Shown here in pieces: positions 1-64,000 of a DNA stretch of 64,000 bases (positions within the stretch are counted from its first letter, which is position 1; every line of letters starts with the position of its first letter). Where the stretch lies: positions 34,633,328 through 34,697,327 of the forward strand of contig NC_091146.1 of the NCBI RefSeq assembly GCF_041381155.1, read 5' to 3'. Source of the stretch: Argopecten irradians (Eukaryota > Mollusca > Bivalvia > Pectinida > Pectinidae). The notes below the pieces were generated by a model. It saw only the letters and a program-made list of their open reading frames with translations. It ran no database searches and was not told where the DNA came from. The position numbers and the translations under genes were made by a program.

Positions 1-722
1 TAAAACATATTTTTATTTATTTTTATTTTGATTGATTTGAAATCAATTTACTGTTACAGTATTTTAATTTGATTTCTTTTGAACTTATTTACATTTCAAT
101 TTATATTTTGAATTTCAGATGCTAGATGATTACATCATTTTAGGCTTATTTCCTAAATCTCTCCTAAAACAAGAGATTTCTGGCAAGGGAGAGCACTCTG
201 GTGGGATGGAGGACCAAGATGAATGAAGATCAAGATATTAGTTGAAGCAAAACATATAATAAGAGAGATTTGAATGTATGATTCAAGAAAAAAAAACCAG
301 GTAAAATTATGAAAATACATATGATCTAAACTTTTAATTTTTTCATCTAAAAGAATATTTTTAATGGATATTAACTGGAGGTCCCTCTGCTGTCAGCAAA
401 GATGATGAAGATATTTTCAATCTCTCTTATTTATGTTTCTGATCAAAGTCATTCCTCACAATCAAATAACTTGTGTTAAATCACGATTATTATCTCCCTT
501 GGACTAATCAAATTAGATCCATGTAAAATGGACTCTTATCAAATTTTTGCTGTATTTATCGGAAAACAACCCTCAATCCGCCAAAAAGCCCATGTCTACA
601 AAAAAGTCATAAAAAACCTCCTCATTGCCTTTGTAGAATGAAGAGTTTTAAGATTGAGAGCTAAAAATAGATGAGAAAACATTAACTTTTATACTGGCGG
701 AATTTGGAAGAGGGTATACCTT
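1..722. other. Gene-free AT-rich DNA
   Basis: I see no gene, tRNA or clear repeat here. All reading frames are short and lack recognisable motifs. Confidence 0.5.
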
Positions 723-895
723 ATTTGCATATTACAGAGTTATCTGCCCTTTCGGGGAGGTATTGATTGTGACATCATGGTTTTGGGAGCGTAACGTCAT
801 ACTTTTCTGAGAAAATGATGTAAATTGCACTCACAAGATAATGACTTCACAATGGCTACCTACCCGCAAGGGAGCTAACTCAGTAATATGCAAAT
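723..895. mobile_element. MITE family 1, copy 1
   Basis: About 173 bp with terminal inverted repeats: it begins ATTTGCATATTAC and ends GTAATATGCAAAT. Inside are TGACATCA/GACGTCA-like pieces and CTACCCGCAAGGG. Two further full copies (5931-6101 and 25984-26155) and a partial one (19234-19296) show the same ends, so it behaves like a short non-autonomous DNA transposon. No coding capacity. Confidence 0.65.
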
Positions 896-1116
896 ATGAA
901 ACAATGAGTATCATTAAGATACTTTCTTTCTCTCATTTTGTTGTTGTAAATGTACTAGATATTAGATTAGGGCGTACTGGTTATAGTCTGCCCATGCTCA
1001 GTAGTGTAGCTTTGTTTTAATTGGCCACTTTGATAGCTTCCAAATTTTAATCACTTATTTTTGTGGGATGGAGGACACATGTGATAGACTTAAAGATGAA
1101 CATATAGGACAATATT

Positions 1117-1360
1117 AAGGGGCTGTGTTAAAACCAAAATTGTTTTAAGTTCAGTAGGAATGGGTTTAGGGGCTGTTTCAAAACTAAAATGGTTTTATGT
1201 TCAGTAGAAATGGGCTTAGGGGCTGTTTCAAAACTAAAATGGTTTTATGTTCAGTAGGAATGGGCTTTGGGGCTCTTTCAAAACTAAAATGGTTTTATGT
1301 TCGGTAGGAATGTGCTTAGGGGCTGTTTCAAAACTAAAATGGTTTTATAGTCATAAGGAA
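1117..1360. repeat. Tandem repeat, about 50-bp unit, 5 copies
   Basis: A unit of about 50 bp starting AGGGGCTGTTTCAAAAC recurs five times with a few substitutions per copy and decays to the right. The period, measured from successive AGGGGCTG positions, is 50-51 bp. Confidence 0.8.
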
Positions 1361-3224
1361 TAAGCAAAGGTTTGTATCAAAACAAATTTTATTTTGATGG
1401 TTAGTAAGAACTTGCTAAGTGGTTGTATCAGTAAAAATATATTTGATGGTCGATTGAAATGTTAAAATAGTATGTTAGAAGGATACAGAATAGAACAAAT
1501 ACTATCCTTTCTCCATGAAATGATCAGAATAACAAAACGAAATTAAATCTTTTTGTTTTCATGTAAAAAAGTAGAAGTTCTTTTTTATACGACCCCCTTG
1601 GCGTTGCCAAATGTGCATCCATGAAAAAAAGGGGAAACAATTTTGATACAACCCCCTCGCGTATTTTAGTGGGCATCCATGAAAATTTATAATGGTTTTT
1701 TAGACCACCCCTTAGCATTGCCTAATGTGTGCCTGTGAAAGCAGATGATTTAAACATCTAGAAATTAAAGATGATGTGTAATATGATGTAACAAATTGGA
1801 TGATGCATATCAAATGTTGTTTTTATAAAACTTGTAACATATAAGAAAACTTATATGTGGTGGACAGGAATCAGAGTGAGCTAAAATAGATAGAAATATT
1901 GTATACTTTTTAATTTTAATAATATATTATATGTATATGTAGAGATTTTAATATTATTATTAATTGGCCTGGAGCCAAGTTGTTGATGTTATGTTACAGT
2001 ATAGCTTTAACCCCTAAAGACACAGATGGACTCATCTTGTTTTAAGACTGGAACAGTCCATAATGAAATTTCAGGTAGGAGTTGATGAGAAAAAGAAATC
2101 CAATGGTTGTTGATCAAAATGTTTATGGTAAAAAAAATAAAAAAAATGATAAAGTACAATTACAAAGTCAGCATATTTTGAGTGTAATTAAGATTTTGCA
2201 AACTTGTTTAGTTTATAACACAAAATGACAGACTCATCTGATTTTTTCTGGAAATTGTGAAATTTGGGATTGGAAAGAAAGTTTTTCATACAGTATATGG
2301 GCTCAAAGTGAAATTAAAATTGAATTTAGAAACAAATTGCAAATAAATACGAGAATCACTATGACCAGTTTCATATCAAATTATCAAAGTGTTTCATAAG
2401 TTTCTGTGCAATATAACCAGGGTTGAACTGTTTGGATAAAGACACAAAACGTAGATTTGTATGGAAACATACAATGTAGGTAAAATGCTACAAACTTGCT
2501 CACTTTAAAGAATTACTACAAAATTTGACTCAGGTGATGAATCATTCAAAATATTATCAAATTTATCATGAAATACCAGCTATACATAATGTAAGTATAT
2601 AAATTTTTCTTTGTTTTCGTATTAAAATCTGGATTCTGTTTGGCTGATTTTTTCATATCTTTATCAAAACAATACAAGAATGGCTCGAAAAAACTAATGT
2701 TATCATGATGTCACAATGACAATTTGGAATATTAGTTGATAAACCAACGGAATTATTAACATATTATTGTGTCATCTAGCCTAAATAATTAATTGTAAAC
2801 CTTTATTTATTAAACTATTAATTTATTGGGTTATGAAAAAAAAAGTTTTTTGAGAATTACATCCAAAAGCACAATGGCGTTTTTTACACATGTCTTGTTT
2901 GTGTCTAGTTAAAGTGTTGAACATTGGAAGGGTTTAATTTAAAGGAATATATTTATATTTTTTTCTTATTTCATTGATTCTACAATTGTTGCCAAAAACG
3001 TGTGAATAAGTTTGTTTGGACAATAAAGTACAAGTTCCTCAGCATTTATAAATGTGAAGGCCTAAATGTGTTCAAGACCTCATTCTACCCTGTACACAAA
3101 TTTGGACTCGTCTAACCCAAAGACTGGAACAGTTCATTACAAAATTAGAGGGGTGAATGAGTTACGAGAGTGAAGTTTTTCTGTGTTCAACTGATTTTAT
3201 AAAAATCAGCCAATGACAATAACG
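1361..3224. other. Gene-free stretch
   Basis: No supported gene. Two loosely similar pieces (about 2020-2090 and 3098-3165, both around AAGACTGGAACAGT) suggest an old dispersed repeat of unknown type. Confidence 0.4.
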
Positions 3225-3411
3225 TTAACACAGCGGGTAACCAGATTAGTGTAACTGCAGTTAGCACAGGGGTTAGCCAGATAAATATAACTGCAGTTAA
3301 CATAGGGGGTAACCAGATTAGTGTAACTGCAGTTAGCACAAGGGGGTAACCAGATAAATATAACTGCAGTTAACACAGGGGGTAACCAGATTAGTGTAAC
3401 TGCAGTTATGA
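3225..3411. repeat. Tandem repeat, about 37-bp unit, 5 copies
   Basis: Alternating copies of GTAACCAGATTAGTGTAACT and of a variant with AGATAAATATAACT, each followed by GCAGTTA. The two variants alternate, so the higher-order period is about 75 bp. The reading frame it opens on the minus strand is a product of the repeat. Confidence 0.8.
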
Positions 3412-4293
3412 TGAATTGTTCTTTATCACACAACTGGCCCTTCCAGCCATGTCATACGCCCATGTCATAGAAATCGTAAGGCATATATGTAATAACACTA
3501 TTATGATGCCACATGTAGTTTTGACGTCATAATCTATATATACGTCACATGGTTGTCTCAGTAGATGGAAAAGTCGCATCCGAACCGGATTTACTTGTAT
3601 TTCTTTTAATAAAAGTTATGTGATAAATAGAATCTTACACTCATAGCTATGTAATTATCAAACTCGTTAAATAATTTGATATGCCACTCACCTAAAAGCT
3701 TGTGATATATCAAACTATTGAACTGGATTGCTAAATTTTATATTATGTAGCCACTCATGTAAGACCTACGTTGGTTAAGCCAGAAACATACCTGTCTGTT
3801 CGGTTAACAGACAGTATGATTTAGCGAACTGCAGTTACCCTGATCCTGTTACTCCCTGTATAAGGAGTTAAAACTACAGCACCACGCATATGCCTATAGC
3901 GAGTTCTTAATGTGGTTAGTTAGTTTTTCCGATATTGTCTTTGTATTTTTGTTTTTTCTTTGAATTTTTTCTATCTACTATATGGATGTCTTAACTTATT
4001 TCTGTATGAATAAATGGGAAATTGACACACCCTCCTTTAGATATAAAATTTGTATAATTTTCCGATCCGATATTTTATTTACGAAATATCAGTATTTTTG
4101 TGGGCCGTTATATATATTTCCTTCTTTGTTATTACCGAAATGTCGATACAAAAATTGTAAGCTAAATCGAACCAAAATACAGTATGAAAAAACAATTACC
4201 ATAATGATGGGCTACACGTAAGAGTTAGCATTTTTCGATAAGTATATTTTATGATCCATTAATAAAACAATCTTTGGACTTCATTTTAAACTT

Positions 4294-4467
4294 AGCCAAT
4301 TAAAGATGACGTAACTTTTGTAACAGCCAATCAAAGATGACGTAACTTTTGTAACAGCCAATCAAAGATGACGTAACTTTTGTAACAGCCAATCAAAGAT
4401 GACGTAACTTTTGTAACAGCCAATCAAAGATGACGTAACTTTTGTAACGTCATCTATGATTGGCCAA
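4294..4467. repeat. 31-bp repeat x5 closed by an inverted copy
   Basis: Five near-perfect copies of a 31-bp unit containing CCAATCAAAGATGACGTAAC are followed at once by ACGTCATCTATGATTGGCC, the reverse complement of the unit core. Each unit carries a CCAAT box and a CRE/AP-1-like TGACGTAA. Function unknown. Confidence 0.8.
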
Positions 4468-5092
4468 GTCTAAACAAAAAGCTGATTCATGATCTTGAAG
4501 CTAGGTTTACACAAAGAAACAAAATTGAAATACACTGAATATAAAGGGAAAAACCGGAAGAACATAGTCGACTCACCTTTGGCATGGTGCTGTAGAAAGT
4601 AGGTTTTGTGCAAGATATTTTGTAGCAGTCCTTAGAAACTATGTATAATATATGTGTATTTCATAATGAACATGGAAGTTGTATCTGCTTAAATATTCTG
4701 TGATAATGAATATACTGTAGACGGACACATTTTAGCGGTAGTCTTATTTTAGCGGGAGAAATACTGCGCTTTAATACGGCTGCGCTATTTTTTTCTATTT
4801 CTATTTCCATTTATATAGTCATTATGTAGAATGCACGAACTCATCATTGCCTTTTCCTATTCAAAATCGCTTTTGCGCTAAATTTTTTTTATTGTGTCAA
4901 AATAAGTACATGTACGTTGACAGCATTGTGCTATAATAAGATAGATGAGGCATTGGAGAATTATTGGGGAAATACATATCGGAAATGTACATCATTTCAG
5001 CAAAGTAGGATTTTTTCGTTCTTTAACTTGTAATTTCTCTCTATTTGATTAGTTGCAAAGTACTATTATCATAAAAACTAATTTTGTTTTAT

Positions 5093-5330
5093 AGGGAAAT
5101 TCCCAGATTTTACATCATGTGTCATGTGATTTAAAGGGGAATTCCCAGATTTTATATCACGTTTCATGTGATTTAAAGGGGAATTCCCAGATTTTATATC
5201 ACGTGTCATGTGATTTAAAGGGGAATTCACAGATTTTTACCTCACGTGTGATGTCGATTACACGGGAATTCCCAGATGGGGAATTCCCTGATTTTTACAT
5301 CACATGTCATGTGATTTAAACGGGAATTTT
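5093..5330. repeat. Tandem repeat, about 43-bp unit, about 5 copies
   Basis: Units built from GGGAATTCCCAGATTTTA followed by TCACGTGTCATGTGATTTAA. Each holds a GGGAATTCCC palindrome, which fits the kappaB consensus GGGRNNYYCC, and a CACGTG E-box. A frame with 20-residue periodicity across it is a product of the repeat. Confidence 0.8.
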
Positions 5331-5930
5331 GCATGTATTTACCTGTCTGTCGTGTAAAGTAAAAAAAAAAAGTTTGCAAGATTTTGCATCATCTGTCAAT
5401 TGAAATAAGATTTTGTATCTTTCACATGTAGTATTCAGGGAATCCTGTGAATTCTTAGCATTTGTCTCATTTTAAAACGGGATTTAAATGTGAAAGTTTC
5501 ATTTCTATCAGCAGGGACTTATGGGCTGTATTGTTAAACAATAGCTGAGAAGTTCCATCGATTCATTCACTCCTTTAAATACAATGTAGTTAAGTCGAAT
5601 AGATTCAAACATACGTAATCCTCACGTCAGATCTGTTATCGAATTTGTTACACTTTACCATAAGAACATTCCTTGAGTGTGTGTTTTGTATTATCCCTAG
5701 GACTAGCTTTTATACTGATTTATATTTATATTCATGTTGTATTTTTTACATCGCCATGGCGTAAATCTGTCTCTCAGCACTGCCATTTAAAAAAAGCGTA
5801 GAATTTTCGAAACGATTCTGATAAAACTCTTGTAGAAGCATATACTAAGTTGAAGAAGGTAAATTGGTTGATGCATATTATGATCACAAGATTTTCATAT
5901 ATTGTATGTGTGGACTTTATGTAATTCCGT

Positions 5931-6101
5931 CTTTGTATGTTACAAAGTTACCTCCCTTAGGTATCAGTAGGGAGGTCATTATCAAATGAGCGAAATTCAC
6001 GCATGTTGTTTGCTCCGAAAAGTATGACGTTACACTCGCAAACACATGACGTCACCATCAATACCTACCCACAAGGGCAGATAAATCTGTAATATGCAAA
6101 T
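5931..6101. mobile_element. MITE family 1, copy 2
   Basis: Same family as 723-895, with diverged left end TTTGTATGTTAC and right end GTAATATGCAAAT, plus the shared internal AAAAGTATGACGTTA and CAAGGGCAGATAA. No coding capacity. Confidence 0.65.
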
Positions 6102-6227
6102 ACAGAATACATCTGTATCAATATTTAAAAAGAGCACGCTATGTAACAAATTGTTTGGAGGGAAGTGCCTTTAAGTGTGTGTGGACACTTAGGTTCCGAC
6201 ATTCCTCAGAAATCATATCCGAGATTA

Positions 6228-6597
6228 TTAAAGATGCTCCACCGCTGACAAATGGTAATTTTTCACTATTAAAAAGTAAAAACAGGAGCAGACGATTTAG
6301 TATTTTTCTTCATTTACGAAAGCTACTTACTTTACACTATTACCACCATTGAAAAGTTTGAGCTTCTAATTTTACTTCAAGTTAAAATATGAAAAATAAT
6401 TAATTGCATCCCGAAAAAATTCCGTGGCACTATATTCTATATGGAATGAAGTACTGATTGCTCATGCACCACAGGCGAAAGAAATTATTTTATATTATTT
6501 TTTGAGTTAATTAGGCATATATATACACGATTTAACACAAACTATTGTTCAAATGATGAATATCATTCATACTCTGTCGGTGGTGGAGCATCTTTAA
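6228..6597. mobile_element. MITE family 2, copy 1
   Basis: About 370 bp with inverted ends TTAAAGATGCTCCACCG and its complement at the right edge. The interior is AT-rich and includes a stretch reading GCATCCCGAAAAAATTCCGTGGCAC in this orientation, split here as GCATCCCGAAAAAA and CGTGGCAC. Other copies are at 16807-17164, 57469-57847 and 58482-58808. Non-coding. Confidence 0.7.
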
Positions 6598-8114
6598 CGA
6601 TTGCCCTAGATATTGTCATTGTTTGAGATGGATAAATAGCTATGTCTAAATTAACTGTTGTACGTTCCATTTACTTTTCACGTTTTTCTATTAAACATGT
6701 CATTCCGTGAACCTTTTGTGTTTTTCATTGTTTTGTCAACTGTGAAAGTGGCATGGGTCTAATTCACGTACCACGTGATACCTGATTGTAGTACTTTTGT
6801 TTCTCTTGACGATGGAATGACGTCAAAAGATAATATCCCACGCTAGCGTCTTTTCAGCGGGAAGACTTGCATACGTTCCATCACCTCTGAAGTTACTAGA
6901 GATTCGCGGTGTGAATATTTTCGCCGCATTCATTTTCTCCGAATCGCCGCGAATATTTTCACGCGCAACAATGCCAAACTTGACCCGTGAATAATTGGAT
7001 TATAGATACAGAGCGCGAAAATAATCAACACATTTTCTTTATTTTTTTCAAAGCAAATTGTCCTATCAAAGTAAAATTGCTAATTGAATTTGTGACCCGC
7101 ATTTTGGTGTTATTCTTGAGTTCAAATGTAATCTCACAAACAAGCCACGTCATTGTAGGTATATGTGTTACTTTTATTGTTTTAATGGCGTTTTACACTA
7201 AGCGAAGCTTTAGCAGATGACGTCCGCCATCTTGGAGAATCGCAAATACTTTTGACACGGCAAATTCACAACAAAACGTTCTAGTATATGGTTTAAGGTG
7301 ATATGTGGTATGGCCGTCGTAGTTCTCCGTAGCTCAACGTCATTGTTCGTGACGCAGTTTTCCGTCATTGTCCGCCGCCGTGTATCACGCGTGGTACATG
7401 TATATATAGATTTTCAATGAATAGTTGTAATGATTAATTGATGGTTTGGTAGCTGAATTACATCCACTAATTGCGGTAGAAACACCAGTCCATGTATATA
7501 GCACTTTAAAGTGGATTTACAGTCACACGAGCGTAATCCAGTCTCCAAAACACACTCACACACGGCCGCATGCAAAAGAGTCGTCTTAAAACACCTTAGT
7601 GTCAGGTTGGTCTTGGTAAAGAGACAGAACCGAGCTCCCTCCAACTGAAGCAATTAACCAATCAAATCAAAAAGACTGAAAATTTTAACCTACACTAAAA
7701 ATACTTCATTCCGTGGTCAACGCAATTACCCAACGTTAGCAAAACTATATATATAGTACTCGCAAATCGAGTAGACATGAAATAAAATATCAATAACTGG
7801 CGTTTTCGCCGTTCATGGGCACGACTGCAGTTGATTATTAGTTAACCTGGACGAATTTATTCCTTCTCACATTTCTTCAGCAGTTGTAATGACCTGGGAT
7901 GTTAAATTCAATTCGATAATGTTAATAATTATGTCCTATAACTGCCAACAAACGCGAATTGGCACAATCTTTTAATGAAATATCGTGTTTATCTTCGAAA
8001 CGTAAATGAATTGCGCAATTGTGCTTACGTCAGTATTTTATGTGATAACGTTACAATTTGTTAAGTCACGATTTTTTCAGTTTTACATTACGATTTGATG
8101 TATTTTAGTCACAA
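6598..8114. other. Gene-free stretch downstream of gene A
   Basis: No supported gene. This is the 3' side of the minus-strand gene ending at 8115. A TTTATT (AATAAA on the minus strand) near 7856-7861 could be its poly(A) signal, but this is weak. Confidence 0.35.
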
Positions 8115-11100
8115 TTAATTGTCTTTATACGTCACGATTTGAATGGGTGCCACCTCACAAACGTCATCGAATGATGCGCACGCAAATCCTTTGCCGCCAA
8201 CGACAGATAGACACACGAAACAGAACATACATCTGCACGATCGGTTCGAACAAATCATGTATTTGCAGTTGTTCTCATATTCAATGAAGTTGCCACATTT
8301 TGGGCATGCGCGTCGGACAGGACATCCTTTGATATTGCCCACTTCCGTTCTTTTGCAGTCCGTCAGCAACCTTTGCGCCATACTTTTATCACACGCATGC
8401 TCTAATGTCCAGTTTTCGTGACAATACCAACAAAATTGGAATCCATTTTCGCAATTCGTGCAGCGCACACACGCATCTGCGATACTATGACGTTTGCATT
8501 CTACAAGACAAACTGGGCATCTTTGTGTTTTGGCGGAGTAGTTCAGGTTCATCAGCGATTCGAAAATAACCCGTTCATCAGTGGACAGACATGCCTTCTT
8601 GGTGACTTCCTGGATCGTCCATGTCACGTTGCAACACCCTTCGTCCTCTAGACACCGAAAAGATGGTTGCTCATTTGTGATTTGGTTCCAACAGTGTCTG
8701 TAGAGTTTTTCCTGTGCTAAAAACAGAGAAAAAACATTGCGTAATGGCTACTAAATATTTTCTTTAAAGAATAATTCCACACTCTGTCAGTTAAATTACT
8801 GATCATTGATACAAAAACCCACAAAAAGATATATGAACAAAGAAGACAACAACATGCTTAGTCTCGTGTTAACGTTGTGAACTCCAGATTATTATTTATT
8901 TTAAAATGGTTTCTGTTTGGTTAACTTTTGAATTAAAACAGCATACAGGCAAACGGACGAACGTAAACATGAACAGACAGACAGGCGAACGGACGGACAC
9001 ATACACAGAAAGACGGGTGAACGGACAGACATATACACAGATAGACGGGTGAACAGACAGACGTATGAACGGACAGACACAAACAGATAGACGGACAGAC
9101 ACATGAACATAGAGACGTACGAACGGACAGACACATAAACAGATAGACGGACGCACGGACAGACACGAACATATAGACGTGTGAACGGACGGACACATAA
9201 ACAAATTGACAGGCGAACGGACAGGCTGACGTGCGAACGGACTGACACATACACAGATAGACGGACGAACGGAAGGACACATGAACAGATAAGCTGGTGA
9301 AAGGACAGAGGTGAACAGATAGACGGACGGACACATAAACAGATAGACGGGCGAACGGACAGACACATCAACAGACAACCACGCACACTCAAACAGGGAA
9401 AACATACGGACACATATATGGACGGGCAAACAGACGGACACATCAACAGACAACCAGGCACACTCAAACACAGAGACAGGACAGAAAAAAGGACACTGAA
9501 AACTTACAGATCTCATGTCCACATGACATGGAAATCTTTCGTCCATCGTTCTGAAAGTTCGGAGTTACTTTCCCTGCTCTTCGAATGTTTCGCACAACCA
9601 CATGTAGAGGGCGTAGAATGTCCTTCACCAACGTGCTTCCGGCAACCACACCGACTCTATCTACAATGGTAACGTATCTTTTGTTTTTTCCGACGACAGT
9701 TGCTATGGCAACCCTAGCTTCATCCACTGTGCTGTTCTGAAAAAAGAAAATTACGATTTCTGGATTATGTTCTATAACTTTAAACCAATTGCTGTATGAT
9801 ACATCTTTATTTAAAATTTATTAAGTTTTCAGAGGAAGAATACATTTTTTTATTTTTTATTGAAGATATAACGAAATTTTACAGATATTATCAAAGACTA
9901 AACAGCTTACCATTGTGAAATCTGCATAAGTAACGGATGACGTACCAAGACGCTTGAAACTCCCCTCCGTGCCTATACGATTAAAAAACCCATGTAAATA
10001 TTAATGAGTCATATGGTGAACAAAATAGAAAAAAAAAAACTTTATATGATTTTTGTTAAAGAAAATCTAAGATATTATTTATAACATAACAAAGAAAAAT
10101 AATTTCAAAAGGTTAAAATAGTTGTTATTACGCTACATACTGTACATCTTTACATGTCAAGGCAATATAATATACATTACACTCTTTAGACGTATGTCGT
10201 TATCGCTTGGTAGGCGAAGGTGCATACTGTATAAGATAACAAATATTTGTAGAATAGTCATGATCGTTGTTACTTTCGAACCACGAATAAAAAATAAATA
10301 AAAAAAAGTTTAGTTCATTAATTATCGTAGTCCATTTATATGTTAACCACGATTATTTCTACACATGGAGTGATTTGTAAACTCCAAAGCACGGGAAAAA
10401 ATAATCAATGATATAAAAAAAATAATATACGAAACATATAACGAGCCAAATTGTAAAAAAAGTACCCGCGAATAAATCATGTTTTACAGTAAATAAGTAA
10501 GTAACCAGGATACCAGAATGAGTTTCCTACCTTTCCTGGTTTTGCCTCTTCCCTCCCTTAGCCGCTCACCAATCGTTCCAGTGTCGCCTGGAATTGGCAT
10601 CACACGGGGACGTTTTGGTCTGCTATGTTGGTCCTCGATTAACTTCGAAGTCACAGACCGTGTCTGTATCGTTCGCTTGATTGGTTTAGTTGACTTCCGT
10701 TTAGATGACCCCGACTTCTTCATTCTGTCATCACCGGAGCTGGAGAAAGGTCCTGGTGATGATCCCGTGGGGTTGTCGCTGTCGGTTCTCGTTCCGTCAG
10801 GTATGTGGCTTTCTGTTGAATTCTGTGTCGTCTTTTGGACTGAATTTGACACTTCCAGTCCCTGATCCGCCGGCATTGGCACAGGTGCCGGCCCTAGGTT
10901 TTGGTTATTCATTTCCAATCGGCTTTCACAGGGAGTTGTCCTATCCTGTATGTTCTCCGTATCTATATTTTGACACAATTTGAACCTTTGAACAATATCA
11001 CAAAACCACTTATAAGATATATCAAGATCATCTAAAGGACAAAGTTTCAGTTCATCAGAAATGTCCTTTTGTTTTTCTTTGCCAATCTCCAGAACAACTT

Positions 11101-11923
11101 CAATGCAGGCAAATTTCTGCAAGTGCGTAATACATCTGACCAAATCGTCGCATTTCTCATTTCTTTGTTGACACCATGTTTCCTTGGCTCTGCACTGGTC
11201 CAAATTGACAATGAACGGGACGGGATGTTCTATGATATAGCGATAGACACTTTGGGCCTTCTTATAGTCCGCCATCTTCTTCTTCAGTCCAACCTTCTGG
11301 GTTAGCAGCATCTCCATGTAGTCGTTAGCTTTCTTCTTGATGTCCATGAGTGTATGGTCAACATGTCGGTCTGTTCTTCCCATTTCACACACATTCACCT
11401 CACAATCTTCGCAGTAGAAATCGAAACGCTTCTCGTGGGATTTACACATATTCACGCTTATGTTTCCAACCAAGATTTGAAATAACCCGGGTGTCAGATA
11501 TTTTTTAGCACATGCCACATGGCCTGGCTCCGAATGTATTTCTTTAATGCTACCCTCACATGGGAGTTTCCTGCATGTTTGACACAACCATAGATAACAA
11601 TTGACACATATATATGGATACCGAACCGTATGATGACATCCACGGGATTCACACTCATAACGTGTAGTATTCACAGTATCTAGTAACGACTGAAGAGCTT
11701 GTGGCGCGTCTTTCAGCTCAGGTGGGTTCTGTAATTCCTTTGTACATTTCGGACATTTTATACAATCTTGTGATCGAAGATCATGGAAAGCATGGTTTAT
11801 GCATTTGCGACAAAAGATACAATGACATTCCAGTTGTTTAGGCTCCTTCAGTTTATGAGAGCAAAACGAACACAACAGTATGTTTGTGTCTTCGTGGTGC
11901 TGTGTCTCTTGGGAGGTGTCCAT
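8115..11923 (-). CDS. Predicted TRIM-UBL-RBR fusion E3 ligase (gene A)
   Basis: Four exons on the minus strand: 11923-10531, 9972-9911, 9736-9508 and 8716-8115. All have GT donors, AG acceptors and matching phases, giving 761 codons plus a stop. Residues 18-60 form a RING (C18, C21, C33, C35, C38, C41, C57, C60; C35 stands where His is usual). Two B-boxes follow (about 88-145 and 158-195), then a coiled coil (about 195-290) and a Ser/Lys-rich linker with a basic KRKSTKPIKR. Exons 2-3 encode a ubiquitin-like region (about 466-535). The rest is a divergent RING1 (around MSCGHEI), an IBR (about 628-670) and a RING2 (699-731) with the thioester cysteine in NNCKYMIC at about 712. The fusion is inferred from splicing: exon 2 has no start codon of its own, whereas the homologous exon of genes B and D begins with Met. 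The alternative is two genes, a TRIM reading on to a stop at 10484 and a separate RBR. Confidence 0.68.
8936..9470. repeat. GACGGACAGACA-type minisatellite in intron 3 of gene A
   Basis: About 530 bp of degenerate 24-30-bp units around GAACGGACAGACACAT and AACAGATAGACGG. It fills most of the intron between exons 3 and 4 of gene A. Long Cys/Val/Pro-rich frames on the minus strand (over 200 residues) are repeat-driven and have no domain, so I do not call them genes. Confidence 0.85.
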
Positions 11924-12189
11924 CTTTGTTGTCTTTGTTGAACCTGCATACCAATTAATATTTTCTTTTATAAATACACAATAAATAAATAAATAAATAT
12001 AAAAATAAAATAAACTTCTTAAAATACAGCGTATAAAGGATGTTTAATGAGCGTTTAATATTTGAAAATGAACATTAATTCATTTATTTACTGATATAGT
12101 GATTATTTTCGCTTAATTTGATTATCTTTTCATTACAAGATCATCTAGACATTTTTTCATCCATTGATCATCTGAAACAATTTTACATC
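11924..12189. other. Proximal upstream region of gene A
   Basis: Short AT-rich region between the gene A start codon and the 67-bp satellite. I see no TATA box or ISRE-like motif, so the promoter may lie farther upstream or use an unseen non-coding exon. Confidence 0.35.
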
Positions 12190-15100
12190 TGTATGGTTAC
12201 TTTAAGTTGTTTTTCATATGACATCAGAAACAATAGTGTTTACATTGTGTAATGTCTGTATTGTTACTTAAAGTTGTATTTCATGTGACATCAGAAACAA
12301 GAGTTTTTACATTGTGTAATGTCTGTATTGTTACTTTAAGTTGTATTTCATGTGACATCAGAAACAATAGTGTTTACATTGTGTAATTTCTGTATTGTTA
12401 CTTTAAGTTGTATTTCATGTGACATCAGAAACAAGAGTTTTGACATTGTGTAATGTCTGTATTGTTACTTTAAGTTGTATTTCATGTGACATCAGAAACA
12501 ATAGTGTTTACATTGTGTAATGTCTGTATTGTTACTTTAGGTTGTATTTCATGTGACATCAGAAACAAGAGTTTTGACATTGTGTAATGTCTGTATTGTT
12601 ACTTTAAGTTGTATTTCATGTGACATCAGAAACAAGAGTTTTGACATTGTGTAATGTCTGTATTGTTATTTTAAGTTGTATTTCATGTGACATCAGAAAT
12701 AATAGTGTTTACATTGTGTAATTTCTGTATTGTTACTTTAAGTTGTATTTCATGTGACATCAGAAACAAGAGTTTTGACATTGTGTAATGTCTGTATTGT
12801 TACTTTAAGTTGTATTTCATGTGACATCAGAAACAAGAGTTTTGACATTGTGTAATGTCTGTATTGTTACTTTAAGTTGTATTTCATGTGACATCAGAAA
12901 CAAGAGTTTTGACATTGTGTAATGTCTGTATTGTTACTTTAAGTTGTATTTCATGTGACATCAGAAACAAGAGTTTTGACATTGTGTACTGTCTGTATTG
13001 TTACTTTAAGTTGTATTTCATGTGACATCAGAAACAATAGTGTTTACATTGTGTAATGTCTGTATTGTTACTTTAAGTTGTATTTCATGTGACATCAGAA
13101 ACAAGAGTTTTGACATTGTGTAATGTCTGTATTGTTACTTTAAGTTGTATTTCATGTGACATCATAAACAATAGTGTTTACATTGTGTAATTTCTGTATT
13201 GTTACTTTAAGTTGTATTTCATGTGACATCAGAAACAAGAGTTTTTACATTGTGTAATTCTGTATTGTTACTTTTAAGTTGTATTTCATGTGACATCAGA
13301 AACAATAGTGTTTACATTGTGTAATTTCTGTATTGTTACTTTAAGTTGTATTTCATGTGACATCAGAAACAAGAGTTTTGACATTGTGTAATGTCTGTAT
13401 TGTTATAAGTTGTATTTCATGTGACATCAGAAACAAGAGTTTTGACATTGTGTAATGTCTGTATTGTTACTTTAAGTTGTATTTCATGTGACATCAGAAA
13501 CAAGAGTTTTTACATTGTGTAATGTCTGTATTGTTACTTTAATGTATTTATTGTCAGTGACATCAGAAACAAGAGTTTTGACATTGTGTAATGTCTGTAT
13601 TGTTACTTTAAGTTGTATTTCATGTGACATCAGAAACAATAGTGTTTACATTGTGTAATGTCTGTAGTGTTACTTTAAGTTGTATTTCATGTGACATCAG
13701 AAACAAGAGTTTTGACATTGTGTAATGTCTGTATTGTTACTTTAAGTTGTATTTCATGTGACATCAGAAACAATAGTGTTTACATTGTGTAATTTCTGTA
13801 GTGTTACTTTAAGTTGTATTTCATGTGACATCAGAAATAATAGTGTTTACATTGTGTAATTTCTGTATTGTTACTTTAAGTTGTATTTCATGTGACATCA
13901 GAAATAATAGTGTTTACATTGTGTAATTTCTGTATTGTTACTTTAAGTTGTATTTCATGTGACATCAGAAACAATAGTGTTTACATTGTGTAATGTCTGT
14001 ATTGTTACTTTAAGTTGTATTTCATGTGACATCAGAAACAAGAGTTTTGACATTGTGTAATGTCTGTATTGTTACTTTAAGTTGTATTTCATGTGACATC
14101 AGAAACAATAGTGTTTACATTGTGTAATTTCTGTATTGTTACTTTAAGTTGTATTTCATGTGACATCAGAAACAATAGTGTTTACATTGTGTAATGTCTG
14201 TATTGTTACTTTAAGTTGTATTTCATGTGACATCAGAAACAAGAGTTTTGACATTGTGTAATGTCTGTATTGTTACTTTAAGTTGTATTTCATGTGACAT
14301 CAGAAACAATAGTGTTTACATTGTGTAATGTCTGTATTGTTACTTAAAGTTGTATTTCATGTGACATCATAAACAATAGTGTTTACATTGTGTAATTTCT
14401 GTATTGTTACTTTAAGTTGTATTTCATGTGACATCAGAAACAATAGTTGTTACATTGTGTAATGTCTGTATTGTTACTTTAAGTTGTATTTCATGTGACA
14501 TCAGAAACAATAGTGTTTACATTGTGTAATGTCTGTATTGTTACTTAAAGTTGTATTTCATGTGACATCAGAAACAATAGTGTTTACATTGTGTAATTTC
14601 TGTAGTGTTACTTTAAGTTGTATTTCATGTGACATCAGAAACAATAGTGTTTACATTGTGTAATGTCTGTAGTGTTACTTAAAGTTGTATTTCATGTGAC
14701 ATCAGAAACAAGAGTTTTTACATTGTGTAATGTCTGTATTGTTACTTTAAGTTGTATTTCATGTGACATCAGAAACAATAGTGTTTACATTGTGTAATGT
14801 CTGTAGTGTTACTTTAAGTTGTATTTCATGTGACATCAGAAACAATAGTGTTTACATTGTGTAATGTCTGTATTGTTACTTAAAGTTGTATTTCATGTGA
14901 CATCAGAAACAATAGTGTTTACATTGTGTAATTCTGTATTGTTACTTTAAGTTGTATTTCATGTGACATCAGAAACAATAGTGTTTACATTGTGTAATGT
15001 CTGTAGTGTTACTTTAAGTTGTATTTCATGTGACATCAGAAACAATAGTGTTTACATTGTGTAATTCTGTATTGTTACTTTAAGTTGTATTTCATGTGAC

Positions 15101-15616
15101 ATCAGAAACAATAGTGTTTACATTGTGTAATGTCTGTAGTGTTACTTTAAGTTGTATTTCATGTGACATCAGAAACAATAGTGTTTACATTGTGTAATTC
15201 TGTATTGTTACTTTAAGTTGTATTTCATGTGACATCAGAAACAATAGTGTTTACATTGTGTAATGTCTGTAGTGTTACTTTAAGTTGTATTTCATGTGAC
15301 ATCAGAAACAATAGTGTTTACATTGTGTAATTTCTGTATTGTTACTTTAAGTTGTATTTCATGTGACATCAGAAACAATAGTGTTTACATTGTGTAATGT
15401 CTGTATTGTTACTTTAAGTTGTATTTCATGTGACATCAGAAATAATAGTGTTTACATTGTGTAATGTCTGTATTGTTACTTTAAGTTGTATTTCATGTGA
15501 CATCAGAAACAATAGTGTTTACATTGTGTAATTTCTGTATTGTTACTTTAAGTTGTATTTCATGTGACATCAGAAATAATAGTTTTGACATTGTGTAATG
15601 TCTGTATTGTTACTAA
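12190..15616. repeat. 67-bp minisatellite, about 50 copies (3.4 kb)
   Basis: The unit runs through TGTTACTTTAAGTTGTATTT, CATGTGACATCAGAAACAA and ACATTGTGTAATGTCTGTAT and counts 67 bp. Two main variants occur, AAGAGTTTTGACA and AATAGTGTTTACA, and they alternate in blocks as expected from unequal exchange of multi-unit segments. A single degenerate copy sits at 18237-18365. It lies upstream of gene A. Confidence 0.92.
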
Positions 15617-16237
15617 ATATTAATGTTTTTTTCAATAGAATTCCGCAAAAAAAAAAAATCGTATTTTTGATTATGTTAAGTACAACCAACAAGCTAAAAC
15701 TGGAGTACATGTCAGTGATTACATTATTGTACATACACTTGTACTTAAATTAGTATACTTACATCAGGCTTTCTTCGAGTACAGTATTGATTTCAACACC
15801 AATTCGAATTCGAGAAATGTGAACTGTTAGAAGTATCGTACATACAAAATGACAGAAGCGCTGTACTTGAAATAGCATAATGACGTAAAGGTACTAAAAT
15901 TAGAATAGCGGCAAATTAACTACACTTTAACCGTCTATTGGTAGAGAGGTGCTGTAAGGTTATTTACCACATATCTTTATAGTTATAGATGATATAATTC
16001 ATCATTGTTCTAACTAAATGACACAGTGCCTACTTTCGGTTATAACGCACCGGAAAGGAAACCCCAATGCAAAACGAAAGTATGACTTGTAATTTAGTAT
16101 AGCGCAAATAGAACAGGCCTGTTATTACATCATATCGAAAGTGTTAAGAAAGATATTAAGTATTACAATTCTGAAATCAATTCCTCCATTTGTAAAAGTA
16201 AACTGACTTATCAAATTTATTTCAAGATCAATAAGTG
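15617..16237. repeat. Left copy of a local segmental duplication
   Basis: This segment (through ACAGTATTGAT, TTCGAATTCGAGAAATG and GCTGTACTTGAAATAGCA) is clearly related to 18360-18760. Both follow a copy of the 67-bp repeat, so a block including the satellite was duplicated and only the left copy expanded. No gene seen. Confidence 0.7.
16071..16081 (+). promoter_or_regulatory. ISRE/IRF-like half site
   Basis: AAAACGAAAGT, an AANNGAAA-type IRF core. The same site is kept in the duplicate at 18640-18650. Confidence 0.3.
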
Positions 16238-16644
16238 TTAAAGGCCCACTACCTTTCCGGAGCAAAATTTAAAGTTTTCTTAAAAACATTAATAAAAAAA
16301 GAAAATATCTATCGATGGCTTAAGATGAGGTTACAACACCAAACATATGCAAGATTTCCTGTCTAATGTACGATAACAGTGGAGATTCGTTTTGCTGTTT
16401 TGTCGTCTGGCGCAGTGATAATCAACTACCGCGCGGCATTTAGGACGACGGCGGGAAACATAAAACGACCCGCGTTATGAAAATTAACATTTTATTTATT
16501 CTAATTAAACAGTTCTGAAGGTGATGATAAGTGTGCTAGTAAACGTATAGTTAATAACGTCTGGGACTCTACAAAATTATTGATCTCGTTTTACATTCCT
16601 ATTTTAAAAATTAAAAGCCGTTTCGGAAAGGTAGTGGCCCTTTA
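16238..16644. mobile_element. MITE family 3, copy 1
   Basis: About 407 bp with inverted ends TTAAAGGCCCACTACCTTTC and its complement GGAAAGGTAGTGGCCCTTTAA at the other edge. It contains CTACCGCGCGG. Copies: 61504-61888 and a left fragment at 25757-25883. No coding capacity. Confidence 0.75.
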
Positions 16645-16806
16645 ATGCAGCTAAACTAGCAGGTATCTTTACTAGTTCTTTTATTGTATAAATAGTATCG
16701 AGCTACGTGGATCTAGTAGTCATGAACTATTATTGGTGTAACTATTACTGTGATCATAATAATTATACTATACTATATATATTATACATAATACGTTTTA
16801 ATACTG

Positions 16807-17164
16807 TTAAAGATGCACCATCGCCGACATAGCATAAATGATATTCATCATTTGAACAATAATTGGTGTTTACTCGTGTATATATATGTCTAATTAACAC
16901 AAAAAATAATATAATTTTTTTTGCCTTTGGTGCATGCGCAATCAGTACTTTATTTCATATAGGATATAATGTCACAGACTTTTTTCGGGATGCAATTTAT
17001 TATTTTTCATATTTTTAACTTGAAGTAAAATTAGAAGCTTAAACTTTTCAATGGTGGTAATGGTGTAAAGTAAATAACTTTTGTAACTGAAGAAAAATAC
17101 TAAATCGTCTGATCATGTTTTTGATAGTGAAAAATACCATTTGTCAGCGGTGGAGAATCTTTAA
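16807..17164. mobile_element. MITE family 2, copy 2
   Basis: Ends TTAAAGATGCACCATCGCCG and GCGGTGGAGAATCTTTAA, with the interior in the opposite orientation to the 6228 copy. Non-autonomous DNA element. Confidence 0.7.
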
Positions 17165-17566
17165 ATAAAAACCTGTATCATTGCGACTAGAAAATTTACA
17201 AAATCACAGTTTTGTCCGAAACTTGTTTGAGAAAATATAGGTCAGAAGTTTATGTTGTGCTATGAAGGTCCTAGCTAACAAAATCGACTATTTTCAAACG
17301 AGGGGTAATAGTTAAGACTAAATGATTGCATTCCACAACAGAAGATAAGATATGCAAAACATGTTTGAAAATCATGCGATTAGCTGCCTGCAGATCGAGG
17401 TCCCTGCCATACATCTGTTTTAGTGTTTCATCATTGGGGGTGTAACAGCCAAACAACTTGGACGTTTGACCTTTACAATTTACATATTAATTTATTCCAT
17501 ATTTGGCTATTTAACTCTATTTCTGACACTTGCCTAGGGTATGTGTTTCTATTTGAGACAGAAATT

Positions 17567-17690
17567 TGTAGCGGTCAGACCGGGATTCAAACCCGGGTCC
17601 CTCCGAACACTAGCCGACTGAGCTATATAATGTACCTGGTCACCGATGATCGACCCAGTCCGATCCCGCTACACTCCTCCCTCCTTTCTC
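17567..17690 (-). mobile_element. tRNA-headed SINE-like unit, copy 1
   Basis: On the minus strand it shows a tRNA-like head with a B-box-like GGGTTTGAATCCCGGTCTGA region and an A-box-like TAGCTCAGTCGG stretch, flanked by GCGGGATCGGACTGGGTCGA. It inserted into one copy of the local duplication: the matching site near 19737 lacks it. Confidence 0.55.
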
Positions 17691-17784
17691 GAAGTCTTCG
17701 CCATTGAAGACATACGAGACTCTTCCAAACACCACCATCGTGGGTTATTTAGTTGGGCGCCAATTTTTGACAGGAGGGAGAAAA

Positions 17785-17895
17785 TGTAGCGGCGAGACCG
17801 GGATTCGAACCTTGGACCCTCCGAACACTAGTCGAGTGCTCTACCGACTGAGCTACCTGGTCACCGATGATCGACCCAGTCCAATCCCGCCACAT
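17785..17895 (-). mobile_element. tRNA-headed SINE-like unit, copy 2
   Basis: Minus-strand copy with A box TAGCTCAGTCGGTAGAGC and B box GGTTCGAATCC, both well conserved. A related scrap is at about 49998-50040. It is probably a SINE head and not a working tRNA gene, since it is repeated and embedded in the same flank as copy 1. Confidence 0.55.
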
Positions 17896-18001
17896 ATACA
17901 TTGAGCAACTTACATATTTAATGATGATTTTACTATATGTTATTCAACACCAAACGTTTCTTATATTTTGAGAATTATATTTATGTTATTTATGTTTATT
18001 G

Positions 18002-18236
18002 TACAGTTAAGTGATAATACAGTCAAGCCGAGAATCCAAGGCTTGTATATAACCTTATTGTACAGTCATAATACAGCCAAGCCGAGAATCCAAGGCTTGT
18101 ATATAACCTTATTGTACAGTCATAATACAGCCAAGCCGAGAATCCAAGGCTTGTATATAACCTTATTGTACAGTCATAATACAGCCAAGCCGAGAATCCA
18201 AGGCTTGTATATAACCTTATTGTACAGTCATAGTTC
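18002..18236. repeat. 54-bp tandem repeat, 4 copies
   Basis: Units through CAGCCAAGCCGAGAATCCAA and GGCTTGTATATAACCTTATT, nearly identical. The unit is 18 codons long, so both strands stay open, but I see no sign of a gene. Confidence 0.88.
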
Positions 18237-18639
18237 GACATGTTTTCACCTATTGATCATCCGAAACAATATTGCATTGTTTAATGTCTGTATAGTTACA
18301 TAAAGTTGTGACATCAAAAACAATACTTTTACATTGTATAACGTCTGTATTTTGTTACTTAAATATTTATGAAGCGTTATTTCATCAACTGTTTTTCTGA
18401 GTTCATGTCTTGGTCAGTGACTACATCACTGTACATGCACTTTAATTATTGTACTTATCATAAGCGTTCTGTCCATACAGTATTGATATTAACACAAATT
18501 CGAATTCGAGAAATGAAAAATGTTAGAATTACTGCACATAAAAATGACAGCGCCGCTGTACTTGAAATAGCACAATAACGTGAGCGGTAAAGGTACTTAA
18601 ATTAGAACAGCGCTAAATTAATTACAGAAATCCCACTGC

Positions 18640-18650
18640 AAAACGAAAGT
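18640..18650 (+). promoter_or_regulatory. ISRE/IRF-like half site
   Basis: AAAACGAAAGT, the duplicate of the site at 16071. Confidence 0.3.
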
Positions 18651-19842
18651 ATTATGTGTAATTTAGAATAGCTTAAATAGAACAGGCCTGCTATTAACAT
18701 CACATCATATCGAAAGTGTTAAGAAAGTGTTAAGCGAGAGTTTTAAAAATCAAAGACATAATTTGGAGTAAGTAATATTTCATAATTAATGTATCCCACT
18801 ACTGTGATTTCATTATGACCTAATTATGACCTAATTATGACCTAATTATGGCCTGGTCCCTGGTCTTTAATTCATATAAACATGGTATACACAACAAATA
18901 TTTAATTCAAAAGTCGGCGCCTCATCATTCAAAATTTGATTAAGCTCACTTGATTAAGCTAATGACAATTTTGATTACTGTTTTAAATTTTTTTTAAATA
19001 TCTGACAAATGATGACGAAATTTCGCATGTTACTAAGAGCCTTTTTTCAACATTGTTAGAATCGCCATAGTTACAATGAATAGGTTTTGATTTTATAAAG
19101 ACAAATAAGAACTCAACATTAATTTTGACAGTATTGCTATAAGGCATGGTATTTACGTCTACTGTATAATCAAACCTTGCTAGCCAAGGCTTCTGATTAC
19201 GTTATACTACACAGGGGAAAACATTTTTAGGCGCAAACACATGACATCACAATCAATATTTATACACAAGAGCTGATAACACACTGTAATAAGCAGAGGT
19301 GGAATATGGAACTGTCATTCAAAGCAGACATAAATTTGATCAAAAGGTGAAAAATGCGAAAAGTGAAAAAAAAAACATAATAAAATGTGGAGATTTGAAA
19401 TGCCAAATGCGCAATACATAACATATATAGTAATATAGTACTCACGCAATCACACCCGTGCAAATTTCCTAACTGTTTCCAGACAAGACTAGAACCATTG
19501 CATTCCACAACAGGAGGCAGATATGCAAAGTAAGTTTAAAAATCATGCGATTACCAGCATTCACATATAGGTCACTGTCACACATACATCTTAGTATTTC
19601 AACATTGGGGATGTAATAGCCAATCAATTTGGACAACTTGATTGTTTGACCTTAAAATTTGCATATCAATTTCTTCCATTTAACTCTATCTCTGACAGGT
19701 CCCCTGGGTATGTGTTTCTAATTTTAGACAGAAATTTTCATCGGTTTATAAATACTTTTAACGGTAATACCATTATAGTTTCATCGTGATATAATTAGAT
19801 TGATACCATACTTGGAAAATGTGATTTTATGGTTTCTTAATG

Positions 19843-19854
19843 GAAAACGAAAGT
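19843..19854 (+). promoter_or_regulatory. ISRE-like motif
   Basis: GAAAACGAAAGT fits GAAANNGAAA followed by GT. No adjacent gene is recognised. Confidence 0.4.
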
Positions 19855-20305
19855 ACAACTAAGTCAGGAAATACCATTCAAATTCCTGTACTAGAATTAA
19901 GACACCGTTTGTATCACCATAAATAACACCTCGAAAGACATTCTTTCATATCTTGGGTTTTTCTAGTCATGGCATTACTTTTTCTTTCGATAGGTCTATT
20001 TGACATATATTTATAAAGACAGGAGACATTCAGGAAATCCCCTGATCTATTTTTAGCAAAACTTCGGAGAATCCTGGCAACCTGATTTAAAACTAGCATA
20101 CCTTTGATTAGTATACTGTCTGCTGTCGGGAGAGAACACTATTGTGACCAAATCAGAAAACAGTAAGTATGATAATACCTCACCATTATAATACCACGTA
20201 AGCGATCCTGATAAATGATTGATGTAAGAAACTATAGTTCAGAATAATATTCTTTAATTTCGAGTTATAATAGTCAAAAATTCAACCCGGGATTTGCATT
20301 AATGT

Positions 20306-20947
20306 ATGTTAAAAATAGATCACATTGCTGACTTCACATGTCTACCGCTTTCTCCGAAATCAATTGTTGACAGTGCACTTTACTGTCTAAGTTCCTCGCT
20401 GGTTTTAAATGAGACAATCTGGGAAGAATCATGGGTTATTCATACATCTAAAGAGTACTTTAATTTTTGTAATTTTTTCTACATGAAATGGATAAGGGAA
20501 TGCTTATCCTTTATTTTCTATTAATAACCAAAATACAAATATGTGGTCTTTTCTCAGAGCTGTATCATAAATAAGGCGATGACAAGACATGTCGCTTGCA
20601 TCATTGAAAAAAAAATTCATAGTTCACCGTGACCTTATTAGGAGTCTTGTATCAAATTTAATATATTGTAGACGTGGTGATATTCGCAAACGTTTAATTT
20701 CGCGATGTCGTGTATACATTTCGCGTTGTTGTTATCTTTGCGATACATACGCTTTTGCAGCATCATAGTTTTATGTAAACGCAAAATATTACGCGCGGGG
20801 AAATGTTCCGCGGTTAAAAGGTGTTCGCATAATGAGCTTGAATTTAGACCTCGCGTAAATTTTCACGTTGACAGTAAATCTGTAGCGCCATAAACTCCCA
20901 TTGTGAGTCAGAAACGTATTTTGATCTAACTGTGCTCAAAAGTACAT
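20306..20947. other. Gene-free stretch
   Basis: Nothing supported. Short frames here lack motifs. Confidence 0.4.
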
Positions 20948-21346
20948 GACCTAGATATGATTTATAACCATTAATACAATACACGTCATACACCCACTCA
21001 CATATACACTGTAGTTATAAATATCATTCATTGTCAATTATTTTACACAGTATATATATCTAGAATGTAATAGAGATCTATTAGAATCTAGATATGATTT
21101 ACAAACATAAATACAATACACGTCATACACCCACTCACATATACACTGTAGTTATAAATATCATTCATTGTCAATTATTTTACACAGTATATATGTCTAG
21201 AATGTAATAGAGATCTATTAGAATCTAGATATGATTTACAAACATAAATACAATACACGTCATACACCCACTCACATATACACTGTAGTTATAAATATCA
21301 TTCTTTGTCAATTATTTTACACAGTATATATGTCTAGAATGTAATT
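20948..21346. repeat. About 137-bp tandem repeat, 3 copies
   Basis: Successive AATACAATACACGTCATAC positions (20972, 21110, 21247) give the period. Copies are about 97 percent alike by eye. Confidence 0.88.
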
Positions 21347-22245
21347 GGATAAAAAATCAGTGAAGTATAACCTCTAAACGAAATGTTAGATTTTTTTTCC
21401 AAAATGGGCGCCAAATTGGTAATTGGTAATTTCGTATATTAAACCTTCTGAAAGCAATATAAATATCACCAGAATGATATGTATTCCATTTTACTGCCAA
21501 ACTTTATGATATACTGTACAAACGACTCATTTTTGCGATGATATATTTTCGCGTGTTAATCCATATCAAATTGTGGATTACGACGACATGATTTCGCGGT
21601 TAAGATCTGTAACATTTCCGCAGTGATTTAGGCTTACGATTTCTTCTCGTCCCGAAATATGCGATTTTTTTTCAGATATTTTGGCATTAAATCAAATATT
21701 GTTTCATTTGAAAATCCCCCACTCAGATAATTTCATTGAATTTTCAAATTTCAATTTTAGTTTATTGTCACAATGACCGTTTGGAATGCATAATGACAGC
21801 AAAACATTTTAAAACTAAGTGCCAAGTAGCATATACGACACAATTTGACAACATCCAAAATATCCAAATTATTTCCGATATCAAATTACATATTCGACTA
21901 GTATAGGAGCATAGCATTTACTTATTTTCTTTAACCTGTAATCAAAGAAATAGGGTGAACAAAGGTGAAAAAGTGAATTCATTTACCTTTTATCATGACG
22001 CGTGACGGGGAGGTACCTCTAGGGTGGTTGACCAACCAAGTACATGTCTTGATGTACTACGGATTCCCCATTTGGCCTTTGACATACTTTGACATTTCTG
22101 ATAAATGGTATGTTTATATCCACCTAAACGTTCAATGCAAGTTCTTGGAAAAAAAGTTAAAAAAAAAGAACCAACAAACCACACACACACACGCATATGA
22201 ACAAATATGAAGACTATATTGTCTGTGAAATTACCTAAAAGTTCT
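21347..22245. other. Gene-free stretch
   Basis: No gene supported. AT-rich, with short frames that have no recognisable motif. Confidence 0.4.
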
Positions 22246-22395
22246 GCTTTCGGTTTTGTTTAAGTTGAAGTTGTAAAGTGTCGCATATCTAACGTCGTAA
22301 CTTTATTTTGGAAATCCAACTTTCGTTTTCGGTTTATATTGCACAACCGGGGTTATACTTTTTTCTGACTATTCATACTACTTTCGTTTTAGATG
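22246..22395 (-). promoter_or_regulatory. Cluster of ISRE-like motifs, possible distal promoter of UBL-1
   Basis: Three motifs within 150 bp, read on the minus strand: CAAAACCGAAAGC (22246-22258), AAACCGAAAACGAAAGT (22319-22335, an overlapping double site) and AAAACGAAAGT (22380-22390). A donor-like CATGTGAGTAT follows at about 22467. If it pairs with the acceptor TTTTCCCTCAG at 24106, this would be the promoter and non-coding first exon of UBL-1. The exon is inferred. Confidence 0.4.
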
Positions 22396-22468
22396 TATCA
22401 CAACAACAAACATTGTTCATATTGGTGGTCTTCATCAGCATATTAAGCAACGCAGCATATATTCTCAT

Positions 22469-23008
22469 GTGAGTATAATTATCATTACACTTGTGTGTCT
22501 TTTGTTTAATTATTTGTGATTACAATGTATAAGTATGCAAGAAGTACAACAAACATTACGTCAGGTGAGAGTAATTATCATTACACTTGTGTGTCTTTTG
22601 TTTAATTATTTGTGATTACAATGTATAAGTATGCAAGAAGTACAACAAACATTACGTCAGGTGAGAGTAATTAGCGTTACACCTTTGTGTCTTTTGTTTA
22701 ATTGTTTGAAATAACAATGTATAAGTATTCAAGAAGCACAACAAACATTAAGACAGGTGAGAGTAATTAGCGTTACACCTTTGTGTCTTTTGTTTAATTG
22801 TTTGAAATAACAATGTATAAGTATTCAAGAAGCACAACAAACATTAAGACAGGTGAGAGTAATTATCATTACACCTTTGTGTCTTTTGTTTAATCATTTG
22901 AGATTACAATGTATAAGTATTCAAGAAGCACAACAAACATTAAGACAGGTGAGAGTAACTATCATTACACCTTTGTGTCTTTTGTTTAATCATTTGAGAT
23001 TACAACGT
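22469..23008. repeat. 96-bp tandem repeat, about 5.6 copies
   Basis: The period is 96 bp, measured from GTGAG positions at 22469, 22565 and 22661. Each unit contains a CAGGTGAGA splice-donor-like stretch. It would lie within the proposed 5' intron of UBL-1. Confidence 0.88.
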
Positions 23009-24088
23009 AATTAAGTCCCCTTGATAGTTCAGTGTCATGCTTTCAATAGCATTTGATGAAACAAAACATTTTTTTTTAATTCGATTACTTAATTTTATAT
23101 CATATGAATCAAATGGAAATGAAATTGTCGTTTACCTGTGATTGGCTATTCATTTTTAACAACTGGACCTTATATTTGAAACAGATTGTGACAATATCTA
23201 AGCTAACTGTTTCTTTTGGCGAAAACAAAACAACTTTTGATGTATTATGTATATAATCCGATGTACCTGGTATTATCTGAAACCCGAAAGTTAGTTTTAT
23301 ATATAATAATAATAAAATATAAAATGACAATACTCATTATTATAAAAAAGCTATAAAATTGATCAAGGTTAGCGGTTGTGATTCAACTCCTCAGATTCAC
23401 CATGATCACAAGATCTGATTCAACTGTGTTCAACTAATGATTTAAGCAGATATATTGTGTAGCAGTATACCAAACTATGAAATGACATCGTTCTTTATGA
23501 ATGGAAATCCCTTTTCGTCACTCACACGTAGGATAATCAGAATCGAATCGAAAGCGAAAGTAGTACGTGACCATATTGTACATGCATATTGATTTGTTGT
23601 TAGTTTTGTTTTTTATTGTTTTGTTGGTGTTTTTTTTTAATTTTATTTTTTTGGCGGGTGTGTGTTTGTTTCGTTGTTTTCACGGCAAATGTATTAATAC
23701 GAAAGCTTGAAAATGTGTATTAAAGATGTGTGTATATACATATGTGTGGTGTCATAACAACTATGTATATACATTGCATCAATCTTGATAGATAAGAGCT
23801 GCCAGGTTGGGTTGTTTCAACATCCTGGAAAATTTTGGCCCACATAGGAGGGCTTTTGATCCGCAAAATGAATTTAATAAAAATAATTATGATTTGAAAA
23901 TATTTGTATAATATGAATCAATAATATATAAATGAAATAAAATATAAATAAAATATAACTGTATATCAATGTATTCGTTCTAGATCTGATAGATAACAAA
24001 CCTGTCCTGAAATTGCACCTAATGTCAAGTACTGATATGTTTATGTCTCGTGCTTTTAGATACGTTCAACAAATAAACAAATATTTCT
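23009..24088. other. Gene-free stretch upstream of UBL-1
   Basis: AT-rich with T-rich and TG-rich patches. Apart from the ISRE-like site at 23550 I see nothing to annotate. Confidence 0.4.
23550..23561 (+). promoter_or_regulatory. ISRE-like motif
   Basis: GAAAGCGAAAGT, an exact GAAANNGAAAGT match 576 bp before the UBL-1 start codon. Confidence 0.45.
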
Positions 24089-24100
24089 ACTTTCGTTTTC
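24089..24100 (-). promoter_or_regulatory. ISRE-like motif or polypyrimidine tract
   Basis: ACTTTCGTTTTC is GAAAACGAAAGT on the minus strand, 36 bp before the UBL-1 ATG. It is followed by CCTCAG, so it may instead be the polypyrimidine tract of a 5' UTR intron. The two readings cannot be separated from sequence. Confidence 0.35.
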
Positions 24101-24136
24101 CCTCAGATAAATACAGCGACCAAACAAAACAGCAAA

Positions 24137-24718
24137 ATGCAGATTATGCTACAAGCAGGCACGGGTGGCAGGACACAGTTAATAGATATGGAACCGGTAA
24201 GTTCCCATTGTTTTTGTTAATAAGTTTGTGTTAGATGTCATGTCCAGAAACCTTCAATTCAAATTTACTTTAAAAAATTGAGTTGGGAAAAATATATTTA
24301 CTTTAAGTGGTTTGCGCTGTGAGTAAAGGAAAAAAATGAATTTTATTTACCTTACATATTTACATAGATCTATTTTTTTAAAAGAAAATTGTTTTGTGAA
24401 ATAAAAAAAAAGATGAAACTGGGCATAAATGTCTAGAATGTTAATATTCTTACGTGTAGGAGTTCTATGCCAATCCTTTTATACCGATAAAAGTACTTAA
24501 ATCCTATATAATTTCTCCTTCAGGGCGAGAAGATGTCTTCGTTATTCCAGAAGATCTCTGACATACGCGGTGTAGAAAAAGAACACTTACAAGTGGTGTA
24601 CGCCGGAAAAACATTTCGATACGGAGATCAAAGGACTGATAGTAAAACCATCGCCGACTTAGGCATGAAAGATCGGTCGATGGTACAGCTGGTTACTAGG
24701 TTACCAGGAGGTCAATAG
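24137..24718 (+). CDS. Free ubiquitin-like protein with C-terminal diglycine (UBL-1)
   Basis: Two coding exons, 24137-24196 (20 codons, donor GTAAGT) and 24524-24718 (acceptor TTCAG), give 84 aa. It begins MQIMLQAGTGG and aligns along its whole length with ubiquitin (MQIFVKTLTGK) with one inserted residue. The ubiquitin AGK48 (here YAGK) and the end R72-L73-x-G75-G76 (here RLPGG) are recognisable, followed by one extra residue, Gln, where processing would be needed. R74 is replaced by Pro and I44 by Val. A conjugated modifier would be activated by an E1 at the exposed diglycine. The fold and ending support that, but divergence from ubiquitin is high, so it is not a ubiquitin gene copy. The closest known parallel in logic is an ISG15-like or other stress-induced modifier. 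ISRE-like motifs lie upstream. The start is chosen because it matches ubiquitin Met1 and UBL-2. Confidence 0.82.
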
Positions 24719-24969
24719 GTCATATGACGTTATAAAGCTTTCCGGATTAAAAACGCGAGGTGAAAGATGACAAGTTATTGTGATTTGATAATACATACAT
24801 TTCGAGTGTGATCCCACTTGGTTAGTGAACTGTTGTGACAAACACTATGACGTCATATGGTAATGATGTGACGGATGTGCGATATTTTCAAGCAAACCTG
24901 CCTATATGAACTGCTATTTCAGTATATAAGGCCATGGATATTTGTTGAATTGATTGATGCTAAATAATA

Positions 24970-25233
24970 TTACAGCAAATTTTGTTCGATAGAAGCCGAG
25001 CATCCATCTTTGTTAACGTTACAGTGTGGTGTCGTGTTTAAATTAGGGACTCGCTTGCAGTGAGACAAAAAGACGTCTGTCTTCTTCCAACATTTATTTT
25101 CAACTCCTACAGGTCCATAACAACTTACGGTGATGGCCGGACACATATTCCGGAATAGTACAAGATAACATACAAAGACAATAAAATTCCGGATACACAC
25201 TTGATGGTTAATAAAAATATATATGAGAAACAT
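24970..25233 (-). CDS. Possible small cysteine-rich secreted peptide
   Basis: An 87-codon frame, convergent with UBL-1. A hydrophobic stretch near residues 18-28 (FIVFVCYLVLF) could be a signal or anchor segment and is followed by a tail with several spaced cysteines. I recognise no family, and no promoter or splice signal is clear. It may be a chance frame. Confidence 0.2.
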   Translation of the reverse strand: MFLIYIFINHQVCIRNFIVFVCYLVLFRNMCPAITVSCYGPVGVENKCWKKTDVFLSHCKRVPNLNTTPHCNVNKDGCSASIEQNLL

Positions 25234-25395
25234 ATATATAACAGTGGTGGCGATTCCGTAAACTGTGATACGTTATATATATTATCTATGTTGGTGTGAC
25301 CGGTGTGTGTATGTGTCGGATTGACCCTGATACAAAATTTTTTTAATGTATGGTAATTGATTTTAGACTTTTTAAAAGTCTATCATTGTATCTGC

Positions 25396-25612
25396 TTTAA
25401 GGGGCCGCGGTGGCCGAGTGGTTTAGATGTACCGACATATTACCACATGCCCTCCACCTCTGGGTCGCGAGTTCGAATCCCATGTGGGGCAGTTGCCAGG
25501 TTCTGACCGCTGGTCGGTGGTTTTTCTCCGGGTGCTCCGGCTTTCCTCCACCAACAAACCTGGCACGTCCTTAAATGACCATGGCTGTTAATAGGACGTT
25601 AAACTAATCAAA
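25396..25612 (+). mobile_element. tRNA-derived SINE, near full length
   Basis: The head GGTGGCCGAGTGGTTTAGAT (A box) with GAGTTCGAATCCC (B box) is tRNA-like. The body runs through GGTGGTTTTTCTCCGGGTGC, and the tail through CCTGGCACGTCCTTAAATGA ends at GGACGTTAAAC. This body and tail resemble an abundant SINE I know from scallop genomes, which is recollection and not a search. Confidence 0.75.
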
Positions 25613-25756
25613 CCAGACAAATTCAGACAAATTATGAATGCACCTTTATTGTAATGATTTCCCTTAGAATGACACTGGATTAACCTTTGTCCCTCGGTGG
25701 TGTGGTTAAATCGATCTCGTTACAATATATGTAAACGTGTTTACGCCGTCTAATAA

Positions 25757-25883
25757 TTTAAGGCCCACTAACTTTCCGGTACAAAAAATAAAAGTAGTCT
25801 ACGAAAATGTTTATCGATGAGGCTGAAACACCAAACAAATTAACAGTGAAACTTCATTTCACTGTAACTACCGCGCGGTAATT
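25757..25883. mobile_element. MITE family 3, left fragment
   Basis: Starts TTTAAGGCCCACTAACTTTC and runs to CTACCGCGCGG, matching the left third of the element at 16238. Confidence 0.6.
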
Positions 25884-25929
25884 GAATTGAGTGGTTAAGA
25901 TGGTCCAACCTCATATCACCAGTATTTAA

Positions 25930-26510
25930 TCTCGGTGCCCCATTAACCTAGTGGTGAAGATTTTCCGGCATTTCAACTTCGTCTTTGCATATTACAAGGT
26001 TACCTCCCTTGTGGATGGGGATGGATTGTAACGTCATTATTTTGTGAGCAAAATTTGCGTCGTTTTCTCTGAAAAGTATGACGTTATCCTTGGAAACACG
26101 TGACGTCACAAACAATACCTACCCGCAAGGGCAGATAACTCTGTAATATGCAAATACAGAATACTATCATTTTGGATACTTTAAAACATGTCTTTGGCTC
26201 AAGGTGACAATGGCCTAGTGGTTAAGGTGTCCCAATAATACGTCACCACTAATTGAACTCCGCGTCATAATGACCCAGTTGTGATGATCTCCCGACATTT
26301 CAATACTAGCATTTTGAGCGCTATTCCCGCATGGCACATACTCTAGACGGCGATGACCTCGTGGTTAATTTGTCTCGACAATCTACCATCTTAAGGTCGC
26401 GAGTTTGCCACCCACCTTGGGCACTTGTCAGGTATTGGCAATATAACAATAGCTTTTCTACGCGCACTCAATCATCATTTAAACTCAGAAACCTGGTGCG
26501 TAATTCATAA
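25930..26510. repeat. SINE-head fragments around MITE family 1, copy 3
   Basis: MITE family 1 copy 3 occupies 25984-26155 (CTTTGCATATTAC to GTAATATGCAAAT). It is flanked by degenerate SINE heads: ATTAACCTAGTGGTGAAG (about 25945), AATGGCCTAGTGGTTAAGGT (about 26208) and GATGACCTCGTGGTTAA (about 26352), the last with GGTCGCGAGTTTG. Confidence 0.55.
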
Positions 26511-28937
26511 AACTTGATAATTATCTGGATGTAAAAATATAAGCCAATCAATCCCAGACCCGATTTCACTGTACGAATGGAAAACAGTATGTAAGGTTTG
26601 TCTATATTGTTGATGTAATAAAACAAATTTAAAATAACTTAATGTCTTTGTGTTCTCATCTTATGGTTAATTGTCATATTTCTTTTCATTTCCGACATCC
26701 TAAATTATTATGTACATGACATTCATAGAAAGTTTTGTCTTAATTTCTAGAATCGTCCTCCTCTTTATTGTACAGACCAACATGAGAAGGGTATTGTCTT
26801 TTCAAATTTTATTTACTTTGGATTGTTATCACCTATTAATAGAAAAGTAATATTACATCAAAACTACTAATTAATTAGGCCAATGAAATGAATAAGAATG
26901 ATTCAATAACTAAATAAATAGTTATTGTAATCATCTGTTTATTTTAACTCTTTGATTGTGTTATTTATTACTAATAATAACTAAGGTCATTTAAGGACCT
27001 GCCAAATTTGATGATGGGAGAAATCTGGAGTACCCAGAGAAAAACCATCCACCAGCGATCAATACCTGTCAACTGCCCCACATGGAATTCGAACTGTGGT
27101 AATATTTTCTTTAAAATAATATTTCAATATCCCAGACATAGGGCCGCAGGGGTTCCTCACATTGCAAGCGTTTGAAAAAATTCCGCATAAAATAAAATTT
27201 AGGCACAAAATTAAAATATCACAGTAGCATTATCATATGTCAGTATGCTTGATATCACATATGCTATTTTAAATCAAGATAAGTACAACATATACATTGA
27301 CAGAAGCACCACTGTTGAGCTTACACGATAACGCAGATTCTTATCGCGTGCTTATATAGGTAGACACATAATGTACACGTATAAAAAGGTGTATATGACT
27401 AACATTTCCAAGTATTCTAAATATATACAGTTATCTGAAAAAAGAAATCAACTGATTTCTGACCTAGAATCAATACATACACAATATATGTTTCATTGAG
27501 AAAAGAAAATAATAGTGAAGTTGTTCGGATATATAAATTATTTCTTGCATTTCAAAGAGTCTATTAGGGTCACAATGAAAGAAAATATTGTGTCATTATA
27601 GCGAATTAGTTATAATAGTTACTAATATTTACATGTACATTGTAAATCGGTATTTTGACATATAAATTCATGATCACAACATATCATTATCACATCCTTT
27701 ACAGTCGCGAATGTCCGTCCGTTTGTTGTCTATGACTTCATAAACTTAAAATGAATTAAGAATAATGCATAATAAACATCAGCATAAACACCTTTATAGG
27801 GATAATACAAATAGATATAACTCAGATATATTTTATATTTGGATATGACTACGGCTTCCAGGTATTCTATAAATATAAGGAGATCTGAAAGGAATCAATT
27901 GATTAGCCCCACCTACATACACGTATATTAATTAAGAATATGCTCTTGTGCGGACCCAATTACGAGTTCTACTTTCGGTTTCGTTTTGCTGAAAATCTCC
28001 AATACCATAATATGCATGTGTAATATGCGTTAGATGTACATGAATATATTCTCAGTAGTCAGTCCCGACTTCATCCTTTGTTAACTAATTATTATGCCTG
28101 TGGAACACAGCGGAACAGTACTTAAATATTCGTTCTCATGTTTCATCTTCTGCAAATATCTTTCATTTTCATGTATGTTTCCTTATGGGATACAATTGCT
28201 AAAAGATGAAAACGAAAACTGCACGCAAGAACTTTGAAATACTTTTAGGATTTAGATAATACATAATTGAATGGAAATATTAAATACAAATATGGTCATT
28301 TGATATTCAGCAGATATGATACTTTGTGCATGTTTGAAATTTTTTCTTTGGTTATTTACAGTGCGAGGCCCCACACGTATATGTCACGTGATACATCTCC
28401 CGCTTCTCTTAATTATTGGCAATATCGTTTTAGTTTCCATATTCAATGGGAAATTAAGGCATGACGTGAATAACAGCATTTACTATACAGCCTTTATCTT
28501 TCTAACAAGATTGATAAGTATATGTGTAACAAAAAATAGGACTTTCTTTTTGGTATGAACTAAGGTTTTAAAAAACAAGACATAAAAACGCAGTCTTTTT
28601 TTATATTTTGTTATTTTTTCTGCACCATTCAGTCTTAATTTGCACATGATCGGCCTTTTTTTGGCAGGTATGAACCAAATATGACATATTTCTGTCTTTT
28701 TAACATTAAACCAATGACGTAGATGAAGGATAATTAAGCCACTCGGGGTTTGGCCGAATACGTCGCAAGCGCTTTGTGTTTGTGCACTGACCGTAACGTT
28801 GGGCGTCTTACATTCTACCAAAATGTTCTGAAATATCTAGCGGTGGTTGCCACATTGTTCTTATGTCCTCGAAATCCTGCTGTCACCTTATTTTTCATGA
28901 CGTCACATTATTGTTTCCGTCATGGATTGACCAAAAA
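26511..28937. other. Gene-free stretch
   Basis: Contains a reverse-orientation SINE tail at about 26984-27100 and one strong ISRE-like site at 27971. No gene is supported. Frames at 28267-28821 overlap on both strands without motifs. Confidence 0.4.
27971..27987 (-). promoter_or_regulatory. Double ISRE-like motif without a recognised gene
   Basis: On the minus strand AAAACGAAACCGAAAGT holds GAAACCGAAAGT plus an overlapping second GAAA. No start codon of this gene family is seen beside it. Confidence 0.45.
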
Positions 28938-30081
28938 CAAATCACTCCAGGTTTATATTACACTAGTGACATACAAAAACAACAAATCACTCCAGGTTAT
29001 ATTACACTAGTGACATACAAAAACAACAAATCACTCCAGGTTATATTACACTAGTGACATACAAAAACAACAAATCACTCCAGGTTATATTACACTAGTG
29101 ACATACAAAAACAACAAATCACTCCAGGTTATATTACACTAGTGACATACAAAAACAACAAATCACTCCAGGTTATATTACACTAGTGACATACAAAAAC
29201 AACAAATCACTCCAGGTTATATTACACTAGTGACATACAAAAACAACAAATCACTCCAGGTTATATTACACTAGTGACATACAAAAAACAAATCACTCCA
29301 GGTTATATTACACTAGTGACATACAAAAACAACAAATCACTCCAGGTTATATTACACTAGTGACATACAAAAACAACAAATCACTCCAGGTTATATTACA
29401 CTAGTGACATACAAAAACAACAAATCACTCCAGGTTATATTACACTAGTGACATACAAAAACAACAAATCACTCCAGGTTATATTACACTAGTGACATAC
29501 AAAAACAACAAATCACTCCAGGTTATATTACACTAGTGACATACAAAAACAACAAATCACTCCAGGTTATATTACACTAGTGACATACAAAAACAACAAA
29601 TCACTCCAGGTTATATTACACTAGTGACATACAAAAACAACAAATCACTCCAGGTTATATTACACTAGTGACATACAAAAACAACAATCACTCCAGGTTA
29701 TATTACACTAGTGACATACAAAAACAACAAATCACTCCAGGTTATATTACACTAGTGACATACAAAAACAACAAATCACTCCAGGTTATATTACACTAGT
29801 GACATACAAAAACAACAAATCACTCCAGGTTATATTACACTAGTGACATACAAAAACAACAAATCACTCCAGGTTATATTACACTAGTGAATACAAAAAC
29901 AACAAATCACTCCAGGTTATATTACACTAGTGACATACAAAAACAACAAATCACTCCAGGTTATATTACACTAGTGACATACAAAAACAACAAATCTTTC
30001 CAGGTTATATTACACTAGTGACATACAAAAACAACAAATCTTTCCAGGTTATATTACACTAGTGACATACAAAAACAACAA
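28938..30081. repeat. 44-bp minisatellite, about 26 copies
   Basis: The unit is CAAATCACTCCAGGTTATAT plus TACACTAGTGACATACAAAA plus ACAA, nearly invariant between copies, which points to recent expansion. It ends about 55 bp beyond the poly(A) signal of UBL-2. Confidence 0.95.
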
Positions 30082-30137
30082 AATTACCTACATTAGAAAA
30101 CTCACTACATATCAAGCAAATAATGTGATACATATGA

Positions 30138-30143
30138 TTTATT
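30138..30143 (-). terminator. Poly(A) signal of UBL-2
   Basis: AATAAA on the minus strand, 118 bp after the UBL-2 stop. The duplicate near 36733 also keeps it. Confidence 0.6.
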
Positions 30144-30260
30144 GGCATTTGTGAGTGAAATAGAATTGTCTTCAGAGTAAACAGATAGAATGACATTTCT
30201 TACCGATACATATTTGTGTATAATCTTACGTTACTTCCGAACGCAATTTTCGAAAGAATA

Positions 30261-30765
30261 TCATCGTGCTTCATTCCTACAAAACAGTGATAAAATTCCA
30301 CCAGGAACGCGGAAAACCAAGAATATAGTTGATCTGTCAATAAAGCCAGCTTGTGCAATAGTTTGTGTGCCTCTGCTTAAGGTTTGGTGTGTAAATTGCT
30401 TCTTTAAGTATAAAAAGCTTATCTGTTCTTCTGGTAACCCTTCATGTTCAGCTATGGCTTCGATTATCGTAATCAGCCTATCGTTCTGTGTGAAAACAAA
30501 ATCCAATAGTGTATAGAAAACTCATTGAGGTCCAGAAAATGTACACAAGTGAACAACGGAGTATGTTAAAAGGAATCCAACATGTTTCATGTATTTATGT
30601 TGCTGATAGGAGCATAAATATAAAACAGTTCAATGTATAAAATTTCAAGAACCATCTGATTAGCTGAAAAATATTGTCATCTAATAAAAGAAAATCCATA
30701 CTTACGGGACTGATATTAATGGGGAAAGATCCGCCCTTCATTTTGCTTGAGACTATTAGCTGCAT
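30261..30765 (-). CDS. Free ubiquitin-like protein with diglycine and tail (UBL-2)
   Basis: Two exons on the minus strand, 30765-30706 (20 codons, donor GTAAGT) and 30485-30261 (acceptor CACACAG), give 94 aa. It begins MQLIVSSKMKGG. The second exon carries the ubiquitin-type helix (about DRLITIIEAIAEHEG), a LKKQ near ubiquitin K48, and FRVPGG, in which the arginine matches R72. Eleven residues (ILSLFCRNEAR) follow the diglycine, so a protease would have to expose it before activation, as for precursor forms of ubiquitin, SUMO or ISG15. The intron position and phase equal those of UBL-1. The ATG lies 12 bases after an AG in TTTGGAACAG, suggesting a non-coding first exon farther upstream. It is head-to-head with gene B, about 1.95 kb apart. 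Confidence 0.78.
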
Positions 30766-32715
30766 ATTTTGTCAATCTGTTCCAAATTTACAATTGTTGT
30801 TGTGTGTTGAGTAGGGAATCTGTAAGAGGTTTGAGTATAAACAACATCATCACGTCCATTCATTTTGCATTGTATTTCAACGAGTGACAATTTTCAATCT
30901 TACTCAACTAAAGGTGTTGAAACAAGAATTATGTTCACTTGCTCGAGTATAAACATATAATTACTCATTACTGTGACATTTATTAACAATCTTAACAACT
31001 GTATTTATTCATGACTAATTTAACACCCCGAAACCTCATTATTACATTATGAAGGACCCACAGAAAGTTTTTTTTTACTTTTAAAATCACGTGAGTTCTA
31101 CTTTGATTAGTTACAGTTAAAAACAAATTGCAAAAAAACGATTTTGAAATCGTGACGTATTGAAACTTGAAATCATTTCCGGATTTTAGCGATTTTCAAA
31201 CTAATCAGACGAGGAACATGCTTTATGCCTTATCAAACACAGGTATGCGCATGTGCTGTACTGTACACGTTAGACTACCGTCTTAAATCCAGCAATAATC
31301 AACATAAAATCACATCGTTGCTTCAATAATTTCTATAAATATTACAGAATTAAAGACGGCTATCATCTTTCCATATATCATGCATTCGTATGCAACTCAA
31401 ACATAAGAAACATTGACAACACGTTATGGAAGCGAACAATATGTTGAACAGTCATGACACAACATGTAAACAACAGAAAAATAAATCGACCAATAGGAAA
31501 TCATTTTCAACATATCTGCGGTAATCGTGTTAAATTTAATCATACTGACAAGAGTTTTGGTCATTTCAAAATGATAATAAATTATGATTACGACACGCAC
31601 TGGAAACAAAGAGAAAACTAAAAAGGATGTTTATTTATTGTGATAACGATACCATGAGAAGGTCATCTTTTTAGATATTGAAGGATAAACGAGGCCCCGT
31701 AAGATAAATGTTTTCTTGAAGATCTTTTGTGGATATATCAAACTTTATAGCTTTTATTATTTTTTTTTCGATTGTTTAAATATTCCAATTATAGCCAGAG
31801 TCATTTAAGAACGTGTCAGACATATATGGTGGAAGAAAGCCGGAGTATCCAGAGAAAAAACGCCCACCATCTGTCTTAACCAACATGGCATTTGACTTCG
31901 CGACCCAGAGGCGGAGGGATTGTGGTAGTATGACGTAACATCTTAAATATTCGGCTATTTCGGCCCCACATAGCATTGAAGAAGCGGGAATCTACCAAAA
32001 CCACATGATAAGTGAGTTTAATTACTAAAAGTCAATCAATAATTAATAATTGGAATTTTAACGCTAATCTTCAGTGTAATTAATTCAAGTAATAAAATTA
32101 GGGGATATAATGCCATTTTTCATTAATCTTATTGGGATAAGATCATGGATTTAAGTTTCGTGTCATGTTAAAACTAAGATTAATGATCTAATATCCAGTA
32201 GATTCATGAAAAATGGAGTTCTTTCCCCATTCTGAAATCATTTATGCTACAGTGATGCATTAGTATTTAAAAGTTTGTTCTTACCAGTGACACCCGACAG
32301 CTGAGAAGAATGAAGTATGATATAGGCGACCATTCATACGTCTCCCTTGATCGCGTACACTTAAACGCTTTCGTTGAAAAAATTCAGAGAACTGTCATTT
32401 AGTAGTATGAGTCAGTTACTTAAACGAACCTCGTGTACAGTTCCAATTATAGTACCCAATAATTATTTATGCATTCATAGCCGATTCAACTAAATAGGAT
32501 TTGGGCTTTCATAAAATGAACGATATGAGGTAAATATGTATATCGATTGTGAAATTTAAATACGTCATGGCTTACCATGAAGACATTTGTTTGGAAAGGA
32601 TATGGCATCGACTTTATATATAGATATGGAAAACCGAAAGTGAACAATCCAGTTGACTTGTTTTTTAAAATCAGATAGGGTGAATGGTACTAGTACACAC
32701 TACACAACTGCGAAG
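30766..32715. other. Divergent intergenic region between UBL-2 and gene B
   Basis: Holds the presumed promoters of both genes. A reverse-orientation SINE fragment lies at about 31793-31972. The matching unit at 37000-38512 has a SINE at the corresponding place, so it inserted before the duplication. No coding region seen. Confidence 0.5.
32615..32645 (+). promoter_or_regulatory. Promoter of gene B: TATA-like and ISRE-like motifs
   Basis: TATATATA at 32615-32622 is followed by GAAAACCGAAAGTGAAC at 32629-32645, which contains AACCGAAA and GAAAGTGAA IRF cores. The ATG is at 32716. The region 51296-51345 upstream of UBL-3 is related (GACTCTATATAAAG, later CCCAGTTGAT), but its ISRE is degraded. 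Confidence 0.5.
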
Positions 32716-34928
32716 ATGCCCTTTATTTCGTTTCAACGCCTTAGCGAGTCTCAGGAAAGAAAGATATTTTCATCGGTGAGTAATAAATAATTAAGTCAAT
32801 CACTGTTTCTTTTTCTTCTACAAGAGCTTTGTCCTACAAATTTTAGTTAGTTCTGAGAAACATTGAATCAAATTTATCAAATTAAAGTCATTTATTAATC
32901 TTAAGCATTTGCGGTGTAGGATTAAGATATACTGTTATGCTAAGCAAAAAAATGTGTTGATAGTATTATCATTAGTTTCTGGTTTGTCAATTATGTAAAT
33001 ATTTATACTTATTAGACAACCATTTTTGAACATTTTTCTTTAGTCCGTCGTATTTGTGGTTAAAATAGTGAATTCCAACTTTCTTCGATTCAAAATAGCT
33101 CAAAATAAAGCACAACACTGTTTATTTTTATTCCATTTTCAACTTAATTGTGAACTACTATTTCAAAAAATGTTAATGAGACAAAAAGTTGTAGATTTTT
33201 TTCATTTGTCAGCAAAGAAGATCCTTCGTGTAGCTTTGCTTTACTACAATGATATCATTACTGTATATTAACAAGTGGATAGTTAAACAAAACATCGCTA
33301 TATGTTAAAGTTGTGTGTAAATCTGAGAGGTAATGGCGCAAAACTTGAAATGAACCCTCAAAAATCCGGATACCTTCGATCCAAGCCTAAACCGTCCAAA
33401 TTACGAATTTTCAAGACTGGTGACTTTTCTGTTCTTAGTAAATATGTAATGTTACGATAATACCTTCCCTAACATTTCCGGACTACGAGTTTTCCAGACT
33501 ATCGGCGTCCGGATTATCGGGGTCCATTGCACTTTTTTCCCAATAAAAAATCAGCAATTTTCATGTATTGTTTATCATGGCTGTTACGGGTTTGATGATG
33601 AATGGCTCGCAGACGGTCGTCGAACAACGTCAGATTTATCCAGCAAATGTTTTTACATACGGGTATTACCTGTGTTACTCCACTAAAACATAATACTACA
33701 TAAGTGAACCTAGCAATATTACGCTACTCAGGTAAGATGTTATTTCAATCGAACCTATTACCAACAAGAGTTAGCGTTGGTTATAGTCCAAGTCATAATG
33801 TCTATTACCCTTGTGCCTTTCGTAAATATGTAAACACGACATTTATGTTATGCTTTGTTGATTTTTTGTTTCTGACAGAGTAACACCATTGACAAAGTTA
33901 AGCCTGTCATAGCTTCAGTCCTCTATGAATGTAAAGACAACATCGACATTGTCGATGAAAAAGGAGAACTGGTATCAGGATCAGTTGACGTCACACGTAC
34001 AGTACAGGTGGTAGTGCATAATGCTAATAGAACACCCCCATTGTGGTGTCGAACAGATTTACCGGACATGACTAATCCCTATGAAGATGATCCAAGTCCA
34101 AGGTGTCGGATGTCATGTGGCCACGCTATCAGTAAGCTTTCATTTTAATACCCACTAAACAATTGATTAGTTTTCACTCATATGCATTTAAAAAAAAACT
34201 ATTTGTTTTAAATATCCATATTCTACAGGCCATTATTGATATTTAAAATGTTCCTTCTCTTAACATGCACTTTATTTCCTGAGTTGTCATATTATGTTGT
34301 TTTTGTTACAGCCACGGATAATTTATATCGTTTTTGCTTGTCCAAATTGACCGACTGGGCCAATACTTTCCACTGCTGTACCACCCGGTGTAATGCAGAG
34401 TGGACGTTCCAGGAAGTCGCCGAAAAGGCATGTTTGTCCTCAGATGAACATATTCTTTTTGAATCTCGTATAAATCACATCCACGCGACTCAATCCATAA
34501 ATACCAGAGAATGTCCATCATGTGGAATGATGTGTTCACGGTTAGATCCTTCAAATCCCCGCGTGGATTGTATATATTGTCAAAAATTAGGGAAACCTCG
34601 AGCTCAGCGAGAATTCTGTTGGGACTGTCTGCTTCCATGGAATAACAACCACATCTGCAAACGTAACGCTGGATTTCAACATCTACAGAGATGTGCAACG
34701 AAAGAAATCGTTGGAGTGGCGAATTGTCCATCCGTGCGCGCGTGTCCAAATTGTAAAACTCTCATTGAGCACCTAGCAGAGTGTAAGCATATGATTTGCA
34801 GCATTTGTAAATGCGAATTCTGTTTCATATGTCTGGACGTGAAAGGCTCCGGTGGCTTTAGCTGTGGATCATACAATACTAAGTGTAGCGTGGCTCCTAG
34901 ACAGTCATTAGAAACACTTCAACAGTAG
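32716..34928 (+). CDS. UBL-RBR E3 ubiquitin ligase (gene B)
   Basis: Three exons, 32716-32775, 33879-34131 and 34312-34928, with consensus splice sites, give 309 aa. Residues about 3-68 look like a divergent ubiquitin fold: FQRLSESQ, then NTIDKVKPVI, which resembles ubiquitin DTIENVKAKI, then the hydrophobic strands NIDIVD and VQVVVHN. A divergent RING1 (RCRMSCGHAI, FHCCTTRC) leads to an IBR (about 172-220, with CPSCG and FCWDC) and a RING2 (249-279, ACPNC to FCFIC). The RING2 catalytic cysteine is kept in AECKHMIC (C262). RBR ligases take ubiquitin from an E2 onto this cysteine before transfer. An N-terminal UBL recalls parkin and HOIL-1, but there is no RING0 or NZF here. Only the C-terminal half is one uninterrupted frame. 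The first exons rest on paralogy with A and D. Confidence 0.85.
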
Positions 34929-36720
34929 ACTATCACTAGTTATAATACTACTAGAAAAACTGATATTTCACCCACTTTTTTCTAATTTAATTTACATTCA
35001 ACTGGAGCTATCCTGCTGTCAGTGAGCTGAACAGCTGAACTTCATAATGATTGTAACGTGAAATTATAAAGACATTGAAAATGATCACGATTATATCAGC
35101 TATATTTTAATCGCTTTTTTAAGTGTTAGCGTCTACTATAAAATTTAATCATCTGTCGATCTATTCATGTGGTTATTTTTTCTTATTTTAGGACCACAAT
35201 GTAATAATAATATTTTCAATCCCGAATTATTTTCCCAGAGGCATCGAAATAATTTATACCTATATCATTTTTATCCACATATAAAATAGCGTTATTATAT
35301 ATCATCTCACCGTTTCTGTTGGGTTTAAACTTTTGCTGATTAATTTTCGGTAAACTCAATTATTATATGCGACTGAGAGAGTAATTATGTGAGACTGGTG
35401 TTATCATGGACCAAGGTTAAAATTTGCTGTCAAGTACAATGTGATAGGGTCTACATAAGTGTCTGTCACACTAGTTCCTATTTGCTATGTTTTCTCCTTA
35501 TGACATATTTTATTGATTGTAATAGCTGAAAGTTTAAAGTAAGTATATCCAGGGTAGACAACGAATAATAAGTATGGTATCTAAAGCGTTAAATTCATAA
35601 ACTAATCTTATTAGTAAATAAAGTATCTTTGGAATTGTACCTTATTTCACCTTAATTTACATTACCATGTTTTAACGCAATAAAAGTGATGCTTGATTGT
35701 GCACATATTTTTATAATTAGAGTATTTGAAGATTTTTTTTTTTAAATATCTCTTTGTTTTAATACAAAGTAATCCGAAAGCAAAAGAACATTTTACCATC
35801 CGTTACAATACGCAGCAGAATCGAATACAAATCTAACATTGTTCAATGCGTCATTGGTTTACTTGTCACTATAGGCACACGAACATATATTGCGTAATGA
35901 ATGACAATATCCTAAAAATAAAGTGTAAATGTCTGAACTATTCAAGAGTAGTCTTAGTCAGGCTGGTATGAACCAGAGAGATCGTTTGGTAGAGAAAAAC
36001 ACACTCTGAAACACGATTTATTTATGTAGAGATATACTATTGTTATAACTACAACAATATAATATATCGCTATTTCATGGAATACGAATAGTTTTTGAAT
36101 TGTTTATAATTTTTAAATCAGCAGGCCGATGGTATTTTATTTATTGGTTTCGATTTACTCCAGATTTTCCATTGCGTCATTGTGTGAATAGGCTGGTGCT
36201 ATAATACATATGAAAGGACATCATTCACATACCACGAATGACCTTAACTTGTAGGTCAAACAAGTACCTTCTCGGTAATTGTAATGACGTGCATAAAATC
36301 GGTTCGTCGATTCTATTGAATATGCAAATATAATGAATACGAATCATAGTGTTCATATTATGAAGCTTTATTTAGGTGTTATGTAGAAACTAAAAATTGT
36401 CGTCAAACCTGAGAAGATAGATAGAATATTTGAATTTGTACGATAAAATGTGTTACAATTTTGCCAATCAGTGTCTTATTTTAAGTTCAGATTACATTCA
36501 GAGTGAAAATATTAAGATTGGCTAAATAAAACTGATTATGAATTTATTGATTATGAAATATATTAGCGTGGACATTTCACTTTCGGTTTCGATTTCTGAA
36601 AGCTTGTTACATTGATACACACGTGTAAACAGTGTCTGACCTTGACATTTTAACGAGAACAGATATAACACATAAAACAACTACATGGGCAAACTCAATG
36701 GATATCGGGCGAAATAGTTG
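34929..36720. other. 3' region of gene B and gene-free DNA
   Basis: Possible poly(A) signals AATAAA at 35617-35622 and 35679-35684. From about 36310 the DNA resembles 55315-55380 and 56155-56300. Nothing else seen. Confidence 0.45.
36575..36590 (-). promoter_or_regulatory. Extended ISRE-like motif
   Basis: GAAACCGAAAGTGAAA on the minus strand, two overlapping IRF cores and the best match in the window. It sits inside a segment shared with 56155-56300. No intact gene starts beside it. Confidence 0.5.
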
Positions 36721-36850
36721 AATAATATGATTTATTGGCACGTATGAGTGAAACAGACTTGTATTTAGAGTATAAAGATAAAAGGCAATTCTCACTGATA
36801 AATATTCCTTTATAGTATTGCGTCACCTCCTAATTATTGACAGAATATTA

Positions 36851-36997
36851 TCAGGCTTCATTCCTACAAAACAGTGATAAAATTCCAGCAGGAACGCGGA
36901 AAACCAAGAATATAGTTGATCTGTCAATAAAGCCAGCTTGTGCAGTAGTTTGTCTGTCTGTGCTCAAAGTTTGTTGTGTATATTGCTTCTTTAAGGA
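36851..36997 (-). pseudogene. Broken duplicate of UBL-2
   Basis: The C-terminal half of UBL-2 exon 2 is present (LKKQYTQQTLS to FRVPAGILSLFCRNEA), but the diglycine has become Ala-Gly and the tail ends one residue early. Homology stops near 36997, so the helix part and first exon are missing. The shared poly(A) signal is retained. An unrelated extension upstream keeps the frame open by chance. Confidence 0.8.
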
Positions 36998-37124
36998 TGT
37001 ATGAATGTCAGAGGTCAATTTTTCAGAATATTTTAAAAGAAGAAATAATGCTGAATTCAATTCTGGAAAGAAAACAGTATATCGCTGAGCTCGTATTTAA
37101 ATACCTATACCTATTTAATGTCTT

Positions 37125-37760
37125 TTGATGTGTTGAGATATCCTTGTCCACTTGACAGATCCATTTTTGATTCTTTTTCTTCAATACTTTGTAGGGTAAA
37201 TACGAATTTCTCGTTGCTTTCCCAATTTTCATCGCGCCAGTATCACAGGAACGTCGATATGCATCAAAATTGATGACGTCATCGACAATGCACGATGTAT
37301 TGATGACGTCACGTTATTGTCTTGCACGTGTGAGCTGTCTTACACTTCCCTGTGTAAGGTTAATAGAATCTTACATGGGTCTATCAGGTGGACAGGGATA
37401 TCTCAACCCGAGTGAAAGATTTTGGCTGATCAACCCGAGGGTTTGCGAGGGTTGACGGTCAAAATCTTTCAAGAGGGTTGATATATCCTGTCAACCTGAC
37501 AAACAAATGTTTGATTCTTTTTCTCCCATACTTAAACGAAATATGATGGAAATACAGTTATATAGAAACATTTCCAAAGCGCCGCTATCATAGGAATGTC
37601 GCAATGCCTCAAAATCAATGACGTCGTCAACAATAGGCACCGCATGTAATGATGACGTCACGTCATTGTCTAGCGCGTGTGAGCTGTCGTTTCCCTACCC
37701 CGGTAATAGACAGAGTTATCTTCTCCCTAGCAACCACGAGATATCCCTGTTAAGTATGGG
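37125..37760. repeat. Duplicated block with an internal hairpin
   Basis: About 37130-37330 resembles 37500-37690 (TTGATTCTTTTTCT, ATGATGACGTCACGT, GCGTGTGAGCTGTC). Between them, 37380-37425 and 37456-37500 are inverted arms (GGACAGGGATATCTCAACCC against GGGTTGATATATCCTGTCAA). Looks like a foldback-type repeat. Frames across it are not convincing genes. Confidence 0.55.
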
Positions 37761-38029
37761 AGAAAACACATTATGGGATAACTCAGCAGCGAACAATGTG
37801 TTTGACAGTGATATCACAACCTGTAAACATTATAATGCAACTTTGTGGGAATGTGTGCGATGTATAATACTACACATGGAATACTTTTTCCATACACACG
37901 AAAGCAAAATTTGTTGGGGGATAAACGAGGCCCCATATTAATTATAGATGTTTTATTTCTTTTATTTAAGATCTTTTGAGAGTAATCAAATTTTATAGCT
38001 TTTGCTTGTTCCTGTTAGTTTAACGTCCC

Positions 38030-38240
38030 AATAAAGGCTAGGGTCGTGCATGGACGTGCCAGACATAGATGGTGGAGGAAAGCCGGAGTAACCAGAGAAA
38101 AAAACATCCGATCTGTCAGTTCCACGCAAATGGCCAGCTTGCATGTAGGATTATGCCTCGCGACCCAGAGGAGATGGATTGTGGTAATGTGTCATTTCAT
38201 CTTAGATACTTTATCGCGACCCCACATAGCATTTAAGCAG
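38030..38240 (-). mobile_element. SINE fragment upstream of gene C
   Basis: Reverse-orientation SINE sequence: CGTGCCAGACATAGATGGTG, AAAGCCGGAGTAACCAGAG and CTCGCGACCCAGAGG. Orthologous in position to the SINE at 31793-31972. Part of it recurs inside the LTR element at 42140-42370. Confidence 0.6.
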
Positions 38241-38570
38241 CAGAAATCTACCACAACCAGTAATTACTAAGTATGAGTTTAATCAGTAAAAGTCAATCAA
38301 CTCATTAATTAATTAATAGAAAAATATGAGATTGATGTTTTAATTTTTTCTAGTAACACCCGATAGCTGAGACGGGTATAGATATAAATTGATATAATCA
38401 TATGACATATATCACATGGCTTCCTTTATCTGCAATGATTTCGTTGATAATTTTTTTTAAGAAATATAATATAATCTAAATGATACCCGTACACACTACA
38501 CAACCTTCCAAGATGTCCCTTCGTATGTACCAACGCCTTAGCGAGTCTCGGGAAAGAAGGGTATGCCTAA

Positions 38571-39265
38571 TGTTATGTATGACACTAAATACATGTAGTT
38601 ATGAGATAAGGGAGATAACTCCTATAGCTTTTTTTATCAATACATCCTATGAAGGTCATATCATTTAACTTTCTAGAATATAATCATGTATAAACAAATA
38701 TGTTTGTAAACATGTTGAGTTTAAGTAGAGATCTAGAATGATCTATTTCCAGAAAGTTATGTGTGTTTACTTGTTTACTGTTTTTAGTTAGATATTTCTA
38801 GAAGTAGAAGGTTCTCCAATATTCTTGAATTACGGTTTAGCTATATATACTCCAGCTGTCCAAGGCTAATCAGAACTGTAATGAGACCTGTAATAAGACA
38901 TACCAAGAATTGTACAGCGCCATATAAGATTCTATTGGGAGAGATATGTGTGACTTTATCTGTGGATTATTACAACACTTTGTGTGGATTTATTCATATT
39001 GCCTGGAACTTTACAAATCATCGGTGGACATTCAATTTCCTTGTGGATTTGTGATTATTGTGAATTTGAAACCTGGAAGGATCAAGGATTATACCAGGAC
39101 ATTCGCATACAGATAAGTTACACTTTAAATCATCGTATTACTCTTGTACCACCACCAATTACTTTAGATATTGTAAACCATCTCTGTATAATATTGTATA
39201 TATAATTAAATGTGTTTTTGAATTTAGCTGCTGGTTTCTCCTTTCTGTTATTCGTTAATGTAACA
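38571..39265 (+). repeat. 5' LTR
   Basis: Begins TGTTATGTATGACAC and ends TTCGTTAATGTAACA (TG..CA ends). Nearly identical to 48020-48729. Confidence 0.92.
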
Positions 39266-42125
39266 GAATTGGGGGCTCGTGTCCGAGATCGATATTTAAT
39301 TTGTGAAATCTAACTTTGAAAAATTAATTTAGAAATCGTCAAAATTTGTGTTTAAACTTGGAGTTTACATTTGAAACCAACAGCTAGATTAACATGACTA
39401 CTATGCAGGTAGAACAGTTTGTTAAAGCGCCATCCCTGGATGTTCTTTTGCAAGTTACTAAGAAGGATTTATTGTTATTGAGTAAACATTTAGGCCTAGC
39501 TATCAAAACTAATTTGAGGAAAGCTGAAATTCGGAATGTAATTATAAGATATTTTGTTGACAATGGCAAATTTGACTCTAGTGCATTAGATAGTATAGAG
39601 GAAACAGTCACTTCAGAAATCCAAATTAGACAAATGGAACTTGAACATGAAATGAAAATGAAACAAATAGAGAAAGAAATGAGAGAAAGAGAAATAGAAA
39701 AGGAGTTAAGAGAAAAAGAAATAGACAAAGAAAGAGAGTTAAGAGAAAAAGAAATAGACAAAGAAAGAGAGTTAAGAGAAAAAGAAATTGAGAAAGAATT
39801 AAAAGAAAAAGAGAGAGATCAGATGTTAGAGCTAGAGAAGCAAAAAATTCAAGCTGAAACAGAACTTAGAATTAAAGAATTAGAACTAGCTTCTCAAGAC
39901 AGTTCAAGTAATCCAACTTTTAGGGGTTTACAAGGAAACAGAGGTTTTGATGTCAGTAGAAACATTAGGTTAGTTCCTCCTTTTCAAGAGAAAGAAGTTG
40001 ACAAGTATTTTATGCATTTTGAGAAAATAGCTGACAGTATAAAATGGCCTGAAGATAAGCTTACAATGCTTCTTCAGAGTGTCTTGATTGGTAAAGCTAG
40101 AGACATTTATTCTTCTTTATCTGTAGATGAGATTTCAAATTACCAAGTAGTCAAGAAAGCTATTTTGAAAGCTTATGAGTTAGTTCCTGAGGCTTACCGC
40201 CAGAAATTTCGAAACTCGAGAAAGAGAGATGAACAAACTCATGCAGAATGTGCCAGAGAAAAAGAACAATTATTTAATAGGTGGTGTGATTCTAAAGAAA
40301 TTGATGAGGATTTCGGTAAATTGAGGCAATTATTGTTGATAGAGGAGTTAAAACGTTGTGTCCACACAAACATAAAAACTCATTTAGATGAGAGAAAAGT
40401 TGAAACACTTAGTGAAGCAGCTACAATGGCTGATGATTACGCTCTCACCCACAAAGGCTCATTTGTTAAAAACAGTTCTCAAGACAAAAACAGTACCACA
40501 GGTACTAGTAAATTTGGTCAGCCTAGGAACCCAACCTTTAGTGGCCCTTCCAACGACAAACCTAAATTAAGTGATAAGACTAAGTCTGATTCTAAAACAG
40601 ATCATAGGGCAGGTGTGGGGTCTCCTTCTGGTCCTGTTTGTAATTACTGCAAGAAAGTAGGGCATGTTATGTCTGAATGTTATTCTCTCCAGCGTAAGGA
40701 GCAAAGGCGTAAACAGTCAGTTCCTTCTGTGTTAGCTATGTCAAAGCCTAGTCAGAAACTTAGTGATATTGTGGAAGATTCTAAAGTGTCTGTTGAGATT
40801 AAGAGCTCAGAGTCTGATAGTGTCTTGGAGAAGTACTCTCCCTTCATTTCTGAAGGTTTTGTTTCACTTACTAGTGATATTACCAACTTGAAACCTGTGA
40901 AGATTTTGCGAGATACTGGGGCTTCTCATTCTTTGATATTAGATGGCGTAGTGCCTTTGTCTGAGGAGACCTCATCTGGTAGTAGTGTTTTGCTTCAAGG
41001 TGTAGAGTTAGGTTTTGTTAATGTGCCTCTCCATTGTGTTTATTTAAAGTCAGACTTGGTTACTGGGCCTGTCACCATTGGTGTTAGACCGGAACTTCCC
41101 ATAGAGGGCGTGTCGCTCATTTTAGGCAATGACTTGGCTGGAGAGAAAGTTAGGGTAGATCCCTTAGTGTCCAGTATCCCTGATAAAAACAGATGATGCT
41201 GAGACTATTCAACAGGAATTTCCTGGTATTTTCCCTTCTTGTGCTGTAACTCGTTCAATGAGTAAGAAGGTTTCTGATGTTGCAGTAGTTGAGGATCATT
41301 ATAGTCCAGGGTTAGGTGACACTTTCTTGGCTCATGATATAGAGGATATCGGGGGCAAGTGTGATCTTTTGAGCAATCCTGTAGACTTTGATAGTGATAG
41401 AGTTGTTCCTAACAAGGGTACTTCTTTGTCTGACATGATGAGTAAATCGTCTTTGTCTAGAGAGGAGCTTATAGTAGAACAGGAGAAAGATCCTGAAATC
41501 TCCTTATTGTGTAATCGGGCTTTGAGTGAGGAAGAGGCTGAGAAAGTCCCGGTTTGTTACTTCCGTCAGTCAGGTGTGTTGATGCGCAAGTGGCGCCCCC
41601 CTGATGTGTCTCCCGAGGAAGACTGGAAGGTTGTCAATCAAATAGTTGTCCCACCGAGGTATAGGCAAGATATTCTAAGTTTGTCTCATGATGTACCTAT
41701 GGCAGGGCATCTAGGTGTGACCAAGACTTATAACAGGATCTTAGATCACTTCTTTTGGCCCAAGTTGAAACGGGATGTGGCTGATTTTTGTAGGTCTTGT
41801 CATACTTGTCAGGTGGTAGGGAAACCTAATCAGAAAATCCCTGTTGCACCTTTGCACCCCATTCCAGCATTTGAGGAACCATTTAGTAGAGTCATTATAG
41901 ACTGTGTAGGTCCTCTACCCAAAACTAAGTCTGGGAATGAGTATCTTTTAACTATTATGTGTGCTTCCACACGCTTTCCTGAAGCCATTCCACTCAGAAA
42001 TATTAAAGCCCCTAACATAGTCAAGGCTTTGGTTAAATTCTTTACATTGGTTGGTCTTCTAAAAGCTGTCCAATCGGACCAAGGTTCGAATTTCATGTCT
42101 GGTATTTTTCAACAAGTCATGTACC
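39266..42125 (+). mobile_element. First, incomplete internal copy (gag, protease, integrase)
   Basis: Nearly identical to 42943-45820 at the DNA level. It covers the primer site, gag, protease and most of integrase, and lacks the reverse transcriptase part. Treated as a broken fossil. Confidence 0.88.
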
Positions 42126-42573
42126 CAGCTCCAGATCAACGTGCCAGACATAGATGGTGGAGGAAAGCCGGAGTAGGTTGACAAGGGCATGTGAACTGGA
42201 ACAAAAGAAAATTTGGCCAGCAGAAAAAAACATCCGATCTGTCAGTTCCACGCAAATGGCCAGCTTGCATGTAGGATTATGCCTCGCGACCCAGAGGAGA
42301 TGGATTGTGGTAATGTGTCATTTCATCTTAGATACTTTATCGCGACCCCACATAGCATTTAAGCAGCAGAAATCTACCACAACCAGTAATTACTAAGTAT
42401 GAGTTTAATCAGTAAAAGTCAATCAACTCATTAATTAATTAATAGAAAAATATGAGATTGATGTTTTAATTTTTTCTAGTAACACCCGATAGCTGAGACG
42501 GGTATAGATATAAATTGATATAATCATATGACATATATCACATGGCTTCCTTTATCTGCAATGATTTCGTACC
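42126..42573 (+). repeat. Mosaic block: copied host flank inside the element
   Basis: This block repeats the host DNA that lies just left of the 5' LTR (about 38050-38452, SINE included), with a short internal piece of the element embedded. Host flank inside the element is not expected from simple transposition. Confidence 0.8.
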
Positions 42574-42942
42574 AAGACATACCAAGAATTGTACAGCGCC
42601 ATATAAGATTCTATTGGGAGAGATATTGTGACTTTATCTGTGGATTATTACAACACTTTGTGTGGATTTATTCATATTGCCTGGAACTTTACAAATCATC
42701 GGTGGACATTCAATTTCCTTGTGGATTTGTGATTATTGTGAATTTGAAACCTGGAAGGATCAAGGATTATACCAGGACATTCGCATACAGATAAGTTACA
42801 CTTTAAATCATCGTATTACTCTTGTACCACCACCAATTACTTTAGATATTGTAAACCATTTCTGTATAATATTGTATATATAATTAAATGTGTTTTGAAT
42901 TTAGCTGCTGGTTTCTCCTTTCTGTTATTCGTTAATGTAACA
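42574..42942 (+). repeat. Partial LTR inside the element
   Basis: Matches the right half of the terminal LTRs (from AAGACATACCAAGAATTG to GTTAATGTAACA), followed by the primer-site sequence again. Confidence 0.88.
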
Positions 42943-45900
42943 GAATTGGGGGCTCGTGTCCGAGATCGATATTTAATTTGTGAAATCTAACTTTGAAAAA
43001 TTAATTTAGAAATTGTCAAAATTTGTGTTTAAACTTGGAGTTTACATTTGAAACCAACAGCTAGATTAACATGACTACTATGCAGGTAGAACAGTTTGTT
43101 AAAGCGCCATCCCTGGATGTTCTTTTTGCAAGTTACTAAGAAGGATTTATTGTTATTGAGTAAACATTTAGGCCTAGCTATCAAAACTAATTTGAGGAAA
43201 GCTGAAATTCGGAATGTAATTATAAGATATTTTGTTGACAATGGCAAATTTGACTCTAGTGCATTAGATAGTATAGAGGAAACAGTCACTTCAGAAATCC
43301 AAATTAGACAAATGGAACTTGAACATGAAATGAAAATGAAACAAATAGAGAAAGAAATGAGAGAAAGAGAAATAGAAAAGGAGTTAAGAGAAAAAGAAAT
43401 AGACAAAGAAAGAGAGTTAAGAGAAAAAGAAATAGACAAAGAAAGAGAGTTAAGAGAAAAAGAAATTGAGAAAGAATTAAAAGAAAAAGAGAGAGATCAG
43501 ATGTTAGAGCTAGAGAAGCAAAAAATTCAAGCTGAAACAGAACTTAGAATTAAAGAATTAGAACTAGCTTCTCAAGACAGTTCAAGTAATCCAACTTTTA
43601 GGGGTTTACAAGGAAACAGAGGTTTTGATGTCAGTAGAAACATTAGGTTAGTTCCTCCTTTTCAAGAGAAAGAAGTTGACAAGTATTTTCTGCATTTTGA
43701 GAAAATAGCTGACAGTATGAAATGGCCTGAAGATAAGCTTACAATGCTTCTTCAGAGTGTCTTGATTGGTAAAGCTAGAGACATTTATTCTTCTTTATCT
43801 GTAGATGAGATTTCACATTACCAAGTAGTCAAGAAAGCTATTTTGAAAGCTTATGAGTTAGTTCCTGAGGCTTACCGCCAGAAATTTCGAAACTCGAGAA
43901 AGAGAGATGAACAAACTCATGTAGAATTTGCCAGAGAAAAAGAACAATTATTTAATAGGTGGTGTGATTCTAAAGAAATCGATGAGGATTTCGGTAAATT
44001 GAGGCAATTATTGTTGATAGAGGAGTTAAAACGTTGTGTCCACACAAACATAAAAACTCATTTAGATGAGAGAAAAGTTGAAACACTTAGTGAAGCAGCT
44101 ACAATGGCTGATGATTACGCTCTCACCCACAAAGGCTCATTTGTTAAAAACAGTTCTCAAGACAAAAACAGTACCACAGGTACTAGTAAATTTGGTCAGC
44201 CTAGGAACCCAACCTTTAGTGGCCCTTCCAACGACAAACCTAAATTAGGTGATAAGACTAAGTCTGATTCTAAAACAGATCATAGGGCAGGTGTGGGGTC
44301 TCCTTCTGGTCCTGTTTGTAATTACTGCAAGAAAGTAGGGCATGTTATGTCTGAATGTTATTCTCTCCAGCGTAAGGAGCAAAGGCGTAAACAGTCAGTT
44401 CCTTCTGTGTTAGCTATGTCAAAGCCTAGTCAGAAACTTAGTGATATTGTGGAAGATTCTAAAGTGTCTGTTGAGATTAAGAGCTCAGAGTCTGATAGTG
44501 TCTTGGAGAAGTACTCTCCCTTCATTTCTGAAGGTTTTGTTTCACTTACTAGTGATATTACCAACTTGAAACCTGTGAAGATTTTGCGAGATACTGGGGC
44601 TTCTCATTCTTTGATATTAGATGGCGTAGTGCCTTTGTCTGAGGAGACCTCATCTGGTAGTAGTGTTTTGCTTCAAGGTGTAGAGTTAGGTTTTGTTAAT
44701 GTGCCTCTCCATTGTGTTTATTTAAAGTCAGACTTGGTTACTGGGCCTGTCACCATTGGTGTTAGACCGGAACTTCCCATAGAGGGCGTGTCGCTCATTT
44801 TAGGCAATGACTTGGCTGGAGAGAAAGTTAGGGTAGATCCCTTAGTGTCCAGTATCCCTGATAAAACAGATGATGCTGAGACTATTCAACAGGAATTTCC
44901 TGGTATTTTCCCTTCTTGTGCTGTAACTCGTTCAATGAGTAAGAAGGTTTCTGATGTTGCAGTAGTTGAGGATCATTATAGTCCAGGGTTAGGTGACACT
45001 TTCTTGGCTCATGATATAGAGGATATCGGGGGCAAGTGTGATCTTTTGAGCAATCCTGTAGACTTTGATAGTGATAGAGTTGTTCCTAACAAGGGTACTT
45101 CTTTGTCTGACATGATGAGTAAATCATCTTTGTCTAGAGAGGAGCTTATAGTAGAACAGGAGAAAGATCCTGAAATCTCCTTATTGTGTAATCGGGCTTT
45201 GAGTGAGGAAGAGGCTGAGAAAGTCCCGGTTTGTTACTTCCGTCAGTCAGGTGTGTTGATGCGCAAGTGGCCCCCCCCCCCCCCTGATGTGTCTTCCGAG
45301 GAAGACTGGAAGGTTGTCAATCAAATAGTTGTCCCACCGAGGTATAGGCAAGATATTCTAAGTTTGTCTCATGATGTACCTATGGCAGGGCATCTAGGTG
45401 TGACCAAGACTTATAACAGGATCTTAGATCACTTCTTTTGGCCCAAGTTGAAACGGGATGTGGCTGATTTTTGTAGGTCTTGTCATACTTGTCAGGTGGT
45501 AGGGAAACCTAATCAGAAAATCCCTGTTGCACCTTTGCACCCCATTCCAGCATTTGAGGAACCATTTAGTAGAGTCATTATAGACTGTGTAGGTCCTCTA
45601 CCCAAAACTAAGTCTGGGAATGAGTATCTTTTAACTATTATGTGTGCTTCCACACGCTTTCCTGAAGCCATTCCACTCAGAAATATTAAAGCCCCTAACA
45701 TAGCCAAGGCTTTGGTTAAATTCTTTACATTGGTTGGTCTTCCAAAAGCTGTTCAATCGGACCAAGGTTCGAATTTCATGTCTGGTATTTTTCAACAAGT
45801 CATGTACCAGCTCCAGATCAAGCAGTATAAGTCTAGTGCTTATCATCCAGAGTCTCAGGGTGCTTTAGAACGTTTTCATCAGACATTGAAGAATATGATG

Positions 45901-48019
45901 AGATCTTATTGTTTTGAAAACAAAAGAGATTGGGACGAAGGTATACACATGTTGTTGTTTGGCGTTAGAGAATCTGTACAAGAATCTCTTGGCTTCAGTC
46001 CCTTTGAACTTGTGTTTGGACATACTGTACGTGGTCCTTTGAAAATTTTGAAAGACAAAATTTTGGACGAAGATTCTAAAATAAATCTCTTAGAGTATGT
46101 GTCTAACTTTAAGCAAAGGTTGACAAGGGCATGTGAACTGGCAAAAGAAAATTTGGCCGTTACTCAAACCAAAATGAAAGCATGGTATGATAAAGATGCC
46201 CGTACAAGAAGTTTTGATCCAGGTGACAAAATTTTGGCTCTATTACCAATACCGAGTCAGCCTTTGCAAGCTAGATATTTTGGACCTTATGTTGTTGAGA
46301 AAAAGGTCGATGATGTTAACTACATTGTACAAACTCCAGGGAGGCGCAAGAAAACTCAATTATGTCATGTTAATATGCTTAAGAAATATGTAGATAGAGA
46401 AGAGAGCAAGACCTCTCAACCTATTGCTACTTTGGCCTCTGTACCATCACAAAGTGAAAGTACAGCTGATATTTGTAAATTAGACTTAGATGGTTGTGTA
46501 CAAGATGTAGGTTTAGACTGTGGTGTTAAGTTACGGAATTCAGATGTGCTCGCGAACTTGGACAAGAAACTGTGTCATCTATCAGAAAAGGAACGCAATG
46601 AACTGAAAGATTTGATACTTGAGTTTAAACATTTGTTTCCGGATACACCAGGCAAAACAGATGCTATCTATCATGACGTGGATGTAGGCGATGCGCCACC
46701 TGTCAAGCAACATCCTTACCGTGTCAATCCTTTGAAAGAAGAACACTTAAAGAAAGAAATTCAATACATGTTGGACAATGATATTATTGAACCAAGCAAA
46801 AGTGAATGGAGCTCTCCATGTGTTCTGGTACCAAAGCCAGACAAGACATACCGGTTCTGTACTGACTTCAGAAAAGTAAACTCTGTCAGTAAAACAGACT
46901 CTTATCCAATTCCAAGGATTGACTCGTGTATTGACAAAGTTGGCAAAGCCAAGTACGTAAGCAAGTTTGACCTGTTGAAAGGATATTGGCAGGTGCCATT
47001 AACAGAAAGAGCTTAAGAAGTGTCGGCATTTGTAACCTCACAAGGTTTGTACCAGTATAAAGTTATGCCGTTTGTTATGAAGAATGCCCCGGCAACACAT
47101 TTCAACGTCTTCTTAACAGCGTGATATCAGACCTGGAAGGTTGTGATGGATACATCGATGACGTCATCAACTACCACGACACGTGGGAAGACCATCTACG
47201 CGGGATTCGTGAATTCTTCGAAAGACTCACTACCATGAAATTGACTGTAAACTTATTGAAATGTGAATTTTGTCATGCAACTGTTGAATTTTTAGGCCAT
47301 GTTGTAGGACAGGGGCAGGTTAAACCTGTTCAGGCCAAAGTAGAATCAATTATAGATTTTCCAACTCCTGGAGGCAAGAGAGAGCTGATGAGATTTCTTG
47401 GTATGGCTGGATACTACAGAAAATTTTGTCAAAATTTCTCTGTTATAGCAGCTCCACTTACTGCTTTGTTAAAGAAAAATGTCAAATTTGTCTGGTCAGA
47501 CGAATGTAAGTCTGCCTTTGAGAAATTGAAAGCCATACTATCAAACTCACCAGTTCTGACTGCTCCAGATTTTAATAAACAGTTTAAACTGTTTGTTGAC
47601 GCCAGCGATGTAGGTGTTGGTGCTGTTTTGATGCAAGAAGGTACTGAAAAAAATGACCACCCAATTTGTTATTTCTCGAAAAAGTTTGACAAACACCAGA
47701 GAAATTATTCCACCATTGAGAAAGAATGTTTAGCGTTGATTTTGGCCTTGAACCAATTTGATGTATATCTCTGCACTACAGTTGTGCCTGTGTTGGTCTT
47801 CACCGACCACAACCCTTTGACATTCATTGGGAAAATGAAAAACAAAAATCAAAGAATTCTCAGGTGGAGTTTGACTTTGCAAGAGTACAATCTTGACATC
47901 AAACATATCAAAGGTAAAGACAATATTCTGGCTGATGCTTTATCAAGGATTTAAATATGACTTAATATTTGAAGAAAGTTTCCTTTTCAAGAAAACTTTC
48001 TTTTCTTTAAGGAGGGGTG
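42943..48019 (+). mobile_element. Second internal copy (gag, protease, integrase, reverse transcriptase, RNase H)
   Basis: Holds the full order of parts described for the whole element and ends in the purine-rich AAGGAGGGGTG just before the 3' LTR. Differences from the first copy are few. Broken fossil. Confidence 0.88.
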
Positions 48020-48729
48020 TGTTATGTATGACACTAAATACATGTAGTTATGAGATAAGGGAGATAACTCCTATAGCTTTTTTTTATCAATACATCCTAT
48101 GAAGGTCATATCATTGATTTAGGTTATAGAACTTTCTAGAATATAATCATGTATAAACAAATATGTTTGTAAACATGTTGAGTTTAAGTAGAGATCTAGA
48201 ATGATCTATTTCCAGAAAGTTATGTGTGTTTACTTGTTTACTGTTTTTAGTTAGATATTTCTAGAAGTAGAAGGTTCTCCAATATTCTTGAATTACGGTT
48301 TAGCTATATATACTCCAGCTGTCCAAGGCTAATCAGAACTGTAATGAGACCAGTAATAAGACATACCAAGAATTGTACAGCGCCATATAAGATTCTATTG
48401 GGAGAGATATTGTGACTTTATCTGTGGATTATTACAACACTTTGTGTGGATTTATTCATATTGCCTGGAACTTTACAAATCATCGGTGGACATTCAATTT
48501 CCTTGTGGATTTGTGATTATTGTGAATTTGAAACCTGGAAGGATCAAGGATTATACCAGGACATTCGCATACAGATAAGTTACACTTTAAATCATCGTAT
48601 TACTCTTGTACCACCACCAATTACTTTAGATATTGTAAACCATCTCTGTATAATATTGTATATATATAATTAAATTGTGTTTTGAATTTAGCTGCTGGTT
48701 TCTCCTTTCTGTTATTCGTTAATGTAACA
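48020..48729 (+). repeat. 3' LTR
   Basis: Same ends as the 5' LTR. The CTAA target duplication follows at 48730-48733. Confidence 0.92.
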
Positions 48730-48763
48730 CTAATGGTAAGTGTAATGTAATTACGTCAATTAC

Positions 48764-48928
48764 TTCTCCTTCTTCTTCTTCTTCTTCTTCTTCTTCTTCT
48801 TCTTCTTCTTCTTCTTCTTCTTCTTCTTCTTCTTCTTCATCATCATCATCTTCTTCTTCTTACTTTCTTTCTTTCTTCTTTTTCTTCTTCTTCTTCTTCT
48901 TCTTCGTCTTTTTCTTCTTACTTTCTTT

Positions 48929-48964
<36 letters not shown>

Positions 48965-48966
48965 TT

Positions 48967-49001
<35 letters not shown>

Positions 49002-49035
49002 TTCTTCGTCCTCTTCTTTCTTCTTCTTTTTCTTC
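48764..49035. repeat. CTT microsatellite in intron 1 of gene C
   Basis: About 270 bp of CTT repeats with CAT and CTTT interruptions. The Lys/Arg-rich minus-strand frame is a product of the repeat. From about 49100 the intron becomes alignable with intron 1 of gene B (AGAATAGCTCAAAATAAAGC against AAAATAGCTCAAAATAAAGC). Confidence 0.9.
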
Positions 49036-49699
49036 TTCCAACGTAACCAAAATAATCAAATTTAAATCTGAAATTATTATGGTCATGAGTTTTAATTTGT
49101 ACTTTTTACAATATATGTAGTTAAAATTATTCGTATTTTTATGTCAAAAAGCTATCTTTGATTTAGAATAGCTCAAAATAAAGCACGCCATCATACTTAA
49201 TTTTAATTCCATTTCCTTCTTGTGAACTCCTGTTTCTAAAATCTATATTCTTAGCAGAGAAGATCAGATAAAGTTTCTGTAACTTACTTTGTTCCAATAG
49301 CATTAATGTTTTATATGTAAGAAGTGAATATTTAACAAAAGCATCGCTATACTGTATGTTTAAGTTGTGTGTTTACACACAAAGCTTGAAGTACTACATT
49401 ATTTTTCAATTGTGTATCAAGATAGTTAGCGTTGGTAATAGTCTAAGTTATAATGTATAATACTCAGCAATCTTAAATATATAAACGCGAGAGAAGTTTT
49501 AGTTTTCAGTTATTTTATATTGTTATGGTGATTTTGTCTCTTACAGAGTAACACCACCAACGGAGTGTGTACTGTAGCTTCAAGCAGCTGTGAATATAAA
49601 CATAACATCAACGTTGTCGGTGTAAAGGGAGGAGAACTGGTGTCAGGATCTGTTAGCGCAACACGCACAACACAAGTGGTAGTGCACAATGATAACTGA

Positions 49700-50640
49700 T
49701 CACACTATCAGTAAGTTTATATGTTTATATGGTTACAATGCACAACAAAACTAAGTAAGTGTAGCTTACTTCCCTAAAACTGACTTCAGAGACCAACTGG
49801 GTTAAGCAAGAATTTTCTATCTGAAATGTATACTCGTTTCATTTTAGCGTAAAAAAATGCAAAGTGAAAAATCGTTCCACAAGTTCTTTAAGACCGACAT
49901 ATATATTTTAATAATCTTTATTTTGCACAGACTTAATTAGTTTGAAAATACACCATGATACACAGCCAGATTCCATGCATAAAAACAAAACATGTTTATA
50001 TAGCGGGATCGGACTGGCCGCTACATTTCTTTTCTCCTGGTACATTTGATATAAATCAGGGGCCAGTAGCAAGAAGCTCTCTTAAGACATAAGTCTAACT
50101 TACCTCTATTTTAAATACTAAGAAAGTAACTGAAAATTATCGTAGACAATTTTAAAATTAAATTTAAGTTTAACTTCCATATCTACTTTTCTCTCCGTTT
50201 GCGTTTCCTTCCATAGTTGCTAGAAGCTCTCGTAAAGTTCTCGTGACAAACTTTGATCACACTCGCATTATATAATCCTCCCTTAAGGCAACCTTTTCTA
50301 CTTTCTATCATTAATAATTGGGATAGCCTACCACAAAGTTCGCCCAAACCATTCTACTTCTGCTTTAAACCCTAGCTCTTGAGCAGCATTGACAGAAAAC
50401 GTGTGATTATTACAGTTTTGGTACTCGCAAGGGCCAAATATATCACACACGTTTACGAATGGAGTACTGAAAAGTAATTGATTTGCAAAATATATTACTC
50501 CACTCGATCTAATAAAATTAGACGACGCTATCTTCACATTTTAGATTTGAAATTTCGGTTATATTATGAGGCATTTAATTTTGTGTATTGATAAAACATC
50601 AATATCTAGCTGCATAATTATATATCTAGCATTTGATACA
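49700..50640. other. Region after gene C exon 2
   Basis: No RBR exon found. A scrap of the tRNA-headed SINE seen at 17.6 kb lies at about 49998-50040 (AGCGGGATCGGACTGGCCGC). Otherwise unassigned. Confidence 0.5.
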
Positions 50641-50765
50641 GGTCGGTACAAAATGCAGATAATTATCTCTGATACAACTACGTGGATATGTTCTCGTTGA
50701 TATACAACCAGATTATCATTTCATCCATGGAGATAAACTTCGTACTTTGTTTGAATTAAAGACAA
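50641..50765 (+). pseudogene. UBL scrap (exon 1 fused to start of exon 2)
   Basis: GGTCGGTACAAAATGCAGAT matches the UBL-3 exon 1 region with its ATG intact (MQIIISDTTTW), but runs into TGA after 15 codons. GATAAACTTCGTACTTTG at about 50733 matches the start of UBL-3 exon 2. The intron between them is gone, so this is a deleted duplicate. Confidence 0.7.
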
Positions 50766-51305
50766 ATAAAAAAAATCCAACATCCAGGGAAAAACCCCAA
50801 ATACAAATAAATTGAACATCACAGCTAATATAGCAAATGACAAAGCCCTCACATCGAAAACTGCAGGTCAGTGATGATTTATGCTTGAAATGATAACTTT
50901 ACCAAATGGGTGAACGGTTTGTTCCGAATGAATGAAAACGGCCAGCTATTTTAACTTTGATCAAACTCTCCAAATACGAGGGTTCCGAAAACGACCTTCA
51001 CCTTCGTATTAAATCTATTTTAGCATACTCGAGTAAGAACCCTGCGCGTTCGACTGCTCAAGTATGAACTCTGTCGACCTGAGAGTTGTCAGTCGAAGGC
51101 AGTCCATGATACAATTAAATATATTTGTAATGAACTAAACCTTTATCCAGTCGTTAGTGATTCTAGTTTAACGAATGTCTTTGTGCCTCTCGATTTATAT
51201 CTATTTATGTATATTCTAAGTATCACTAGATGATAACCTGTCACGGGACCGGGACAATTCATTGACGTCATTAGGTAGATTACAACCACGCAATGACGTT
51301 GACTC
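50766..51305. other. Gene-free stretch
   Basis: No gene or repeat recognised. Confidence 0.4.
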
Positions 51306-51413
51306 TATATAAAGACGTGCAAAAACAAAAGCAGGAAAACCCAGTTGATACTTTATATAGAGGTTACACAACGAGTGGTTGTTGGATATGGAATTTATTA
51401 CACACGAGTAAGT
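51306..51413 (+). promoter_or_regulatory. Putative promoter and first exon of UBL-3
   Basis: TATATAAA at 51306-51313 lies in a context similar to the gene B promoter. A donor GTAAGT at 51408 could join the acceptor TTTGGCACAG at 52117. An ATG at 51388 in this exon is out of frame with the UBL. Confidence 0.4.
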
Positions 51414-51779
51414 TTAGAGATTTTTTGAAGTTAAAAAGGCACAAGATTTAGCGAGTGTCTTTTGTAACTTTTAAAAAACTCTTACGAGTGTGTAATAAAC
51501 ATGTTTACACACTCAAACTGTTTTTGAATAGTAAAGATAATTTCTCGAGATACAGTAAAGAGAAACTTTGTTCTGACAAATAAACCTGAAGCGATGCAGT
51601 ATTCATTAAGACATTTAAAAGTTAAAGAAAAAATTAAAATGTCATGATAATAACGGTACCTGGTATGTAATGAATCAAAACCACACATACAGTGAAATGA
51701 TCTAACGAGTCAGATCGTACTTTTTTGTTACGCGGATGCAATATTACGAGAGTGCGTTTTCCTTCGCATATCAAACTCA

Positions 51780-51905
51780 TGCAATCCGGGGCAGACATAC
51801 GGTATTGCCTGTTGTGACCCTCCACCTCTCGATCGTGAGTTCGAATCACATGTTGGCCTGGTACTTGACCCTGGCTATTATATTAATTATACGTTAAACT
51901 AAACA
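51780..51905 (+). mobile_element. SINE fragment
   Basis: Contains GTGACCCTCCACCTCTCGAT, GTGAGTTCGAATCACATG and ACGTTAAACTAAAC, matching the body of the SINE at 25396. The middle is deleted. Confidence 0.55.
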
Positions 51906-52129
51906 AATCAGATACACATTAATTACGTCGATTTATCTCAATAACTGATTTTTTATTCATTTATTATTTACTTTCACAATACTGCATGCTTTGATACGTG
52001 TAACTTAATATACTATTCAACTGTCTAAAAATATTCAGCTTCATTAGTTAATGGACTTCTGCAGTCTATCTTTTGTCATTAAAATAATATATATATATAC
52101 ATCTTATATTTGGCACAGGTCGGTACAAG

Positions 52130-53940
52130 ATCCAGATTATTATCGTATCAACCGTTCCTAAAAGAACATTTACAGTTGACGTAAATCCAGTAAGTACGAG
52201 ATATCATTTTTTCCATTTGTAAGTTTTAAGAAAACAATTGACATGTCAGGTTTTCTTTCATATCTACAGGTGTAATACTGGTTTATCTCTCATACAGGTG
52301 TAATACTGGTTTATCTCTCATAAATATGCAATATTGGTTTATCTCTCATAGAGGTGTAATACTGGCTTATCTATCATACAGGTGTAATACTGGTTTATCT
52401 ATCATACAGTTGTAATACTGGTTTATCTCTCATACAGGTGTAATACTGGTTTATCTATCATACAGGTGTAATACTGGTTTATCTATCATACAGTTGTAAT
52501 ACTGGTTTATCTCTCATACAGGTGTAATACTGGTTTATCTATCATACAGGTGTAATACTGGATTATCTCTCATACGGGTGTAATATTGGTTAATCTCTCA
52601 TACAGGTGTAATACTGGTTTATCTCTCATACAGGTGTAATACTGGTTTATCTATCATACGGGTGTAATATTGGTTTATCTCTCATACAGGTGTAATACTG
52701 GTTTATCTCTCATACAGGTGTAATACTGGTTTATCTCTCATACAGTTGTAATACTGGTTTATCTCTCATACAGGTGTAATACTAGTTTATCTATCATACA
52801 GGTGTAATACTGGTTTATCTCTCATACAGGTGTAATACTGGTTTATCTCTCATACGGATGTAATACTTGTTTATCTATCATTCAGGTGTAATACTGGTTT
52901 ATCTCTCATACAGGTGTAATACTGGTTTATCTATCATACAGGTGTAATACTGGTTTATCTGTCATACGGGTGTAATACTGGTTTATCTATCATACAGGTT
53001 TAATACTGGTTTATCTATCATACAGGTATAATACTGGTTTATCTGTCATACGGGTGTAATACTGGTTTATCTATCATACAGGTGTAATACTGGTTTATTT
53101 ACCATACAGGTGTAATACTGCTTTATCTCTTATACAGGTGTAATACTGGTTTATCTATCATACAGGTGTAATACTGGTTTATCTCTTATACAGGTATAAT
53201 ACTGGTTTATCTATCATACAGGTGTAATACTGGTTTATTTATCATACAGGTGTAATACTGGTTTATCTCTCATACAGGTGTAATACAGGTTTATCTCTCG
53301 TACAGATGTAATACTTGTTTATCTCTCATACAGGTGTAATACTTGTTTATCTATCATACAGGTGTAATACTGGTTTATCTCTCATACGGGTGTAATACTG
53401 GTTTATCTATCATACAGGTGTAATACTGGTTTATCTATCACACAGGTGTAATACTGGTTTATCTATCACACAGGTGTAATACTGGTTTATCTATCATACA
53501 GGTGTAATACTGGTTTATCTATCATACAGGTGTAATAATGGTTTATCTATCATCTCGTGACGTCAATGCGTCAACATAGACATATTATCCTTCATATCCA
53601 CATATAATAGAGTCTTATAGTATTTATAATTCACTTTTATCCTATTGTTTTTATTTATATTAAATTACTTATAAGACAAATAAGACCACATCCGGGAAGG
53701 AATTGTTTTTTTCTTAATATCATGTACCATTTTATGTCTTTTGTTTTACAGGATGATAAACTACGTACTTTGTTCAAAGTAATGGCAAAAGAAATGGATT
53801 TTCCTGTGGAAAGTATTTGTATAATGTTTAACGTAAAGTGTTACACGTTCAACAAACAGAACCAAGAACTAACTGTAGCTGAAATCGGCATGCAGGACAG
53901 ATCAACAGTTCAAATGATTTTGAAATGTGAAGGATCATAG
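52130..53940 (+). pseudogene. UBL without start codon or diglycine (UBL-3), probably decayed
   Basis: Exon 1, 52130-52189, is exactly 20 codons as in UBL-1 and UBL-2 (IQIIIVSTVP to VDVNP, donor GTAAGT), but ATC stands where ATG is expected and no in-frame ATG precedes it. Exon 2, 53752-53940 (acceptor TTTTACAG), encodes the helix DKLRTLFKVMAKEMDF, then EIGMQDRSTVQMIL as in UBL-1, and ends KCEGS in place of RLRGG. Without a diglycine it could not be conjugated. Its frame is otherwise clean, so a role as a non-conjugated UBL with an alternative start remains possible. The intron is filled by a 28-bp minisatellite. Confidence 0.72.
52268..53552. repeat. 28-bp minisatellite, about 46 copies
   Basis: The unit CAGGTGTAATACTGGTTTAT plus CTATCATA counts 28 bp, with CTA/CTC and CAGGT/CAGTT variants. 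It fills most of the UBL-3 intron. Confidence 0.95.
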
Positions 53941-54160
53941 TAATTGTGGATTAACTCTGAGCTGTTTACAAAACCTTTAGTTAAAAAGGTCTTCAAAAAA
54001 TGAAAAAAGAACATTTGTAGATTAAGATGATTTATAATTAGCTGGTACTACTGATATATATCCATGTTTACTGGTACAATTTATATCACATTTGTGGGAA
54101 TACAACGATGGAGGACTTTAAAAGCTGTAATAACTTGTGTTCAATCCGTTTGTTTTATGC

Positions 54161-54166
54161 AATAAA
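54161..54166 (+). terminator. Poly(A) signal of UBL-3
   Basis: AATAAA, 221 bp after the UBL-3 stop codon. Confidence 0.5.
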
Positions 54167-54337
54167 ATATTTTAACATCAACTAGTGCGTCAGTTTTACA
54201 TTGGAACATTAAAATAATGATATTTCATACTCTGACCATTCAGACCATTGAGAATAAAATGAAGATGAGAAATACCGATAAGATGCATTCTCTGAAAATA
54301 TCAGGTAAACAACATCTATGTATCTATTGTTATTAAG

Positions 54338-54476
54338 CATTGATGTCACTTTTTTATTTCATCGGGGTATGAAAGAAATTTTGTTTGCAAATTTTTGTGA
54401 GAATCCTCTACGCGGATTCACAGTTTTCAAACAAAATTTCGTAACCCAATGAAATTAGAAAATAGTGACATCAATG
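54338..54476. repeat. Imperfect inverted repeat
   Basis: Left arm CATTGATGTCACTTTTTTAT through GAAATTTTGTTTG, right arm its complement ending GTGACATCAATG. Arms of about 60 bp around a short loop. Palindromic MITE-like unit. Confidence 0.65.
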
Positions 54477-55371
54477 TCTGTAATTGATTTCCCAGACTAC
54501 TTGATAAAATAAAATACACGTACGATTTCATTGATTTTCCAAAAAATTATATATTTCCAAATCAATACGCAACGTCAATGTTTCTATTGTGACGTCACCG
54601 AAACGTCGGGTTTCCGCGACATATTTTTTTGTATAGTGGTATGAAAAAAATGCATCGGCCAATCCGAAAACCAGATTTAGTATGAACACAAAGATAAATT
54701 ACGTGATACAGAAAGTCTAAACGCTGGATATTTGTTAAATGTCTAATTCTCTTCTTAAAGAGAAATAGCAATGTAAAGCATGCGTCATATACATTCAGTA
54801 TGATACCGCTACAAATGTATGATGTATATTTTTTGTTTTTATGCTATTATTGTCAGTATGCCGAACAAAATTGTTTACCTAAATGTCTCTCATATCTACG
54901 GGTACTAATGTAGATTATCGCACACAATTACATGACTACTCATGCTATACAAACTCGTGAGTCACAGCGACAATTCTCGGTAAAAGTTAAAAGACAATTT
55001 TAGAATTTAGGTTGGCGTTGATATTATTCACATACCACTACATTCTAGATACTTCAGGGGTTACTATCACTGTCTCTATATCCACCCCTGGTCTATGTTA
55101 TAGTAAATCTGAAGGCAGTTCAGAAGAAAAACTGACTTTCGGATACTTTCTGTGAAGATTTACAGAGATCGACGCCTACCTGCAAATCCATATACAGTCA
55201 AATATGTGTACCTTAATTCGATTATTTTGATAAAGACCGCGGTTTATTTAGAGTACACTCATATTTTTGTGTTATATCTCCATAACATGAAAAATATATT
55301 CAAGTTAATCCTTAAATAATAAATACGAATCGTAGTGTTCATACCATGGAACTTTATATAGTTGTATTGTA
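54477..55371. other. Gene-free stretch
   Basis: 55235-55310 carries a TTAGAGTACACTC to TATCTCCATAACAT segment related to the inverted repeat at 60552-60690. 55315-55380 resembles 36330-36400. No gene. Confidence 0.45.
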
Positions 55372-56116
55372 GAAACTAATGGTCCATGGAGTAGATATAA
55401 CGACAGTGATAGTAACCCCTGGGATATCGAGGATGGTCCATGGGGTAGATATAACGACAGTGATAGTAACCCCTGGGATATCAAGGATGGTCCATGGGGT
55501 AGATATAACGACAGTGATAGTAACCCCTGGGATATCGAGGATGGTCCATGGGGTAGATATAACGACAGTGATAGTAACCCCTGGGATATCAAGGATGGTC
55601 CATGGGGTAGATATAACGACAGTGATAGTAACCCCTGGGATATTGAATATCGAGGATGGTCCATGGGGTAGATATAACGACAGTGATAGTAACCCCTGGG
55701 ATATCGAGGATGGTCCATGGGGTAGATATAACGACAGTGATAGTAACCCCTGGGATATCGAGGATGGTCCATGGGGTAGATATAACGACAGTGATAGTAA
55801 CCCCTGGGATATCGAGGATGGTCCATGGGGTAGATATAACGACAGTGATAGTAACCCCTGGGATATCGAGGATGGTCCATGGGGTAGATATAACGACAGT
55901 GATAGTAACCCCTGGGATATCGAGGATGGTCCATGGGGTAGATATAACGACAGTGATAGTAACCCCTGGGATATCGAGGATGGTCCATGGGGTAGATATA
56001 ACGACAGTGATAGTAACCCCTGGGATATCGAGGATGGTCCATGGGGTAGATATAACGACAGTGATAGTAACCTCTGGGATATCGAGGATGGTCCATGGGG
56101 TAGATATAACGACATA
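55372..56116. repeat. 54-bp tandem repeat, about 13.5 copies
   Basis: Unit GATGGTCCATGGGGTAGATA, TAACGACAGTGATAGTAACC and CCTGGGATATCGAG. Because 54 is a multiple of three and copies are nearly identical, several frames on both strands stay open for 150-273 codons (18-residue repeats such as MVHGVDITTVIVTPGISR). I read these as repeat products, since opposing strands are equally open. Confidence 0.92.
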
Positions 56117-57468
56117 ATGATAACATCTGTAATATCGAGCGAGGGGATAAAACGAGTAAAATTCAGATTACATTCAGATTTGAAATGTTAAGATTGGTCA
56201 AATGAAACTGATGACGTATTCATTAAAAATAGATTACCGTTGACATTTTACTTTCGGTTTCGATATCTGTATAAAGAGTGACACACATGTACACACAGCC
56301 AGTCTGACCACAGGCATTTGGCTCTATAGACATATATACATAAAATACAATATAAAGTATATATATTATACACAATATTACATATAAATAAAGAGAGAAA
56401 ATGTAAATAGAGCCAAATGTCTGTGCTCTGACTTTTACATTTACATTAAAACGAGAACAGATATAACAAATTCTGGTTCATTTATCATCAGATGTACACA
56501 TATACAATAAAACAATCTATCATATACACATACGTATTGAAAACTTTCTGTAATCAATTCAATGTACATTTCAGATAAGCATATTGTGGATGCTATAAAA
56601 AAAATTTATTGCAGGGTATTTAATTTACATATCTTTTTTATGTATATCCAATATATACAAAAGGATTGGGCAACTTGTGCTTTTTCAAGTCCTATCCAAA
56701 TACAATTTAATAAATACATACACAACAAGATGACAATATATTTACATATGTACAATTAGGAGAGGGAAGATAGATGGAGAAGAAAGAGAAGGCAGAAAGC
56801 ATGCACAGTAAGATATACAGTTAGGCGGGAAGGGAGAGAGAGAAGGAAAGAGAAGGCAGAAAACAGGCACAGCAAGATATAAAGATAGGCGGGAGGGGAG
56901 AAATAGAGAAGGGGAATGAGGTTTTGTTATCAATTTTTAAAGTTCTACGATGCCGATAGTGTTATTAAGCATATTTAGAAGAAGTACTCATCGGTTGTCT
57001 CCCTTGGACAACTGGGAGAGCCGACAGATAAGTAGTCGGATACACATAGATAGTTGTACTATTCTCACTATTATGAAAGATCAAATTTACCCTTTAATCT
57101 GTAATTTAGCCACGTTTTGAAAGCTTATTCTTTTTTTGTTTTATTTTACAAAGGTTAATAATTGTTCAGCATATTTCATCCAAACTTATTGGTTTCAATA
57201 GATCATTGAAGTGAAAATAGCATGTCATTTATCCTGGTTATAACACATTATTGACGCATTGCTTCACATTATTCAATCCTTTTGACTTAATATCTTGTCA
57301 ATAAAATTAATTAAAATAAAAGCACGTAAAAATTCGTATACAGCAATTTACTGCAAATATATAAATTTTAAAGATAGTATTATTTTCGCATTTTTCGATG
57401 GTTTCGATAACAGGGAGAAACTGAAAAGAAAACATGATAATAAGTAAAATAGGTGTATATAATACTGC
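56117..57468. other. Gene-free stretch
   Basis: 56155-56300 is duplicated from, or with, 36485-36620 and carries the ISRE-like site at 56250. A GA-rich tract lies at 56757-56925. No gene. Confidence 0.45.
56250..56261 (-). promoter_or_regulatory. ISRE-like motif
   Basis: GAAACCGAAAGT on the minus strand, in the segment shared with 36575-36590. Confidence 0.45.
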
Positions 57469-57847
57469 TTAAAGATGCTATTAATTTTCTTAGTATAAGT
57501 TACAGAAGTTACTTTACACCATTACCACCATTTAAAAGTTTGAGATTATTTTACGTCATCATCAAAATATTAAAAATGATAAATTGCTTTACGAAAAAAA
57601 GGTCCATGATACTATATTCTATATTACAAAATAAAATATTGAAAATGATTAACTGCGTCCCGAAGAAATCCATGGCACTATGCCGTTTATGGAATGAAGT
57701 ACTTATTGCGCATCCACCAAAAGCACAACAAGTCATTTCATGTCATTATTTGCGTTAATTAGACATACATTTACATAAGTAATCACCAATCATAGTTTAA
57801 ATGACGATTAGATAGGTTTGGCTCTGTCGGCGGTGGAGCATTTTTAA
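57469..57847. mobile_element. MITE family 2, copy 3
   Basis: Left end TTAAAGATGCTATT is diverged. Right end is CGGCGGTGGAGCATTTTTAA. An internal segment around AATATTAAAAATGATAAATTGC is present twice, here cited in part as AAAAATGATAAATTGC and AAAATGATTAACTGC. Confidence 0.6.
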
Positions 57848-58132
57848 AGTTATATGTAGCATAACTCGGTGAAAATTTTGACGTTGGTTTTTTCTTCAGT
57901 AATCCTATTGAAAACCACAAGGATTGATGAATGAATCCGTATTAATCATTCAAAAGCACAGACAAAAGCATATGATGTTTTATAAACATAAAATACATCA
58001 CAGAATTTTTGCAATGTAAAAGTCTTGTTTTTATGCTATTTGTGTGTTTAGATGAAAACTTTATAATTACCAATAACACTGTGTAAAATGTTAAATGAAA
58101 TTGTAGACCGCAACATGGCTTCATAATCTGAC

Positions 58133-58315
58133 CAGGGCCCAGTTTCATGAACATTCCTTAACTTAAATTTCCGCATAGAAAAGCATTACAAAAGTTAAGT
58201 AAACGATCTTTAATTAAGAAAAAACCTTCCTTAAAATCTGTAATGCTTTCCTATGGAAAATTCTAGGAAAAGGAGATTCCTTAGATTTAAGAAATGTTCG
58301 TGAAACTGGGCCCTG
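58133..58315. mobile_element. MITE family 4 (GGGCCC ends)
   Basis: 183 bp that is largely palindromic: CAGGGCCCAGTTTCATGAAC at the left and GTTCGTGAAACTGGGCCCTG at the right. No coding capacity. Confidence 0.75.
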
Positions 58316-58481
58316 AATGTACACATTTCACTTCACTGAATACGTAAATCTATAATGAGTACTGCCAAAATTCATTTGATCTCTTCTTTGTCTGTGTAGA
58401 ATTTAAATCCACGCACTGTAAGTATCGTTAATTATCAAAATGTTCTTAACCTTTTGTGGGGAATAACATGAAAAGCTCTTC

Positions 58482-58808
58482 TTAAAGATGCTCCACCGCC
58501 GACAGAGCATAAATGACATTCATCAATAGAACAATAATATTGGTGTTTAATATTGTATATATATATGTCTAATTAACACAAACAATTATATAAGATAATT
58601 TATTTTGCCTTTTGTGCATGCGCAATCAGTACTTCATTCCATATAGGATATAGTGCCACGTATTTTTTTCGGGATGCAATTAATTATTTTTTATATTTTC
58701 AACTTGAAGTAAAATTGGAAGCTCAAACTTTTCAATGGTGGTAATTGTGTAACGTTAGTAACTTTTGTAACTGAAGAAAAATACTAAATCGTCTGCTCCT
58801 GTTTTTAA
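58482..58808. mobile_element. MITE family 2, copy 4 (right end lost)
   Basis: Starts TTAAAGATGCTCCACCGCCG and matches 16807-17164 up to TCGTCTGCTCCTGTTTTTAA, then the similarity stops. Confidence 0.65.
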
Positions 58809-59018
58809 TTCGTCAGTATAAAATACGGATTAATTCATTTGTCGTATTCTATAAAAGTGGTAGTTTCTGCTCCTGCTTAGCAATCAGCATAAAATGACAT
58901 TCTGATTGAAAATACAGATTCTTATAACCACTCCGTTCAATAGTGGATCTGACAAACTCCCATAAGGGGTCATGTTCGGATGACCTCTTACAACGTGTAC
59001 TTTGCTACATCAATTTAA

Positions 59019-59202
59019 AACGTCATTTCGTCCAAGTATACAATTAACATTTAGCTTTGTTGTGCTCTTTGGTCGAGATGACTATGTGCACGAAAAATAA
59101 TTCTGACAGCACGTCATTTCGTCCAAGTATACGATAAACATTTAGCTTTGTTGTGCTCTTTGGTCGAGATGACTACGTGCACGAAAATTAATTCTGACAG
59201 CT
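59019..59202. repeat. 91-bp direct repeat, 2 copies
   Basis: ACGTCATTTCGTCCAAGTAT to AATTCTGACAGC occurs twice in tandem with about four differences. Confidence 0.85.
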
Positions 59203-59340
59203 TTTTCAACTATTTCCTAATCTTCACTGTTAAGATTCTGGCGGTAGCAATTTGTTATTGGCCATTTTCCAAGGTCTCCAGAACGTGACCCCTAAAGGGA
59301 TGTTGTCAGTAAATATCGGCATTTTAATCAGATTAAGGTC

Positions 59341-59587
59341 CAAAAAATAACATGTCTGTTTAGGGTTACCCGACCGATCCTAATTTCTTACCCCCGACCC
59401 TAATTTTTATTCCACTTTTCTACGAAAAGAAAATTAAAAGTCGGGATTTCGATCTCAGACTCCGGTTCCGGCCATTATTTTAGAGTGAAAGTGAAAAAAG
59501 TGAGTGAAAAAATAATAAATCCTCCCGACCTACCGACCCTATTTTTTTTTTTTTTTGCCAATGTAACCCTAAACAGACATTTTTTGC
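59341..59587. mobile_element. MITE family 5 in the 3' flank of gene D
   Basis: Inverted ends around TGTCTGTTTAGGGTTAC and GTAACCCTAAACAGACA, with ACCGACCCTAATTTTT-type interior. It ends 13 bp from the gene D stop and so probably lies in its 3' UTR. Confidence 0.65.
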
Positions 59588-59599
59588 CCTAATGTAACT

Positions 59600-62500
59600 T
59601 CATGACAAAATGCAAGATTGACTACTATCGTTTTTAACACGAGATTGCCCAGGTGTACCTAAATCCTGTACAGGCGCCACAGTACACACGGTGTCGTAAG
59701 CTCCACAGGAAAAACCGTTGGGTCCCTTCACATTCAGACAGATGAAACAAAACTCACACTTACACCAGAAACACGTCATCAGCTTACAATGGATCGAATG
59801 TTCAATAAGGGCATGGCACTTTGGACAAGCGCGCAAGCTTGGACACCCTGAAACTCCATAGATCTTCTTCTTTTTGCACGATTTAAGAACTCGTAATACC
59901 GTGTCTGTGGTGCAGCTATGCATATCCTCCCATGGCTTCATACAAAACCAACAGAATTCGTACTGACCTTGACCTTTGTCATGACCTTGACTTTGACCTT
60001 GACTTTGACATGCTCTTCTACAGAATGTACAAACTACTCGCGGATTCGAGGTACTTTGACGTTCACAGTTTACGTGACAGTTTGGGCATTGTCGGATATC
60101 ATCGGAACAATACAGGCAGTTCCGGTTGATACGGGATTCAAATAGTATCTGCTCATCAACTGACACACACGCTTTGTCGATTACATCCTGGAAAGTCCAC
60201 ACTGCACCACAGACTTCCCCTCTCCCACTTTGGTCGGCAAAGCAGTGGAAACTGGTGGCCCGGTCTGTCAGTTTGGTCCAACAATGTCTGTATAAATTGT
60301 CCGGAGCTGTAAAATATACAGATAAACAATGGCCTTTACGGATGATAATTCAATTTTGCTTGTAACAAGCATTTTCATTGGCTTAAAAATTTACTTTATC
60401 AGCCCGTAAAGGAAAAAATGACGTTGCCGTTTGTAACGTCCCTTCTGATTGGCTGATATCACGGCGTAATGATTTCACAGAAAAAGAGTACCAAAATGAA
60501 TTCGGAATTTTGAATAAAATATCGTTAGTAAAATGAATTATAAGGATTAGTTTGAATATATTTTTTCATCTTATGGAGATATAACACAAAAATCTGCGTG
60601 TACTCTCATCTTAAACCGCTTCGCCGTTTATTTAGAGTACGCTCACATTTCTGTGTTATATCTCCATAACATAAGAAATATATTCAAGTTAATGATGACG
60701 GTATGTACAACTGTAATTCATGTTAAGTAGTTCATATTATTTTGTTCTTCAGAATTTAAGCCTAACTAATAAAAATGTGAATGATGGGCGCATATATATT
60801 AATAACAATCCATGCGATGTTGTAAGGAACATTCTCATTGGATTGAATATTGCATCATCTTACGACGTAAAAATGACGTGGCAATTTGCAACGGTGCCTT
60901 TGATTGGCTGAGTAAATGGTGTAATGATATTCTAGAAAACATTCTTTCATAAATTAAGATTTTTATAGGATGGAATTGAATTATAAGGATAAACTTGCAT
61001 ATCTTTTTTTATCGGAAATGCATATAAAAAGATTGGCAACTTCGGCACTTTTGCAATCAGTACAGTGACACATGTATGTACAATAATGCATCTAGTGACT
61101 TTTCCCTGTGATATTGAGGATAAAACAAAACAGAAAAAAAAAAAGAAAAACACAACTACATGTATGGTTGAACACTTTAAAAATATATATGATAAGCATA
61201 CTTATGGCGTGACCACACGGCATAAGACATCTCGGATCAGTCTCACAGGGGAACACAATATCCTTTTCATCTGTTCGTAGCCGAGGTGGTGGTGTCCGAT
61301 TAGAGTTATGAACAACCACCGATAGAGGGCGCGGCAGGTCACTGATATCACGTGACCCTTCTACCAGTAGACTGTTTTTATCGACAATGTCAATGTTATG
61401 TTTATCTTCACCCAATGCTGACGCAATGGCTGACTTGATGTCAATAAAAGTGCCCGTCTGTAAGAGAAAACATCTTTTAATTTCTCAGTAACTTTTAGCA
61501 ATTGAAAGACCCATTACCTTTCCGGAGCAAAACATAAAGGTTTCTTAAAAACATCAATTACATCCTAAAATATGTACCGATGGCCTAAGATGAGGTTACA
61601 ACACCAAACATATGCAATATATGAATACAGTGGAGATTCATTTCACTGTTTTGCCTGATGGCGCAGTGATAGTCAACGACCGCGCGGTATTTAGGACGAA
61701 GACGGGAAACATAATATGTTATGAAAATTAACATTTTATTTATTTAAATTAAATTGTTCAGAAGTTGATAATAAGTCTAGTATTAACAGTAAGTTAATAA
61801 CTTTTGCGACTCTGCAAAATTATCGATCTCGTTTTACATTCCCATTTTAAAAATTAAAAGCCGTTTCGGAAAGGTGGTGTGTCTTTAAAGTGAATAATCG
61901 GGCAAATGATTCTAAAGTCGGTAAAACTAAGACATCCAGTAGCTTATTAAATAGCTTAATAAATCCCATCAAAATCCCTCTGTATGCGAAGAAATTAATT
62001 CATATTTTAGAAATCCTAAAACGTCCTCTCGGCTGGCTATATATATATACATGTAAGTCCGTATTAACATTTCCACGCAGCTTCGCTTTCCAAGAGTTGA
62101 GTGAATTTATTTTTAGAACTGTGCTAAAACAATGGGCTTTTCCATAATTCCAATGGACAAAACTGGACAATGTTACATAAGCAGAACTTGTCCGTCGTTT
62201 TGATATGTAAGATGATTGGAAGGCCAATGAACGCATTTAGACTGGTTTTCTTTGCCCGACTACTCACTTTAAAGTTGGGGGTTTGGACTGTTTGCATTCG
62301 TCATTCTGACTTAACAGAGTTACTTCCCTTTGTTACATTCTATCCAATCGGAACACCTCGGATGTGCATGACCTCTGATCGGAATGTACAGTACTAGGTG
62401 CAATAATACATAAAAAAACTAAACATTTTCTTCGTTTGGAAACCTAATTACCCCCTAAGTGTATGTTTGAAAATGAAGAGTTATTGAAAATTGTAATGAA

Positions 62501-62681
62501 AAGTACTATAATAGCCTTATTTTAAGAAATGGAGTGCAATCGTTTCTCATTCGAGACGCACGACACACGAGGGGTATAGTGTATCGGTGGCACTGAATCA
62601 GATTTGATAATTACTCACCCTTGGAATGCTGACACGCCTGACCTGTGATTCACTCAGCCGTTGAAATGTAACATCATCCAT
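59600..62681 (-). CDS. UBL-RBR E3 ubiquitin ligase (gene D)
   Basis: Three minus-strand exons, 62681-62619, 61457-61202 and 60306-59600, with GTGAGT and GTATGC donors and TTACAG/TTTACAG acceptors, give 341 aa. The N-terminus (VTFQRLSESQ, then FIDIKSAIASALG, NIDIVD and LSVVVHN) is the ubiquitin-like domain, with its intron at the same place as in B and the free UBLs. A divergent RING1 (CLMPCGHAI, LYRHCW) follows, then an IBR (about 180-238, CPNCH to FCWFC) and a RING2 (267-297, ACPKC to FCFIC) with the catalytic cysteine in IHCKLMTC (C280). An insert in the IBR (CQSQGQSQGHDKGQGQ) is encoded by a degenerate TGACCT repeat and is absent from A and B. An ISRE-like site lies 64 bp upstream of the ATG. 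Expected role: ubiquitin or UBL transfer through a Cys intermediate in the cytosol. No membrane segment seen. Confidence 0.85.
60552..60690. repeat. Inverted repeat in intron 2 of gene D
   Basis: TTGAATATATTTTTTCATCT and TATGGAGATATAACACA pair with TGTGTTATATCTCCATA and ATATTCAA on the right. One arm recurs at 55235-55310. Two GATTGGCTGA-containing segments (about 60400-60490 and 60835-60930) are also related to each other. Confidence 0.65.
61504..61888. mobile_element. MITE family 3, copy 2, in intron 1 of gene D
   Basis: Ends GAAAGACCCATTACCTTTCC and CGGAAAGGTGGTGTGTCTTT, interior aligned with 16238-16644. Confidence 0.7.
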
Positions 62682-62744
62682 TATATATCCTTTAGTAGAA
62701 ATGGCGTGATTAGGATCGGACTTCAAAATAAAATGGGTATTTTT

Positions 62745-62755
62745 GTTTTCGGTTT
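62745..62755 (-). promoter_or_regulatory. ISRE/IRF-like site upstream of gene D
   Basis: AAACCGAAAAC on the minus strand contains AACCGAAA and lies 64-74 bp before the gene D start codon, close to the spacing of the site before gene B. Confidence 0.45.
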
Positions 62756-63294
62756 GATATGTTTACACCAGTGCGTCCAATTGTCTATCTTGGCGAGTAT
62801 GTACAATGTACATGTACATGTATGTTCATTGTTCTAACACCTTTTGTGTAGATCTTGTGTGAATCATGCTATAAATTTTAAACTAAATTGTATAGCGGAT
62901 ACAATGAGGTATATATATACATATAGAAATTATTCTTTACGACTAATTGACTAAATAGGCCTACTGTATGTGCATTTTATAAACACTATAGCACAGAATG
63001 GGTACGACCTTTGAGGTCATTCATCGATCAATATTGAAATAAAAAGATTGTTCTACCCAGAAATTTGGAGACGTTTATAATGAGTGCCTTGGAGTTTTAC
63101 GTTTATACCGTTTTCATGATGAATGGTGACCTTTTGTGATCATCGACCATTATTCGGACCTTTAGAAGGATTGATGTGAGATAATCCGAGGTAAGATATA
63201 ACTAATGTATCTTTTAATTGTTCGCATTGGGCATGTAACAGAGCATACGATTTGCTATAAGAGAGTTACCACTGCCTCTGTCATAATAACCACT
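62756..63294. other. Gene-free stretch upstream of gene D
   Basis: No gene or named repeat seen. Confidence 0.4.
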
Positions 63295-63854
63295 AGCCCG
63301 AGATACTCTGGCCCTGACACCAGACTTAGACATTATCAATATGACAGATAGATGTCTGGTGTAGGGCCAGAGCGCAGTGCTATATCAAAACGTGGAATAA
63401 GCCGACAACGTTTGGTATCGGACCAGGTCATCTCCGATTCAGCCTGACCACCGAGAAGCACCACTAACCTTAGTCTATTCAACAAATGAATAATTTATCT
63501 ACTCAAATGCAGTAATCCGTCGAGATTAAAGGCGTTTTGGATACTTTGAGAAAATGACGACGACAACGAGGGAAATTTAAAGTTGCAGAAAAGAAACTAC
63601 TGTGTTGACACAAAAGAACGTGCATGTGTGATAAAATGGATGGCTATGAGTAGATAAATTATTCATTTGTTGAACAGACCAAGGTAAGTGGCGATTCTCG
63701 GTGGTAAGCAGTCTGAATCGGAGATGACCTGGCCCGATACCAAACGGTGTCGGCTTATTCCACGTTTTGATATAGCAGTGCGCTCTGGCCCTAAACCAGA
63801 CATCTATCTGTCATAATGTCTAAGTCTGGTGTCAGGGCCAGAGTATCGCGGGCT
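63295..63854. mobile_element. Foldback element with about 208-bp inverted arms
   Basis: Arms 63296-63503 and 63647-63854 are reverse complements (AGCCCGAGATACTCTGGCCC against GGGCCAGAGTATCGCGGGCT). Each arm holds a smaller hairpin (CTGGCCCTGACACCAGAC with GTCTGGTGTAGGGCCAG). The middle has no coding frame. Confidence 0.85.
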
Positions 63855-64000
63855 AAATATCCCCTGGAGTATCGAGGATGACACTTATACGGATCTTGAC
63901 TCGAGTGACCACTGGTCAAGAACTAGTACCCATTCTCGCCATCGCATGTGTATTGGTATAATTATTACAAGCGAATTTTCAAGAAATATTTTGTGGGAAC

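Follow-up and report, generated by a model that had tools for sequence, protein, structure and literature searches.

Diglycine ubiquitin-like genes beside UBL-RBR ligase genes in the scallop Argopecten irradians: a possible modifier and ligase cluster

In the bay scallop, Argopecten irradians, genes for free ubiquitin-like proteins (UBLs) bearing a diglycine (GG), namely UBL-1, UBL-2 and UBL-4, are separate neighbours of genes for RBR ligases whose own UBL lacks GG. The explanation favoured here, tentatively and at somewhat under an even chance, is that these genes form a tandem cluster of the scallop lineage derived from a family of UBL(GG)-RBR fusions, the free UBLs being conjugable and the adjoining RBRs their likeliest ligases. 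Conjugation of the free UBLs, with local RBRs acting as ligases, is what we infer from the genes. New ubiquitin-like modifiers are rare, and the joint origin of a modifier and a ligase is an open question. The fused family and its split version are both present in one genome; therefore, recognition by a ligase of a domain formerly attached to it becomes directly testable.

A sequence-only reading of the window (the whole stretch of 64,000 nucleotides that was analysed) listed RBR genes A, B and D, an RBR relic (C), a pair of free diglycine UBLs, a further UBL lacking diglycine and two UBL scraps, and this inventory was borne out. The members lie in the window as described, but the cluster is not confined to it: a third diglycine gene, UBL-4, lies directly outside on the right, and an RBR, P0006, lies about 34 kb away on the left. 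All ten introns of genes A, B, D, UBL-1, UBL-2 and UBL-3 are GT-AG, and one intron site, in phase 0 after strand 2, is common to the free UBLs and the UBLs of the RBRs. Local duplications are visible at the DNA level within the cluster. The window also holds retrotransposons and satellites, and repeats have broken up the locus.

Gene A (8115..11923, minus strand; 761 aa) is a four-exon fusion in which a RING/B-box half is followed by a UBL and then an RBR, with exons at 11923-10531, 9972-9911, 9736-9508 and 8716-8115 and intron phases 1, 0 and 1. An RBR gene had been recognised here, but the gene is larger than first described, in that splice phases and the protein P0032 include the RING/B-box exon (11923-10531); on the same two grounds, the idea that this exon is an unrelated TRIM gene was rejected. 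P0032 is an uninterrupted frame of 761 aa on a 3372-nt contig, identical to gene A at 738 of 761 residues. In Pfam searches of gene A the zf-B_box match stands at the cut-off and the RING-like stretch below it. The union of a RING/B-box half with an RBR is of interest in its own right, since no description of such an arrangement was found in the portions of the literature searched, a paper on TRIM evolution among them.

Genes B and D are simpler UBL-RBR genes, each identical letter for letter to a deposited A. irradians protein. Gene B (32716..34928, plus strand; 309 aa; exons 32716-32775, 33879-34131 and 34312-34928) corresponds to P0007, and gene D (59600..62681, minus strand; 341 aa; exons 62681-62619, 61457-61202 and 60306-59600) to P0001, for which the AlphaFold2 model has a mean pLDDT of 82.8. 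Relic C (38528..49696, plus strand) is confirmed as a relic but has a greater extent than was proposed, a further remnant of exon 1 (38528-38563) lying ahead of that of exon 2 (49544-49696); an RBR exon belonging to it was not found. Its flanks resemble gene B (32683-32767 with 38479-38564, and 33769-34035 with 49424-49703), and the two remnants are separated by DNA that includes two Ty3/gypsy copies.

UBL-1 (24137..24718, plus strand; exons 24137-24196 and 24524-24718) encodes 84 aa ending in LVTRLPGGQ and a stop, and UBL-2 (30261..30765, minus strand; exons 30765-30706 and 30485-30261) is a predicted free UBL of 94 aa in which FRVPGG is followed by an 11-residue tail. Together with the predicted gene UBL-4, they have their own start, their own stop and a ubiquitin-type tail, R-x-P-G-G, followed by 1 (UBL-1), 11 (UBL-2) and 38 (UBL-4) further residues, a pattern that reads as that of a precursor. 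The diglycine of a free protein or cleavable precursor is thus present in these three and absent from UBL-3 (52130..53940, plus strand; exons 52130-52189 and 53752-53940), which ends in KCEGS. UBL-3 is indeed a UBL without diglycine, as had been noted, but it also lacks a start codon, ATC standing at the expected position, and is decayed. A beta-grasp fold is indicated by Pfam ubiquitin matches above the cut-off for UBL-1 (7e-8), the joined exons of UBL-3 (5.3e-8) and UBL-4, and just short of it for UBL-2 (5.3e-5). One scrap (36681..36998, minus strand) is a copy of the 3' portion of exon 2 of UBL-2 together with the flanking sequence, with 81.5% DNA identity to 30088-30411 and GG changed to AG; the other (50653..50760, plus strand), recognised by reading the sequence, comprises a UBL-3-like exon 1 and the start of exon 2, and is interrupted by stops.

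These assignments were examined with a profile built from 11 RBR-linked UBLs and ubiquitin, window sequences being left out. UBL-1 (E 1.1e-10), UBL-2 (8.3e-8), UBL-3 exon 2 (1.5e-4) and the scrap at 36.9 kb (0.009) came top among 1979 open frames, and 20 shuffles gave no match below 0.01. UBL-3 exon 1 scores 9.1 bits and the best shuffle scores reach 9.8 bits, so that this exon is called by its position and splice site. The free UBLs might have been stray N-terminal exons of RBR genes, a reading that was rejected: UBL-1 has its own start and stop, an uninterrupted frame (P0033, 99% identical, on a 1103-nt contig) and relatives of 84 and 86 aa in other scallops, and genes B and D possess first exons of their own. 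The intron-free frames of gene A and UBL-1 on short contigs are as expected of spliced mRNA. In the UBL tree the free UBLs group at 83/92, a moderate support to be read with the bootstrap not settled and with long branches meeting.

The RBR module has RING1, IBR and RING2 in the order of an RBR E3 ligase, with the RING2 catalytic Cys in all 23 aligned RBRs; a family profile of eight members matches ARIH1 across the three domains at 3.4e-9. The residue two past this Cys is His in 18 of the 23, B and P0006 included, Leu in D and Tyr in A; PMC11354881 states a role for that His. RING1 retains the ligands of only one of its two zinc sites: C102, H104, C128 and C139 occur in 23/23 rows and C115 in 21/23, and the first C-x2-C pair is absent, a departure common to the coral and fungal relatives. 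At the place of the fused UBL, the RBRs of the cluster have a degenerate UBL.

Searches of 845.8 Mb with UBL-1, UBL-2 and UBL-4 gave matches confined to one 41-kb stretch, apart from ubiquitin repeats matched by UBL-1; for UBL-2 and UBL-4, all five matches each fall within the cluster. Such searches could miss more diverged UBLs, UBL-3 itself scoring only E ~0.45. No matches were obtained with these three queries at the many other RBR-family loci of the genome. The proposal of a lineage-specific conjugation system, with its conjectural link to immunity, is upheld in part: lineage-specific, free, ubiquitin-tailed UBLs do lie among RBRs with a catalytic Cys. Two results speak against a self-contained set: none of 71 E2-domain matches, from the best 95 candidates scored, is on the cluster contig (C13), which leaves a set with its own E2 unsupported, and many RBR loci gave no match in the three UBL searches.

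In coral, fungal and other bivalve proteins that bear no family name, a GG-ending UBL is fused ahead of the same RBR; examples are P0010 and P0015 of Montipora, P0014 of Glomus, P0019 of Sinanodonta and P0021 of Mya. Such fusions are also present at other loci of the A. irradians genome (L038, C4, C258). The last six residues of UBL-1, RLPGGQ, are identical across the three scallop genera seen. In Mizuhopecten yessoensis the UBL-1 relative and a gene-A-type RBR, which groups with gene A at 99/98, are listed with the same contig size, 195,578, and because of this the linkage of UBL and RBR, a point raised for checking in relatives, appears to be kept in a second scallop genus. In the parts of the literature searched, including PMC3503706, PMC2904391 and PMC11354881, no description of a scallop or mollusc RBR-UBL cluster was found.

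In the favoured explanation, the ancestor would come from an older family of genes encoding an RBR ligase with a GG-ending ubiquitin-like domain fused ahead of it. The free UBLs would first lose the residues behind GG. A ubiquitin-type E1 would then activate them, in keeping with the Arg that they retain where ubiquitin has Arg72, and conjugation would go through general E2s. The likeliest ligases would be the neighbouring RBRs, chiefly B and P0006, in which the catalytic Cys and the His at the second position after it are both retained, and the GG-less UBL of the RBRs may serve as a docking or autoinhibitory domain. Counting against this explanation are the lack of E2 matches on the contig, the lack of the His in A and D, the half RING1, and the loss of GG and start in UBL-3. 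A fuller version, in which UBL-1, UBL-2 and UBL-4 split from the fusion ancestor to form a scallop-specific system, loaded on and transferred by the adjoining RBRs, with gene A a two-ligase fusion carrying a RING/B-box targeting module, is unlikely as a whole.

Because the UBLs and RBRs could share descent from a fused UBL-RBR gene, their neighbourhood is explicable without a shared reaction. Linkage would then reflect descent only, the UBLs being local partial duplicates of a UBL-RBR gene, the RBRs transferring ubiquitin and the UBLs, if conjugated, using other ligases. This has perhaps a third of the weight of belief: the common intron site, the visible local duplications, the restriction of detected UBL relatives to one tandem cluster and the many RBR loci found without these UBLs are all consistent with it, but the grouping of the genes seems to have persisted in a second genus despite the repeats and retrotransposons that break up the locus in A. 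irradians, and both parts form one protein in relatives. It is improbable that the free UBLs are unconjugated and regulate the RBRs in trans, either in place of their N-terminal UBL or in competition with it; the degenerate UBL of the RBRs and the GG lost from UBL-3 suit such a role, against which stand the precursor-like tails retained in UBL-1, UBL-2 and UBL-4 and the invariant end of UBL-1 in three genera. Least probable is a mostly decaying array, with a working UBL-1 and a few RBRs amid pseudogenes and no special system. Relic C, the two scraps, UBL-3, the retrotransposons and the satellites would fit such decay, but each of A, B, D, UBL-1, UBL-2 and UBL-4 keeps an open frame between its start and stop codons, the introns of those within the window are GT-AG, and A and UBL-1 are seen as intron-free frames.

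Parkin and HOIL-1/RBCK1 likewise have a UBL ahead of an RBR; we know of no free sibling UBL genes adjoining theirs. Pfam matches with E values as high as 1 included neither the RING0 of parkin nor the NZF of HOIL-1 for A, D, P0032, B (P0007) or P0006. The UBL similarity of Parkin and HOIL-1 is termed convergent in PMC3503706. Ariadne proteins (ARIH1/HHARI, ARIH2) provide the best solved-structure match over the RBR, with the catalytic Cys aligned, but the scallop RBRs have an N-terminal UBL and no first RING1 zinc site, and no Ariadne C-terminal domain is among their Pfam matches. The start of gene A resembles TRIM ligases, having a B-box match at the cut-off and a RING-like stretch that scores under it, but the protein continues with a UBL and then an RBR. 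Where the RING of gene A has Cys, His is usual in TRIM RINGs. ISG15 and FAT10 are lineage-restricted diglycine modifiers, as the scallop UBLs appear to be, but they are double UBLs with known enzymes, whereas the scallop UBLs are single and have candidate enzymes at most. The UBL(GG)-RBR fusions of Montipora, Glomus, Sinanodonta and Mya share the RBR module, the half-RING1 and the UBL position, and their UBL is related to the free UBLs. Unlike these single proteins, the scallop cluster has the GG-bearing UBL as a separate gene and a ligase UBL without GG.

The exon anatomy of the cluster is plain, and intron-free frames exist for both gene A and UBL-1. All three RBR genes named in the sequence-only reading are present as exon models: gene D (59600..62681, minus strand) is identical over 341 aa to the deposited Argopecten irradians protein P0001, gene B (32716..34928, plus strand) is equal to the deposited P0007, and gene A (8115..11923, minus strand) closely matches P0032. 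The UBL-RBR genes B and D have three exons each, of which exon 1 encodes UBL strands 1-2, exon 2 the remaining UBL and the start of RING1, and exon 3 the remaining RBR. Gene A has these three exons preceded by a large extra one, which holds a RING-like stretch and a B-box; splice phases 1, 0 and 1 join all four into a single 761-aa frame. The RING/B-box part is without a close relative in the genome search, its next best match showing 29% identity. P0032 has the same residue as gene A at 738 of 761 positions and is an uninterrupted frame on a 3372-nt contig of six member sequences, as would be expected of spliced mRNA; the contig's source tag, 'lgn', presumably denotes assemblies of sequencing-read archives.

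The two free diglycine UBLs and the UBL lacking the diglycine, claimed in the same reading, also held up. UBL-1 (24137..24718, plus strand; MQIMLQ...LVTRLPGGQ-stop) and UBL-2 (30261..30765, minus strand; MQLIVS...FRVPGGILSLFCRNEAR-stop) have frames of their own in genes of two exons, and the intron lies in phase 0 after strand 2, as in the UBLs of the RBR genes. Aligned with ubiquitin, both retain Arg at position 72, which in ubiquitin matters for E1 choice, and GG at 75-76. An intron-free frame 99% identical to UBL-1, P0033, lies on a 1103-nt contig. UBL-3 (52130..53940, plus strand) is without GG and its start position reads ATC. When 1979 frames were scored with a profile of ubiquitin and 11 RBR-linked UBLs from outside the window, UBL-1, UBL-2, UBL-3 exon 2 and one scrap ranked at the top, and 20 shuffles gave nothing at E < 0.01; UBL-3 exon 1, at 9.1 bits, scored lower than the best shuffle (9.8 bits).

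In RBR relic C (38528..49696, plus strand), two Ty3/gypsy copies stand in tandem (38571-48729) and separate one exon remnant from the other. Identity between the copies, 38895-42139 and 42574-45821, is 99.2%, their repeated ends agree at 97%, and the gag-like part matches Pfam SCAN (4.7e-12). Four long satellite arrays occupy 12188-15614 (67 bp units), 28936-30082 (44 bp units, directly downstream of UBL-2), 52261-53553 (28 bp units, inside the UBL-3 intron) and 55379-56114 (54 bp units). A dispersed repeat, with copies about 87-88% identical at 6228-6598, 16806-17164 and 58482-58810, is probably a small transposable element.

The window occupies C13:34,633,328-34,697,327 of the bay scallop assembly. 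Its flanks, examined for 100 kb on either side (20/20 stretches), contain two more members. RBR P0006 lies ~34 kb to the left (matched exons C13:34,595,880-34,597,173; first-exon frame L015:6218-6394), and UBL-4, a third diglycine UBL, lies 0.2-1.2 kb to the right (exons L019:185-244 and 939-1244). The C-terminal part of UBL-4 reads ...VSRLPGG, then 38 residues, and its match to Pfam ubiquitin (8e-6) is above the cut-off. Another fetched stretch, L022, gave one 20-residue frame at E 0.46.

At the sensitivity of the whole-genome searches, the cluster UBLs are confined to this locus. All five matches of UBL-2 (E up to 1) and all five of UBL-4 fell within UBL-1 to UBL-4 and the 36.9-kb scrap (36681..36998, minus strand), a copy of the 3' part of UBL-2 exon 2. 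UBL-1 had 24 matches, four being exons of UBL-1, UBL-2 and UBL-4 and 20 lying on C7 and C824, which carry ubiquitin repeats. Those at C7:26059820-26062786 are polyubiquitin repeats; those on the small contig C824 (14195-17173) are in part interrupted by stops. Only the best candidates were scored, and UBL-3, found at E about 0.45, was missed by UBL-1; more diverged UBLs may therefore exist elsewhere in the genome. The RBR family is widespread in the genome (59 matched stretches, nine contigs). Other RBR-family clusters occur at C15:32.54-32.63 Mb, C258, C4:37.34-37.42 Mb, C13:9.44-9.46 and 22.2-23.0 Mb, and C2:40.29-40.33 Mb.

Among other scallops, UBL-1 has relatives in Mizuhopecten yessoensis (81% identity, 84 aa) and Ylistrum balloti (75% identity, 86 aa), both with an RLPGGQ end. 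A second genus appears to have the linkage too. In M. yessoensis, the relative of UBL-1 (P0034) and an RBR (P0008) very probably share one contig, because the longest contig given in both records is 195,578 bases long. P0008 joins gene A, a long branch, at 99/98 in the tree.

The UBL and RBR of the cluster have relatives in which the two are fused. A UBL with terminal GG closely precedes the RBR in proteins from coral, fungi and other bivalves, and the fused form also occurs in the scallop genome, where an exon on C258 (L038) reads ...MQVSGG and continues into the RING1 start. On C4 and C258, UBL and RBR exons lie side by side and are related to P0012, a protein close to the coral fused proteins. 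In the alignment, the scallop-cluster RBR's own UBL ends without GG; it is predicted as a beta-grasp (94, 95, 91, 97, 91, 79 and 91 over seven ten-residue blocks), in a model of P0001 with overall pLDDT 82.8 and pTM 0.57. The UBL tree separates the scallop RBR-UBLs at 100/100 and groups the free UBLs at 83/92, with long branches and unsettled bootstrap. We infer that the free UBLs arose when part of a fused gene was duplicated.

The free UBLs are inferred to be processed, activated and conjugated; that the local RBRs are their ligases is the least certain part of the interpretation. Linkage alone is no proof of a joint reaction, because common descent from one fused gene suffices: with UBL exon and RBR both drawn from such a gene, adjacency would arise without any joint reaction. 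No description of such a UBL/RBR cluster was among the matches listed from the open-licence literature; the one pointer to a possible immune role is a general remark by Marin that TRIM and RBR tandem expansions may relate to the response to external aggressions (PMC3503706).

As to a ligase role for the RBRs, the catalytic Cys is present in 23/23 rows of an alignment of 23 of the 36 collected proteins (22/31 RBR matches and P0032; the four UBLs were omitted, as were P0016, P0020, P0023 and P0026-P0031, most of them short or partial). The His two residues beyond it is present in 18/23 rows, being replaced in D (Leu), A (Tyr), P0003, P0009 and P0025 (Gln). PMC11354881 gives this residue a part in deprotonating the acceptor lysine, and without it A and D could have weak or altered activity. 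RING1 retains the ligands of one zinc site only, likewise in the coral and fungal relatives. A profile of eight family members matches the full RBR of ARIH1 (3.4e-9).
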